NCBI RefSeq assembly: GCF_037975245.1 | Contig: NC_092574.1 | Location: 18,941,713-19,005,712, forward strand | Reading direction: 5' to 3' | Origin: Apostichopus japonicus | Lineage: Eukaryota; Echinodermata; Holothuroidea; Aspidochirotida; Stichopodidae | Length of the DNA stretch: 64,000 bases | Shown here: piece by piece, positions 1-64,000 of the stretch | How positions within the stretch are numbered: position 1 is the stretch's first letter | Layout: each line of letters opens with the position of its first letter | Notes under the pieces: generated by a model | Seen by the model: only the letters and a program-made list of their open reading frames with translations | Database searches by the model: none | What the model was told of the DNA's origin: nothing | Made by a program: the position numbers and the translations under genes

Positions 1-497
1 AGACAAGTCGAAATTTCGTCATATTATTCCGAAGGTTTAGACTATTTTGTTTCAAACTTCTCCTGACATTGAGATTTTACCGACGTTTATTTCAACATTT
101 CGACGGAGTATATATCTTTCTCTTTTTAAAACGTCGACATTTTATTGTGAAAACTAAATTTTCCATTTTGGATTTTGTGGAAACCAAATTTTAACATAAA
201 CTGTCGATTTTTAACTTTCAAACTCTTTTTAAACTGGTTTGCGTCACAGTTAATGCAGCGATATTGTATCACCTTCAATCAGGTTTAGCCTGCAATCCAC
301 TAGTTTAACAAGTGATAAAATGGCTAAATGTATTCAATATTAGCTATTAAGTATATCAATTTAATGCCCATAATAATAGTTCTATGGGTTTATGAAGTTT
401 ACCTGAAACATATAGAAAGCTACAAGAAAATTTTATGATGGCTAGACCTCAATGGCTATGCATGTGGAGCTTCTCCTAACGAGAATAATGCAATCTT
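1..497. other. 3' flank of OAS-like gene A1
   Basis: This AT-rich flank downstream of the minus-strand gene A1 is repeated at 15381-15892 and 36545-37045. A possible polyadenylation signal (AATAAAAT on the minus strand) lies near 140. I see no gene in it. Confidence 0.5.
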
Positions 498-2108
498 TTA
501 AAGTTCATTTACTTTCTTGTGATGCTTACTTTTCTTCTTATTTGCTCGATTTCTCATGATCGGACAAGAAACAATCAAGGGAGAAGATTCAGGCTGGCTT
601 TCGATATCCATACCACAGAGTTTACTTATAATGTACTTATATGCTTTAGTAATACAACATTCTTCATCGTCATACGTAAAAACCTCCTCAGCACTGTCAG
701 TCTCATCGTCACTGGCACATTCACCAATGGTCTCACTTGCCTGATGGAGACACCAATCGAAACTAACAACAATTACATCTTCCGTGCAACCCCGTGAAAT
801 TGGTATGTAGATTGAAACATCACGTTCGTCGTGCTCGTCCGCCGAATCAAACCAATCACCACCAATGAAGTCTTCCATGTTCGATAGCATAAACCGCGTA
901 TCCGATTGATCGTTACAATGGCTGATTTTTTTACCTCTCTCTTTGACCTGATCAGAAATTGCACACATGAAGGACGTGAGCATGCGGAAGAATGGTTTGA
1001 CTTTTGTTTTTACTTTCGTCGGTTCTGCAGTCTGAGAATGGATCTTTATCGATGGCATGTGCAAGTCCATTTTCTTGAAGCCGAGAATAAAGAAATCAGG
1101 ATATATCCCTCCTTCGTCAAAAAGATATTGAAATCTTGATAAAGGAAAGAATATCTCTTTAACGGTAAACGACTGGTCTACTTGGTCCCCGTTGTATTCT
1201 GCTTTCTTCAAATGACGAAGTGTATTATTAGCAAACCGTTTAATTTGTTCGAGGTATTGAACGACCTTCGGGCTGAGTAGGTTGTTAAATGGATTGGTGG
1301 GATCAATTAAATATGGAAGTTTGTTCAGAATATCAAGAGGGATCCTTTTCTTTCTGTAGTATCGTTCCCAAAAAATTTCTTGTTCATTGATTTTTCTAAC
1401 TATGAAAAGAAATGTGCGAAATCCCTGTATGATATTTTGTCTTGGTTCTAGTTTAGTCTCTTCGGCGGCTTTAACTGCAAGTAACTCCATAATTGTAGAA
1501 CGACCCGGACAGAATCCCTTTAGCGGAACAGTCATTACCCAATATTTGGCTAGCCGACAAAGTGAATGTGTGAAGGAATCCTGCTCTTTGAGAAAACCTA
1601 CAGCCGCTTCTGATAAACTAGAACTGAATTCTTTATGTCGCAGCTTACTGTTAGAGTTTAAACACTCCAAGGCATTATTAACCTGAATCTGTGTTCCTTC
1701 TCTATCATTATAATCACAATAATAATTATAACAATTTGGAACAAAATTCGTCGCTGGAAGCAAGTCGATAGAGAACTCACCGTATTCAAACATTACAGCG
1801 TGCTCGGTCTCTTTGCAATTCGGATTGTAATTTGACTTTACAAAACACTTTAGTGTTTCGATGATGTTATCGAAAGGAGGGATGACGTCATCGAAATATA
1901 CAACAATATCAATGTCCATATCAATCCATACGGACGTTTTCTTGCCAATACTACCCAAGACTTTAATCCGATTAAATGTCGACCTGCCGTTAAAGTAATC
2001 TTCCAGTCCCTTTCGTATTTGACTTGTGCACATGTCTACTCTTTTTTTAGTAGATTCACTCGGTGCAAGCTCTTGGGCAAAATTCCTTAATCTCGTCTGT
2101 AGATCCAT
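498..2108 (-). CDS. OAS-like nucleotidyltransferase, type A (A1)
   Basis: This is a 536-aa relative of 2'-5'-oligoadenylate synthase, an innate immune enzyme that in the known family makes 2'-5'-linked oligoadenylate from ATP on binding dsRNA. The GS motif is at residues 52-53, the D-x-D metal pair at D65 and D67, and the third aspartate at D115 in a DLLPA context. The OAS C-terminal core follows: RLAKYW (185-190), IIQGFRTF (226-233) and a DPTNPFNN motif (269-276). Residues about 372-453 form a second module shared with type B. After that comes an acidic stretch (about 463-483) and a lysine-rich end (523-532) that could be a nuclear localisation signal. The reading frame is open further upstream, but the splice acceptor 10 bases before this ATG and the matching start of A2 favour this start. 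The ligand and product are inferred from the family; it could instead be a cGAS-like receptor with another product. Confidence 0.9.
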   Translation of the reverse strand: MDLQTRLRNFAQELAPSESTKKRVDMCTSQIRKGLEDYFNGRSTFNRIKVLGSIGKKTSVWIDMDIDIVVYFDDVIPPFDNIIETLKCFVKSNYNPNCKETEHAVMFEYGEFSIDLLPATNFVPNCYNYYCDYNDREGTQIQVNNALECLNSNSKLRHKEFSSSLSEAAVGFLKEQDSFTHSLCRLAKYWVMTVPLKGFCPGRSTIMELLAVKAAEETKLEPRQNIIQGFRTFLFIVRKINEQEIFWERYYRKKRIPLDILNKLPYLIDPTNPFNNLLSPKVVQYLEQIKRFANNTLRHLKKAEYNGDQVDQSFTVKEIFFPLSRFQYLFDEGGIYPDFFILGFKKMDLHMPSIKIHSQTAEPTKVKTKVKPFFRMLTSFMCAISDQVKERGKKISHCNDQSDTRFMLSNMEDFIGGDWFDSADEHDERDVSIYIPISRGCTEDVIVVSFDWCLHQASETIGECASDDETDSAEEVFTYDDEECCITKAYKYIISKLCGMDIESQPESSPLIVSCPIMRNRANKKKSKHHKKVNEL

Positions 2109-2118
2109 TGACAAATAT

Positions 2119-2865
2119 CTACATAAACAAATGCAAAAGTAAATTTTAAAATAGACGTTTTGTATTCGTACTTGGTGTTTCACGCATCGACATTAAGTTT
2201 GCTCTTTGACGATATGATTATGCATTATATAGATTCAGGCCCGTAGCAATGTTGGACACGGGGATGTAACCCGGATCCCATGCAGACTTATGTTCGCCCC
2301 TACCCATATAACTTGTTATTGCCCGTTGATATCATAATTCCTGGTTACTGACCTATGCTTACTCGATTTCCAGAAACTGTCAAATGTATGATGCAAACTA
2401 TAATAGTTACTAACGTTCCATAACGTTTTTTTTTAGGTTCATGCCCCTACCTCACCCCAAGCCGGGATATTAAGAACCTGCGCCACACCTCCCCCCCCCC
2501 CGGTCACATTTCAAATCATGTGCACGCCACTGTAGAATATAGCTTACTTAACTACATGTACGGCATATGCTCCTTATAGCCGGGATATTAAGAACCTGCG
2601 CCACCCTCAATATTACGTCAAGATGACAATTATGAAAGAGTATAGCCAAACTTATTCACGCATGTATGCAGTGTAACAAATTTCACGAGTATTTTCATTT
2701 TACGTTATCTTTTCAGAAAGGTATATATGAAAGTTTCGTTCAGTAATATTTATTTGTTTGTTTTTAAGCAGATGAACTCACCAGTGATGGTCCAGATCAT
2801 GAAATCTTGAAGATGATAACGTTGGTTGTAGTCTTGGGCCAATATACACAACGCTGGCTTTTATT
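2119..2865 (-). promoter_or_regulatory. A1 5' intron, noncoding exon 1 and TATA-like box
   Basis: On the minus strand a TATA-like AATAAAAG (2858-2865) is followed by a short predicted exon ending at 2782 with a strong donor (ACTG|GTGAGT). The intron, 2119-2781, ends in a pyrimidine-rich acceptor (TTTATGTAG|ATAT) 10 bases before the A1 ATG. The donor and acceptor are conserved in A2 and A3. Exon 1 holds an ATG (2798-2800) that would open a 16-codon upstream frame overlapping the main start after splicing. This is inferred from sequence; no transcript is available. Confidence 0.6.
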
Positions 2866-2873
2866 CCTGTCAC

Positions 2874-2920
2874 AGTTGTCTAACAATATAATGGTACTAC
2901 CATTATATTGTTAGACAACT
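2874..2920. repeat. 47-bp near-perfect palindrome upstream of A1 TATA
   Basis: Two 23-base arms (left arm begins AGTTGTCTAACAATATAA) are perfect reverse complements around one central C. The palindrome sits 8 bases upstream of the A1 TATA-like box. Unit 3 carries it with one arm mismatch (39407-39453). Unit 2 has only the left arm at about 21006-21028. Confidence 0.95.
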
Positions 2921-3157
2921 TTGTTCAACTTTGTTTGACTGATTCGACTAATGCGGTTAAGTCTACATCAACTCACATCTGCATGGGAGACGTAAACAAA
3001 GAAAAATCAATGTATATTAGTGACTAAATATGATATATGGTGGCGATAAACTTGTGTTTCATATTTTATTATTCGAGCAAGGTACAATGGCTGGGAATTC
3101 CATGTGTTAAATTAAGAAATGACCTTTGACTGATCTCGTCAGTGTTAGCAAACAGGC

Positions 3158-4352
3158 TTGGATTTATGATTCCCTTATTGTTTGTATAAAACCTACAAAA
3201 TATTGACAGTGCTCTCCAAGCTGGTCGTATATTAGAGAGTGAATAGTAGTCACAGGAGACTAAAACGAAATGATAACGCATATAGTTCATATTCACATCA
3301 TAGCCGAATGTGGGTCTGTATAGGGTTGTTGATATTAGGTAAACTATGATCACACGAGTTCACACGAGATGGGGAGCTTTCATCAAAAATACAAAAAGCA
3401 ATATAATTCCTTTTTAGTTTTATTTCCATTCAATAACTCTATAGTTACAGTTGAGCAACACGCAGGAATCTAAACTGCTATAGCCATTGCTGGAAGTTAT
3501 GAACACTTACAATATATTTCTGCTTCCTATTCATATCACATTTTCTGTGAGAATCGATCGGCTTCGAGATGAATACCTTTGTTGATTTCTGCTTCCTAGC
3601 TCCCCCTCATACACCCCGTCAGGGATATATAACATTTTCTGTGAGAGTCGATCGGCTTCGAGATGAGTACATTTGTTGAGACCCAGTGACATGCGCTCAG
3701 GGGGTGGCGGGTGGGGTTATCCCGACACCCGGTCGTCAGTCGGGGGTGATGCTTCAGTTGGAGAAGGTTTGAGCCAATACTACGGTTGTACCCATCCCCA
3801 CCCCTCCTTACCCCAACGCACCATTATTTCAACCACACAAAGTATTTGCTGGCAAAACCTTGCGTTAGGAGCTACTTGTACATACCAAAAGTTTGTTTTA
3901 AATATGATGTATCACGATGCACCAATTGACTTCTACCCCGTACAACCCTGTACATAGGTGTCGGCTCCAGTGAACACGGCAGCACCCAATCTTTATATAA
4001 TTAAAAAAATTCATTCGCATCTGGTCCTCCCATAAGGAAAGAGTTAGCACAGAGTTAGAGTTATATATATCTGAGAATAACTCAGACCACACCATTCAAT
4101 TGGGGTTCTTTTTTCTCTTGAGGAGGACCCCCAGCCCTTCCTACAAAGGATATTTGCGAATTTCAATTTAAAGTCGGCTTGGTATTGATTGCTTCAAGAA
4201 CTTCTGGTTTCCCCTTTCCTGCCCACCACCCGTCCCTCCCCATTCCCTCCCTTCCAATTTCTATCAGAAGAAACGATAAATGAATAACAATAAGTATTTA
4301 TAAATAAATAAAAATTGCAGCACGTATACTGCGTGTTGCCGTACGGCGCAAT
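3158..4352. other. 1.2-kb block absent from unit 2
   Basis: This block is present in units 1 and 3 (3158-4352, about 39691-40884) and missing at the matching point of unit 2 (about 21270), where the flanks join directly. It holds an imperfect 48-bp direct repeat with a 94-bp period (3538-3585 and 3632-3679) and G/C-rich runs. I see no terminal repeats or convincing gene, so insertion and deletion cannot be told apart. Confidence 0.7.
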
Positions 4353-6088
4353 AGAAATCGAGGATTCCCCATTACGTGAGTAAACGTCATTGCATTACAG
4401 AGGGAAAGTCCAACATTGAGATCATTGCAAAATTCCTCTGTTTGAACAGATGCTTGCAAAATCGATTATGGATAACAACATCACACACTTCTGTACTAAC
4501 TACGTGTGTCCTCATGTTTAACACTGGCTTTATACTGCAAATACTGGCATCGAAGCCTCGCAGTATGAAATGTATTTGCTAGATATTCGTATCATACTGT
4601 TAACTGTAAATCACACTCACGGTCAGCCTGTACAGTCAACCTGTATAACAAAAACAGAGATTAGCACACGAGTCGATCAGCTTGGGTCGCATTTGTGTAC
4701 CGCCCAATCAATAACCAACCAAATATTCAATAATCAGGCAGAACATTTTAAAGACGCTTGAGCGACCACGGATGTGGGAGAAGCCCGCAAGAGTTATGGC
4801 TTACAAATTTCAACTTACAACTTTCCCCACGCTTTATGAAGGGTAAAGGACACAATATCAAATGTCCCCAGGTTTGTGACCGACTCGTGTAGGCGCTTGG
4901 CCTATCAGGCTCATAATGACTCGTGTATTTCATAAAGGGAGCTCAAATGTTGTGCTACATAAGACTTGTAGTTTTTAATGTTTCATTCTCATCTGATCAA
5001 CCCCTCGACGAGAAACAGAACTTTTCACCTGGGTTGTAATAAGCCATGATTATAGATTACGCTTATAGCGTAAATTAAATAAGGACCGCTCCCATACACC
5101 GCTGAGGCTATCTGCTAAGCCACCAGATAAAGCACGCAGCATTCGCTAACCTCCTTTCCAGTATATTGCATTTGATACTTTTATAGTATATTGCATTTCA
5201 CGTATATAAGTAATATAACACTATGAGTAACTTATACTGTGTATTCAATATATAATATGGTTAGCAATGGCATACGTGATAGTTTTCAAGTGTTTTTGTG
5301 ATAATTATATATTTCATAGGAGTTTTGAAACATACATATATGGTGCTAAGCCTGTGTGCTAAGCTGCTATTCATGTTGTTGTTATAACCATGTTACCCAT
5401 TATACCTCAAGTTCTAGTTGGATTGGGTTGGGTTTCTATATGAGTATACGTATGTACTAAATGTATAATTATAGTTCCAGGTCAGATTAAGTGATATAAA
5501 CACTAGCTTCAGGACCACTCTACCAAGCTAACCCCTCCCCTAGCACCCAGCCCCCCCCCAATTGCTGACATATATGGGACATTATCGCCCGTTATTAATG
5601 CATTGTACTTATAGAAATTATAACATAATTTCGTGCCATTTGGCATCGATATTTATTGAGGCAGAGGAGTTACGTTACTGAGTGAAATTGTCGAATTTCA
5701 GTACAAGCGATTATAACTGATGTCTTCTGCACTGTCGTCTATTTAAATGAACTATTGGTATCTTCCTAAATTCTAAACTATTCTTATCGAACAACATTCT
5801 CCATAAGGTGATTATAATAATTATAATTCAGCGTGCACTGCATGCCTTATAAATTGGCATAAAGGTAATAAAAGGCTTTGTTTTGAAAGTTAGATGTGAT
5901 TCCCCTGTTAGGAATATGTTGTTGCGTCCATTGTTACTTGAACAACTCATATAAAACGCCCTATTTATAAGAAACCTTATTTTTAGCATAATTGTGATAT
6001 CATGAATGTGTCTTTACTATTGCGCTATTTGAGAACATTGAAATGAACATTTCACTTGACGTGTTGATCACCTTTCTTTTATGTAATA
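4353..6088. other. Intergenic spacer, no gene seen
   Basis: AT-rich spacer between A1 and the plus-strand TATA modules. It is conserved in units 2 (about 21271-23310) and 3 (about 40885-42623). Short open frames here are shared by the copies only because the DNA itself is nearly identical. Confidence 0.6.
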
Positions 6089-6453
6089 GCTGTTTCCAGT
6101 GAATCTTTATTACACAAGGTCAATGCCAACACGACAAAGTTTTGCAGTGGCGACGTATTCTTGTGGCTGGCAAGACTCCGACCCTATATAAAGCCCAGTC
6201 CCGAAGCTGCTGTTGTATTGTAGTACTGACATTACTCCCCACTGGTGGATCCCGCTCCTCTATTGCTATGGCTGTTTAGTTTCCAAAGAATCTTTATAAC
6301 ACAAGGTTAATGCCAACACGACAAAGTTTTGCAGTGGCGACGTATTCTTGTGGCTGGCAAGACTCCGACCCTATATAAAGCCCAGTCCCGAAGCTGCTGT
6401 TGTATTGTAGTACTGACATTACTCCCCACTGGTGGATCCCGCTCCTCTATTGC
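6089..6453 (+). repeat. Two tandem copies of a 182-bp TATA module
   Basis: A segment beginning GCTGTTT is repeated with a period of 182 bases (starts 6089 and 6271). Each copy holds TATATAAAG on the plus strand (6185-6193 and 6372-6380) in a G/C-rich context followed by a conserved leader. Unit 3 has the same pair (42624-42988). Unit 2 has a single copy with TATAAAG at 23410-23416. This looks like a duplicated core promoter, or part of an LTR-like element. Confidence 0.75.
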
Positions 6454-6471
6454 CGCCCGCTACATTGTTGC

Positions 6472-6702
6472 ATGAAAACACAGAGGGAAGAAGCGAAACT
6501 CAAAGAACGTCGGCAAGACCACTCTCTAAAATTGACTAACCGACTTGAATTGACTTTATTCGTGATTGGATTTATTCTTACGTCATTAAACGGTAATGTT
6601 CTTCACTTGTTTTTGTCTTTTAGACAGCACTGTGTTCGTGTGCCTAAAACGACGAAGATTTCTGAACCAAAGGTTAAGATTAGACACAACCTGATTCTTT
6701 AA
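6472..6702 (+). CDS. Small ORF downstream of the TATA modules, unknown
   Basis: An ATG 92 bases after the second TATA box opens a 76-codon frame: a charged N-terminus, then a hydrophobic stretch, then a basic end. I do not recognise it. Within it lies a 31-base segment with GT...AG ends and a pyrimidine tract (6593-6623), which is shorter than normal animal introns. The unit 3 copy (43007-43237) is intact and the unit 2 copy is broken by a stop at codon 26. It may be a remnant of a mobile element rather than a gene. Confidence 0.25.
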   Translation: MKTQREEAKLKERRQDHSLKLTNRLELTLFVIGFILTSLNGNVLHLFLSFRQHCVRVPKTTKISEPKVKIRHNLIL

Positions 6703-8495
6703 GCTAAATCATTATATTCGGTCAATTATTTCCATCGTTATTAATCAGACGAAATAAGAAACATGAGGAGATTCAATCAGATATCATGGATGAATATTAA
6801 TCCTTTTTTAATCAGATGATATAAGAAACACGATTGGATCGAATAAGATATCATATGTGGATATTGATCACATGAACTTTATAACTGGATTCAATAAACA
6901 TAATATCCAGTATAGGATTATGAATATTTGTGGTCGGTTTCTTATCTGCTGGTCTTGGAAACAAATTGTTGAAACAATAGGTGTCATATGCGAACAAAGA
7001 TTACAAATTATGACATGCCATGTATACTTAAAGTTCGCTGCTTAGGTGTCGTTCTTTGTTTGGTTACTGTAATTCAATGTAAATTGACTCAATGACATTC
7101 TTGTCTCACGCATAAAGTTTCCTACCAAAGACAAGATATTTTTATAAGTCATTTGGAAATAGTTGCTAAAACAATTGTTAGTGCAAAAGTGCAAAGTTAA
7201 ATGATAGCAATGAGTTAAATGATAGCAAGCAAACCCATCGCTGTCTATCTACCAATTATATCTCTATTCATCAAACAAAATGTTTTACTTAGCGTGTTTT
7301 GTTTAACATCTGGCTACAGGGTTGTAAAAAGGAAATCATGATATAAAATGATGCTTTTGACATTTTGACTCAACTTATGCACAACTTTTGAAGAGGGAAG
7401 CAATATCTTATGATTTTGCAGAGCGCTTCTTCAAATGTTCAAGATTACTCATAAGGATTTCCCATTCATGATGTGAACATCCTAGTATTGCTACCTCATT
7501 AACATAGATTTATACCCCTGTTGGTTGGTGACCCTAACTTTCACCTTCATCATCCTGGGGACCTTCCAACCCCCCCCCAGGGGTGGATGTTTTAGTCTGG
7601 AGAAGGGGTAACCCCCTCCTATTTAAAAATTAATATATATTTAAGAGTGCTTTATTTACAAAAAAACGGTGTTATATTTTGCAACTTTTGAGCTAATTAT
7701 GTTGAATTTTTTTGTCCATATCACCTCATCAAATTGGACCAAATATATCTCTAACAGCCTACGAGGGAAAGGGTCGGAGAAATCAATGGCTGTACCGCAC
7801 CACTTAGACAATGAAGTACGACGTCTTCCTTCGCTTACGCCGTCCCACCCCGCCCCCTCTCCTCTCTCTTTCTACAAACGGAAAACAGAAGATCACATCA
7901 TGACAACGCACTGTCTAGTTGCATCATTAATTTTAAAACTTTAGGCATGAATATTATAATGCAGTGATTAATTTATCACACAATTGACACATGCCCCGAA
8001 GCTAAAGATAAACAAACTTGAACCTATATATTCGCTGCAAATGCCATCAAAATGAAGCAGGAATGGTCGATGTTGCACCTCCTATATATCCATCCCGAGT
8101 TACCACTACCAGCGGTTTGTTCGAGTTAGTAGCTCATCACTTCATATTTAGTTGTACATTGCACGATGAGTTTACACTTAACGCGTTTTGTAAACAATAT
8201 AAACATTAAGATTACGAAAACTAGACTGTTCTCATATACGTTGTGGAGGTACCATTTCACCTGCCGAAAATCAGTAGTAAACTAAGCATCAATTTTCTTG
8301 CAGTTTGCCCAAGCAATTTGCAACGTCATAGGAGTAAACTTACACAATACGTCGACTCTTTAGTAGGTTAGATGTTAAATATTTGAAGTTAGACATATTA
8401 GGAAGCAGAAGCATGATTCTGTATCTATCTCTATCAGACGAAATGCTTGCTGTTTATATTACTTTGTATTTACTTGAAAGATGAAAAAGCGCAGG
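6703..8495. other. Spacer between small ORF and B1, no gene seen
   Basis: AT-rich spacer conserved in all units (24560-26370 in unit 2, 43238-45030 in unit 3). The stretch 8020-8120 is nearly invariant between units, but the only open frame across it lacks an ATG start. A run of C at 7570 varies in length between copies. Confidence 0.5.
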
Positions 8496-8538
8496 TTATA
8501 TGGCATATGAAAACATATCTACAAGTTCCAATTCGCCT

Positions 8539-9870
8539 TTAAACCCAGTTGCAACTAATTGTAATGACATCAGTCGCATCTTTGCCAATGGGAATCGTGA
8601 AAGTCGTGTGTTTGTCCTCATGTCGTTCACTCGATGATGACCATGTACCAGAGGATATGAACTGCGCGAGCTCCCACTTGACCTTTTCTGCAATATCTTC
8701 TCCTTGCCCGTGGCCCATGTCTCCATCGATTTTAGCAGCTGCTGCCACGATGTCAGTAAATGAAAAGAGATAACTCGAAGCAATATTCGAATCTACTCCT
8801 CTTTCTCCAGATCGCTTCTCGATCTTCGGTAGTAAGAGCCGCTCTCCAATTTCCAATTTCTTGGTGCTTACCAAGATATTTTGAGGTGTCTTGACTTTTG
8901 GAGATTTAAACATAACCCCCCACGTTGGTTGAGGTTCGAATAGCATCTTAAGACTAAACCCTTCGTTCCTCTCTGACTTGCCTAATCGGGATAAAGTCTC
9001 CGTTGCGTATGCACTCATTTGCCTCAGGTTATCACCAAGAGCTCCTTGTAACATGTTGTTATACGGGTTGGTAGGGTCAAGCAGCAGTGGACGCTGGTGT
9101 AAAATGTCCGCTGGGATGTCGGTCCTTCGATAGTATCTCGTCCAAACTATGTTTAAGTTGTGCGACTGTTTTATCATCGTCAGGAATCGACGAAACCCTT
9201 GCAGAATATCCCTACTTCCACGACGTTCCTCTTCCTCAGCAGCCCATGCACCAAGGTACTCCATGATAGAGGAGCGACCAAAGGAAAATCCAGGAATCCC
9301 AATTGTAGTACTCCAAAGCTTGGCGAGCCTCGACAAGGAGTGGGAAAATGCTGAATGATTTCGCTCGAAAGCTACAGCTCCTTCGGACAGTGACGTGCTG
9401 AAATCCATATAGTTTCCTCGTCTGTTGTTCCTCAGATGTTCTAGCGTGTTGGCAACCTGCACGCCTATCTCATCAGTTTCCCCAGAGTAGCCGTTTGAAT
9501 ACAAGAAATTTCTAGCAGGTAACAAATCCACGTCGAATCCTTTCACGGTCAGAGACAACCCCAGAGGACTCTGTTTGCAATCTTCATCAATATTCATGGT
9601 TATGACGTCATCAAGCTTTTGCTTGAATTCACTGAACGGTGGCATCTCGTTATTGAGATAAATGATGACATCGATATCCATTTTGAACCAGAGTGATGTC
9701 TTTTTGGTCAAGCTACCGAGTGGTCGAATACGATCGATGGAGAACTTAGATCCCAAGTGTCGATGTAAAACATCTTGGATGAGCTTCGTGGCTTCTCCTG
9801 CTTTCTCCAAGATACCAGAGGACGGAGCCAGCGAATCAGCGTACTGCTTGAGTTGAATGCTCAAAGACAT
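8539..9870 (-). CDS. OAS-like nucleotidyltransferase, type B (B1)
   Basis: This 443-aa protein has the same catalytic core as type A: GS at 52-53, D65-x-D67, D115 before LLPA, RLAKLW (181-186), ILQGFRRF (222-229) and a DPTNPYNN motif (265-272). A variable linker (about 325-355) leads into a C-terminal module (about 360-443) shared with type A, ending in a hydrophobic strand pattern and a terminal CNWV. It lacks the type A acidic and basic tail. The start is chosen because a pyrimidine-rich acceptor ends 2 bases before this ATG, which is at the same place in B2 and B3. The OAS assignment is firm at family level; product and ligand are inferred. Confidence 0.9.
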   Translation of the reverse strand: MSLSIQLKQYADSLAPSSGILEKAGEATKLIQDVLHRHLGSKFSIDRIRPLGSLTKKTSLWFKMDIDVIIYLNNEMPPFSEFKQKLDDVITMNIDEDCKQSPLGLSLTVKGFDVDLLPARNFLYSNGYSGETDEIGVQVANTLEHLRNNRRGNYMDFSTSLSEGAVAFERNHSAFSHSLSRLAKLWSTTIGIPGFSFGRSSIMEYLGAWAAEEEERRGSRDILQGFRRFLTMIKQSHNLNIVWTRYYRRTDIPADILHQRPLLLDPTNPYNNMLQGALGDNLRQMSAYATETLSRLGKSERNEGFSLKMLFEPQPTWGVMFKSPKVKTPQNILVSTKKLEIGERLLLPKIEKRSGERGVDSNIASSYLFSFTDIVAAAAKIDGDMGHGQGEDIAEKVKWELAQFISSGTWSSSSERHEDKHTTFTIPIGKDATDVITISCNWV

Positions 9871-9872
9871 AT

Positions 9873-10920
9873 CTGTTTGATACGAAAACAAAAACAAAGC
9901 AAACAATAAATTAATAGTAAATTGAAAACATTGCCAAGACTCCCATCGATCTTACAGGATCTATAGATATTTTTTTTATTATTCATACTATGGAAGGAAA
10001 CATCCATGACAGAGAAAAGAAGCACAATATTAATAACTTCAAAACATGTCAATCATATGTTTGAAACTGAAAAGGTTTATAGGCCTACATGCAGTCTTTT
10101 AAATTGTGATCGGATAAGGTAGAGTTTCACATAAATATCCCAGATTGAAATTATTTTTCGGCCTCTAGCGTTAATCTTGTTCATTTGTTTACAATTTTAG
10201 ATCCTACAGTTAACAAATTCAACTCCGATTAATAACGAAAAAATTATCAGTATTTAAAAATTGATGAAAAAATGGAAGGCATAATGCAATCACCGATTTA
10301 TTGTTTTATTGTGAATCAATTGGCTTTATTGAGAATACTAAAACGACATAAGAACACTCGTTCAATGACAACGCCTTGAGGGAATGCTTTAGTTTGATCG
10401 ATTGTCATGTTATTTGATGAATATTGAAAAAGTGCCTAAAATACACTACACTTTTTAAGCTGTTTTACTTCAAATATATGTTTACAAATGTTTCCTTTGC
10501 GAACATAACTATCGGGTACCAAACGTGAAATATGTCCGTACTCTATTCCGTATGCATGCTTGCAATTTGTACTCATACTACCGACACGAAAGAAATTTTT
10601 TATAAATGCTTGTGCACATTAAGTCCTCCGATTTGTACTCTGACTGCTGCAATTGCTCTCGTACACAGAGTGCTCATCCAGTTTGTATTGCCTGTTGTAG
10701 ATTCATATGACAGACATGAAATGAATAAATTAAGAATAAAGAGAGTCAACTTACCGAGTTCAATCGTTAAATATCACGCCCGAATAATTTCAGATGAAGG
10801 AAATTCCTCTCCTAGTTCTCGTGCCCCTTTAAGTTTTTAACAGGTTGTTTTAATGGGGTAAGAATTTATCGTTTTGTTATTCGATACAACCCAATTGATT
10901 GTCAAAGAACCAGTGATGAT
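9873..10920 (-). promoter_or_regulatory. B1 5' intron, exon 1 and promoter with kappaB-like site
   Basis: The predicted intron is 9873-10754, with acceptor AACAG|ATATG and donor GAACTCG|GTAAGTTGAC. Upstream of the donor the predicted exon and promoter hold a palindromic GGAAATTCC (10799-10807), one base shorter than the Rel/NF-kappaB consensus. Equivalent sequence lies upstream of B2, C1, B3 and C2. The part beyond about 10.9 kb matches the type C promoter of unit 2 better than the B2 promoter. Confidence 0.5.
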
Positions 10921-12184
10921 ATTCCCACCGAACTCTCTTAATTAATTGTCATAAATTTGATTACAACCAGCGAAGATTATCATTGTCTCATCCATAGCAA
11001 ATCATAACAAACAGGGACTATACGCATTGCGACATTTGGGAATACCCAATTTTGAAATCGCACTATGCAAAGTTCAATCATTTAATTTTGTGAATAACTG
11101 CAGACATAATGTTTTTCTATAAACAGTGCGATCGAAGGATTGTCACACTTCACGGGGGCGTTGCCCATGCTTCGGGACGGTGATGTAAAAAAAGGTTTGC
11201 AAATACACATTTGAACCCGTAAAATTCGTCATTTTCATAATATCTTTTGCATAGTGATCTAACTGATCAAATATGCGATGACAATTACACAATGGTATAA
11301 CGAAATGGTCTGAATCGAAACCTATCCGCTAATAGTGAATGCAAAGTCTTTTCCTTTCAAGAAATCCATGTTTGTGTATGAAGGGGACGTGAATCAAGAC
11401 CTCTTCCTCTCGCTATTTCTATATAATTATTGAGTTTTCCCCCAAATATTTCGCAGTTTTACGAAATGGGCAGGACGACTCTTATGTTCAACACAATATT
11501 GAGCATGCACATAGACCATTTTGAAGGTTATGACAAAGTTTAGCAGAAATAGACTTGAAAAGAATTTACATTTAAAAGATCTGCATTACAGTGTGAAAAT
11601 TATATGATACGTACACAGTAGATGTTTGTTCATGTTTCTTGTACACGTCTTTGTACATGTCCATGCTCCTCAGAAGTTGAGAAGTTTGTTGAAATACTAA
11701 GAAAGATTGCAATTAAAATGTGTATTTCATCTTGAAGGGAAAAAGACATTCAAATAATGAATTTTGTGGAACAGAATGTTCAGATGATCCATTTTGTCGG
11801 AAAGTTTTGAGGTAACTTAAAAAATGTCCCACTGCCTAATGGAAGTTTGTGCATCCCGTCCCCTTCTCGCTCGAATGAGGCCTCTTCAATCGCATCTGGT
11901 TTAGTCAAACCGCATACATCATTTTTGTTGAAATAATTATATATGGTAAAATCAATTAATAAAACACAATGTACTGTTATATATTAGTCCAAGGCAGGTT
12001 TATTTTGACGGACAAGAAAGCAATTCGTGATATCGACATAGCATAATAGGTTGGGAGGTAAGGCCATACGTCAAGTTTTAATAGGTCAGAGATACAAATG
12101 GTCGGAGAATTAGTATACAACCCGTCAATTTAATGATTGGTACTACCAAAATATGGACAGTGTATGCATTTTACTATTCAAGCA

Positions 12185-12237
<53 letters not shown>

Positions 12238-12828
12238 CATACATACATATTATTATGCTAATTTGTAAACGTAGAGCACAATCAGTGCAGTTCTAAGCTA
12301 CGGTCGAGTAACCTCACCGAATGTCATATAAATTAGTTTTCAAGGAGCGGCTTGGTCTCTTCTCCCAGTGGCACCAACCTGTACGTCACGCCACGTAAAA
12401 CAACTATGTCTGCCTAGCATTTACAAAACCCACCTTTTCCGTTCCGGCCTTTCTTCACCATGCCATCCACGCTGTGTGTGACTTTCTCTTAACTCTCTTT
12501 TGGATACCATTCTTCTGGACTTATCATTTACCTTACCTGGTCCTGTTCTCTTCCGGAACTGTTATTTACGTAAAGCGCTTTCCGGAAGCTTCCAGCCACA
12601 CCCGCACTACGGTTACTTAATCAACACCGACTACCCTGGGATTTGACACCCCGACGGAGAGCCCAGCGGTAGCCGAGGTACCTTGCGTGCGCGCTAAGTT
12701 AACTTTAAGTATTAAGGTATGTAATATATTTATGCTAAGTTATGTATTTTTGTTACCAAGAGACACGTATTAGATTCATTTTAGAAACAAAACCTCTCTA
12801 TCCTACTTTATTATGTTCGTTTCCCAAA
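10880..12828. repeat. Duplicated block shared with 32990-34908
   Basis: This block is nearly identical to 32990-34908, the region upstream of C1. It includes a TA repeat (12188-12232; 34272-34321 in unit 2) and a G/C-richer stretch (12345-12700) that might be a solo LTR but has no ends I can define. I see no open frame that looks like a gene. Confidence 0.8.
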
Positions 12829-13330
12829 CCATGATATCTGAACTTCGTAACAATATATAACTGAACATAAACGCCAACGGTCGCGTATTCTTACTTCTTC
12901 CAGGCGAAGTTGGGCGGTTCGTTATCGCAAAGGTTGCACTGGCCCGATTCTTGATTGTGTTCTTCCAGCTTATATTTTGACAGTCGCTTATTCCCCTTCT
13001 TTTCAGGTTCCATGCTTATTTTAAAAAAAATTGTTTCTTTTTGGTACTTATCGTGTCTGAGAAATTTTGAGTAAGTTGTTGAATCGATGTTTAATTATCA
13101 CGAGACGTATTCAATACTGCCGATCGCGTGTACGACGAATCCTTGAAATCTAGTGGATGCACGGAATACATATAGTACACTCAACCCAAACAGGGTAGCG
13201 AACAACCAGCGCAAAAAAAAAAAACGCATCATGAATATCATCTGGTTCACCCCACCCCCCCCCCCCATATACGGACGTGAAAACCAATGTAGGGTACCTT
13301 CCCCAAGCTAATAACAAAGGCTTTCTAGTC

Positions 13331-13420
13331 ACTTCGCCCAACAACCATTTCGCCCAACTGCCATTTCGCCCAACCAGCATGGTCATTTCGCCCAACCGTG
13401 TTGGTCATTTCGCCCAACCT
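13331..13420. repeat. Minisatellite TTTCGCCCAAC, left array
   Basis: About five degenerate units of roughly 14-24 bases containing CATTTCGCCCAAC. It is in the opposite orientation to the array at 14182-14312, so the two could pair and promote inversion. Confidence 0.85.
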
Positions 13421-13667
13421 TATTTTTACTAATATTCAGTCAGAATAATATTACTTTTTCTATTCCACTAGTTCAATTTGATTTATTTGGGGTTAGGTTA
13501 CTTCGTAATAGGTAAATAAAAAAGTGAAGTCCGCTCGATATCGATCGGAGGCTGAGCAGTTATTTCGGGTATAATGGGAGGATTACACTACTTTAGGCGT
13601 TTACGCATACAATGGAAGTTATATTATTATACAAACACAGGGGAATCGGTCTTCATAAAAACCTATC

Positions 13668-14322
13668 AAACCTAACCCCTAAAACACTGATCCATCCTAC
13701 TGACTAACAATTATTAAATTTAAAAAAATATATAAAACCCGTCCGTAATATTGAATTACTATATTTAATCAATGTAACCACTTTATCAATGTAACCACAT
13801 ATGTAATCACATATGTAATCAATTTAACCAAGACTTCAAGTTTCCTTAATGCTCGGTTCGTATCCCGTAACGTTAACAATTCCCGAACGTTTACTATATC
13901 AAACCTATCAAACCTAACCCCTAAAACACTGATCCAACCTCAAGATTCCTTAATGTTCGGTTCGTATCCTGTAACGTTAAAAATTCCCGAACGTTTCCTT
14001 ACAAAAGTTATACAAAGTAAAGGACTTCAAGTTTCCTTAATATTCCTTAATATTCGAACCTTTTACTATCAAACCTAACCCCTAACACACTGACCAATCC
14101 TCAAGTTTCCTTAACATTCGGTTCGTATCTGTAACGTTAACAATTCCCGAACGTTCCTTTTGAAATATCATATTTAATTAAGGTTGGGCGAAATGACCAG
14201 GCTGGTTGGGCGAAATGACCAGGCTGGTTGGGCGAAATGACCAGGCTGGTTGGGCAAAATGGTAAGGTTGGGCGAAATAGCAGTTGGGCGAAATGGTTGT
14301 TGGGCGAAGTGTCCTGCTTCCT
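13668..14322. repeat. Segment inverted relative to unit 2
   Basis: Reading outward from AAACCTAACCCC at 13668 to GTGTCCTGCTTCC at 14322, this segment is the reverse complement of 34909-35452, which runs from GGAAGCAGGACAC to GGTTAGGTTTCC. The flank to its right (TAACAAAGCACTTCCC) is in the same orientation in both units. The right minisatellite array (14182-14312, TTGGGCGAAATG orientation) is part of it. The unit 1 copy has an additional left part (12829-13667) that unit 2 lacks. Confidence 0.85.
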
Positions 14323-15380
14323 AACAAAGCACTTCCCTCGGCGCCACAGGCCTCACAAAATATTTAACAGAAACACCGTGATAGTCAGTTACAACTGTAC
14401 GAAAAATTTAAAGTCTATAATAAAATCCCATAATTCAAAGATCACCAAGCAGACTAGCAATTCGACCCCACTGCAATATGGGACCGACAGTAGCGAATCC
14501 TTTCATTTAAAAAGATGGCTTGTGACCCTGCAGTCGTTGAAACTGATTCCCAAGTAAAAGGTGTCTGAGGTTCCTCACTACAACATTACGACACTATGTC
14601 AAAAACTCACTATTTACCCGATTTTGTTTAAGTCTTAGACCGCCATCTTCATATATAATATATTCACCAACATGTCTTGTTTTCGAAATTATCCATCCTT
14701 TGATGAAGGCAAATCGCCCTCTTTATAGGAGAAAATAAGTCAACAAATTTAGCAAACGTACATGAAGTTACGTCAATTCAGAGATAACACTTACATCGCA
14801 AGAGTGCGATATCCAATTAAGAAGAATCAACTTCAAACCTGTAACATAAATGGAAAGATATTTTGTGAAAAGTTTCTTGTGGTTTGACTGTTTGGAATAA
14901 CACTGGTAAAAAACACTACCTCCACTTCTTTATGCTCTTTGATTAGCTATTGTCACTCCTTTGGTCCAGTGAGGTCAAAATTGCAACAGCAGTGACGAAG
15001 AAAGTGATCAAAATGTGTGGGATGTGATTTGGGAGGCGTTGATTGCCCTGACGAATTATTAGTTATTATATATAAGCTATATATATTATTATTATAAGTT
15101 ATACAGTTAGCCAAATCAGAAGTTGCAAAAAAGATTTCATCATGTTACTACTATCTTATCTTCGAATTTTACCTTTCAAAAGTTCAAAATTTCAACTATT
15201 TCCTGACAAAATTCTGAAAGTTTTAAATAAAAGGTTCGACTTGTTCTTCATTTTTATCTTCAAATTTGGACTTTCAACTTTATCTGACCTTTTTTCTCAG
15301 ACTTTTATTCTGTACTGTTAGTTTTTTTAATTTAGTAATTTCTCGAGCTGCTTCGATATGAAAATTCGAATAAATAGAGG
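14323..15380. repeat. Duplicated block shared with 35453-36541
   Basis: Colinear and nearly identical to 35453-36541, which precedes gene A3 in the same way that this block precedes gene A2. No gene is apparent. Confidence 0.8.
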
Positions 15381-15892
15381 CAAGTCGAAATTTCGTAATA
15401 TTATTCCGAAGTTTTAAGACTATTTTGTCTCAAACCTTCAACTTCTCCTGACATTGAGATTTTACCGACGTTTATTTCAACATTTCGACGGAGTATATAT
15501 CTTTCTCTTTTTAAAATGTCGACATTTTATTGTGAAAACTAAATTTTTCATTTTGAATTTTGTTGAAACCAAATTTTAACATAAACTGTCGATATTTTAA
15601 CTTTTCACACTCGTTAATTTCTAAACTGGTCTGAGTCACATATAATGTAGCGATATTGTATCACCTCCAATCAGGTTTAGCCTGCAAACCAAGAGTTTAA
15701 CAAGTGATAAAATGGCCAAAATGTATTCAATATTAGCTATTAAGTATCATACCAATTTAATGCCCATAATAATAGTTCTATGGGTTTATGAAGTTTACCT
15801 GACACATATAGAAAGCTACAAGAAAACTTACGATGGCTAGACCTAAATGCCTTTGCATGTGGAACTTCTCCTAACGAGAATAATGCAATCTT

Positions 15893-17476
15893 TTAAAGTT
15901 CATTTACTTCGTTGTGATGCTTATTTTTCTTCTTATTTGCTCGATTTCTCATGATCGGACAAGAAACAATCAAGGGAGAAGATTCAGGCTGAGTTTCGAT
16001 ATCCATACCACAAAGTTTACGTATAATGTACTTGTATGCTTTAGTAATACAACATTCTTCATCGTCATACGTAAAAACCCCCTCAGCACTGTCAGTCTCA
16101 TCGTCACTGGCACATTCACCAATGGTCTCACTTGCCTGTTGGAGACACCAATCGAAACTAACAACAATTACATCTGCGGTGTAACTCCGTGAAATTGGTA
16201 TGTAGATTGAAACATCACGTTCGTCGTGCTCATCCGCCGAATCAAACCAATCACCACCAATGAAGTCTTCCATGTTCGATAGCATAACACTCTTAACCGA
16301 TTGAACGTTGCGACAGCTGATTGCCTCTTTGACCTGATCAGAAATCGCACACATGAAGGACGTGAGCATGCGGAAGAACGGCTTGACTTTTGTTTTTACT
16401 TTTGTTTGTTCTGCAGTCTGAGAATGGATCTTTATCGATGGCATGTGCAATTCCATTTCCTTGAAGCCGAGAACAAAGAAATCAGGATATTTCTCTCCTT
16501 CGTCAACAAGTTTTTGAAATCTTGATAAAGGAAAGAATATCTTTTTAACGGCAAGAGACTGGTCTACTTGGTCCCAGTTGCATTCTGCTTTCTCCAAACG
16601 GCAAAGTGTATTATTAGCAAACCGTTTCAATTGTTCGAGGTATTGAACGGCCCTCGGACTGAGTAGGTTGTTAAATGGATTGGTGGGGTCCATTAAATAT
16701 GGAGGTTCGTCCAGAATTTCAAGAGGGATCCAATCCTGTGTGTAGCAGTGTTCCCAAAAAATTTCTAGTTCATTGATTTTTCTAACCTTGAACAGAAATG
16801 TGCGAAATCCCTGTATGATATTTTGTCTTTGTTCTATTTTGGTCTCTTCGGCGGCTTTAACTGCAAGTAACTCCATAATTGTAGAACGACCCGGACAGAA
16901 TCCTTTTAGCGGAACGGTCATTGCCCAATATTTGGCTAGCCGACAAAGTGAATGTGTGAAGGAATCTTGCTCTTTGAGAAAACCTACAGCCGCTCCTGAT
17001 AAACTAGAACTGAATTCTTTATGTCGCAGATTACTATTAGATTTTAAACACTTCAACACATTATTAACCTGAATCTGTGTTCTTCCTCTATAATTGTTAT
17101 AATTTGGAACAAAATTGGTCGCTGGAAGCAAGTCGACAAAGAACTCACCGTATTTAAACATTACAGCGTGCTTGGTCACTTGGCAATTCGGATCGTAATT
17201 TGACTTTACAAAACACTTTAGTGTTTCGATGATGTTATCGAAAGGAGGGACGACGTCATCGAAATATACAACAATATCAATGTCCATAGAGATCCATAAG
17301 GACGTTTTCTTGCCGATACTACCCACGACTTCAAGTCGATTAAATGTCGACTTGCCGTTACAGTAATCTTCAAGTCCCTGTCGTATTTGATTTGTGCACC
17401 TCTCTACTTCTTTTCCAGAAGATTCACTGGGTGCAAGCTCTTGAGCAAAATTCCTTAATCTCGTCTGTAGATCCAT
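15893..17476 (-). CDS. OAS-like nucleotidyltransferase, type A (A2)
   Basis: This 527-aa protein is the most diverged type A copy. The GS (52-53), D65-x-D67 and D115 are all intact, as are the RLAKYW and DPTNPFNN motifs. Compared with A1 and A3 it lacks about five residues after the third aspartate (a YCDYND-rich stretch) and about four in the linker before the C-terminal module. The acidic and lysine-rich tail is retained. The ATG follows a clear acceptor (TTCATGCAG) by 10 bases, and no upstream in-frame extension exists, which fixes the start used for the other type A genes. Confidence 0.9.
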   Translation of the reverse strand: MDLQTRLRNFAQELAPSESSGKEVERCTNQIRQGLEDYCNGKSTFNRLEVVGSIGKKTSLWISMDIDIVVYFDDVVPPFDNIIETLKCFVKSNYDPNCQVTKHAVMFKYGEFFVDLLPATNFVPNYNNYRGRTQIQVNNVLKCLKSNSNLRHKEFSSSLSGAAVGFLKEQDSFTHSLCRLAKYWAMTVPLKGFCPGRSTIMELLAVKAAEETKIEQRQNIIQGFRTFLFKVRKINELEIFWEHCYTQDWIPLEILDEPPYLMDPTNPFNNLLSPRAVQYLEQLKRFANNTLCRLEKAECNWDQVDQSLAVKKIFFPLSRFQKLVDEGEKYPDFFVLGFKEMELHMPSIKIHSQTAEQTKVKTKVKPFFRMLTSFMCAISDQVKEAISCRNVQSVKSVMLSNMEDFIGGDWFDSADEHDERDVSIYIPISRSYTADVIVVSFDWCLQQASETIGECASDDETDSAEGVFTYDDEECCITKAYKYIIRKLCGMDIETQPESSPLIVSCPIMRNRANKKKNKHHNEVNEL

Positions 17477-17841
17477 TGATAAAGATCTGCATGAACAAAG
17501 GCAAAATATAACTTTAAACTAAACGTTTTGTATTCGTACTTGGTGTGTCACGCATTGACTTAAAGTTTGCTCTTTGACGATATGGTTATGCATGATATAG
17601 ATTCAGGCCCGTAACAATGTTGGACACGGGGACGTTATCCGGATCCCATGCAGACTTATGTTCGCCCCTACCCATATAAATTGTTATTGACAGTTCATAT
17701 CATGATTTCTGGCTACTTGCCTATGCATATTTGATTCCCAGAAACTGTAAAGTTTTGATGCAAACTTTAAATAGTTACTAGGGTCATATAATGTTCTCTT
17801 TACATTAAAGGCCCCTACCTTAATCTCGCCGGGAAATTAAG

Positions 17842-20520
17842 AACAATGCCATTTCTTGCCGATGCTAACCAATAATTCAATGCGATTGATTGTAGGACCG
17901 TCCTAAAAATATTCTTCTAGATCCCTTCTAATCTGATCGGTATAAGTTTGGACTCTCTTTTCAGTGTGTTGACTTGGAGCAAGTCCATCGGCAATTTCTC
18001 TCAGTCTAGCCGTTAAAGACATCACTGATAACTCTCTGTTCATGTTAAGAGAAAGAAAAAAGTAATGTCGTAATGTATGTTACGTAATACAATAAAATAT
18101 ATGCATAGTCTAGATGCTGAAAATCGTCATGACAGAAATATTGAGCTTTGAGATCATAAGGGGCGGATCCATTATGCAGCGTTACAACCTGAGGGTAGAG
18201 TCTATATTGTGTCATGAACAGGAAAATATAAGAGATATTGTAGTTTAACTTACACCACGAAGACTGGATAGGTAATGCTGCGTTAATAATTTTTTTAATT
18301 TCTTTTTGTCTGAGATTAAAGAGGGTGCAGTAATCATACTCACACCTCCATTTCTGGTTCACCCGAATATTCCAGGAAGTTATAGGAAGCGCACAAAGAA
18401 TAATGCATGAAATATATATTCCACATATGTATAGACATGTAGAGCCTGCGCAGCTTGCAATGACTCAAATACTGTGCTACTATACTGCCTGTGGTATATA
18501 TAGCTCACGTGATATGTGAGTGTATATAGTTCTCAAGAATGCGGTTATTTATTAAAGGCCTATACAGTATTATGCATATCTCTGTTCAACTATATTTGAG
18601 TTTACTGTTGAAGCAGGGAGAATGTTACACTCTGTGACAATTTCAATTATCAATATCCACAAATATTTGGATAAAGATTGAATGCAAATTCAAGTTTACC
18701 AGAAAGCTTAGAATGTGTTCCTCTTTCATCACTCAAATATTATTTTGTAACATGGAGGATCCGGCTTTAGAGTATTATATACTATTACATACACCTTACT
18801 ATGCTATTACATACCATTATACGACAAAATATGAGGGGGGTTGGAACCTATGAAGAAGGAGGTGGGGAAGAAAGTAGGATATGAAATTTGAAAAATAAAC
18901 GGGAAGTTTAATGCTAAGTTAAATATGATATTATACTTCGGCAACAATCAATGAACCTGCATTAGTGTCGCCACAAATACTCGTCTCTGCTAATTACTTC
19001 TGCTCAAGAACTTTCCTCGAAAAAACTAAGCTGTTCCCGATAATGTATGTACAAATAAATGACATGAACTTAGCCGTCCGTCGATAATAACTAAATTAAT
19101 TATTAAATATGATCTTTCTGTTTTTAGTGTGTAAATGTACTTGGTACCTATTGTGCTTTCCTCGCTTTACCTCACAACCCCCCCCCCTCACTTACCTCCC
19201 CCACCCACCCTCTTCCCTCCTCTATTTATTCCTGTATTCTTGATGAGCCTAGAGTCATACCGTCATGGAGAGAAGAAATATCTTTGATACATATGAAAGT
19301 ATAACAATAATCATTACAGAACATACCTTAGCATAGCAGTAATATATATACCTTCAGCCTTTATCCTCTCCCGCCCTCCCCTTCCAACCCTCACCCTCAC
19401 CCGCAACCCCCTTCCCTTTCTCTGTTCACCTACCCCTCACTCTCTCTCTCTCTACCCCACTCGACCAACCTTAAAGTTCAGAAATCCCTGACAGAGGAGT
19501 TACTCCACTGGTAGGCTTGATTGCGAGCAGAATTTAACAAGTAGATATTCGTTCCGTGCACATATATACGTTTCTTACGCTGACGTGTTGTTATCAGTGC
19601 AAACGCAACTTAAAAATCCCCACCAATCCAAATATTTCGCAATGTTGTTCAGATACTCCAAATAACGGCCATTATGCATATTAAAATGTTTTAAGATTTC
19701 TGTTGAAGGAGGCTGGGAATTCTTGTGCTTAATTTGGGTGCATGAATGTCGATGTGGAAAGGAAAGGAAACAAAGTGCTTTCATTAATTCCATCCCTAAA
19801 GGCGTAGGGCTAGTGGCGTGCGTCAAACGGGAGGGCAGCGAGGCGGGGGGGGGGGGGGGTGAGCGGCGCCCCATCCGACCATCAGTCGGGAGAAATGGTT
19901 CAGTCAGGGAAAGAACTGGACCATTACTACCCTATTTTTCCATCTCACACAACGTATTTATTAGCAAACCCCGGAGTTTCTTTGCCTAAATTATTAGACA
20001 TAAATATGTCAGGGGTGTCTGAGGTTCCTTCCTCCCACACACCCACACTCACCCTCGCACCCCCCCCCCCATAACGATACATTCTGAGGCTTATTTCTAC
20101 TACAAATTAGCCTATAGTTGGATCTAACCTCAAGGTTATGCTAATAAAAAGTCGGATGGTTAGTCTAAACCCCCACCCCCCCCCCCGCCTTGGCCCGGCC
20201 TGAATATAAAAACCCCGACTGCCGATGGAGGAGGGGGAAATTACCTCCATACCCCCATTTCCATTTGCGCATGCCACTGCATGGATGTATGTATTCTTAT
20301 TCTAGGACTGGTCAACTGATGCAAACACACGCAAATATCACAGTTACATATAAACGTGCTCAAATGTTTATTGAAACTAACAACTGATAGGGTTTTCTTT
20401 CAATATCTCCAGTTTCGCTTCACTGATATTTTCCTTAACTTCATCTCATCATAAGTCAGCGGAGATTTCGAAGGCACTTTAAGCAAGGCTGAAGGTAGTG
20501 GACTATCCAGACTATAATAA
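17842..20520. other. Unit 2-specific 2.7-kb insertion
   Basis: The block is flanked by two copies of a roughly 70-base sequence (17774-17842 and 20521-20590, containing CCCCTACCT) that occurs once in units 1 and 3. Besides the pseudogene it holds pyrimidine-rich tracts (19175-19225, 19370-19460), G and C homopolymers, and AT-rich sequence with no convincing gene. Confidence 0.7.
17845..18022 (-). pseudogene. OAS-like pseudogene fragment inside A2 intron
   Basis: Starting at an ATG with a splice acceptor 13 bases upstream (CATGAACAG), the minus strand encodes a type A-like N-terminus (MSLTARLREIADGLAPSQ...). It runs for 39 codons, hits an in-frame TAG (17903-17905), continues in frame to a recognisable SIGKK motif, and then stops matching at about 17845. 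The catalytic aspartates and everything after them are gone. A good donor (CGTGGT|GTAAG) at 18254 could be its old first exon. The sequence is distinct from A, B and C, so it represents a fourth lineage. Confidence 0.85.
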
Positions 20521-21028
20521 TAACTTCGATAACGTTTTGTTTAGGTTCATGCCCCTACCTAAGTCAAGTCGGTGAAACTAAAAACCTGCCCCCCCCCCCC
20601 CCGTCACATATCAAATCATGGGCGCGCCACTGTAGATTATAACCATATAGCTAACTTAACTACATACACGGCGCATGCTCCTTTCAAATGCAAGACAACA
20701 CAGAGAGTCATTTTAGTTTAGCTATATCTCTTTTCTGAGAATAATATCAAGCCTACGTCAAAATGACAATTATGCAAGAGTATAGCCAAATATTTATACA
20801 TGTATGCAGTGTAACAAATTTCACGAGTATTTTCATTTAACGTTATCTTTTCCGAAACATATATGAAAGTTTCGTTCAGTAATATTTGTTTGTTTTTAAG
20901 CCTATGAACTCACCAGTAATGGTCCAGATCATAAATTCTTGAAGATGATAACGTTGGTTGATGGAGTAGTCGTGGACCAATATTCACTACGCTTTTATAC
21001 CTGTCACAGTTGTCTAACAATATAATGG

Positions 21029-23396
21029 TAGTATTCATCTTTGGCTTACTGATTCGTTGAATGCGGATATTTCTACAGTACATCACCTCACGCATGGGAG
21101 AAATAATACAAAGAGAAAAATCAATGCATATAAGTGACTAAATATGATATATTATGGCGATAAACTTATGTTTTATTTTTATTATTTGAACAAGGTACAA
21201 TGACTGGGAATTCCCTGTGTTAAATTAAGATATGACCTTTGACTGATTCATCGTCAGTGTTTGCAAACAGAAATCAAGGATTCCCATTACGTGATTAAAC
21301 GTCATTACATCACAGAGGGAAATTCCAACATTGACATTATTGCGAAATTGCTCTGTTTGTACATAGGCTTGCAAAATTGAGTATGAGTTAAAAATAGCAC
21401 ACACTTCTGTACTAACCGCGTGTGTCGGTCCTTATTTTTAACACTGCATTTGTACTGCAAATACTGCCATCGAAGCATCGTTGTATGATATAGATTTGCT
21501 AGATATTCGTATCATACTGCTAACTGTAAACCACACTCACGTCAGTCTGTACGGTCAACCTGTATAACAAAAACAGAGATTAGCACATGAGTCGATCAGC
21601 TTGGGTCGCATTTGTGTACCGCTCAGTTGTTAATTAATCAATAACCAATCAAATATTCAATAATCAGGGAGAACATTTAAAGACGCTTAAGCTCCCACGA
21701 ATGTGGGAGAAGCCCGCAAGAGATTATGGTTTACAACTTTCACGTCCAGGGGCGTAAATCATGGGACACCCCCCCCCCCCTCCGCGCTTTATGAAGGGTG
21801 AAGGATACAATATCAAATGTCCCCCAGGTTTATTGACCGACTCGTGTAGGCGCTTTGCTATCAGGCTCATAATGACTCGTGTATTTCATAAAGGGAGCTC
21901 AAATATTGTGCTACGTACATGAGACTTGTTGCTTTTAATGTTTTATTCTCATCTGATCAGAACCCCGACGAGAAACAGAACTTTTCACCTGGGTTGGATT
22001 AAGACATGATTACGGAATACATTTATAGCGTAAATTAACTGAGGAAACGCTCCCATACACCGCTGAGGCTATCTGCTAAGCCACCAGATAAAACCCACAG
22101 CATTCGCTAACCTCCTATCCGGTATATTATTTTTCATATTTTATAGTATGTTGCATTTCACGTATACAAGCAATATAACACTATGAGTAACTTATACTGT
22201 ATGCAATATATAATATGGTTAGCACCCATGATAGTTTTTAAGTGTTTTTGAGATAATTATATATTTCAGTGGAGTTTTAAGACATACATATATGGTGCTA
22301 AGCCCGTGTGCTAAGCTGCTATTCATGTTGTTGTTATAACCATGTTACCCACTATACCTCAAGTTCTAATTTAGTAGTTATGTACATATTATGTTATGTA
22401 CACAACACTAGTCTGCATAGCGATCACTTGAGAACGTAATTTCAATGTTACCATTGGCCCGTAACCAATCGAGCAGGAAACTGCAGTAAATACTATAAAC
22501 GAAACTGGTTTTCAAACGGTTTCAATTAATTATCAGGTTCATATGTGTTGCTACGTAAGGTTGGTGCATGTCTTAATTGCTCGTTGAATGGGTAAGGGAG
22601 AGAAGGATGGGGAGTATTCGCTCTATACGCTATTTGGGCAGGGTGCCCGGGATTAAGCTGGATTGGGTTATGTTTCTATATGAGAATATAAGTATGTACT
22701 AAATGTATACTAGTTCCAGGTCAGATTAAGTGATATAAACACTAGCTTGAGCACCACTCTACCAAGCTAACCCCACCCCTAGCCCCCTCCAATTGCTGAC
22801 ATATATGGGACATTATCGCCCGTTATTAATGCATCGCACTTATATAAATTATAACATAATTTCGTGCAATTTGGCATCGATATTTATTGAGGCAGCGGAG
22901 TTACGTTACTGAGTGAGATTGTCAATTCTCAGTACAGGCGATTATAACTGATGTCTTCTGCACTGTCGTCTATTTAAATGACCTATTGGTATCTCCCTAA
23001 ACTTCTAAACTATTCTTATCAAAGAACATTCTCCATAATGTGATTATAATAATTAGAATTCAGCGTGCACTGCATGCCTTATACGTTGGCATAAAGGTAA
23101 TAAAAGGCTTTGTTTTGAAAGTTTGATGTGATTCCCCTGTTAGGAATATGTAGTTGCGTCCATTGTTACTTGAACAACGCCCTATTTATAAGAAACCTTC
23201 TTATTTTAGCATATTGTGAAATCATGACTGTGTCTTCACTATTGCGCTATTTGAAAACATTGAAATGAACATTTCACTTGACGTGTTGATTACCTTTCTT
23301 TTATATTAATGGCTGTTTAGTTTCCAACGAATCTTCATAACACAGGGTCAATGCCAACGACAAAGTTTTGCAGCGGCGATGTATTCTTGTGGCTGG
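21029..23396. other. Unit 2 A-B spacer, left part
   Basis: The unit 2 version of the spacer at 2921-6180. It lacks the 1.2-kb block at about 21270 and has about 300 extra bases at 22370-22660. No gene seen. Confidence 0.6.
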
Positions 23397-23489
23397 TAAT
23401 CTCCGACCCTATAAAGCTCAGTCCCGAAGCTGCTGTTGTATTGTAGTACTGACATTACCCCCCACTGGTGGATCCCGCTCCTCTATTGC

Positions 23490-24310
23490 GGCCCATGGGC
23501 AGCGATCATGGGGGGACAGGGGAACATGTCCCCCCCCCCCCCAATAATTTAGGTGGGGGATATAGTATCTAATATCCCCCAATATTTGGGGGCATAGTTT
23601 TTTGTGTTGCTATAAATAGAAAATAATGCGTGAGATTATTTATCCAAATCATATTTGGCGGGGGCTAAACCTTCATCCAACACATGCTGCATGAGGTAAA
23701 TGACTCTTCGTGGTCGTTTCTGTGACCTGTGACCGTATAGCAGTTGTCACTCATGATTGTTATCATAATGTCTGTACATCTCTTGTGTATGAGTGTAAGT
23801 ACGTACAATCGTATACAGCGACGTAGCCAGAAATTTGAATGGGGGGAAACATTTTGCGATTGATATGGGGGGAGGGGTCATTTAAATTCTGAACAAATAA
23901 TGGGCTTAAAACCTTGAAAAGTGGGGCTGACGGGTATTGCGTGCCGTTGCGTAGTATTACCTACGAAAGCAATGATCCACAGGAGATGCGATCAGGTCGA
24001 ACATGATGTGTGACTGGTGACACTCTTGAAAAAGGTTATGGATGAAAAAACTATTGGGAAAAACTTGGTTCTCAGGCAAAAGTGTACATCTGATTGGTCA
24101 TTTTCAAGTCCGAGAAGTGCCATTTCCGGTGATCTGGGGGGGGGGGGGGCTATCAAACCAGAGATTTTCTTGTACGCTGCGCGCCAACCAATGGTGGCGC
24201 TCCGCTTTGATAGTAATTCGCGCCCCCCGGTTAGAAAATCCTGGATACGCGCCTGTACCAAAGCAATGTCCCCCCCCCCAATATTTTAAACAAATCGCCG
24301 CCCCTGTTGC
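23490..24310. mobile_element. Composite insertion of nested repeats
   Basis: This segment interrupts unit 2 between CTCTATTGC and the start of the small-ORF region, which are adjacent in units 1 and 3. The outer part has C-runs and related ATGTCCCCCC sequence near both ends. An inner element (about 23818-24262) has short imperfect inverted ends (CGACGTAGCCAGAAATTT; the complement on the right is GCGTATCCAGGATTTT). The inner element belongs to a family also found at 49914, 52796 and 54310. There is no transposase, so these are non-autonomous copies. Confidence 0.6.
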
Positions 24311-24328
24311 CGCCTGCTACATTGTTGC

Positions 24329-24406
24329 ATGAAAATACAGAGGGAGGAAGCGAAACTCAAAGAACATCGGCAAGACCACTCTCTAAAATTGGCTAACCGA
24401 CTTTAA
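24329..24406 (+). pseudogene. Broken unit 2 copy of the small ORF
   Basis: This is the counterpart of 6472-6702. The frame ends at a TAA in codon 26 (24404-24406), and later indels disrupt the remainder. Confidence 0.5.
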
Positions 24407-26414
24407 TTGATTTTTTTCGTGATTGGATTTATTCTTACGTCATTAAACGGTAATGGTCTTCACTTTATTTTGTCTTTTAGACAGCACTGTATACGTGTGC
24501 CTAAAACGAAGATTTCTGAACCAAAGGCAAAGACCCTCGTAGATATTAGCTTTTTCTTTAGACACAACCTGATTCTTGAAGCTAAATTATTATATTCGGT
24601 CTTTTATTTCCATCGTTATTAATAAGACGAAATAAGAAACGATCTTCAATAATATATCATGAATGGATATTAATCCTTTATTAATCAGATGATATAAGAA
24701 ACACGATTGGATAAGATATCATATGTGGATATTGATCACGTGAACTTTATAACTGGATTCAATAAACATAATATCCAGTATAGGATCATGAATTGCTCGG
24801 ATCGGTTTCTTATCTGCTGGTCTTGGAAACAAATTAATGAAACAATAGGTGTCATATGCCAACAGAGATTAGAAATTATGACATGCCATGTATACTTAAT
24901 TTATGTTCGCTGCTTAGGTGTCGTTCTCTGTTGGGTTACTGTAATTCAATGTAAATTGACTCAATGACATTGTTGTCTCACGCATAAAGTTTCAACAAAG
25001 GACAAGTTCTATTTATAAGTCATTTGGAAATACCCAGTTGCTAAAACAATTGTTAGTGCAAAAGTGCAAAGTTAAATGATAGCAATGAGTTAAATGATAG
25101 CAAGCAAAACACATCGCTGTCTATCTACCATTATATCTCATTCATCAAACAAAATGTTTACTTAGCGTGTTTTGTTTAATATCTGGCTATAGGGTTGTAA
25201 AAAGGAATGCATGATATTAAATAATGCTTTTGACATTTTGACTCAACTAATGCACAACTTATGAATAGGGAAGCAATATCTTATAATTTTGAAGAGCGCT
25301 TCTCTCAAATGTTCAAGATTACTCATAAAGATTTCCCATTCATGGTGTGAACACCTTAGTACTGCTACGGTACCTCATTAACATAGATCTAAACCCCTGT
25401 TGGTTGGTGACCCCAACTTTCACCTTGATAATCCTGGGGACCTTCCACCCCCCAAGGGGTGGATGTTTTAGTCTGGAGAAGGGGTAACCCCCTCCTATTT
25501 AAAAATTAATATATTTTTAAGAGTGCTTATTTACAACAAAAAAACGGTGTTATATTTTGCAACTTTGAGCTAATTATGTTGAATTTTTTTGTCCATATCA
25601 CCTCATCAAATTGGACCAAATATATCTCTAACAGCCTACGAGGGAGAGGGTGGGAGAAAACAATGGCCGTACCACACCACTTAGACAATGAAGTACGACG
25701 TCCTCCTCCGCTTACGCCGTCCCACCCCGCCCCTCTCCTCTCTCTTTCTACAAACGGAAACCAGAAGATCACATTATGACAACGCACTGTCTAGTTGCAT
25801 CATTAATTTTAAAACTTTATGAATGAATATGATAATGCAGTGATTAATTTATCACACAATTGACACATGCCCCCGAAGCTAAAGATAAACAAACTTGAAC
25901 CTATATATTCGCTGCAAATGCCATCAAAATGAAGCAGGAATGGTCGATGTTGCACCTCCTATATATCCATCCCGAGTTACCACTACCAGCGGTTTGGTCG
26001 AGTTAGTAGCTCATCACTTCGTATTAACTTGTACAATGCACGATAATTTCACACTTAACGTGTTTTTTAAGCAATATATGCACGAAGGATACGAAACTAG
26101 ACTGTTCTAATAGACGTTGTGGAGGTACCCTCTCACCTGTCGAAAATCAGTAGTAAACCAAGCATCAATTTTCTTGCAGGTTGCCAATCAATGTGCGACG
26201 TCGTAGGTCGTAAACTTACACAATGCGTCGACTCTTTAGTATGTTAGATGTTAAATATTTCAAGTTAGACATATCAGGAAGCAGAAGCATACTTCTGTAT
26301 CTATCTCTATCAGACAAAATGCTTGCTGTTTATATTACTATGTATTTACTTGAAAGATGAAAAAGCGCAGGTTATATGGCATATGAAAACATATCTTCAA
26401 GTTCCAAATGACCT

Positions 26415-27734
26415 TTAAACCCAGTTGCAACTGATTTTAATGACGTCAGTCGCATCTTTCCCAATGGGAACCGTGAAAGTCGTGTGTCTGTCCTCATGTC
26501 GTTCACTCGTTGGTGTCCACGTGCCAGGGTATATGAACTGCTCGAGCGCCGACTTGACCATTTTTACAATATCTTCTCGCTGCCCAAAGCCCCTGTCTCC
26601 ATCAATTTTAGCAGCTGCTGCCACGATGTCAGTAAATGAAAAGAGATAACTCGAAGCAATACTAGGATCTACTCCTCTTGCTCCAGATCGCTTCTCGATC
26701 TTCGTCCGTGAGAGCCGCTTTCGTTCGGTGCCTACCAAGAAATGTTGAGGTGTCTTGACTTTTGGAGATTTAAACATAACCCCCCACGTTGGTTGAGGCT
26801 CGAATAGCATCTGAAGACTGAACCCCCCGTTTCTCCCTGGCTTGTCTAATCGGGATAAAGTCTCTGTCGCGTATGCACTCATTTTCCTCAGGTTATCACC
26901 AAGAGCTCCTTGTAACATGTTGTTATACGGGTTGGTAGGGTCAAGCAGCAGTGGACGCTGGTGTAAAATGTCCGCTGGGATGTCGGTCCTTCGATAGTAT
27001 CTCGTCCAAACTATGTTTAAGTTGTGCGACTGTTTTACCATCGTCAGGAATTGACGAAACCCTTGCAGGATATCCCTACTTCCACGACGTTCCTCTTCCT
27101 CAGCAGCCCATGCACCAAGGTACTCCATGATAGAGGAGCGACCAAAGGAAAACCCAGGAATCCCAATTGTGATACTCCAAAACTTGGCGAGCCTCGACAA
27201 GGAATGGGAAAATGCTGAATGATTTCGCTCGAAAGCTACAGCTCCTTCGGACAGTGACGTGCTGAAATCCATATAGTTTCCTCGTCTGTTGTTCCTCAGA
27301 TGTTGCAGCGTGTTGGCAACCTGCACGCCTATCTCATCAGTTTCCCCAGAGTAGCCGTTTGAATACAAGAAATTTCTAGCAGGTAACAAATCCACGTCGA
27401 ATCCTTTCACGGTCAGAGACAACCCCAGAGGACTCTGTTTGCAATCTTCATCAATATTCATGGTTATGACGTCATCAAGCTTTTGTTTGAATTCACTAAA
27501 CGGTGGCATCTCGTCATTGAGATAAATGATGACATCGATATCCATTTTGAACCAGAGTGATGTCTTTTTGGTCAAGCTACCGAGTGGTCGGATACGATCG
27601 ATGGAGAACTGAGATCCCAAGTGTCGATGTAAAACATCTTGGATGAGTTTCGTGGCTTCTCCTGCTTTCTCCAAGATACCAGAGGACGGAGCCAGCGAAT
27701 CAGCGTACTGCTTAAGTTGAATGCTCAAAGACAT
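26415..27734 (-). CDS. OAS-like nucleotidyltransferase, type B (B2)
   Basis: This 439-aa protein is nearly identical to B1 in the core, with GS 52-53, D65, D67 and D115 intact. From about residue 295 onward it differs sharply. The linker is four residues shorter (GTERKRLSRTK in place of STKKLEIGERLLLPK), and the segment preceding ERHED has many replacements. The terminal CNWV is kept. The acceptor 2 bases before the ATG is as in B1. Confidence 0.9.
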   Translation of the reverse strand: MSLSIQLKQYADSLAPSSGILEKAGEATKLIQDVLHRHLGSQFSIDRIRPLGSLTKKTSLWFKMDIDVIIYLNDEMPPFSEFKQKLDDVITMNIDEDCKQSPLGLSLTVKGFDVDLLPARNFLYSNGYSGETDEIGVQVANTLQHLRNNRRGNYMDFSTSLSEGAVAFERNHSAFSHSLSRLAKFWSITIGIPGFSFGRSSIMEYLGAWAAEEEERRGSRDILQGFRQFLTMVKQSHNLNIVWTRYYRRTDIPADILHQRPLLLDPTNPYNNMLQGALGDNLRKMSAYATETLSRLDKPGRNGGFSLQMLFEPQPTWGVMFKSPKVKTPQHFLVGTERKRLSRTKIEKRSGARGVDPSIASSYLFSFTDIVAAAAKIDGDRGFGQREDIVKMVKSALEQFIYPGTWTPTSERHEDRHTTFTVPIGKDATDVIKISCNWV

Positions 27735-27736
27735 AT

Positions 27737-28650
27737 CTGTTTGATACGAAAACAAAAACAAAGCAAACAATAAATTAATAGTAAATTGAAAACATTGCCA
27801 AGACTCCCATCGATCTTACAGGATCTATAGATATGTTTTTATTATTCATACTATGGAAGGAAACATCCATGACAGAGAAAAGAAGCACAATATTAATAAC
27901 TTCAAAACATGTCAATCATATGTTTGAAACTGAAAAGGTTTATAGGCCTACATGCAGTCTTTTAAATTCTGATCGATGAGGTAGAGTTTCACATAAATAT
28001 CCCAGACTGAAATAATATTTTGGCCTCTAGCTTTGATCTTGTTCATATTTTTACACTTTCAGATCCTACAGTTAACAAATTCAACTCCGATTAATAACGA
28101 AAAAATATCAGTATTTAAAAATTGATGAAAACGACATGAACACTCGTTCCATGACAAAGCCTTGAGGGAATGCTTTAGTTTGATTGATTGTCATGTTATT
28201 GGATGAATATTGAAAAAGTGCCTAAAATGCACTACACGTTATAAGCTCTTTTCATTCAAATTTATGTTTACAGAGATTTCCATCGCGAACATGAGTATCG
28301 GGTACCAAACGTGAAATATGTCCGTACTCGTATGCATGCTTGCATGTACTCGCCCTAGTCAAAAATTTGTACTAATACTACCGACAGTTAAGAAATTTAT
28401 TATAAATGCTTGTGCAAAATTAAGTCCTCCGATTTGTACTCTGCAATAGCTCTCGTAGACAGGGTACTCATCCAGTTTCGATTGCCTGTTGTAGATTCAT
28501 ATGACAGACATGAACTGAATGAATTAAGAATAAAGAAAGTCAACTCACCGAGTTCAATCGTTAAATATCACGCCCGAATAATTTTCAGCTAAAGGAAATT
28601 CCTTTTCAATTTCTCGTGTCCCTGTAAATTTCTAGACAACTTGTTTTAAT
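27737..28650 (-). promoter_or_regulatory. B2 5' intron, exon 1 and kappaB-like site
   Basis: The intron is 27737-28548, with donor GAACTCG|GTGAGTTGAC. The palindromic GGAAATTCC is at 28594-28602, about 45 bases upstream of the donor on the minus strand. Confidence 0.45.
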
Positions 28651-31140
28651 GGCGTAAGAATGTAATCGTTTATGTTACTCGATACAATCCAATTGCTTGC
28701 CAAAAAAACAATGATGATATCCTCACCGAACTGCCTTAATTAATTGTCATAAAATTTGATTACATCCCGCGAAGATTATCATTGTCTCATCCATATCAAA
28801 TCATAACAAACAGGGACTGTACGCATTGCGACATTTAGGAATACCCAATTTTGAAATAGAACTGCACGTGCAAAGTTCAATCATTTAATTTTGTGAATAA
28901 TTGCAGACATAAGTTTTTCTATAAACAGTGCGATCGAAAGATTGTCACACTTCATCGGGGGCGTTGCCTATGCTTCGGGACGGTGATGCAAAAAAAGGTC
29001 TGAAAATACACATTTGAACCCGTTAAATTCGTCATTTTCATAATATCTTTTGCATAGTGATCTAACTGATCAAATATGAGATGACAATTACACAATGTTA
29101 TAACGAAATGGTCTGACAAGAAACCTATCCGCTGACAGTGAATGCAAAGTCTTTTTTTTTTTTTTTTTTTATGAAAACCATGTTTGTGTAGGAAGGGGAC
29201 GTGAATCTATACCTCTCCCTCTCGCTATTTCTATATAATTATTGTTTTCCTCCAAATATTTTTCAGTTTATACTAAATGGCCAGGACGACTCTTATGTTC
29301 AACACAATATTGAGCATGCACATAAACCATTTTGAAGGTTATGACAAAGTTTAGCAGAAATAGACTTGAAAAGAATTTACATTTCAAAGATCTGCATTAC
29401 ATGGTGAAAAATTATAGTCTGATATGTACACAATAGATGTTTGTTCACATTTCTTGTACACGTCTTTGTACATGTCCATGTTCCTCAGAAGTTGAAAAGT
29501 TTGTTGAAATACTAAGAAAGATTGCAAGTAAAATGTGCATTTCATCTTGAAGGGAAAAAAGACATTCAAATAATGCATTTTGTGGAACAGAATGTCCAGA
29601 TGATCCATTTTGCTCGAAAGTTTTGAGGTAACGTTTCGGTTTTCGCCTTCAAAAAATGTCCCACCGCCCAATGGAAGTTTGTGCATCCCTTCCCCTTCTC
29701 GCTAGAATGAGGCCTCTTCAATCGATTCTGGTCTAGTCAACCGCATACATCATCTTTGTTGAAATAAGTATATGATAAAATCATTTAATAAAACACAATG
29801 TTCTGTTATTTATTAGTCCAAGGCAGGTTTATTTGACGGACAAAAAAACTAATCGTGATATCCACATATCATGATAGCAATATATGACAAGCTTCACCAA
29901 ATAATTTCGCATATTAAACCAATGGCGGAAATTTAACACAATCTTAATACACCAACGAAGGAAACCTAAAAATAACCAATTACTGAAACTTCAGTATGCA
30001 AAGTTCAGTGATAGCAAAAATAACTGATAAATTGTCTTTGTCTGTTAAGAATGATAAGGAGGTTACAAGAAACACGACACCATTCCTTAGGCAGGAACAA
30101 ACAGGGTAAATACGGACACATCGATCCACATTCGTCAATATGAACAATATTATTTATATATAAAAACTACAAAGCATGAATATTTAGCAGATCCGAAAGG
30201 TTAATCGATCCTTCAGATTGGCTTAGAGTGTGCAACGTCATTGTTATATCACTCTGCAGTAGGGGAGTTGCTGCTATTCTCAAAATAGAAGAGTAGTTGC
30301 TCTTTTCAGTACATTAGCATACACAATACATTGACTCAACATCTATCCTCAATAACTTCAATCACAAAACTCAACATTTTAAGTCTAAGCGTAACATCAT
30401 CATATGAGTTCCAATTTCTATGGTTTTACTTTATACAATTACGAAGATTATTTACCTTCTTTGTATTGGCTTTGAAAATGCTTGGTTTCTGTGGGAAATG
30501 TTCAATCTAAGAATATGGAAGTTTTAAACACGACTTCATACTGTCGTTGGATTCAGTGTTATCACTGTAGGCTTACATTCATTTTGAAAATATTACAAGA
30601 CAGAAAAGAGAAAGTGCAACTAACGCCTAGTACTTATATCATGGCCATTGGGATTTTACGATGGACCTTTGATTTTACATTAAAGAGTTTGGGAGATGGA
30701 TGAGTGGTAGGGTGATGTTAGAGTGACAGGAAAGATATCAATTCGGCGATTTGGGCCCAATAGAAATCCTGGTCATGATGTTTTTAATCGAGAAATTCTC
30801 ATGAGATCACCACCTTGCACTAAAATATGACAAAAATTGATACAATAGGCATTTGAACGAAAAGTAATCTACTGTACTGAAAATAACCAGAAACTGGAGG
30901 AACGGTTATCAACACACTTTCCACTCTCCTCTACGGCAATCACCATCACTGGCATTTTATTTGACTTTGCTAAAAAGTTAGAACAAAATATATAATTGAA
31001 CGTCTGACTTTCATGCTTGAGGTTTTTCGCTACTTTACAAAACGATTCGAATAGACAAGTGCAAGTTAGGAATGTTATTTAAAGATAAATGAGTAAAATA
31101 ATTTTCTTTCACTAAAATTAACAAGGAACACTTGTTGACG
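28651..31140. other. Region between B2 promoter and C1 3' end
   Basis: This is the upstream region of B2, then the 3' flank of C1. It is matched by 47310-50400 in unit 3, apart from the unit 3 hAT-like insertion. A T-run (29151-29170) is unique to this copy. The open frames here have no family features. Confidence 0.5.
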
Positions 31141-31166
31141 AATCATAATTCGACATCTACGGCTGT

Positions 31167-31260
31167 ATTATCACAAACCTTTTGCCACATTCCGTTTTAA
31201 TATATTCAAAAGCAAACTTAGCAAATTCTTTATATCGATTTAGGCCAAAATATGGTGATA
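31167..31260 (-). pseudogene. Out-of-frame C-terminal remnant of C1
   Basis: In another minus-strand frame the DNA overlapping and following the C1 stop reads PYFGLNRYKEFAKF and continues to a TAG near 31168. The first ten residues resemble type A FFPLSRFQYLF, which sits at the corresponding place in A (about 320-330). C2 has the same arrangement with the frame open longer. Confidence 0.5.
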
Positions 31261-32207
31261 TTTTCGGACCTGGAAGCTCCATCAACCTTAAACATCGCAG
31301 GAACACTTCCATTGCGTTCAGCTTCATTCAGTTCTGTCAAAGTTCGTTTAGCAGAGTGACTCAACAGGTGGTATTGGTCGTGTGAAACTCCTTTGAAGAA
31401 GTTATCGTGCGGGTTAGAAGGGTCAAGCAGTAGTGGTCGCTGCTTTATTATTTTCTGTGGAATGTCGGCTATAGAGTAGAAATCATCCCAATAGACGCAA
31501 ATACTCTGTGGTTGTTCAACCATGTTAAGGAATCTTCTAAACGCGTTGAGAAGATCCTGACTTCCATGAGACTCTTCATTTTCCGCAGCACGTGCCCCGA
31601 GATATTCCATGATGGAGGATTTTCCTTTCAAATTGAACGGATGTTGATTTCCCCAGTACTTTGCTAAGCGAGACATAGCGTGTGAAAAGGCACTGTGTTT
31701 CTTCTCAAAGGCAACTGCACACTCTGACACAGAAGTACTGAAGTCCCGTTTCTTATCTACGTTTGGACCTGCAATGTGTTTCAGATAATAAAGGACATTT
31801 GCCAGTTGGTTTTCCGCCACCGTGTTACCTTCCCTGACGTATTTATTGACCATATTCACTGTTGGGATTACATCAACGTCAACCCCGTTCACTTTTAGCT
31901 TAAAGGCATGCGAACCCTCTTGAACGTTACTGTACGATCTTCTCAAAGTCTGTACCATTTTTCTCTTGGCACTTGTAAATGGAGGCATTTCATCATTTAA
32001 GAAAACATGCAAATCTACATCCATCTTTAATCCAAGAGAAGTTTTCTTGGCATAACTTCCCAGAGGTACTACGCGGGCAACAGAGAGACCATGCGTGTCT
32101 TGAAGCACACGTTGTATCATATCAGTTGCTTGACCAGCTTTGTCAAGCATATCTTGGTTTGGCGCCAAGCCGTCCGCAAACTTACGTAAATACTTGCTCA
32201 ATGACAT
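31230..32207 (-). CDS. Short OAS-like nucleotidyltransferase, type C (C1)
   Basis: This 325-aa protein covers the OAS core: GS 50-51, D63-x-D65, D112 in a DVIPT context, RLAKYW (180-185), LLNAFRRF (219-226) and a DPSNPHDN motif (262-269). It ends soon after, in a different frame from sequence that still looks coding (next entry), and so lacks the C-terminal module of A and B. The length is close to a minimal synthase core, so it may still be active. The start is fixed by a splice acceptor (CTCCGTAG) 17 bases upstream. Confidence 0.88.
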   Translation of the reverse strand: MSLSKYLRKFADGLAPNQDMLDKAGQATDMIQRVLQDTHGLSVARVVPLGSYAKKTSLGLKMDVDLHVFLNDEMPPFTSAKRKMVQTLRRSYSNVQEGSHAFKLKVNGVDVDVIPTVNMVNKYVREGNTVAENQLANVLYYLKHIAGPNVDKKRDFSTSVSECAVAFEKKHSAFSHAMSRLAKYWGNQHPFNLKGKSSIMEYLGARAAENEESHGSQDLLNAFRRFLNMVEQPQSICVYWDDFYSIADIPQKIIKQRPLLLDPSNPHDNFFKGVSHDQYHLLSHSAKRTLTELNEAERNGSVPAMFKVDGASRSENITIFWPKSI

Positions 32208-32224
32208 GATGATTGGAGTATATC

Positions 32225-32935
32225 CTACGGAGACAACGCAGATAGAATTATTTTATTTTATTTTATTTAAGGACTCATGCATGTGATTTTGCCGGTTTAT
32301 ATTCTGTATCCACTGATATTAATGAGTACGTGATAATTTACAAACTGTTCACACTTTCCGCTGCGGCGTCTGAAGTCTGTTCCCACCAGGGTTATGGGAT
32401 AAACGCATGTAGGATTTATATAAATATAAAATGATAATTACCATACGGCTTAAAACAGACATGAACTGAATAAATAAAGAAGAAAAAAGAAAGTCAACTT
32501 ACTGAATTAAATCATTAAATATTTAAGCTGTTTTCCTTCAAATTTATGTTTACAGAGGTTTCCATCGCAAACATGACTATCGGGTACCAAACGTGAAATA
32601 TGTTCGTACTCGTATGCATGCTTGCATGTACTCGCTCTCGTCCAAAATTTGTACTCATACTACCGACAATAAATAAATTTATTATAAATGCTTGTGCGAA
32701 ATTAAGTTCCCCGATTTGTACTCTGACTGACGAATTGCTCTCGTAAACAGAGTATTCATCCAGTTTCGATTGCCTGTGGTAGATGCATATGACAGACATG
32801 AACTAAATAAATTAAGAATAAAGTAAGTCAACTTACCGAGTTCAATCTTTAATTATCAAGTCCGAATAATTTTCAGGTAAAAGGAAAATTCCTCTCCAAT
32901 TTCTCGTGTCCTTTTAAATGGTTGTTTTAATGTGG
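32225..32935 (-). promoter_or_regulatory. C1 5' intron, exon 1 and kappaB-like site
   Basis: The intron is 32225-32836, with donor GAACTCG|GTAAGTTGAC. A second, degenerate copy of the donor region lies at about 32490-32540. Upstream on the minus strand are GGAAAATTCC (32883-32892), which fits GGRRNNYYCC exactly, and a TATA-like CATTTAAAAGG (32910-32920). Confidence 0.5.
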
Positions 32936-32989
32936 GTAAGAATTTATCGTTTATGTTATTCAATACAACCCAATTGCTTGCCAAAGAAC

Positions 32990-34268
32990 CAATGATGATA
33001 TTCTCACCGAACTCTCTTAATTAATAGTCATAAATTTGATTACAACCAGCGAAGATTATCATTGTCTCATCCATAGCAAATCATAACAAACAGGGACTAT
33101 ACGCATTGCGACATTTGGGAATACCCAATTTTGAAATCGCACTATGCAAAGTTCAATCATTTAATTTGTGAATAACTGCAGACATAATTTTTTTCTATAA
33201 ACAGTGCGATCGAAGGATTGTCACACTTCATCGGGGGCGTTGCCCATGCTTCGGGACGGTGATGTAAAAAAAGGTTTGCAAATACACATTTAAACCCGTA
33301 AAATTCGTCATTTTCATAATATCTTTTGCATAGTGATCTAACTGATCAAATATGCGATGACAATTACACAATGGTATAACGAAATGGTCTGAATCGAAAC
33401 CTATCCGCTAATAGTGAATGCAAAGTCTTTTCCTTTCATGAAATCCATGTTTGTGTATGAAGGGGACGTGAATCAAGACCTCTTCCTCTCGCTATTTCTA
33501 TATAATTATTGAGTTTTCCCCCAAATATTTCGCAGTTTTTACGAAATGGGCAGGACGACTCTTATGTTCAACACAATATTGAGCATGCACATAGACCATT
33601 TTGAAGGTTATGACAAAGTTTAGCAGAAATAGACTTGAAAAGAATTTACATTTAAAAGATCTGCATTACAGTGTGAAAATTATATGATACGTACACAGTA
33701 GATGTTTGTTCATGTTTCTTGTACACGTCTTTGTACATGTCCATGCTCCTCAGAAGTTGAGAAGTTTGTTGAAATACTAAGAAAGATTGCAATTAAAATG
33801 TGTATTCCATCTTGAAGGGAAAAAGACATTCAAATAATGAATTTTGTGGAACAGAATGTTCAGATGATCCATTTTGTCGGAAAGTTTTGAGGTAACTTAA
33901 AAAATGTCCCACTGCCTAATGGAAGTTTGTGCATCCCGTCCCCTTCTCGCTCGAATGAGGCCTCTTCAATCGCATCTGGTTTAGTCAAACCGCATACATC
34001 ATTTTTGTTGAAATAATTATATATGGTAAAATCAATTAATAAAACACAATGTACTGTTATATATTAGTCCAAGGCAGGTTTATTTTGACGGACAAGAAAG
34101 CAATTCGTGATATCGACATAGCATAATAGGTTGGGAGGTAAGGCCATACGTCAAGTTTTAATAGGTCAGAGTTAGAGATACAAATGGTCGGAGAATTAGT
34201 ATACAACCCGTCAATTTAATGATTGGTACTACCAAAATATGGACAGTGTATGCATTTTACTATTCAAG

Positions 34269-34325
<57 letters not shown>

Positions 34326-34908
34326 CATATTATTATGCTAATTTGTAAACGTAGAGCACAATCAGTGCAGTTCTAAGCTACGGTCGAGTAACCTCACCGA
34401 ATGTCATATAAATTAGTTTTCAAGGAGCGGCTCGGTCTCTTCTCCCAGTGGCACCAACCTGTACGTCACGCCACGTAAAACAACTATGTCTGCCTAACAT
34501 TTACAAAACCCACCTTTTCCGTTCCGGCCTTTCTTCACCATGCCATCCACGCTGTGTGTGACTTTCTCTTAACTCTCTTTTGGATACCATTCTTCTGGAC
34601 TTGTCATTTACCTTACCTGGTCCTGTTCTCTTCCGGAACTGTTATTTACGTAAAGCGCCTTCCGGAAGCTTCCAGCCACACCCGCACTACGGTTACTTAA
34701 TCAACACCGACTACCCTGGGATTTGACACCCCGACGGAGAGCCCAGCGGTAGCCGAGTTACCTTGCGTGCGCGCTAAGTTAACTTTAAGTATTAAGGTAT
34801 GTAATGTATTTATGCTAAGTTATGTATTTTTGTTACCAAGAGACACGTATTAGATTCATTTTAGAAACAAAACCTCTCTATCCTACTTTATTATGTTCGT
34901 TTCCCAAA
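32990..34908. repeat. Duplicated block shared with 10880-12828
   Basis: The region upstream of C1, nearly identical to the region upstream of B1 in unit 1. It contains the TA repeat at 34272-34321. Confidence 0.8.
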
Positions 34909-34919
34909 CGGAAGCAGGA

Positions 34920-35094
34920 CACTTCGCCCAACAACCATTTCGCCCAACTGCCATTTCGCCCAACCTTACCATTTCGCCCAACCAGCCTGGTCATTTCGCC
35001 CAACCAGCCTGGTCATTTCGCCCAACCAGCCTGGTCATTTCGCCCAACCAGCCTGGTCATTTCGCCCAACCAGTCTGGTCATTTCGCCCAACCT
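34920..35094. repeat. Minisatellite TTTCGCCCAACCAGCCTGGTCA
   Basis: About eight units; the central five are near-perfect 22-mers (CATTTCGCCCAACCAGCCTGGT). It begins the segment (34909-35452) that is inverted relative to unit 1. Long open frames across it are low-complexity artefacts. Confidence 0.9.
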
Positions 35095-37045
35095 TGATTA
35101 AATATGATATTTCAAAAGGAAACGTTCGGGAATTGTTAACGTTACAGGATACGAACCGAATATTAAGGAATCTTGAGGATGGATCAGTGTTTTAGGGGTT
35201 AGGTTTGATAGGTTTGATATAGTAAACGTTCGGGAATTGTTAACGTTACGGGATACGAACCGAGCATTAAGGAAACTTGAAGTCTTGGTTAAATTGATTA
35301 CATATGTGATTACATATGTGGTTACATTGATAAAGTGGTTACATTGATTAAATATAGTAATTCAATATTACGGACGGGTTTTATATATTTTTTTTTAAAT
35401 TTAATAATTGTTAGTCAGTGGGATGGATCAGTGTTTTAGGGGTTAGGTTTCCTAACAAAGCACTTCCCTCGGCGCCACAGGCCTCACAAAATATTTAACA
35501 GAAACACCGTGATAGTCAGTTACAGCTGTACGAAAAATTTAAAGTCTATAATAAAATCCCATAATTCAAAGATCACCAAGCAGACTAGCAATTCGACCCA
35601 CTCCAATATGGGACCGACAGTAGCGAATCCTTTCATTTAAAAAGATGGCTTGTGACCCTGCAGTCGTTGAAACTGATTCCCAAGTAAAAGGTGTCTGAGG
35701 TTCCTCACTACAACATTACGACACTATGTCAAAAACTCACTATTTACCCGATTTTGTTTAAGTCTTAGACCGCCATTTTCATATATAATATATTCACCAA
35801 CATGTCTTGTTTTCGAAATTATCCATCCTTTGATGAAGGCAAATCGCTCTCTTTATAGGAGAAAATAAGTCAACAAATTTAGCAAACGTACATGAAGTTA
35901 CGTCAATTCAGAGATAACACTTATATCGCAAGAGTGCGATATCCAATTAAGAAGAATCAACTTCAAACCTGTAACATAAATGGAAAGATATTTTGTGAAA
36001 AGTTTCTTGTGGTTTGACTGTTTGGAATAACACTGGTAAAAAACACTACCTCCACTTCTTTATACTCTTTGATTAGCTATTGTCACTCCTTTGGTCCAGT
36101 GAGGTCAAAATTGCTACAGCAGTGACGAAGAAAGTGATCAAAAAGTGTGGGATGTGATTTGGGAGGCGTTGATTGCCCTGACGAATTATAAGTTATTATA
36201 TATAAGCTATATATATATTATTATTATAAGTTATACAGTTATCCAAATCAGAAGTTGCTTTCATCATATAACTACTAGCTTATCTTCGAATTTTACCTTT
36301 CGAAAGTTCAAAATATCAACTTTTTCCTAACAAAATTCTGAAAGTTTTAAATAAAAGGTTCGACTTGTTCTTCATTTTTATCTTCAAATTTGGACTTTCA
36401 ACTTTATCTGACCTTTTTCCTCAGACTTTTGACCTTTCAGACATTTTGGAATCAAAATTTCAACTCTTAACGCAAACGTCTGTACTGTTAGTTTTTATAA
36501 TTTAGTAATTTCTCGAGCTGCTTCGATATGAAAATTCGAAAAATAGAGACAAGTCGAAAATTCGTCATATTATTCCGAAGTTTTGTCAATTTTGTCTCAA
36601 ACTTCTCCTGACATTGAGATTTTACCGACGTTTCAACATTTTGACGGAGTATATATCTTTCTCTTTTTAAAACGTCGACATTTTATTGTGAAAACTAAAT
36701 TTTCCATTTTGGATTTTGTTTAAACCAAATTTTAACATAAACTGTCGATATTTTAACTTTTCAAACTCATTAATTTCTAAACTGGTCTGAGTCACAGTTA
36801 ATGCAGCGATATTGTATCACCTCCAATCAGGTTTCGCCTGCAAACCACGAGTTTAACAAGTGATAAAATGGCCAAAATGTATTTAATATTAACTATTAAG
36901 TTTATCAATTTAATGCCCATAATAATAGTTCTATGGGTTTGTGAAGTTTACCTTAAACATATAGAAAGCTACAAGAAAACGTATGATGGCTAGACCTAAA
37001 TGCCTATGCATGTGGAGCTTCTTGTAACGAGAATAATGCAATCTT

Positions 37046-38656
37046 TTAAAGTTCATTTACTTCGTTGTGGTGCTTATTTTTCTTCTTATTTGCTCGATTT
37101 CTCATGATCGGAAAAGAAACAATCAAGGGAGAAGATTCAGGCTGGCTTTCGATATCCATACCACAGAGTTTACTTATAATGTACTTATATGCTTTAGTAA
37201 TACAACATTCTTCATCGTCATACGTAAAAACCTCCTCAGCACTGTCAGTCTCATCGTCACTGGCACATTCACCAATGGTCTCACTTGCCTGATGGAGACA
37301 CCAATCGAAACTAACAACAATTACATCTTCCGTGCAACCCCGTGAAATTGGTATGTAGATTGAAACATCACGTTCGTCGTGCTCGTCCGCCGAATCAAAC
37401 CAATCACCACCAATGAAGTCTTCCATGTTCGATAGCATAAACCGCGTATCCGATTGATCGTTACAATGGCTGATTTTTTTACCTCTCTCTTTGACCTGAT
37501 CAGAAATCGCACACATGAAGGACGTGAGCATGCGGAAGAATGGTTTGACTTTTGTTTTTACTTTCGTCGGTTCTGCAGTCTGAGAATGGATCTTTATCGA
37601 TGGCATGTGCAAGTCCATTTTCTTGAAGCCGAGAACAAAGAAATCAGGATTTTTCTTTCCTTCGTCAAAAAGATATTGAAATCTTGATAAAGGAAAGAAT
37701 ATCTCTTTAACGGTAAACGACTGGTCTACTTGGTCCCCGTTGTATTCTGCTTTCTTCAAATGACGAAGTGTATTATTAGCAAACAGTTTAATTTGTTCGA
37801 GGTATTGAACGACCTTCGGGCTGAGTAGGTTGTTAAATGGATTGGTGGGATCAATTAAATATGGAAGTTTGTTCAGAATATCAAGAGGGATCCTTTTCTT
37901 TCTGTAGTATCGTTCCCAAAAAATTTCTTGTTCATTGATTTTTCTAACTATGAAAAGAAATGTGCGAAATCCCTGTATGATATTTTGTCTTGGTTCTAGT
38001 TTAGTCTCTTCGGCGGCTTTAACTGCAAGTAACTCCATAATTGTAGAACGACCCGGACAGAATCCCTTTAGCGGAACAGTCATTACCCAATATTTGGCTA
38101 GCCGACAAAGTGAATGTGTGAAGGAATCCTGCTCTTTAAGAAAACCTACAGCCGCTTCTGATAAACTAGAACTGAATTCTTTATGTCGCAGCTTACTGTT
38201 AGAGTTTAAACACTCCAAGGCATTATTAACCTGAATCTTTGTTCCTTCTCTATCATTATAATCACAATAATAATTATAACAATTTGGAACAAAATTCGTC
38301 GCTGGAAGCAAGTCGATAGAGAACTCACCGTATTCAAACATTACAGCGTGCTCGGTCACTTTGCAATTCTTATTGTAATTTGACTTTACAAAACACTTTA
38401 GTGTTTCGATGATGTTATCGAAAGGAGGGATGACGTCATCGAAATATACAACAATATCAATGTCCATATCAATCCATACGGACGTTTTCTTGCCAATACT
38501 ACCCAAGACTTCAAGTCGATTAAATGTCGACCTGCCGTTAAAGTAATCTTCCAGTCCCTTTCGTATTTGACTTGTGCACATGTCTACTCTTTTTTTAGTA
38601 GATTCACTCGGTGCAAGCTCTTGGGCAAAATTCCTTAATCTCGTCTGTAGATCCAT
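37046..38656 (-). CDS. OAS-like nucleotidyltransferase, type A (A3)
   Basis: This 536-aa protein is nearly identical to A1, with the same GS 52-53, D65-x-D67 and D115, C-terminal module and charged tail. It differs in small clusters: FNRLEV where A1 has FNRIKV just before the GS motif, and a changed stretch before PDFF. The FNRLEV patch matches A2, which suggests gene conversion between units. The acceptor (TTTATGTAG) lies 10 bases before the ATG. Confidence 0.9.
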   Translation of the reverse strand: MDLQTRLRNFAQELAPSESTKKRVDMCTSQIRKGLEDYFNGRSTFNRLEVLGSIGKKTSVWIDMDIDIVVYFDDVIPPFDNIIETLKCFVKSNYNKNCKVTEHAVMFEYGEFSIDLLPATNFVPNCYNYYCDYNDREGTKIQVNNALECLNSNSKLRHKEFSSSLSEAAVGFLKEQDSFTHSLCRLAKYWVMTVPLKGFCPGRSTIMELLAVKAAEETKLEPRQNIIQGFRTFLFIVRKINEQEIFWERYYRKKRIPLDILNKLPYLIDPTNPFNNLLSPKVVQYLEQIKLFANNTLRHLKKAEYNGDQVDQSFTVKEIFFPLSRFQYLFDEGKKNPDFFVLGFKKMDLHMPSIKIHSQTAEPTKVKTKVKPFFRMLTSFMCAISDQVKERGKKISHCNDQSDTRFMLSNMEDFIGGDWFDSADEHDERDVSIYIPISRGCTEDVIVVSFDWCLHQASETIGECASDDETDSAEEVFTYDDEECCITKAYKYIISKLCGMDIESQPESSPLIVSFPIMRNRANKKKNKHHNEVNEL

Positions 38657-38666
38657 TGACAAATAT

Positions 38667-39398
38667 CTACATAAACAAATGCAAAAGTAAATTTTAAAAT
38701 AGACGTTTTGTATTCGTACTTGGTGTTTCACGCATCGACATTAAGTTTGCTCTTTGACGATATGATTATGCATTATATAGATTCAGGCCCGTAGCAATGT
38801 TGGACACGGGGATGTAACCCGGATCCCATGCAGACTTATGTTCGCCCCTACCCATATAACTTGTTATTGCCCGTTGATATCATAATTCCTGGTTACTGAT
38901 TTCCAGAAACTGTCAAATGTATGATGCAAACTATAATAGTTACTAACGTTCCATAACGTTTTTTTTTAGGTTCATGCCCCTACCTCACCCCAAGCCGGGA
39001 TATTAAGAACCTGCGCCACACCTCCCCCCCCCCCGGTCACATTTCAAATCATGTGCACGCCACTGTAGAATATAGCTTACTTAACTACATGTACGGCATA
39101 TGCTCCTTATAGCCGGGATATTAAGAACCTGCGCCACCCTCAATATTACGTCAAGATGACAATTATGAAAGAGTATAGCCAAACTTATTCACGCATGTAT
39201 GCAGTGTAACAAATTTCACGAGTATTTTCATTTTACGTTATCTTTTCAGAAAGGTATATATGAAAGTTTCGTTCAGTAATATTTATTTGTTTGTTTTTAA
39301 GCAGATGAACTCACCAGTGATGGTCCAGATCATGAAATCTTGAAGATGATAACGTTGGTTGTAGTCTTGGGCCAATATACACAACGCTGGCTTTTATT
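38667..39398 (-). promoter_or_regulatory. A3 5' intron, noncoding exon 1 and TATA-like box
   Basis: The intron is 38667-39314, exon 1 ends at 39315 (ACTG|GTGAGT), and a TATA-like AATAAAAG is at 39391-39398. The upstream ATG is at 39331-39333. The arrangement is the same as in A1. Confidence 0.6.
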
Positions 39399-39406
39399 CC
39401 TGCCAC

Positions 39407-39453
39407 AGTTGTCTAACAATATAATAGTACTACCATTATATTGTTAGACAACT
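39407..39453. repeat. 47-bp palindrome upstream of A3 TATA
   Basis: The counterpart of 2874-2920 with a single mismatch between the arms (ATAATAGTA against TACCATTAT). Confidence 0.95.
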
Positions 39454-42400
39454 TTGTTCAACTTTGTTTGACTGATTCGACTAATGCGGTTAAGTCTACA
39501 TCAACTCACATCTGCATGGGAGACGTAAACAAAGAAAAATCAATGTATATTAGTGACTAAATATGATATATGGTGGCGATAAACTTGTGTTTCATATTTT
39601 ATTATTCGAGCAAGGTACAATGGCTGGGAATTCCATGTGTTAAATTAAGAAATGACCTTTGACTGATTTCGTCAGTGTTAGCAAACAGGCTTGGATTTAT
39701 GATTCCCTTATTGTTTGTATAAAACCTACAAAATATTGACAGTGCTCTCCAAGCTGGTCGTATATTAGAGAGTGAATAGTAGTCACAGGAGACTAAAACG
39801 AAATGATAACGCATATAGTTCATATTCACATCATAGCCGAATGTGGGTCTGTATAGGGTTGTTGATATTAGGTAAACTATGATCACACGAGTTCACACGA
39901 GATGGGGAGCTTTCATCAAAAATACAAAAAGCAATATAATTCCTTTTTAGTTTTATTTCCATTCAATAACTCTATAGTTACAGTTGAGCAACACGCAGGA
40001 GTCTAAACTGCTATAGCCATCGCTGGAAGTTATGAACACTTACAATATATTTCTGCTTCCTATTCATATCACATTTTCTGTGAGAATCGATCGGCTTCGA
40101 GATGAATACCTTTGTTGATTTCTGCTTCCTAGCTCCCCTCATACACCCCGTCAGGGATATATAACATTTTCTGTGAGAGTCGATCGGCTTCGAGATGAGT
40201 ACATTTGTTGAGACCCAGTGACATGCGCTCAGGGGGTGGCGGGTGGGGTTATCCCGACACCCGGTCGTCAGTCGGGGGTGATGCTTCAGTTGGAGAAGGT
40301 TTGAGCCAATACTACGGTTGTACCCATCCCCACCCCTCCTTACCCCAACGCACCATTATTTCAACCACACAAAGTATTTGCTGGCAAAACCTTGCGTTAG
40401 GAGCTACTTGTACATACCAAAAGTTTGTTTTAAATATGATGTATCACGATGCACCAATTGACTTCTACCCCGTACAACCCTGTACATAGGTGTCGGCTCC
40501 AGTGAACACGGCAGCACCCAATCTTTATATAATTAAAAAAATTCATTCGCATCTGGTCCTCCCATAAGGAAAGAGTTAGCACAGAGTTAGAGTTATATAT
40601 ATCTGAGAATAACTCAGACCACACCATTCAATTGGGGTTCTTTTTTCTCTTGAGGAGGACCCCCAGCCCTTCCTACAAAGGATATTTGCGAATTTCAATT
40701 TAAAGTCGGCTTGGTATTGATTGCTTCAAGAACTTCTGGTTTCCCCTTTCCTGCCCACCACCCGTCCCTCCCCATTCCCTCCCTTCCAATTTCTATCAGA
40801 AGAAACGATAAATGAATAACAATAAGTATTTATAAATAAATAAAAATTGCAGCACGTATACTGTGTGTTGCCGTACGGCGCAATAGAAATCGAGGATTCC
40901 CCATTACGTGAGTAAACGTCATTGCATTACAGAGGGAATGTCCAACATTGAGATCATTGCAAAATTCCTCTGTTTGAACAGATGCTTGCAAAATCGATTA
41001 TGGATAACAACATTACACACTTCTGTACTAACTACGTGTGTCCTCATGTTTAACACTGGCTTTATACTGCAAATACTGGCATCGAAGCCTCGCAGTATGA
41101 AATGTATTTGCTAGATATTCGTATCATACTGTTAACTGTAAATCACACTCACGGTCAGCCTGTACAGTCAACCTGTATAACAAAGACAGAGATTAGCACA
41201 CGAGTCGATCAGCTTGGGTCGCATTTGTGTACCGCCCAATCAATAACCAACCAAATATTCAATAATCAGGCAGAACATTTTAAAGACGCTTGAGCGACCA
41301 CGGATGTGGGAGAAGCCCGCAAGAGTTATGGCTTACAAATTTCAACTTACAACTTTCCCCACGCTTTATGAAGGGTAAAGGACACAATATCAAATGTCCC
41401 CAGGTTTGTGACCGACTCGTGTAGGCGCTTGGCCTATCAGGCTCATAATGACTCGTGTATTTCATAAAGGGAGCTCAAATGTTGTGCTACATGAGACTTG
41501 TAGTTTTTAATGTTTCATTCTCATCTGATCAACCCCTCGACGAGAAACAGAACTTTTCACCTGGGTTGTAATAAGCCATGATTATAGATTACGCTTATAG
41601 CGTAAATTAAATAAGGACCGCTCCCATACACCGCTGAGGCTATCTGCTAAGCCACCAGATAAAGCACGCAGCATTCGCTAACCTCCTTTCCAGTATATTG
41701 CATTTGATACTTTTATAGTATATTGCATTTCACGTATATAAGTAATATAACACTATGAGTAACTTATACTGTGTATTCAATATATAATATGGTTAGCAAT
41801 GGCATACATGATAGTTTTCAAGTGTTTTTGTGATAATTATATATTTCATAGGAGTTTTGAAACATACATATATGGTGCTAAGCCTGTGTGCTAAGCTGCT
41901 ATTCATGTTGTTGTTATAACCATGTTACCCATTATACCTCAAGTTCTAGTTGGATTGGGTTGGGTTTCTATATGAGTATACGTATGTACTAAATGTATAA
42001 TTATAGTTCCAGGTCAGATTAAGTGATATAAACACTAGCTTCAGGACCACTCTACCAAGCTAACCCCTCCCCTAGCACCCAGCCCCCCCCCCCCAATTGC
42101 TGACATATATGAGACATTATCGCCCGTTATTAATGCATTGTACTTATAGAAATTATGACATAATTTCGTGCCATTTGGCATCGATATTTATTGAGGCAGA
42201 GGAGTTACGTTACTGAGTGAAATTGTCGATTCTCAGTACAAGCGATTATAACTGATGTCTTCTGCACTGTCGTCTATTTAAATGAACTATTGGTATCTTC
42301 CTAAATTCTAAACTATTCTTATCGAACAACATTCTCCATAAGGTGATTATAATAATTATAATTCAGCGTGCACTGCATGCCTTATAAATTGGCATAAAGG

Positions 42401-42623
42401 TAATAAAAGGCTTTGTTTTGAAAGTTAGATGTGATTCCCCTGTTAGGAATATGTTGTTGCGTCCATTGTTACTTGAACAACTCATATAAAACGCCCTATT
42501 TATAAGAAACCTTATTTTTAGCATAATTGTGATATCATGAATGTGTCTTTACTATTGCGCTATTTGAGAACATTGAAATGAACATTTCACTTGACGTGTT
42601 GATCACCTTTCTTTTATGTAATA

Positions 42624-42988
42624 GCTGTTTCCAGTGAATCTTTATTACACAAGGTCAATGCCAACACGACAAAGTTTTGCAGTGGCGACGTATTCTTGTG
42701 GCTGGCAAGACTCCGACCCTATATAAAGCCCAGTCCCGAAGCTGCTGTTGTATTGTAGTACTGACATTACTCCCCACTGGTGGATCCCGCTCCTCTATTG
42801 CTATGGCTGTTTAGTTTCCAAAGAATCTTTATAACACAAGGTTAATGCCAACACGACAAAGTTTTGCAGTGGCGACGTATTCTTGTGGCTGGCAAGACTC
42901 CGACCCTATATAAAGCCCAGTCCCGAAGCTGCTGTTGTATTGTAGTACTGACATTACTCCCCACTGGTGGATCCCGCTCCTCTATTGC
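42624..42988 (+). repeat. Two tandem TATA modules, unit 3 copy
   Basis: Same 182-bp duplication as at 6089-6453, with TATATAAAG at 42720-42728 and 42907-42915. Confidence 0.75.
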
Positions 42989-43006
42989 CGCCCGCTACAT
43001 TGTTGC

Positions 43007-43237
43007 ATGAAAACACAGAGGGAAGAAGCGAAACTCAAAGAACGTCGGCAAGACCACTCTCTAAAATTGACTAACCGACTTGAATTGACTTTATTCGTGA
43101 TTGGATTTATTCTTACGTCATTAAACGGTAATGTTCTTCACTTGTTTTTGTCTTTTAGACAGCACTGTGTTCGTGTGCCTAAAACGACGAAGATTTCTGA
43201 ACCAAAGGTTAAGATTAGACACAACCTGATTCTTTAA
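43007..43237 (+). CDS. Small ORF downstream of the TATA modules, unit 3 copy
   Basis: A 76-codon frame, nearly identical to 6472-6702. The function is unknown and its coding status is doubtful. Confidence 0.25.
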   Translation: MKTQREEAKLKERRQDHSLKLTNRLELTLFVIGFILTSLNGNVLHLFLSFRQHCVRVPKTTKISEPKVKIRHNLIL

Positions 43238-45075
43238 GCTAAATCATTATATTCGGTCAATTATTTCCATCGTTATTAATCAGACGAAATAAGAAACATG
43301 AGGAGATTCAATCAGATATCATGGATGAATATTAATCCTTTTTTAATCAGATGATATAAGAAACACGATTGGATTGAATAAGATATCATATGTGGATATT
43401 GATCACATGAACTTTATAACTGGATTCAATAAACATAATATCCAGTATAGGATTATGAATATTTGTGGTCGGTTTCTTATCTGCTGGTCTTGGAAACAAA
43501 TTGTTGAAACAATAGGTGTCATATGCGAACAAAGATTACAAATTATGACATGCCATGTATACTTAATGTTCGCTGCTTAGGTGTCGTTCTTTGTTTGGTT
43601 ACTGTAATTCAATGTAAATTGACTCAATGACATTCTTGTCTCACGCATAAAGTTTCCTACCAAAGACAAGATATTTTTATAAGTCATTTGGAAATAGTTG
43701 CTAAAACAATTGTTAGTGCAAAAGTGCAAAGTTAAATGATAGCAATGAGTTAAATGATAGCAAGCAAACCCATCGCTGTCTATCTACCAATTATATCTCT
43801 ATTCATCAAACAAAATGTTTTACTTAGCGTGTTTTGTTTAACATCTGGCTACAGGGTTGTAAAAAGGAAATCATGATATAAAATGATGCTTTAGACATTT
43901 TGACTCAACTTATGCACAACTTATGAATAGGGAAGCAATATCTTATGATTTTGCAGAGCGCTTCTTCAAATGTTCAAGATTACTCATAAGGATTTCCCAT
44001 TCATGATGTGAACATCCTAGTATTGCTACCTCATTAACATAGATTTATACCCCTGTTGGTTGGTGACCCTAACTTTCACCTTCATCATCCTGGGGACCTT
44101 CCAACCCCCCCCCCATGGGTGGATGTTTTAGTCTGGAGAAGGGGTAACCCCCTCCTATTTAAAAATTAATATATATTAAAGAGTGCTTATTTACAAAAAA
44201 ACGGTGTTATATTTTGCAACTTTTGAGTTAATTATGTTGAATTTTTTTGTCCATATCACCTCATTAAATTGGACCAAATATATCTCTAACAGCCCACGAG
44301 GGAGAGGGTGGGAGAAAACAATAGCCGTACCGCACCACTTAGACAATGAAGTACGACGCCCTCCTCCGCTTACGCCGTCCCACCCCGCCCCTCTCCTTTC
44401 TCTCTTTCTACAAACGGAAACCAGAAGATCACATTATGACAACGCACTGTCTAGTTGCATCATTAATTTTAAAACTTTAGGCATGAATATTACAATGCAG
44501 TGATTAATTGATCACACAATTAACACATGCCCCCGAAGCTAAAGATAAACAAACTTGAACCTATATATTCGCTGCAAATGCCATCAAAATGAAGCAGGAA
44601 TGGTCGATGTTGCACCTCCTATATATCCATCCCGAGTTACCACTACCAGCGGTTTGTTCGAGTTAGCAGCTCATCACTTCATATTAAGTTGTACATTGCA
44701 CGATGAGTTTACACTTAACGCGTTTTGTAAACAATATAAACATTAAGGTTACGAAAACTAGACTGTTCTCATATACGTTGTGGAGGTACCATTTCACCTG
44801 CCGAAAATCAGTAGTAAACTAAGCATCAATTTTCTTGCAGTTTGCCCAAGCAATTTGCAACGTCATAGGAGTAAACTTACACAATACGTCGACTCTTTAG
44901 TAGGTTAGATTTTAAATATTTGAAGTTAGACATATCAGGAAGCAGAAGCATACTTCTGTATCTATCTCTATCAGACGAAATGCTTGCTCTCCATATTACT
45001 TTGTATTTACTTGAAAGATAAAAAAGCGCAGGTTATATGGCATATGAAAACATATCTTCATGTTCCAAACGACCT

Positions 45076-46398
45076 TTAAACCCAGTTGCAACTGATTTTA
45101 ATGACGTCATTCGCATCTTTGCCAATGGGAATCGTGAAAGTCGTGTGTTTGTCCTCATGTCGTTCACTCGATGATGACCATGTACCAGAGGATATGAACT
45201 GCGCGAGCTCCGACTTGACCTTTTCTGCAATATCTTCTCCTTGCCCGTGGCCCCTGTCTCCATCGATTTTAGCAGCTGCTGCAACGATGTCAGTAAATGA
45301 AAAGAGATAACTCGAAGCAATATTCGAATCTACTCCTCTTGCTCCAGATCGGTTGTCGATCTTCGGCCATGAGAGCCGCTCTCGCTCAGTGCCTACCAAG
45401 AAATTTTGAGGTGTCTTGACTTTCGGCCGAGATTTAAACATAACCTCCCACGTTGGTTGAGGTTCGAATAGCATCTTAAGACTAAACCCTTCGTTCCTCT
45501 CTGACTTGCCTAATCGGGATAAAGTCTCCGTTGCGTATGCACTCATTTGCCTCAGGTTATCACCAAGAGCTCCTTGTAACATGTTGTTATACGGGTTGGT
45601 AGGGTCAAGCAGCAGTGGACGCTGGTGTAAAATGTCCGCTGGGATGTCGGTCCTTCGATAGTATCTCGTCCAAACTATGTTTAAGTTGTGCGACTGTTTT
45701 ATCATCGTCAGGAATCGACGAAACCCTTGCAGAATATCCCTACTTCCACGACGTTCCTCTTCCTCAGCAGCCCACGCACCAAGGTACTCCATGATAGAGG
45801 AGCGACCAAAGGAAAATCCAGGAATCCCAATTGTAGTACTCCAAAGCTTGGCGAGCCTCGACAAGGAATGGGAAAATGCTGAATGATCTCGCTCGAAAGC
45901 TACAGCTCCTTCGGACAGTGACGTGCTGAAATCCATACAGTTTAGTGATCTGTTGTTCCTCAGATGTTCTAGCGTGTTGGCAACCTGCACGCCTATCTCA
46001 TCAGTTTCCCCAGAGTAGCCGTTTGAATACAAGAAATTTCTAGCAGGTAACAAATCCACGTCGAATCTTTTCACGGTCAGAGACAACCCCAGAGGACTCT
46101 GTTTGCAATCTTCATCAATAATCATGGTTATGACGTCATCAAGCTTTTGCTTGAATTCACTAAACGGTGGCATCTCGTTATTGAGATAAATGATGACATC
46201 GATATCCATTTTGAACCAGAGTGATGTCTTTTTTGTCAAGCTACCGAGTGGTCGGATACGATCGATGGAGAACTGAGATCCCAAGTGTCGATGTAAAACA
46301 TCTTGGATGAGCTTCGTGGCTTCTCCTGCCTTCTCCAAGATATCAGAGGACGGAGCCAGCGAATCAGCGTACTGCTTAAGTTGAATGCTCAAAGACAT
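45076..46398 (-). CDS. OAS-like nucleotidyltransferase, type B (B3)
   Basis: This 440-aa protein has GS 52-53, D65, D67 and D115 intact. It is close to B1 overall, including the C-terminal module, but its linker (GTERERLSWPK) resembles B2. It also has a local change from RRGNYMDF to RSLNCMDF. The frame stays open for 38 codons upstream by chance; the acceptor 2 bases before this ATG fixes the start. Confidence 0.9.
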   Translation of the reverse strand: MSLSIQLKQYADSLAPSSDILEKAGEATKLIQDVLHRHLGSQFSIDRIRPLGSLTKKTSLWFKMDIDVIIYLNNEMPPFSEFKQKLDDVITMIIDEDCKQSPLGLSLTVKRFDVDLLPARNFLYSNGYSGETDEIGVQVANTLEHLRNNRSLNCMDFSTSLSEGAVAFERDHSAFSHSLSRLAKLWSTTIGIPGFSFGRSSIMEYLGAWAAEEEERRGSRDILQGFRRFLTMIKQSHNLNIVWTRYYRRTDIPADILHQRPLLLDPTNPYNNMLQGALGDNLRQMSAYATETLSRLGKSERNEGFSLKMLFEPQPTWEVMFKSRPKVKTPQNFLVGTERERLSWPKIDNRSGARGVDSNIASSYLFSFTDIVAAAAKIDGDRGHGQGEDIAEKVKSELAQFISSGTWSSSSERHEDKHTTFTIPIGKDANDVIKISCNWV

Positions 46399-46400
46399 AT

Positions 46401-47310
46401 CTGTTTGATACGAAAACAAAAACAAAGCAAACAATAAATCAATCGTATATTGAATACTTTGCCAAGACTCCATTGATCTTACAGGATCTATAGATACCTC
46501 TCTATAATTCATATTATGGAAGGAACATCCATGACAGAGAAAAGAAACACAATGTTAATAACTTCAAAACCTGTCAATCCTATGTTTAAAAATGAAAAGG
46601 GTTACAGGCCTACATGCAGTCTTTTAAATTGTGATCGAAACGGTAGAAATAAATATCCCAGATTGAAATAATTTTTCGGCCTCTAGCGTTGATCTTGTTC
46701 ATATTTTTACACTTTCAGATCCTACAGTAAACAAATTCAACTCCGTTTGTTAAAGAAAAAATATCAGTATTTAAAAATTGATGAAAACGACACAATGAAC
46801 ACTCGTTCCATGACAAAGCCTTGATGGAATGCTTCAGTTTGATCAATTGTCATGTTATTTGATGAATATTGAAAAAGTGCCTAAAATACACTACACGATT
46901 TAAGCTGTTTTCATTCAAATTTATGTTTACAGAGGTTTCCATCGCAAACATGACTATCGGGTACCAAACGTGAAATATGTTCGTACTCGTATGCATGCTT
47001 GCATGTACTCGCTCTCGTCCAAAATTTGTACTCATACTACCGACAATAAATAAATTTATTATAAATGCTTGTGCGAAATTAAGTTCCCCGATTTGTACTC
47101 TGACTGACGAATTGCTCTCGTAAACAGAGTATTCATCCAGTTTCGATTGCCTGTGGTAGATGCATATGACAGACATGAACTAAATAAATTAAGAATAAAG
47201 TAAGTCAACTTACCGAGTTCAATCTTTAATTATCAAGTCCGAATAATATTCAGGTAAAAGGAAAATTCCTCTCCAATTTCTCGTGTCCTTTTAAATGGTT
47301 GTTTTAATGG
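46401..47310 (-). promoter_or_regulatory. B3 5' intron, exon 1 and kappaB-like site
   Basis: The intron is 46401-47213, with donor GAACTCG|GTAAGTTGAC. GGAAAATTCC is at 47260-47269, with the TATA-like TTTAAAAGG just upstream. This promoter is closer to that of C1 (32837-32935) than to that of B2. Confidence 0.5.
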
Positions 47311-49529
47311 GGGTAAGAATTTATCGTTTATGTTATTCAATACAACCCAATTGCTTGCCAAAGAACCAATGATGATATTCTCACCGAACTCTCTTAATTA
47401 ATAGTCATATATTTGATTACATCACGCGAAGATTATCATTGTCTCATCCATAGCAAATAACAAAGAAACGAACAGGGGCTGTACGCATTGCGACACGCTG
47501 GGAATACCCAATTTTGAAATCGCACTGCATGTGCATAGTTCAATCATTTAATTTGTGAATAACTGCAGACATAATGTTTTCTATAAACAGTGCGACCGAA
47601 AGACTGCCACACTTCGACGGGACCGTTGCCTATGCTTCGGGAAGGTATGTAATAAAAACAAGTTTGAAAATACACATTTGAAGCCGTTAAATTCGTCATT
47701 TTCATACGATCTTCTGCATAGTGATCTAACTGATCAAATATGACATGACAATTGCACAATGGTATAACGACCTATCAGCTTAATAGTGAATGCAAAGTCT
47801 TTTCCTTTGATGAAAACCATGTTTGTGTATGTTTGTGTATATATCATTTTTGAGTTTTCCTCCAAATATTTCGCAGTTTATACGAAATAGGCAGGACGAC
47901 TCTTATGTTCAGCACAATATTTGACATGCATATAGACCATTTTGAAGGTTATGACAAAGTTTAGCAAAAATAGACTTGAAAAGAATTTACATTTCAAAGA
48001 TCTGCATTACATGGTGAAAAATTATAGTCTGATACGTACACAGTAGATGTTTGTTCATGTTTCTTGTACACGTCTTTGTACATGTCCATGCTCCTCAGAA
48101 GTTGGGAAGTTTGTTGAAATACTAAGAAAGATTGCAAGTAAAATGTGTATTCCATCTTGAAGGAAAAAAAGACATTCAAATAATGGATTTTGTGGAACAG
48201 AATGTTCAGATGATCCATTTTGTCGGAAAGTTTTGAGGTAACTTAAAAAATGTCCCACTGCCTAATGGAAGTTTGTGCATCCCGTCCCCTTCTCGCTCGA
48301 ATGAGGCCTCTTCAATCGCTTCTGGTTTAGTCAAACCGCATACATCATCTTTGTTGAAATCAGTATATGACAAAATCATTTAATAAAACACAATCTTTTG
48401 TTATTTATTCGTCTAAGGCAGATTTATTTTGACAGACAAGAAAGCAAACCGTGATATCCACATATCATGAGAGCAATATATGACAAGCTTCACCAAATAA
48501 TTTCGCATATTCAACCAATGGAGGAAATTTAACACAAGCTTAATACACCAACGAAAGAAACCTAAAAATAACCAATTACTGAAACTGCAGTATGCAAAGT
48601 TCAGTGATAGCAAACGTAACTGTTAAATTGTCTTTGTCTGTTTAGAATGATAACGAGATTACCAAAACAAAACACGACACCATCCCTCAGGCAGGAACAA
48701 ACAGGGTAAATACGGACACATCGATCCACATTCGCCAATATGAACAATATTATTTTAAAAACTACAAAGCATGAATATTTAGCGGATCCGAAAGGTTAAT
48801 CGATCCTTCAGATTGGCTTAGAGTGTGCAACGTCATTTGTTTGGGAGATAACACTCTGCAGTAGGGGAGTTGCTGCTATTCTCAAAATAGAGGAGTAGTT
48901 GCTCTTTTCAATACATTAGCATACACAATACATTGACTCAACATCTATCCTCAATAACTTCAATCACAAAACTCAACATTTTAAGTCTAAGCGTAACATC
49001 ATCATATGAGTTCCAATTTCTATGGTTTTACTTTGTACAATTACGAAGATTATTTACCTTCTTTGTATTGGCTTTGAAAATGCTTGGTTTCTGTGGGAAA
49101 TGTTCAATCTAAGAATATGGAAGTTATAAACACGACTTCATACTGTCGTTGGTTTCAGTGTTATCACTGCAGGCTTACATTCATTTTGAAAATATCACAA
49201 GACAGAAAGGAGAAAGTGCAACTAACGCCTAATACTTATATCATGGCCATTGGGATTTTACGATGGACCTTTGATTTTACATCAAAGAGTTTGGGAGATG
49301 GATGAGTGGTAGGGTAAGGTTAGAGTGATAGGAAAGATATCAATTCGGCGATTTGGGCCCAATAGAAATCCTGGTCATGATGTTTTTAATCGAGAAATTC
49401 TCATGAGATCACCACCTTGCACTTAAATATGACAAAATTTATACAATAGGCATTTGAACGAAAAATAATCGACTGTACTGAAAATTGTCAGAAACTGGAG
49501 GAACGGTTATCAACACACTCCCCACTCTC

Positions 49530-50179
49530 CAAGGGCGGCGGAAGCACTTTTAATCTGGGGGGGGGGGCACCGACATCAAAGGGCACTTTGCAGAAATTCG
49601 ATTGGACTGAGGCAGCCTTATATTTAGTACCCTTTATAACTCTTATTGTATTATCTTATTTGTGTATACACATCACTCCATCAACGCCCCCCCCCCCCCT
49701 CTCAAGGAAAATATGCATACTAGCACTGCAATATCCAATGTGCAAATTGGGAAACAAGGAACAAGTTTTCTTTTGAGACAAAATGAGGTGAAATCATGCT
49801 AGTTGCTAATGTAGGAATCTTCCGAATTAGAGTATATTTCTTGTTAATATCTTAACAATTTTTTTCCATTCGAAATAGCTTTGAGTTTGACCCACAGAAA
49901 TTCATTAAAAGTCAGGGGCGTAGCCAGGATTTGCAAAGTTGTATGCACGACTATCTGAGCGGAGCGCCACCATCGGTTGGCGCGAAGCGTACTAGAAAAT
50001 TTTTGGTTTTACAAACCCTCAGATGGCCGGAAACGGCCCTTCCCGAGTGTTCATTCTGGTTCCCTGGCCTCTTGCTAACTTGAGACACCTCAATTTTTAT
50101 GTAGAAAATGGGCACATTTTTAACGTGGGGAAAAGTGGGGGGCACGTGCCCTCTGTGCCCCCCGGTTCCGCCGCCCTTG
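49530..50179. mobile_element. hAT-like non-autonomous transposon
   Basis: A 650-bp insertion with perfect 14-bp inverted ends (CAAGGGCGGCGGAA) and an 8-bp target duplication CCACTCTC (49522-49529 and 50180-50187). Unit 2 keeps the empty site (CACTTTCCACTCTCCTCTAC at about 30917). The 8-bp duplication and CA-starting ends fit the hAT superfamily. There is no transposase. An older repeat of the GGGGCGTAGCCAGGATTT family lies inside (from 49914). Confidence 0.88.
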
Positions 50180-50357
50180 CCACTCTCCTCTACGGCAATC
50201 ACCATCACTGGCATTTTATTCGACTTTGCTAAAAAGTTAAACAAACTTTGATAATTGAACGTCTGACTTTCATGCTTGAGGTTTTTCGCTACTTTACAAA
50301 ACGATTCGAATAGCAAGTGCAAGATTGGAATGTTATTAAAAGGTTAATTTAGTAAAA

Positions 50358-50560
50358 TTATTTTCTTTCCCTAAAATTAACAAGGACACATGTTGACGAA
50401 GCATTATTTGACATCGACGGCTGTATTATCACACACCTTTTGCCACATTCCGTTTTAATATATTCAAAAGCAAACTTAGCAAATTCTTCATATCGATTTA
50501 GGCCAAAATATGGTGATCTTTTCGTACCCGGAAGCTCCACCGTCCATAAACATCGCAGGA
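50358..50560 (-). pseudogene. Out-of-frame C-terminal remnant of C2
   Basis: In a frame other than that of C2, the DNA spanning its stop reads PYFGLNRYEEFAKF and stays open to 50358. It shows the same local similarity to type A FFPLSRFQYLF as the C1 remnant. Confidence 0.5.
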
Positions 50561-51471
50561 ATACTTCCATTGCGTTCAGCTGCATCCAGCTCTGCCAGAG
50601 TTCGTTTAGCAAAGTGACTCAACAGGTGGTATTGCTCTTGTGAAACACCTTGGAAGAAGTTATCGTGCGGGTTAGAAGGGTCAAGCAGTAGTGGTCGCTG
50701 TTTCCTTATTTTCTGTGGAATATCGGCTAAAGAGTAGAAATCATCCCAATAGACGCAAATACTCTGTGGTTGTTCAACCATGTTAAGGAATCTTCTAAAC
50801 GCGTTGAGAAGATCCTGACTTCCATAACTTGACTCTTCATCTTCCGCAGCACGTGCCCCGAGGTATTCCATGATGGAGGATTTTCCTTTCAAATTTATAG
50901 AATGTTGAATTCCCCAGTACTTTGCTAAGCGAGACATAGCGTGTGAAAAGGCACTGTGTTTCTTCTCAAAGGCAACTGCACACTCCGAGACAGAAGTACT
51001 GAAGTCCTCTTTCTTATCTACGTTTGGACCAGCAATATGTTTCAGATAGTAAAGGACATTTGCCAGTTGGTTTTCCGCCACCGTGTTATAACCTTCTCTG
51101 AAGTATTTATTGACCATATTGACGGTTGCGATTAAATCAACGTCAACCCCGTTCACTTTCAGTTTAATGGCATGCGAACCCTCTTGAACGTTACTGTCCA
51201 ATCTAACCAACGCGTTCACTATTCTTCTTTTGGCGTTTGTAAATGGAGGCATTTCATCGTTTAAGAAAACATGTAAATCTAAATCCATCTTTAATCCAAG
51301 AGACGTTTTCTTGGCATAACTTCCCAGAGGTACTACGCGTTCAACAGAGAGACCATGCGTGGCTTGAAGGACACGTTGTATCATATCAGTTGCTTGACCA
51401 GCTTTGTCCAGCAAATTTTGGTTTGGCGCCAAGCCGTCCGCAAACTTACGTAAATACTTGCTCAATGACAT
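50488..51471 (-). CDS. Short OAS-like nucleotidyltransferase, type C (C2)
   Basis: This 327-aa protein is close to C1, with GS 50-51, D63-x-D65 and D112 intact. The conserved proline three residues after D112 is alanine (DLIAT), where all other copies have P. It has two small insertions relative to C1 (near 127 and 214). Like C1 it lacks the C-terminal module. The acceptor CTCCGTAG is 17 bases upstream of the ATG. Confidence 0.88.
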   Translation of the reverse strand: MSLSKYLRKFADGLAPNQNLLDKAGQATDMIQRVLQATHGLSVERVVPLGSYAKKTSLGLKMDLDLHVFLNDEMPPFTNAKRRIVNALVRLDSNVQEGSHAIKLKVNGVDVDLIATVNMVNKYFREGYNTVAENQLANVLYYLKHIAGPNVDKKEDFSTSVSECAVAFEKKHSAFSHAMSRLAKYWGIQHSINLKGKSSIMEYLGARAAEDEESSYGSQDLLNAFRRFLNMVEQPQSICVYWDDFYSLADIPQKIRKQRPLLLDPSNPHDNFFQGVSQEQYHLLSHFAKRTLAELDAAERNGSIPAMFMDGGASGYEKITIFWPKSI

Positions 51472-51488
51472 GATGATTGGAATATATC

Positions 51489-51860
51489 CTACGGAGACAA
51501 CGCAGATAGAATTACTTTATTTTATTTTATTTAAGGACTCATGGATGTGCTTTTGCCGGGTTGTATTCTGTATCCACTGATATCTGTGAGTACATGATAA
51601 TTAACAAACTGTACACATTTTTTCGTGGCGTTCGTAAAGTCTGTACCCACCACGGGTATGGTATAACCATGTCGGTGTTATGTAACTATAAAATAGTAAT
51701 TACCATATGGCTTCAAAAATGAAATGAGCTGAGTAAACTAAGTATAAAAAAAGGCAACCTACCGATTTAAGTTATGAAATATCACGTTCGAATAATATTC
51801 AGCTGAAGGGAGTTCCTCTCTAACTTCTTGTGTCCCTTAAATGTCTCAGCAGGTTATTTC
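51489..51860 (-). promoter_or_regulatory. C2 5' intron, exon 1 and kappaB-like site
   Basis: A short intron, 51489-51762, with a weaker donor (AAATCG|GTAGGT). The kappaB-like sequence here is AGGAACTCCC on the minus strand (51808-51817). Similarity to the other promoters ends at about 52165, where a minisatellite begins, so only a truncated upstream region remains. Confidence 0.45.
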
Positions 51861-52184
51861 AATGGAGTAAAAATTTATCGTTAAAGTACATGTTATCGAT
51901 ACAACCCAATTGCTTGCCAAAGAACCAATGATGATGTTCCTTCCACACTCTCTTCATTACATGTCATAAATTAGAATACATCACGCGTAGATTATCATAA
52001 TCTCATCATATCAGATTATAAGCAACAAAAACGGACTGTACTTGGGACACTGGGAATACCCAATTTTGAAACCGCACTGTACAAAGTTCAATCATTTAAT
52101 TATGTGAATAACTGCAGACTCAACTTTGTATAAACAGTACGATCGAAAGATTGCCACCCTTCGCTGGGGCCGTTGCCTACGTGA

Positions 52185-52490
52185 CCGGACAAATACCCCC
52201 CAGACAAATACCCCCCGGACGATTACCCCCAGACAATAACCCCCCGGACGATTACCACCCGGACAGATACCCCCGGGACAAATACCATCCCGGACAACTA
52301 CCCCCCAGGACAACTACCACCCGGACAGAAACCCCCCGGACAATTACCCCCGAGGACAAAAACCCCCCGGACAAGTACCCACCCGGACAACTACCCCCTC
52401 GGACGAATACCCCCTAGACAATTACCCCCCTAGACAATTACCCCCCCCGGATGAATAACCCCCGGACGAATATACCCCTGGACATATGCC
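52185..52490. repeat. Degenerate GGACAAATACCCCCC minisatellite
   Basis: Roughly twenty units of about 15 bases with the core GGACAAnTACCCCCC. It starts where homology to the OAS array stops, and so marks the array boundary. Open frames across it encode only a proline-rich low-complexity repeat. Confidence 0.9.
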
Positions 52491-52795
52491 GTTAACTTTA
52501 GGAGACGGATACAGCGACGGATACGCCCGTCTTTTTTCGAGTTTAGTTTCCCGCGGGCCTCAACATATACACTGGTCCCTCGGGCAACTCCGAGAGCATA
52601 TTTACAATTGGGTCAGGGTGACGGTTAAACTGGCACCACTAGGTCGTCGTGTGCCCTGGCCCTTATAACCTCCTCCCGATTTTTAAAAAGATTCGAGCTT
52701 TTCATATATAAGCCCCCAAAACTCCTGGATAGGGTTTGACAATGGACCGAGGCCCGGGGGTTGGGTTGGGAATTGCTCACTGCTGGTAGTAACCA

Positions 52796-53170
52796 GGGGC
52801 GTATCCAGGATTTTCTAACCCGGGGGGGCGCGAATTACTATCTAAGCGGAGCGCCACCATCGGTTGGCGCGGAGCGTAAAAGAAAATTTCAGGTTTTGAT
52901 ACCCCCTAGATCACCGGAAATGGCACTTCTCGGGCTTGAAAATGAGCAACCAGATGTACACTTTTGCCTGAGAACCAAGTATTTCCCAATATTTTTTTTT
53001 CCATCCATAACCTTTTTGAAGATTGTAACCAGTCACACATCATGTTCGACCTCATTGCATGTCCTGTTGATCATTGCTTTTGTAGGTGATTCTACGTCAC
53101 GGCCCACAATATCCGAAAGCCCCACTTTTCAAAGTTTAAAGCCCATTATTTGTTCAGAATTTGAAAATTC
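52796..53170 (+). mobile_element. Interspersed repeat, GGGGCGTAGCCAGGATTT family
   Basis: It begins GGGGCGTATCCAGGATTTTC and contains the family core GGAGCGCCACCATCGGTTGG. The same core, in various orientations and states of decay, is at 24180-24262, 49914-50110 and 54310-54480. It has no coding capacity. Confidence 0.7.
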
Positions 53171-53476
53171 ACATTTCTCGTGAAGAAAATCATATCAAAA
53201 CATATCCATAATGTTGCACAAAATTCAATCTATGGATAACCAATATAGAAAAACCTCCTTCAACCCCTAACAGACCGGTCAAAATTGCTACGAGTAGAGG
53301 GAAGTATGATGAAGAATGTTGGTCAGGAAGTTTTCGAAAATTCAGACACAGTTAATTTATTGGTGTACAAATATTACAACCTCTTATAACGGCAATTATA
53401 AAACTTCGTTGAAGGAAATGAAAAATAGCAGATATTTCCGATATCAGATATTTCGAAACCGAACACTACACACATA

Positions 53477-54208
53477 GGCGTAGGAGGCGGGGCTGCAGCC
53501 CCCCCCCCCCCAACCAAACTTGTTCCCCTGAAAATTCGGGCAATATGCTGAGAATAAATGAATAGTTTAAAAATGATCTCCTTGGTAATTAAAATAAAGT
53601 TCTAGGCTTGGCAGACTAATTCGCCATTACTACTGTAAAAGAGAGTTTTGACATAATTGGACCTGTATGCTTTTTCTCCATCTACATAAGACATTTCGTT
53701 GTTTACATTAGCATCCTGCGGATGACTGCGCAACTTTCACGGACCGTACGGTACACGATGCCATGCGATGTAATGACCTATGCTTGCTTATATGATATTG
53801 TATGTATGTATGTATGTATGTATGTATGTATGTATGTGTGTATGTATGTATGTATGTATGTATGTATGTATATGTGATCTTCCCGCAAGCAGGAACTCGC
53901 GAAAGAAGCCATGGAGGCTTATAGACTCGCAAGCTGACCGAAGCCAATCTCTCCGCACACATCCATTTAACGTCCATGTCGGGAAGTTGTTATTGAACAA
54001 CACTCTTGCCAGACGACACACCTTGCTGTCGGCGGGGAATCGAACCGGGGATCTCATGACTGGGAGACGCCGGCGTTAACCACTAGGCTATACACTCCGC
54101 CTATTGACATTAACATGTTGAACGCGCGCTGCGCGCGCGAAAAATTTTGGTTATATTTTTCGGGCAAGTCGTTACAGCCCCCAAATCCAATTGGCTCCTA
54201 CGCCTTTG
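53477..54208. mobile_element. TIR element carrying a nested SINE
   Basis: The ends are imperfect inverted repeats (GGCGTAGGAGGC on the left; CTCCTACGCC on the right). A 12-bp direct repeat ACTACACACATA flanks it (53465-53476 and 54209-54220). The interior is interrupted by a tRNA-derived SINE. Confidence 0.7.
53797..54101 (-). mobile_element. tRNA-derived SINE
   Basis: On the minus strand the head has a pol III A box (TAGCCTAGTGG, 54080-54090) and B box (GGTTCGATTCC, 54036-54046) at tRNA-like spacing. A body of about 160 bases follows, then a CATA tetranucleotide tail (53797-53870). The acceptor stem does not pair properly, so it is a SINE head and not a tRNA gene. Confidence 0.85.
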
Positions 54209-54309
54209 ACTACACACATAGACAGTTTTGAGGCTGTTCATTCTTGAACATGCATTTTCATGCTCACTGATATTATGTGATGTTTGCTCTTTGCTTTACA
54301 AATTCGAAC

Positions 54310-54545
54310 AGGCGTGTAGCGAGTAATTTGCCAACGGAAGGGCGAAGCCTGTAGGCAAACTATCTAAGCGAAGCGCCACCATGGTTTGGCGCGAAGCGTA
54401 CAAGAAAATTTTGGCCGAAAAAGCCTCCCAGATCGCTGGAAATGACACTTCCCAGGCCTTGTAAGTTGCATTTAAGCATTGTCTATTTTTAAATTACTAG
54501 CGATATCATAGGGAAAATTTTCTCGGGGGGGGGGGGGCGGTCGCC
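54310..54545 (+). mobile_element. Decayed interspersed repeat copy
   Basis: It shares the GAAGCGCCACCATGGTTTGGCGCGAAGCGTAC-type core, read in pieces, with the copy at 52796. It ends in a G-run. Confidence 0.6.
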
Positions 54546-55003
54546 CCTTCCCGAAATGCGTCATGTTCCCCGACGACTCGGTCGAGTTCAAGACCAGCCA
54601 CAGTTGGTTCCATTGCACAATTGAACAATTGTTCAAGGCGTCCATACACACACACGCGTTATGCTAGACCATATATAGTATATATATATAGATACATTAG
54701 TGAGAGAGGAAAAATGGAAACGTCAACTAGAGCACCAATGGTGCAGAAGCTCATACCTTTTCGAGCTTAAAAATGTAGGGCCTACAAAACTTTATGGCCC
54801 ACCAAATTTCCGGCCATTTTTCAGATTCCACCAATTTTGGGCGCATGAGGGATACCCCCCCCCCCTCCGTTAGCAGAATACTGGCCACACCACTGGCTAT
54901 AATTCCTATTTTCCCCCTTTAAATCCTGTTTTACCCACTCTCTCAAACAATACCACTGACCTACCCTATTAAACTTTCTCCCCTCTACCTGAGCAGACTT
55001 GAA

Positions 55004-57841
55004 GTATGGAACGCGAAAAGGGCAACCGTATTTCGTTGCCTAAACTAAGTTTGTTTCGTTGCCTAAACTAAGTTTGTTGCTGTCTAAACTAAAGCTGTTG
55101 CTGCTAGTTTACCATGTTGCTGTTGTTCGTTGATGTCTAAACTTACGTTGATGTCTAAAGTCACGTTGACGACTAAACGCGCCTTAATGTCTAAACTCAC
55201 GTTGATTTATAAACCTTACGGTTGATGTCTAAACTCACGTTGATGTCTAAAACTTTCGTTGCTAATTTAACTTACGGTTGATGTCTAAACTCACGTTGAT
55301 GTCTACACTTTCGTTGCTATCTAAAGTTCCGTTGTGAACACATTGTGAACGAACATCATTCTTTCTTTTCAAAAAAATTATAACAATCAACCGCAAGTTG
55401 CTTCCGTGCAGTGCTAACAACATATCTATTACAGAGATTTTCATGCTAAATACAGCCAATGATGTTTTCTCAAATTTCCCGAGATTTGTTTGGTTAATAG
55501 TCCCTTACCCATTGTCTGCAAACATGCTTGCATCTTCAGTGCTCAATGAACGCAAAGTATGATGGTTTAACTATGTAACGCGAAAAAGGGGGGGGGGGGG
55601 GGTAATCGTTAATGTCATGCCGGATTTGTAGCAACAGCCATGTAAATATCCTTAACAACCTGATTTGTCGAAAAAAATCACGTTGTTAACGATATTTACA
55701 TGATAGTTGATACAACTCCGAGGACGTTATTTACATTTATATTGTTAATGTCATATTTGAATAATTGTTTTATCACAGAAAGTTATGAGTTGAGACAATC
55801 TATGAATTTTGCAGGAAGCTACCACAACATCTCTGATACTGAAAAGGAATTTAAATCTCACAGTATGTTTTGTTCTCTCCATATTGAGAGTTGATAATGT
55901 AAAATGTGCATTTATACCACAGTTATTTCTTCGTTGCAAACTTGCGTTAAGTTTTCCGGTCCCTTTGACCACGTGCTTCAAGTCATGATTCTGGTGCAAC
56001 ACTAATTTGTGTGCATAAACTACTGCAGTCATACATCGTCAAAAGTAGTCATTGAAGTTTCGACATTGCGTAAAAATGTTATTTAAATACTATAATTTTC
56101 GTGGAGTTGGTTGTTTCCAAATACTGAAAAGCATCCAGGGTAAATGTTGGATCAGTTGCTCTATGGTTGGATGTAGTCTGCGCTTCGTGAGTAACAAGAG
56201 GGGCACAGTATTGAAGTACGAAACCCGCCAAGCAAGTTCATTTTGTAACACCAATCCAGTTCGGAGTTTCGATTTGCGAAATGGATTGTGTTGTAAATGG
56301 AATATACACAAACCTCGCTCAGCATTGTTAAGAATTTTAGACCAAAAAACCCGCTAACATGTTATGCAAGAAACGAATCATCCAAGATACACTCGAGTTT
56401 TGACTAAGGCTATGTGTTGTAGGTAAGGTGATATGATCTTTTCTCCACAAATTTTCAGGATATGCGCATGTGCAGTTGAAACTCCGAGGTTTGAACAGGC
56501 CTAATACAAATTGCGTGGAATTTAGCGAGATATGCACACTACATTTGCGGGGATATTTGAAGAGTTGGGGTAGCTGGTGAAATCGCTGCAGGTCAAAGCA
56601 TCGAGGTACTATATGGCACTGGATGGCATCCGCCATATATATATATATTGTGTAGAGAATTCACAAAGTACAGGCAGTGATAAGATCGAATCTTCTCAAC
56701 TATAAACACTAGTAAAAGTATAGGTCATATAATAAACGCAATTGGTGTTCGATCGGGACGAAAAGATTTGTCTTTAGTAATATTACTGTCATTCGTTTTA
56801 CTTGATTGCCGACATTCACAACATATCCAGACATCATGTAATGGTTCAATAATTCAATTTTAAGTACAGTATTTTATGCTGGCATTTTGTCTCGACACTC
56901 GTTTTACTTGATTACCGACATTCCCAGATTATCTCTACACATTGTTGGTGGCGCTCAATGAAATCAGTTTAAAAATGCAGTATTTTTATGCTGGTACTTT
57001 GTCTAGACACTCGACGTTTTACTTGATTGCCAACATTCACAACATATCCAGACATCATGTAATGGTTCAATAATTCAATTTTAAGTACAGTATTTTATGC
57101 TGGCATTTTGTCTCGACACTCGTTTTACTTGATTACCCGACGACATTCCCAGATTATCTCTACACATTGTTGGAGGGGCTCAATGAAATCAGTTTAAAAA
57201 TGCAGTATTTTTATGCTGGTACTTTGTCTAGACACTCGACGTTGTACTTGATTTCCGACATTCACAGCGTATATGCATAGCCTATAAGTATAACATTATA
57301 ACATTTTAAAAGTTGTTTACCGTGCAGCCTCCTATTCGTATGAGTTGTACTAACGCACATGTTATCTGATAGGCTGGCTGTGGGAGATACGGTAGCTTAT
57401 AAAACAAGGTTTCCACAAGTTTGCGTTTGGTGACTCCAAATGGACTTGGACCTCCAAGACCCCTATTGTTTTTGGTGCAGGTGTGTATAGCCACGTACAA
57501 TAGACTGACCTGTGTTTATTTAATGTATCAAAATGGTGGTTCGGGCCATTTCTATAGTAACAGCTAGTTCTGCTTATACTAACACCCTTCTAGTGTACTG
57601 AAGTCATCGAAACCTCAATGCATTTTGCATTCTGGTTTACATTACGCGGTTGAGCAATTTTGAACAGCGCCGATAGCAACAACGTAAGTTTAGACAATGA
57701 CGTATGTTTAGACAACGGAAGTTAAAATAACAACGTGAGTTTGAGCAACAACGTGGTAAAACAGCAGCAACAACTTTAGTTTAGACTGCAACAAACTTAG
57801 TTTAGACAACGAAATATGGTTGCCCTTTTCGCGTTCCATAC
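55004..57841. mobile_element. Foldback-like transposon with long repeat-filled TIRs
   Basis: A 2.84-kb element whose outer ends match in inverted orientation, starting GTATGGAACGCGAAAAGGGC on the left and, complemented, on the right. The left arm (55004-55345) and right arm (about 57665-57841) are built from degenerate subrepeats of about 18 bases with the core GTTGATGTCTAAACT. A candidate target duplication TGAA flanks it. Long inverted ends made of subrepeats are characteristic of foldback elements. The interior has no recognised transposase. Confidence 0.75.
56792..57250. repeat. Tandem repeat inside the foldback-like element
   Basis: Two copies of a roughly 220-bp unit (starts near 56792 and 57011), each made of two related halves beginning CGTTTTACTTGATT. 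Confidence 0.8.
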
Positions 57842-59884
57842 TGAAGCACTCCTTGCCAAATTTTTTGGCTGGCTGCCTATGTGACAGGGAATAGTGTCCG
57901 GGCGTCTCACGGACACTATTCCACGGGAATTATGTCCGTAGGACAACTTTCTCGGGGGGAATTGTGTCCGGCGGACAGTATTATCTGTCCGGACAGACAC
58001 TATTAACTAGGAAAAAACGTCCGTGTGTGGTGATTTTCTGTCCGCGCGGACAGGATGAGAGAATAGCACGGATAAATGTGTCCTACAAGCTCTTCTGTAT
58101 GGAAACGTAGTGCAAAAACATCAGGACAGCAAGGCTTCTTTGGAGTATGCCTTTTCATCTTAATTGCATTTCTTAATGGCAGGATTTATAGAGGAACTTT
58201 AGACCAATTTCGCTACATGATGAACGGCTGAAATATATGGTCATTAATGATTTCTTGCATGATACTATTTGGACAGGCACAAATGAATGGAAATATCAAT
58301 TTAATTTAAAATTTATTGCAAATTTAATTCTCCTTCATGTTCTCTGCTGCATAAGATAAAACCATTTCTAAAAAATGACAAAAGTGCTGCAAGACTCGTG
58401 CAACATCCTACGTCTATTGTGACATAGAACAACTGTATCTGTTTCTTTATTTTTAGTACAAGCTGTTTCAAATACTTTGTTTTATAAAAATCATCCAATT
58501 TCCCTTCTACTTTTAATACTAATGCTTGACAACCATTGACAATAACAGATAGCCTCACATCTAGTAACTTTTGAAATCTTGGGGATCTCAAAACAAAATG
58601 ACATTCACATGGGAAAAAAAGGTTACATAAATCAAAGTAAACCATGCTTTGGCGTCCACAGTTGTAGCCTAGCAGTATTTGTTGGTCAGGCAATCAATTA
58701 AAGGAAGACTATTGTTAATCCAATTATCGACAGGCTGTGAATGTTAACTATGGTGAAAATACTTGGGAATTCCTTTTCATGTGATATATTTTAAGATTGG
58801 GCAATGCCTAGCTGGTTGGAAATGGTACTTGGGAAGCAATATAAAATCATATGGTATAGGAGCAGAGGGTTTCTGTAGGGTGTTTTCGTGTGTTCATGAC
58901 ATGTCAACCATCGAACCATGATATATTGCCTGCACAGTCAGGCAGTGCATTATTCATTAGAAGGTATTTCCAAACGAATATCTCACCATGCACAACTGGT
59001 ATTGATAAACACCAAAAACGTTTGTTGCTACTATGTATTGTTAATGGGCATAAAGGCCTCTAAGCTATATCAATTATTTTCAACAAAAATCAGCTGAAAG
59101 TTATGTTGCATTGGCTTCAAATATGCCAGATACTAAAATATGGTCACCTATGGTCAAAATTATTAAACTGTTTTTGTACCACCTGTAGGAAATTTACCTC
59201 ACTGGGACATTCTGTCCTTTTGCATGTTCTTTTAAAATGTCTGAGAAAAATTTGGAGATTATAAAGACCTCAAGGAAAGTACTTCTTGATGTCACAATAC
59301 AACTTTGTGGCCTATACAGACTACCTTCAAATGACATGCTGCTGGTCATACTAAGTATCAGGCTTAACATAAATACTGGGAAAGGAGGCTGTGTGAGAAC
59401 CAGTTCTACTACACTCAGATTGTTTAGTGTTAGTCAAAGTATCTCAATGACTATTGTTCAAATGTTGGAAAAGAAAAAAAATCAATTAGGGCTAATTGGG
59501 AAATGCAAGCTGAAGCCAGTAAAATCATATTTGTACACAATTCACACAACTTGGTATCAGTTAACATTTCTCTTGCTTTTGTCTACATATTTGGCCCACC
59601 TTTTCCTTTGACATTAAATAAATATTCTTTGCACTAAAAGTTTGGTCTTGACACAGTCAACAGTATAATCACCTGAATCCTTTACTGGGGAGCATCCAAG
59701 GCCAGTCAACACTGAAAATAAAAATACACATACATACACATACATACATATACATATATACACACATATACACACACACATACATACATATACACACATA
59801 TATATATACAAAACGTACAAGTGCAGCTGTCTACAATAAATTATCCAGATTACCATTTTGTAAATAAAATAGCAGCACGATAAA
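57842..59884. other. Unassigned region with TGTCCG-rich palindromes
   Basis: 57888-57922 is a perfect 13-bp stem (GGAATAGTGTCCG) with a 9-base loop, followed to about 58060 by several TGTCCG/CGGACA motifs. The rest is AT-rich. Two open frames of about 125 codons (58313-58693 minus, 59237-59611 plus) show no family features. A CATA/CACA microsatellite is at 59726-59815. Confidence 0.6.
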
Positions 59885-60453
59885 TAAACTATAATACTAT
59901 CTATACACATTAATTCTGAATTTTGGTGTTATTGCTTTGTGTCTCAGATTATACCTAGTAGTTTCTCGAAGTAGAGAGTTAAGTTCGGTATGCAAAGAAT
60001 GTCTGTCATTTCTCTGTATGCAATTTACACTTCTAATGAACTCATTTTTAGCAGCATTGTTTACAGTACTCATAAGAAAGTTAAAATCTATATTAAAAAT
60101 TCTAGAACAATACTTTAAAAAAAAAAAAAAATTCTCTTATTATCTTTAATTAGTAAAAAGTGATACCAAGCAGAAACAGCATATATTAGGTGTGGTAAGA
60201 TATTGGCAGTAAAAACTCTTTTGCTTACATCAACATGAAAATATGGAACTATATACGATAGAGTTGAGACTATGAAGTACACCCGTTTAAGTATTCTGCT
60301 TATATGACCAGTGAAACTTAGTTTGTCATCAATACAAACACCTAGATATACTGTATGATGAGTGCGTTCTACTTCTGCATCTGTAATTGAGATTTTAGTT
60401 AACTTACATGATAAAAGACCTTTTCTACGAAAACGCTTATTCAGTTGCAACAA
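59885..60453 (-). pseudogene. LINE reverse transcriptase C-terminal fragment
   Basis: The minus strand encodes the end of a non-LTR reverse transcriptase of the CR1/Jockey kind: a YLGVCIDDKLSF motif, then ILPHLIYAVSAWY, and further on RYNLRHKAITPKFR. The frame is broken at a run of about 14 A/T (60117-60130), where coding sense resumes in another frame. The palm and catalytic residues are missing, so it is a dead fragment. Confidence 0.8.
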
Positions 60454-62044
60454 CTACATAATGCATCACAGATAAAGAAACTATATCCCAGTTGTTACTT
60501 GCCTTGATATACTTGAATGGCATATGAGGACAGCTGTCAAGTAGCATGTATGCATAAACCAGACTGTGGTTTCTATGATCCAACATGAGTATCCTTTCAT
60601 ATGAATGGGACATACTGACACACTTGATCTTTAGTAATACAGCAAGAAGTGACAAACAGTATATTCACAATGACAGATGCTGACACAAATGACCACTGAT
60701 AGCCTGCTTGTACTCACTCAATGTGATACATACTACAGTAAATATGAGATTTCTTCCAGCTTCCTCATCTTGAGATATCAAGTTTTAAAGGTTTACAAAA
60801 TTTGACCACTGTTAATCTCCACAATAACAAAGGCCTCTTTTAGCCATGTGGTATACTTACAGACTAAATATGATATCTGTTCAGCTTCCTTTCTTGAACT
60901 TATAATTTTTACAAGGTTTTCACAACTTGAACCCTGTTTACCCTTTGACATCCACCCCAAAAATATAGGATATAATCAATATGATTCACATACATGCCAA
61001 ATCTTACATTTTCCAAGCTTCCCTTCTAGAGATAGCGTGTTTGAAGCCAGGTTTCATACCGCACACACAAGTATTAACGCATAGGTTTATTAAATCAGCA
61101 AACAAATTAAGCATTGATATTGAGATGACGCAATATGACAAATCATTTTTTTCTAACCCATACCGTCACGACTCTAAGTTTATGCTTAGAACTAACAATG
61201 AATGTATGCTATATCAAGTGAGCTGGCTTCCCTCATCTTGGAAAGATAATTGTTCTGCTTGTTTTAGCCAGTTTTCTGTTAATTAGTACCTATTCGTGTG
61301 ACCAAAGCAAAGCATAGCAGAGCAGAATTTAAAAAATTAGATGGTGAATGTAAAAATTCCATTTACCTGAAGAAAGACGAACTAACTGCCATTTACTGTC
61401 CTGGATGTGACACATGAGTTTATAGATTACAACTACCAATAGAACAACTTCATTTCTACGTGTGGTAAAATATATGCTTGTTATGTGAGACTTTTGTTAG
61501 AATTTTGTCACCTTAGAGTCCTTTGAACTTCACAATCAACAAAAACAATCCCAGGATTTACTTATACCATCATTCTGACTGGAGTTCTCTGGGAACATTG
61601 CTCTTGATTCAACCTTACAATGCCATTACTAAATGCATTATAAGATAATAGAAATACTAATTCTATTCAGTATACTAATTGTGTGCACATTTTCCTCCTT
61701 GCCAGGGGGAGAAAAACAGACCCTTTGATATATATGGAGGGGGAGGAAGTGTGTGTGTGAGGGGGGGGGGTTATGAATTGAATTGAAACCAATCTAGTGT
61801 GGTTTGAACAGAGGGAATGTGTGAATTAAATATTGCTTAATATAAGGACACTTATTGCCGGTTCCAAAAAGTGCTATCTGACGGCATTTATGCTTTGTTT
61901 TTCTTGTTGCTTGCTGTTTTTATTCTATCTTGCACATATAAACATACTTAAACTTTAAGCGGGATTTTTTTTTCTGGAATTGTCTATCAGTGGGGGTGGG
62001 GGGACAAACAATAACGATATGCATGAAAGAAAGAAACCTTTTTA
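60454..62044. other. Unassigned AT-rich region
   Basis: I see no gene or defined repeat beyond short G-runs and GT repeats near 61740-61770. It may be the 3' region of the gene whose exons follow. Confidence 0.5.
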
Positions 62045-62178
62045 TCATAAATTATCAAGTTCTTGTCTTAACCACTGGTTGTTATACTCAAACACCTGAT
62101 CATCTCCAACCTCATCATATTCAGCTTGGATAGCCTCCCTTCCTATCCTGGTGAAATGCTCTGACCCTTGGTACCAAC
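62045..62178 (-). CDS. Probable terminal exon, unrecognised gene
   Basis: A minus-strand frame after an acceptor (GTATAG|GT) reads WYQGSEHFTRIGREAIQ, then an acidic stretch, and ends QELDNL-stop at 62045-62047. Its composition looks like real protein. Its phase does not match the obvious donor of the next exon, but does match a weaker donor (GCAGCCT|GTAGTC) inside that exon. Confidence 0.5.
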
Positions 62179-62311
62179 CTATACCTATACATAAAAGTTT
62201 AAAATTATTGACTGAATAGAGAAGTTAATAAGTAACCACATTCAAGCTAATAAAATGCATGTTTACACCACACATCATATTGAAAAGATAATTGTGCATC
62301 AGGATCATTAC

Positions 62312-62434
62312 TTTGGTAAGCTTTTGCGCAGTTGACTACAGGCTGCTTCAGCTTCTGTTTCGGTGCAACATGTGACAAGGTGGTAGAGATGGTCCACAGC
62401 ATGAGAGACAAGAACGTCATTGAGGTAATTCAGC
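62312..62434 (-). CDS. Internal exon, unrecognised gene
   Basis: A 123-base exon with acceptor TTCTGCAG|GCTG and donor CCAAA|GTAATG. It encodes LNYLNDVLVSHAVDHLYHL and a helical, acidic continuation. It joins in phase to the exon at 63616-63698 (CA|G). If the donor is not used, the frame ends at a TAA three codons' width further (62308-62310), so this could also be a last exon. Confidence 0.6.
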
Positions 62435-62594
62435 CTGCAGAAAAGGACGCATGAATAGTAAGCATTGCTTCAAAGTTACAGAAATTAAGTAGAAAGTAAA
62501 TATTACTGTGAAAACATGATTTCAGCAATCATTACGAATGGGTACTTCAAATTAATGTATGTTGCAGCATTCGGTAATAACAAGGTGAAGCATT

Positions 62595-63055
62595 CAGACT
62601 AGCAATATTGTTTATTGCCACAAATGCAGATCTGATCCTCCATGAGCATGCGAGCATTCAGACTGTAGCAAATTGATCCCCCAATTGTGGGTCTGATCCA
62701 CCGTGAGCATGTATGGAGTATATTCAGACTAGCATGTTGTTCGCCCTTGTGGGTCTGATCCTCCTTAACCATGCAATAATTTATACTATAGGACGTTGAT
62801 CACCCAAATTGTAGGGTCTGATCATCCTTGAGCATGCGAGAATGCAAACTATAGCAAGTTGATCGCCCTTGTACGTCTCGTCCTACTTGAGCATGTGAGA
62901 TTCAGACTAGATCACCTCATTTGTGGGGTCTGCTTGATCCTCCTTAAGCATGCGATTATTCAGAGTATAGCAACTTGAATCCCCAAGTGTGGGATCTGAT
63001 CCTCCTTGAGCATGCGAGCATTCAGATATACAGTATGGCAAGTTGATAGCCTATT
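62595..63055. repeat. Degenerate 60-65-bp minisatellite in an intron
   Basis: About seven units with the core GGGTCTGATCCTCCTTGAGC followed by ATGCGAGCATTCAGACTATA. It lies between the two predicted exons of the right-hand gene. Confidence 0.85.
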
Positions 63056-63615
63056 GAAGTCTGTACGCATTCCTGTGTATTGTATCAAGGCCAAGCTTAG
63101 AGTGAGATCTGATCAAGTGTGACCTATGTGCAGCACTAAGGTCACGTCTCGACGTAAGTCAGTGTTAGATTCAAATTTTCTGGCAGGACGGGCCAACAGT
63201 TCAAGCACTCAATCACAGAAAGTAAAATTCATGACAAGGCAAGGCTTAGGGCGATAAACTTACAAACAATGATATGACCAGAAGGACTGGATCCCATTTT
63301 TCAATAAAAAGTTCCTTTAAATGCAGTGCTTAACCATTGAAAGTATACATATCATTACTATATAGCACAATAAAAGTTTGCAACAAGTAGCGAAACATCT
63401 AAAAGCGTTTGGCCGAGCGATGATGATAGGTAACAGGTAGAGCACCTTTATCATTAATATTAATCAATATTTGTTTCTGCTTGAATTTTGAGAGTTGCTT
63501 AAGCACTACAAAATTTTGCTTGTAACTGCCAATGTATACCACTTAGGTTGGCATCAGTAACTGCATGATTATGGAGTGCATATAATCCCACTTTAATGAA
63601 ATATTTAACACTTAC

Positions 63616-63698
63616 TGTACTTCAAACTTTTTGAGTTTCTTCAATTGGTCATACAACTGCTTCTTGGAACTTGAAGAAAAACTGTTGCAAACAGATCT
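63616..63698 (-). CDS. Internal exon, unrecognised gene (continues past window)
   Basis: An 83-base exon with acceptor GATTCAACAG|AGATC and donor AAGTACA|GTAAGT. It encodes a lysine-rich, probably coiled-coil segment (SSSSKKQLYDQLKKLKKFE). Together with the next exon this is the 3' part of a gene whose start lies beyond 64000. I do not recognise the protein. Confidence 0.6.
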
Positions 63699-63860
63699 CT
63701 GTTGAATCAAAGCAAAGAACACAATCATAGCACACTGGAAACTTACTTAACCATGAATTGTAAAAATAGGCCTGGGGGAGGGGGGTCTTAAAAAACAAAT
63801 TTCCAGAGGACAAGAAATTCGGGCAAAAGTCCTGAAAAATTCGGGCAGCCTAAGAGGAGA

Positions 63861-63865
<5 letters not shown>

Positions 63866-63942
<77 letters not shown>
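63866..63942. repeat. TA microsatellite
   Basis: A long alternating TA run with two A interruptions, flanked by related CGGGCA/TGCCCG sequence that may be the ends of a small inverted-repeat element. Confidence 0.9.
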
Positions 63943-63947
<5 letters not shown>

Positions 63948-64000
63948 TGCAGTAGCTTGCCCAAATCTTTTTCAAATTTTTGCCCGACAATTCATTGATT

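Follow-up and report, generated by a model that had tools for sequence, protein, structure and literature searches.

A locus in the genome of the holothurian Apostichopus japonicus is a useful setting in which to ask how OAS signalling works in animals that have neither interferon nor a recognisable RNase L. The window (the whole stretch of 64,000 nucleotides that was analysed) was predicted from its letters alone to contain a tandem array of eight OAS-like genes. In this report, the family to which these genes belong, the history of the array, and the probable activity, gating and readout of the enzymes are discussed. Our main reading, to which we give a probability of about 0.72, is that the locus is a four-fold A-B-C cassette of OAS genes encoding active enzymes, that the module attached to two of the three types is regulatory, and that the reader of the message is probably not RNase L.

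Gene content and family assignment

Eight intact OAS-type frames, all on the minus strand, lie within 498..51471 in the order A-B, A-B-C, A-B-C (Table 1). Type A consists of the core, a C-terminal module and a charged tail, type B of the core and the module, and type C of the core only. The frames and the Pfam OAS1_C domain bear out the number, strand, three architectures and thrice-repeated A-B-(C) order of the original prediction, and the mitochondrial code places the expected invertebrate host among the echinoderms, with COX1 speaking against a sponge, the host that the literature on invertebrate OAS might suggest. The OAS-type frames are 325-536 aa long, and the next longest of the 24 listed frames of at least 100 aa has 140 aa. 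The likely start methionine is that of MDLQ in A and of MSLS in B and C, with the listed open reading frames starting upstream of it in A1, A3 and B1-B3; in A1 an acceptor-like ...tatgtag was seen by eye directly 5' of the methionine of MDLQ. No tRNA was found in the window and Rfam gave no match at gathering scores within it.

Table 1. Coordinates of the OAS-type genes, gene remnants and repeated blocks (window positions unless a contig is named).
Feature	Position	Strand	Description
A1	498..2108	-	OAS core + module + acidic tail, basic at its end; 536 aa; one coding exon
B1	8539..9870	-	OAS core + module, 443 aa
A2	15893..17476	-	OAS core + module + tail, 527 aa
Decayed N-terminal piece of an A0-type gene	17852..18022	-	About 57 codons, in-frame stop
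B2	26415..27734	-	OAS core + module, 439 aa
C2	31230..32207	-	OAS core only, 325 aa
A3	37046..38656	-	OAS core + module + tail, 536 aa; identity with A1 97.4%
B3	45076..46398	-	OAS core + module, 440 aa
C3	50488..51471	-	OAS core only, 327 aa
Recent A-B segmental duplication, copy 1	1..10270	.	Starts 818 bases left of window
Recent A-B segmental duplication, copy 2	35707..46787	.	Match of copy 1
rB upstream repeat after B1	10340..12829	.	10454-12829 matches 32522-34909, beyond C2, at 95.5% identity
rB upstream repeat, B2/C2 interval	28128..29877	.	28242-29877 matches 32524-34129, across C2, at 88.6% identity
B-type upstream repeat, now upstream of C2	32521..34909	.	Block similarity
rB upstream repeat, B3/C3 interval	46784..48468	.	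Block similarity
A0	C14:18926541-18927887		Left of window; without charged tail
B0	C14:18935920-18937239		Left of window
C0	C14, about 18939636-18940555		Broken: frame breaks, start methionine lost

OAS membership had been proposed from motif order and can now be placed on a broader footing. Using the OAS1_C domain (PF10421) as the criterion for the OAS superfamily, as in PMC10732462, all eight frames score over the cut-off (E 1e-10 to 3e-14). A profile built from 13 family members found OAS2 (4e-39) and OAS1 (3e-26) as its best matches in the PDB, followed by the bacterial enzyme CdnC (4e-14), with other CD-NTases at 0.026 or weaker. These profiles support the assignment of the window family to OAS.

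SMODS (PF18144) is also over the cut-off in four of the eight frames; OAS1_C leads by bits in seven frames, and in A3 SMODS scores 0.4 bits above OAS1_C (47.5 vs 47.1). The SMODS matches, together with CdnC as the next best solved family, would fit cGLR or eSMODS enzymes that supply STING-like receptors with cyclic di- or trinucleotides, cyclic tri-adenylate being a product of clade C enzymes (PMC10732462). We consider this improbable: OAS1_C is found in every frame, the OAS chains stand far above CdnC in the profile search, no cGAS or Mab21 chain is among the 17 PDB matches of the family profile (E up to 10), and the Mab21 domain (PF03281) has no Pfam match up to E=1 in any of the eight. The CdnC match is expected in any case because the OAS superfamily nests in bacterial clade C (PMC10732462). 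A genome search for the STING ligand domain (PF15009) gave no match, and the search control was likewise without a match anywhere.

History of the array

The three types are mutually 33-48% identical, and in a tree of 15 family members, from which D1 and C0 were omitted, each of A, B, C and D forms one starred clade, D being a further module-bearing clade on another contig. The comparison indicates an old divergence of the paralogues A, B and C and copying of the trio in blocks. The proposed local diversification is therefore only partly upheld, as the types are old, separate and well supported, and the recent local events are the block copying of a ready-made trio and the divergence of the B module. 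The array extends to the left of the window into a fourth unit, A0-B0 and a broken C0. Additionally, 17843-18628 matches the start and flank of A0 at 88%. At least 16 OAS1_C loci are present in the genome, 10 of them in the array, and a search of prokaryote and viral contigs with the alignment of the eight frames gave no relatives.

The A1-B1 and A3-B3 blocks (-818..10270 vs 35707..46787) are 96.9% identical over 11.1 kb. Heterozygosity in marine invertebrates can reach a difference of this size, and the copies could in principle be largely an assembly artefact in which the haplotypes of a very heterozygous animal were set in tandem. This is very unlikely since about 25 kb separates the two blocks, a third unit (roughly 88-92% identical) lies between them, their neighbours differ (no C lies beyond B1, C3 lies beyond B3), and divergence between units 0 and 2 amounts to 7-10% across long stretches. 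We favor instead a model in which unequal recombination of blocks gave four repeats of a cassette of three anciently diverged OAS paralogues, as the block similarities suggest.

The fate of C varies across the units, with one copy lost and one decayed. There is no C gene in the repeat that follows B1, and from the match of this repeat to the one beyond C2 we infer that 10340..12829 is the junction of a C deletion that probably arose by recombination between repeats. On the upstream side of C3 only a 77-79% rB piece (51721-52179) is present.

Catalytic and RNA-contact residues

The GS motif, D-x-D, the third aspartate and the RLAK lysine are kept in all eight window frames and, with an open frame, at 14 of the 16 genomic loci. 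The catalytic motifs are thus invariant in the window, as first read. These residues and the family placement suggest that the intact copies are most likely active, metal-dependent OAS-type nucleotidyltransferases, and the predicted product would be a short, linear oligoadenylate polymerised from ATP, probably with 2'-5' linkages. Several substitutions count against this explanation. At the acceptor-pocket positions, compared with pig OAS1, T190 is replaced by S and Q193 by A; the QGF glutamine, which we take to be the donor site, is replaced by Asn in C; and C3 has IATVN where the others have LPATN, LPARN or IPTVN. At S14 (C14:21629257-21630246), a relative elsewhere in the genome, the frame is open, and GS, the first aspartate of D-x-D, the third aspartate and the lysine are all lost. 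S14 illustrates how the eight could be sensors or scaffolds drifting toward non-catalytic roles in the manner of vertebrate OASL, which is highly improbable for the window copies given that every one of them keeps all of these residues.

The original prediction implied an RNA trigger. The positions that we take to contact dsRNA in OAS1 are human K42, K60, R195, K199 and K204. In an alignment read by eye, the K42, K60, R195 and K204 positions are non-basic in all eight window frames, and the K199 position is the single basic one of the five, also in all eight. With four of the five presumed contacts non-basic, the case for an RNA trigger is weaker; the K199 position remains in its favor.

The C-terminal module and selection

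A profile search over the fetched regions found the C-terminal module at 12 of the 16 OAS1_C loci; the profile was built from 10 of the 12, and B0 and D1 are independent matches. The module has no Pfam match (0/10 members) and, by profile search, no PDB match. No remnant of it was found downstream of C2 or C3, the next match after the 12 OAS loci having an E of 0.24.

Within B, module divergence is 2.6-4.3 times core divergence. For B1/B2, divergence is 11.2% in the module, 2.6% in the core, 6.0% in the 3' flank and 4.5% in the 5' flank, and the 3' flank lies below the module in all three B pairs (significant in two). A rate above that of non-coding DNA is not clear for the B module, as the 5' flank differs by 9.2% in B1/B3 and 9.1% in B2/B3, against 5.0% and 10.0% in the module. 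Fisher tests of synonymous and nonsynonymous counts separate core from module in three of seven pairs (B0/B1, p=0.009; B1/B2, p=0.023; D2/D4, p=0.0016) and do not in B1/B3, B0/B2, A1/A2 and D3/D4. The synonymous rate in B1/B2 is 0.19 in the module vs 0.06 in the core, and this raised rate in the B module could be due to old alleles or conversion rather than selection.

Core dN/dS is 0.24 for A0/A1, 0.22-0.46 for the six B pairs, 0.35 for C2/C3 and 0.26-0.35 for three D pairs. The values for A1/A2 (0.82), A2/A3 (0.83) and A1/A3 (0.92) are higher, and therefore there is no clear constraint on the recent A copies. Positive selection on the module is not supported, with dN/dS of 0.48-0.63 in B, 0.44-0.83 in D and 0.27-1.22 in A. 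Values above 1 were obtained only where changes are few, namely in the A1/A3 module (1.22) and the C2/C3 end region (1.96, 29 codons). The arms race that had been proposed is plausible, with its dN/dS signal limited to these comparisons.

The module of A and B, which is absent from C, most likely serves, in place of the dsRNA groove of vertebrate OAS, in regulation or in binding a ligand or partner. A more specific but doubtful version is that the genes encode parallel OAS receptors in which the fast-diverging module is the sensor of the trigger, the three types differ in cue or in oligonucleotide, and the effector is not RNase L.

Downstream effectors

A search for the KEN domain of RNase L (PF06479) found one exon with 16 matches in the PDB, every one of them IRE1; the search can detect the domain, as this exon demonstrates, and may miss exons. 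The oligoadenylate message would probably be read by something other than RNase L. The KEN result, the four non-basic positions (an assumed contact list and a by-eye alignment) and the reported dsRNA independence of sponge OAS (PMC6307210) make it unlikely that the eight are dsRNA-activated enzymes as in vertebrates, binding dsRNA and making 2-5A for RNase L, even with the Pfam family and catalytic residues shared and the K199 position basic throughout. On the best reading, the OAS enzymes of the array are active members of an immune battery that works without interferon, and their gating would be unlike that of vertebrate OAS.

Comparison with known systems

If the module is a sensor and the effector is not RNase L, the OAS pathway would be wired differently in a deuterostome. 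The single locus offers natural comparisons between enzymes with module and tail, with the module and with neither, to which a dead relative elsewhere in the genome and 97%-identical copies can be added. Among the literature matches listed, no echinoderm OAS array was found, although absence is not thereby proven. A single brittle-star transcript carries the annotation OAS 1A (PMC7217437), and an OAS1 homologue is elevated in the antiviral cells of a sea anemone (PMC13319465).

Vertebrate OAS1 and OAS2, the best solved matches, share the NTase core with GS, D-x-D, the third aspartate and OAS1_C. The array genes differ from them in having one coding exon and a C-terminal orphan module, and the proteins in the four non-basic positions among the five presumed dsRNA contacts and in T190S and Q193A of the acceptor pocket. 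Sponges (Geodia and others) are likewise interferon-free animals with several OAS genes, and by description their enzymes resemble those of the array in a less basic dsRNA face and are reportedly dsRNA-independent (PMC6307210, PMC2852836). Bacterial CdnC (clade C CD-NTase; 6p80) is the best non-OAS solved relative, and half of the window frames carry SMODS over the cut-off; it is, however, a bacterial enzyme, and the scores of the window proteins are far higher with OAS. The cGLRs, expanded in bivalves and corals, are a comparable lineage-specific expansion of nucleotide-messenger enzymes (PMC9980059), but they form a separate superfamily, and the window frames are without a Mab21 match. OASL also joins an added C-terminal part to an OAS core. 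That part consists of ubiquitin-like domains (PMC6307210), whereas the array module has no Pfam match, and OASL is described as catalytically inactive (PMC4446440), whereas the array frames keep the catalytic residues.

Organization of the OAS array

A frame scan of the window bore out the eight intact minus-strand OAS-like genes of the original prediction, which somewhat understated the array, and Pfam OAS1_C scored above its cut-off in all eight frames (E 1e-10 to 3e-14). The genes are of three types, consisting of an OAS core with a C-terminal module and a tail (A), core and module (B), or the core only (C), and are numbered by unit (see table). The window corresponds to G000:C14:18941713-19005712. 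To the left of it the array continues with one more gene each of type A (A0, 448 aa, without the tail) and type B (B0, 439 aa), together with C0, a broken C gene that has several frame breaks and has lost its start Met. The chromosomal order is A0-B0-C0(broken), A1-B1, A2-B2-C2, A3-B3-C3. Protein identity is 84-97% within A, 90-95% within B and 88% within C, and between types it is 33-36% (A/B), 33-37% (A/C) and 45-48% (B/C). The largest non-OAS frame listed in the window is 140 aa. The coding region of each gene is a single exon, and since acceptor-like sites were seen by eye 2 to about 50 bases 5' of the ATG in A1-A3 and the B, C and D genes, a non-coding first exon is likely.

OAS-family features (window coordinates unless a contig is given; lengths of A1 to C3 counted from the likely Met)
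Feature	Position	Strand	Length	Description
A1	498-2108	-	536 aa
B1	8539-9870	-	443 aa
A2	15893-17476	-	527 aa
Decayed A0-type piece	17852-18022		57 codons
B2	26415-27734	-	439 aa
C2	31230-32207	-	325 aa
A3	37046-38656	-	536 aa
B3	45076-46398	-	440 aa
C3	50488-51471	-	327 aa
D1-D4	G000:C1:18452944-18483905			second OAS cluster (L004-L007), core + module
S14	G000:C14:21629257-21630246		329 aa	single relative (L009), open frame, at 21.63 Mb

Family membership and relatives in the genome

SMODS exceeded its cut-off in four of the eight window frames (A1, A2, A3 and C2). Compared with solved PDB chains at E up to 10, a profile built from 13 family members gave 17 hits. OAS2 (4e-39), OAS1 (3e-26), OASL (9e-17), CdnC (4e-14) and OAS3 (6e-12) lead the list; the remainder are further CD-NTases, none better than 0.026, and two NDRG2 chains at chance level, and cGAS is not among the 17. 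One study defines the OAS superfamily by OAS1_C and cGLRs by Mab21, and nests the former inside bacterial clade C, which accounts for the CdnC match (PMC10732462). The OAS family has genuinely expanded at this echinoderm locus.

At least 16 OAS1_C loci passed the cut-off in a search of the whole genome (671.6 Mb, 35 contigs): ten in the array, four in the D cluster, and the single relatives S14 and S20 (contig C20). Fourteen of the 16 are uninterrupted and retain GS, D-x-D and the third Asp. D1 carries one in-frame TAA, and two of the D regions contain N (2,493 in L005 and 2,507 in L006). In S14, probably an OASL-like pseudoenzyme, GS and the conserved lysine are gone, as are two Asp residues, the first one of D-x-D and the third Asp.

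The C-terminal module

In an alignment of 10 members, A, B and D have a C-terminal stretch of roughly 125-150 aa in common. It matched nothing among the Pfam and PDB entries searched (Pfam, 0 of 10 members at E up to 10). A profile built from these 10 loci and applied to the retrieved genomic regions alone detects the module in 12 of the 16, B0 and D1 being independent finds, and does not find it in C2, C3, S14 or S20, nor as a remnant downstream of C2 or C3. The B1 module as sole query of the genome found eight places, exclusively B and D genes; as this search missed the A modules, it may likewise have passed over remote copies in other places.

For B1/B2, B2/B3 and B1/B3, respectively, divergence is 11.2%, 10.0% and 5.0% in the module, 2.6%, 3.3% and 1.9% in the core, 6.0%, 5.9% and 3.8% in the 3' flank, and 4.5%, 9.1% and 9.2% in the 5' flank. 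The module exceeds the 3' flank in all three pairs (p=0.0013 and 0.009 in two, p=0.31 in the third) but is not clearly above the 5' flank in two of them. In the B module dN/dS is 0.48-0.63 and dS itself is raised, which makes exchange, or the persistence of old module types, as plausible an account as diversifying selection. Core dN/dS values (B 0.22-0.46, C 0.35, A0/A1 0.24, D 0.26-0.35) place most of the family under constraint, which is not evident in the A core pairs A1/A2 (0.82), A2/A3 (0.83) and, from few changes, A1/A3 (0.92).

History of the array

A tree built from 15 family members, all except D1 and C0, shows each of the types A, B, C and D as a separate starred clade; A1 and A3 are sisters, as are B1 and B3, and S14, S20 and A0 sit on long branches. 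This makes A, B and C old paralogues, and the recent events are block copies; the original interpretation as local diversification is half right. Window -818..10270 and 35707..46787 are 96.9% identical. That the assembly simply placed two haplotypes side by side is unlikely, since a diverged unit separates these blocks and their neighbours differ.

Each of B0, B1, B2 and B3 is followed by a B-type upstream repeat. A further copy comes after C2 (32521-34909) and shares 95.5% identity with the one after B1 (10454-12829), whereas next to C3 there is no more than a 77-79% piece. Direct repeats of 88.6% identity therefore flank C2. Because the unit without a C gene (A1-B1) holds a single repeat, we infer that C1 was probably deleted through recombination between repeats. 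The decayed A0-type piece lies at a similarity break (17843/17844), and 17843-23493 matches the A0 side piecewise at 88-94%; the break appears to be another exchange point.

Other repeats and mitochondrial sequences

A 187-base unit occurs in about 1.9 tandem copies at 6092-6453 and 42627-42988, in both recent block copies, and apparently once in the third unit. Two stretches of 335 bases in different units (13668-14000 and 35116-35450) match each other at 98% as inverted copies; arrays of a 22-base CATTTCGCCCAACCAG-type repeat lie close by, and the match is possibly due to a recent inversion or mobile fragment. Inverted copies at 23881-24255 and 52794-53165 (87%), with a GRIQDFL-type frame, are perhaps a dispersed mobile element; 52761-53180 had no Pfam match at E up to 1, nor did the frame at 60115-60453, which we take to resemble the terminal part of a LINE reverse transcriptase. 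An imperfect 15/31-base tandem repeat (52185-52484) lies near the upstream side of C3.

The mitochondrion is contig C35 (16,099 b), where COX1 translates without interruption by code 9 until a final TAA and has AAA codons at what we take to be conserved Asn positions. The frames that we take to be ND1 and ND2 share the COX1 strand and the presumed ND6 lies on the other, presumably the echinoid/holothuroid and not the starfish order. These features identify the animal as an echinoderm and probably as a sea urchin or sea cucumber. Further COX1 pieces in TGA-containing frames (G000:C29:14745-16086 and 30842-31219) are either nuclear copies or come from another mitochondrial haplotype.

Catalysis and activation

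Catalysis is likely because the window frames retain the Asp triad, GS and the RLAK lysine. The eight frames were placed against OAS1 chain 1px5 and the alignment was read by eye. Human OAS1 K42, K60, R195, K199 and K204, which we take to be dsRNA contacts, correspond to E/H/Q, V/P, V and F at K42, K60, R195 and K204, leaving only the K199 position basic in all eight frames. For OASL, one study names R45, K66, R196 and K200 (PMC4446440). At the acceptor positions S186 is kept, T187 is S or T, and T190 and Q193 are replaced by S and A, respectively. One paper on sponge OAS links T187/T190 change to mixed 2'/3' products (PMC6307210); we make no linkage prediction for the window enzymes because T187 is mostly kept and T190 conservatively changed. 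When the genome was searched for the KEN domain of RNase L, a single exon came up, and it matches IRE1. We favour an OAS enzyme that would work without gating through the vertebrate groove, would have the module as its candidate regulatory part and would act through an effector other than RNase L, because the contacts are mostly non-basic, the KEN exon is that of IRE1, and sponge OAS is reported in the same paper to be dsRNA-independent (PMC6307210).
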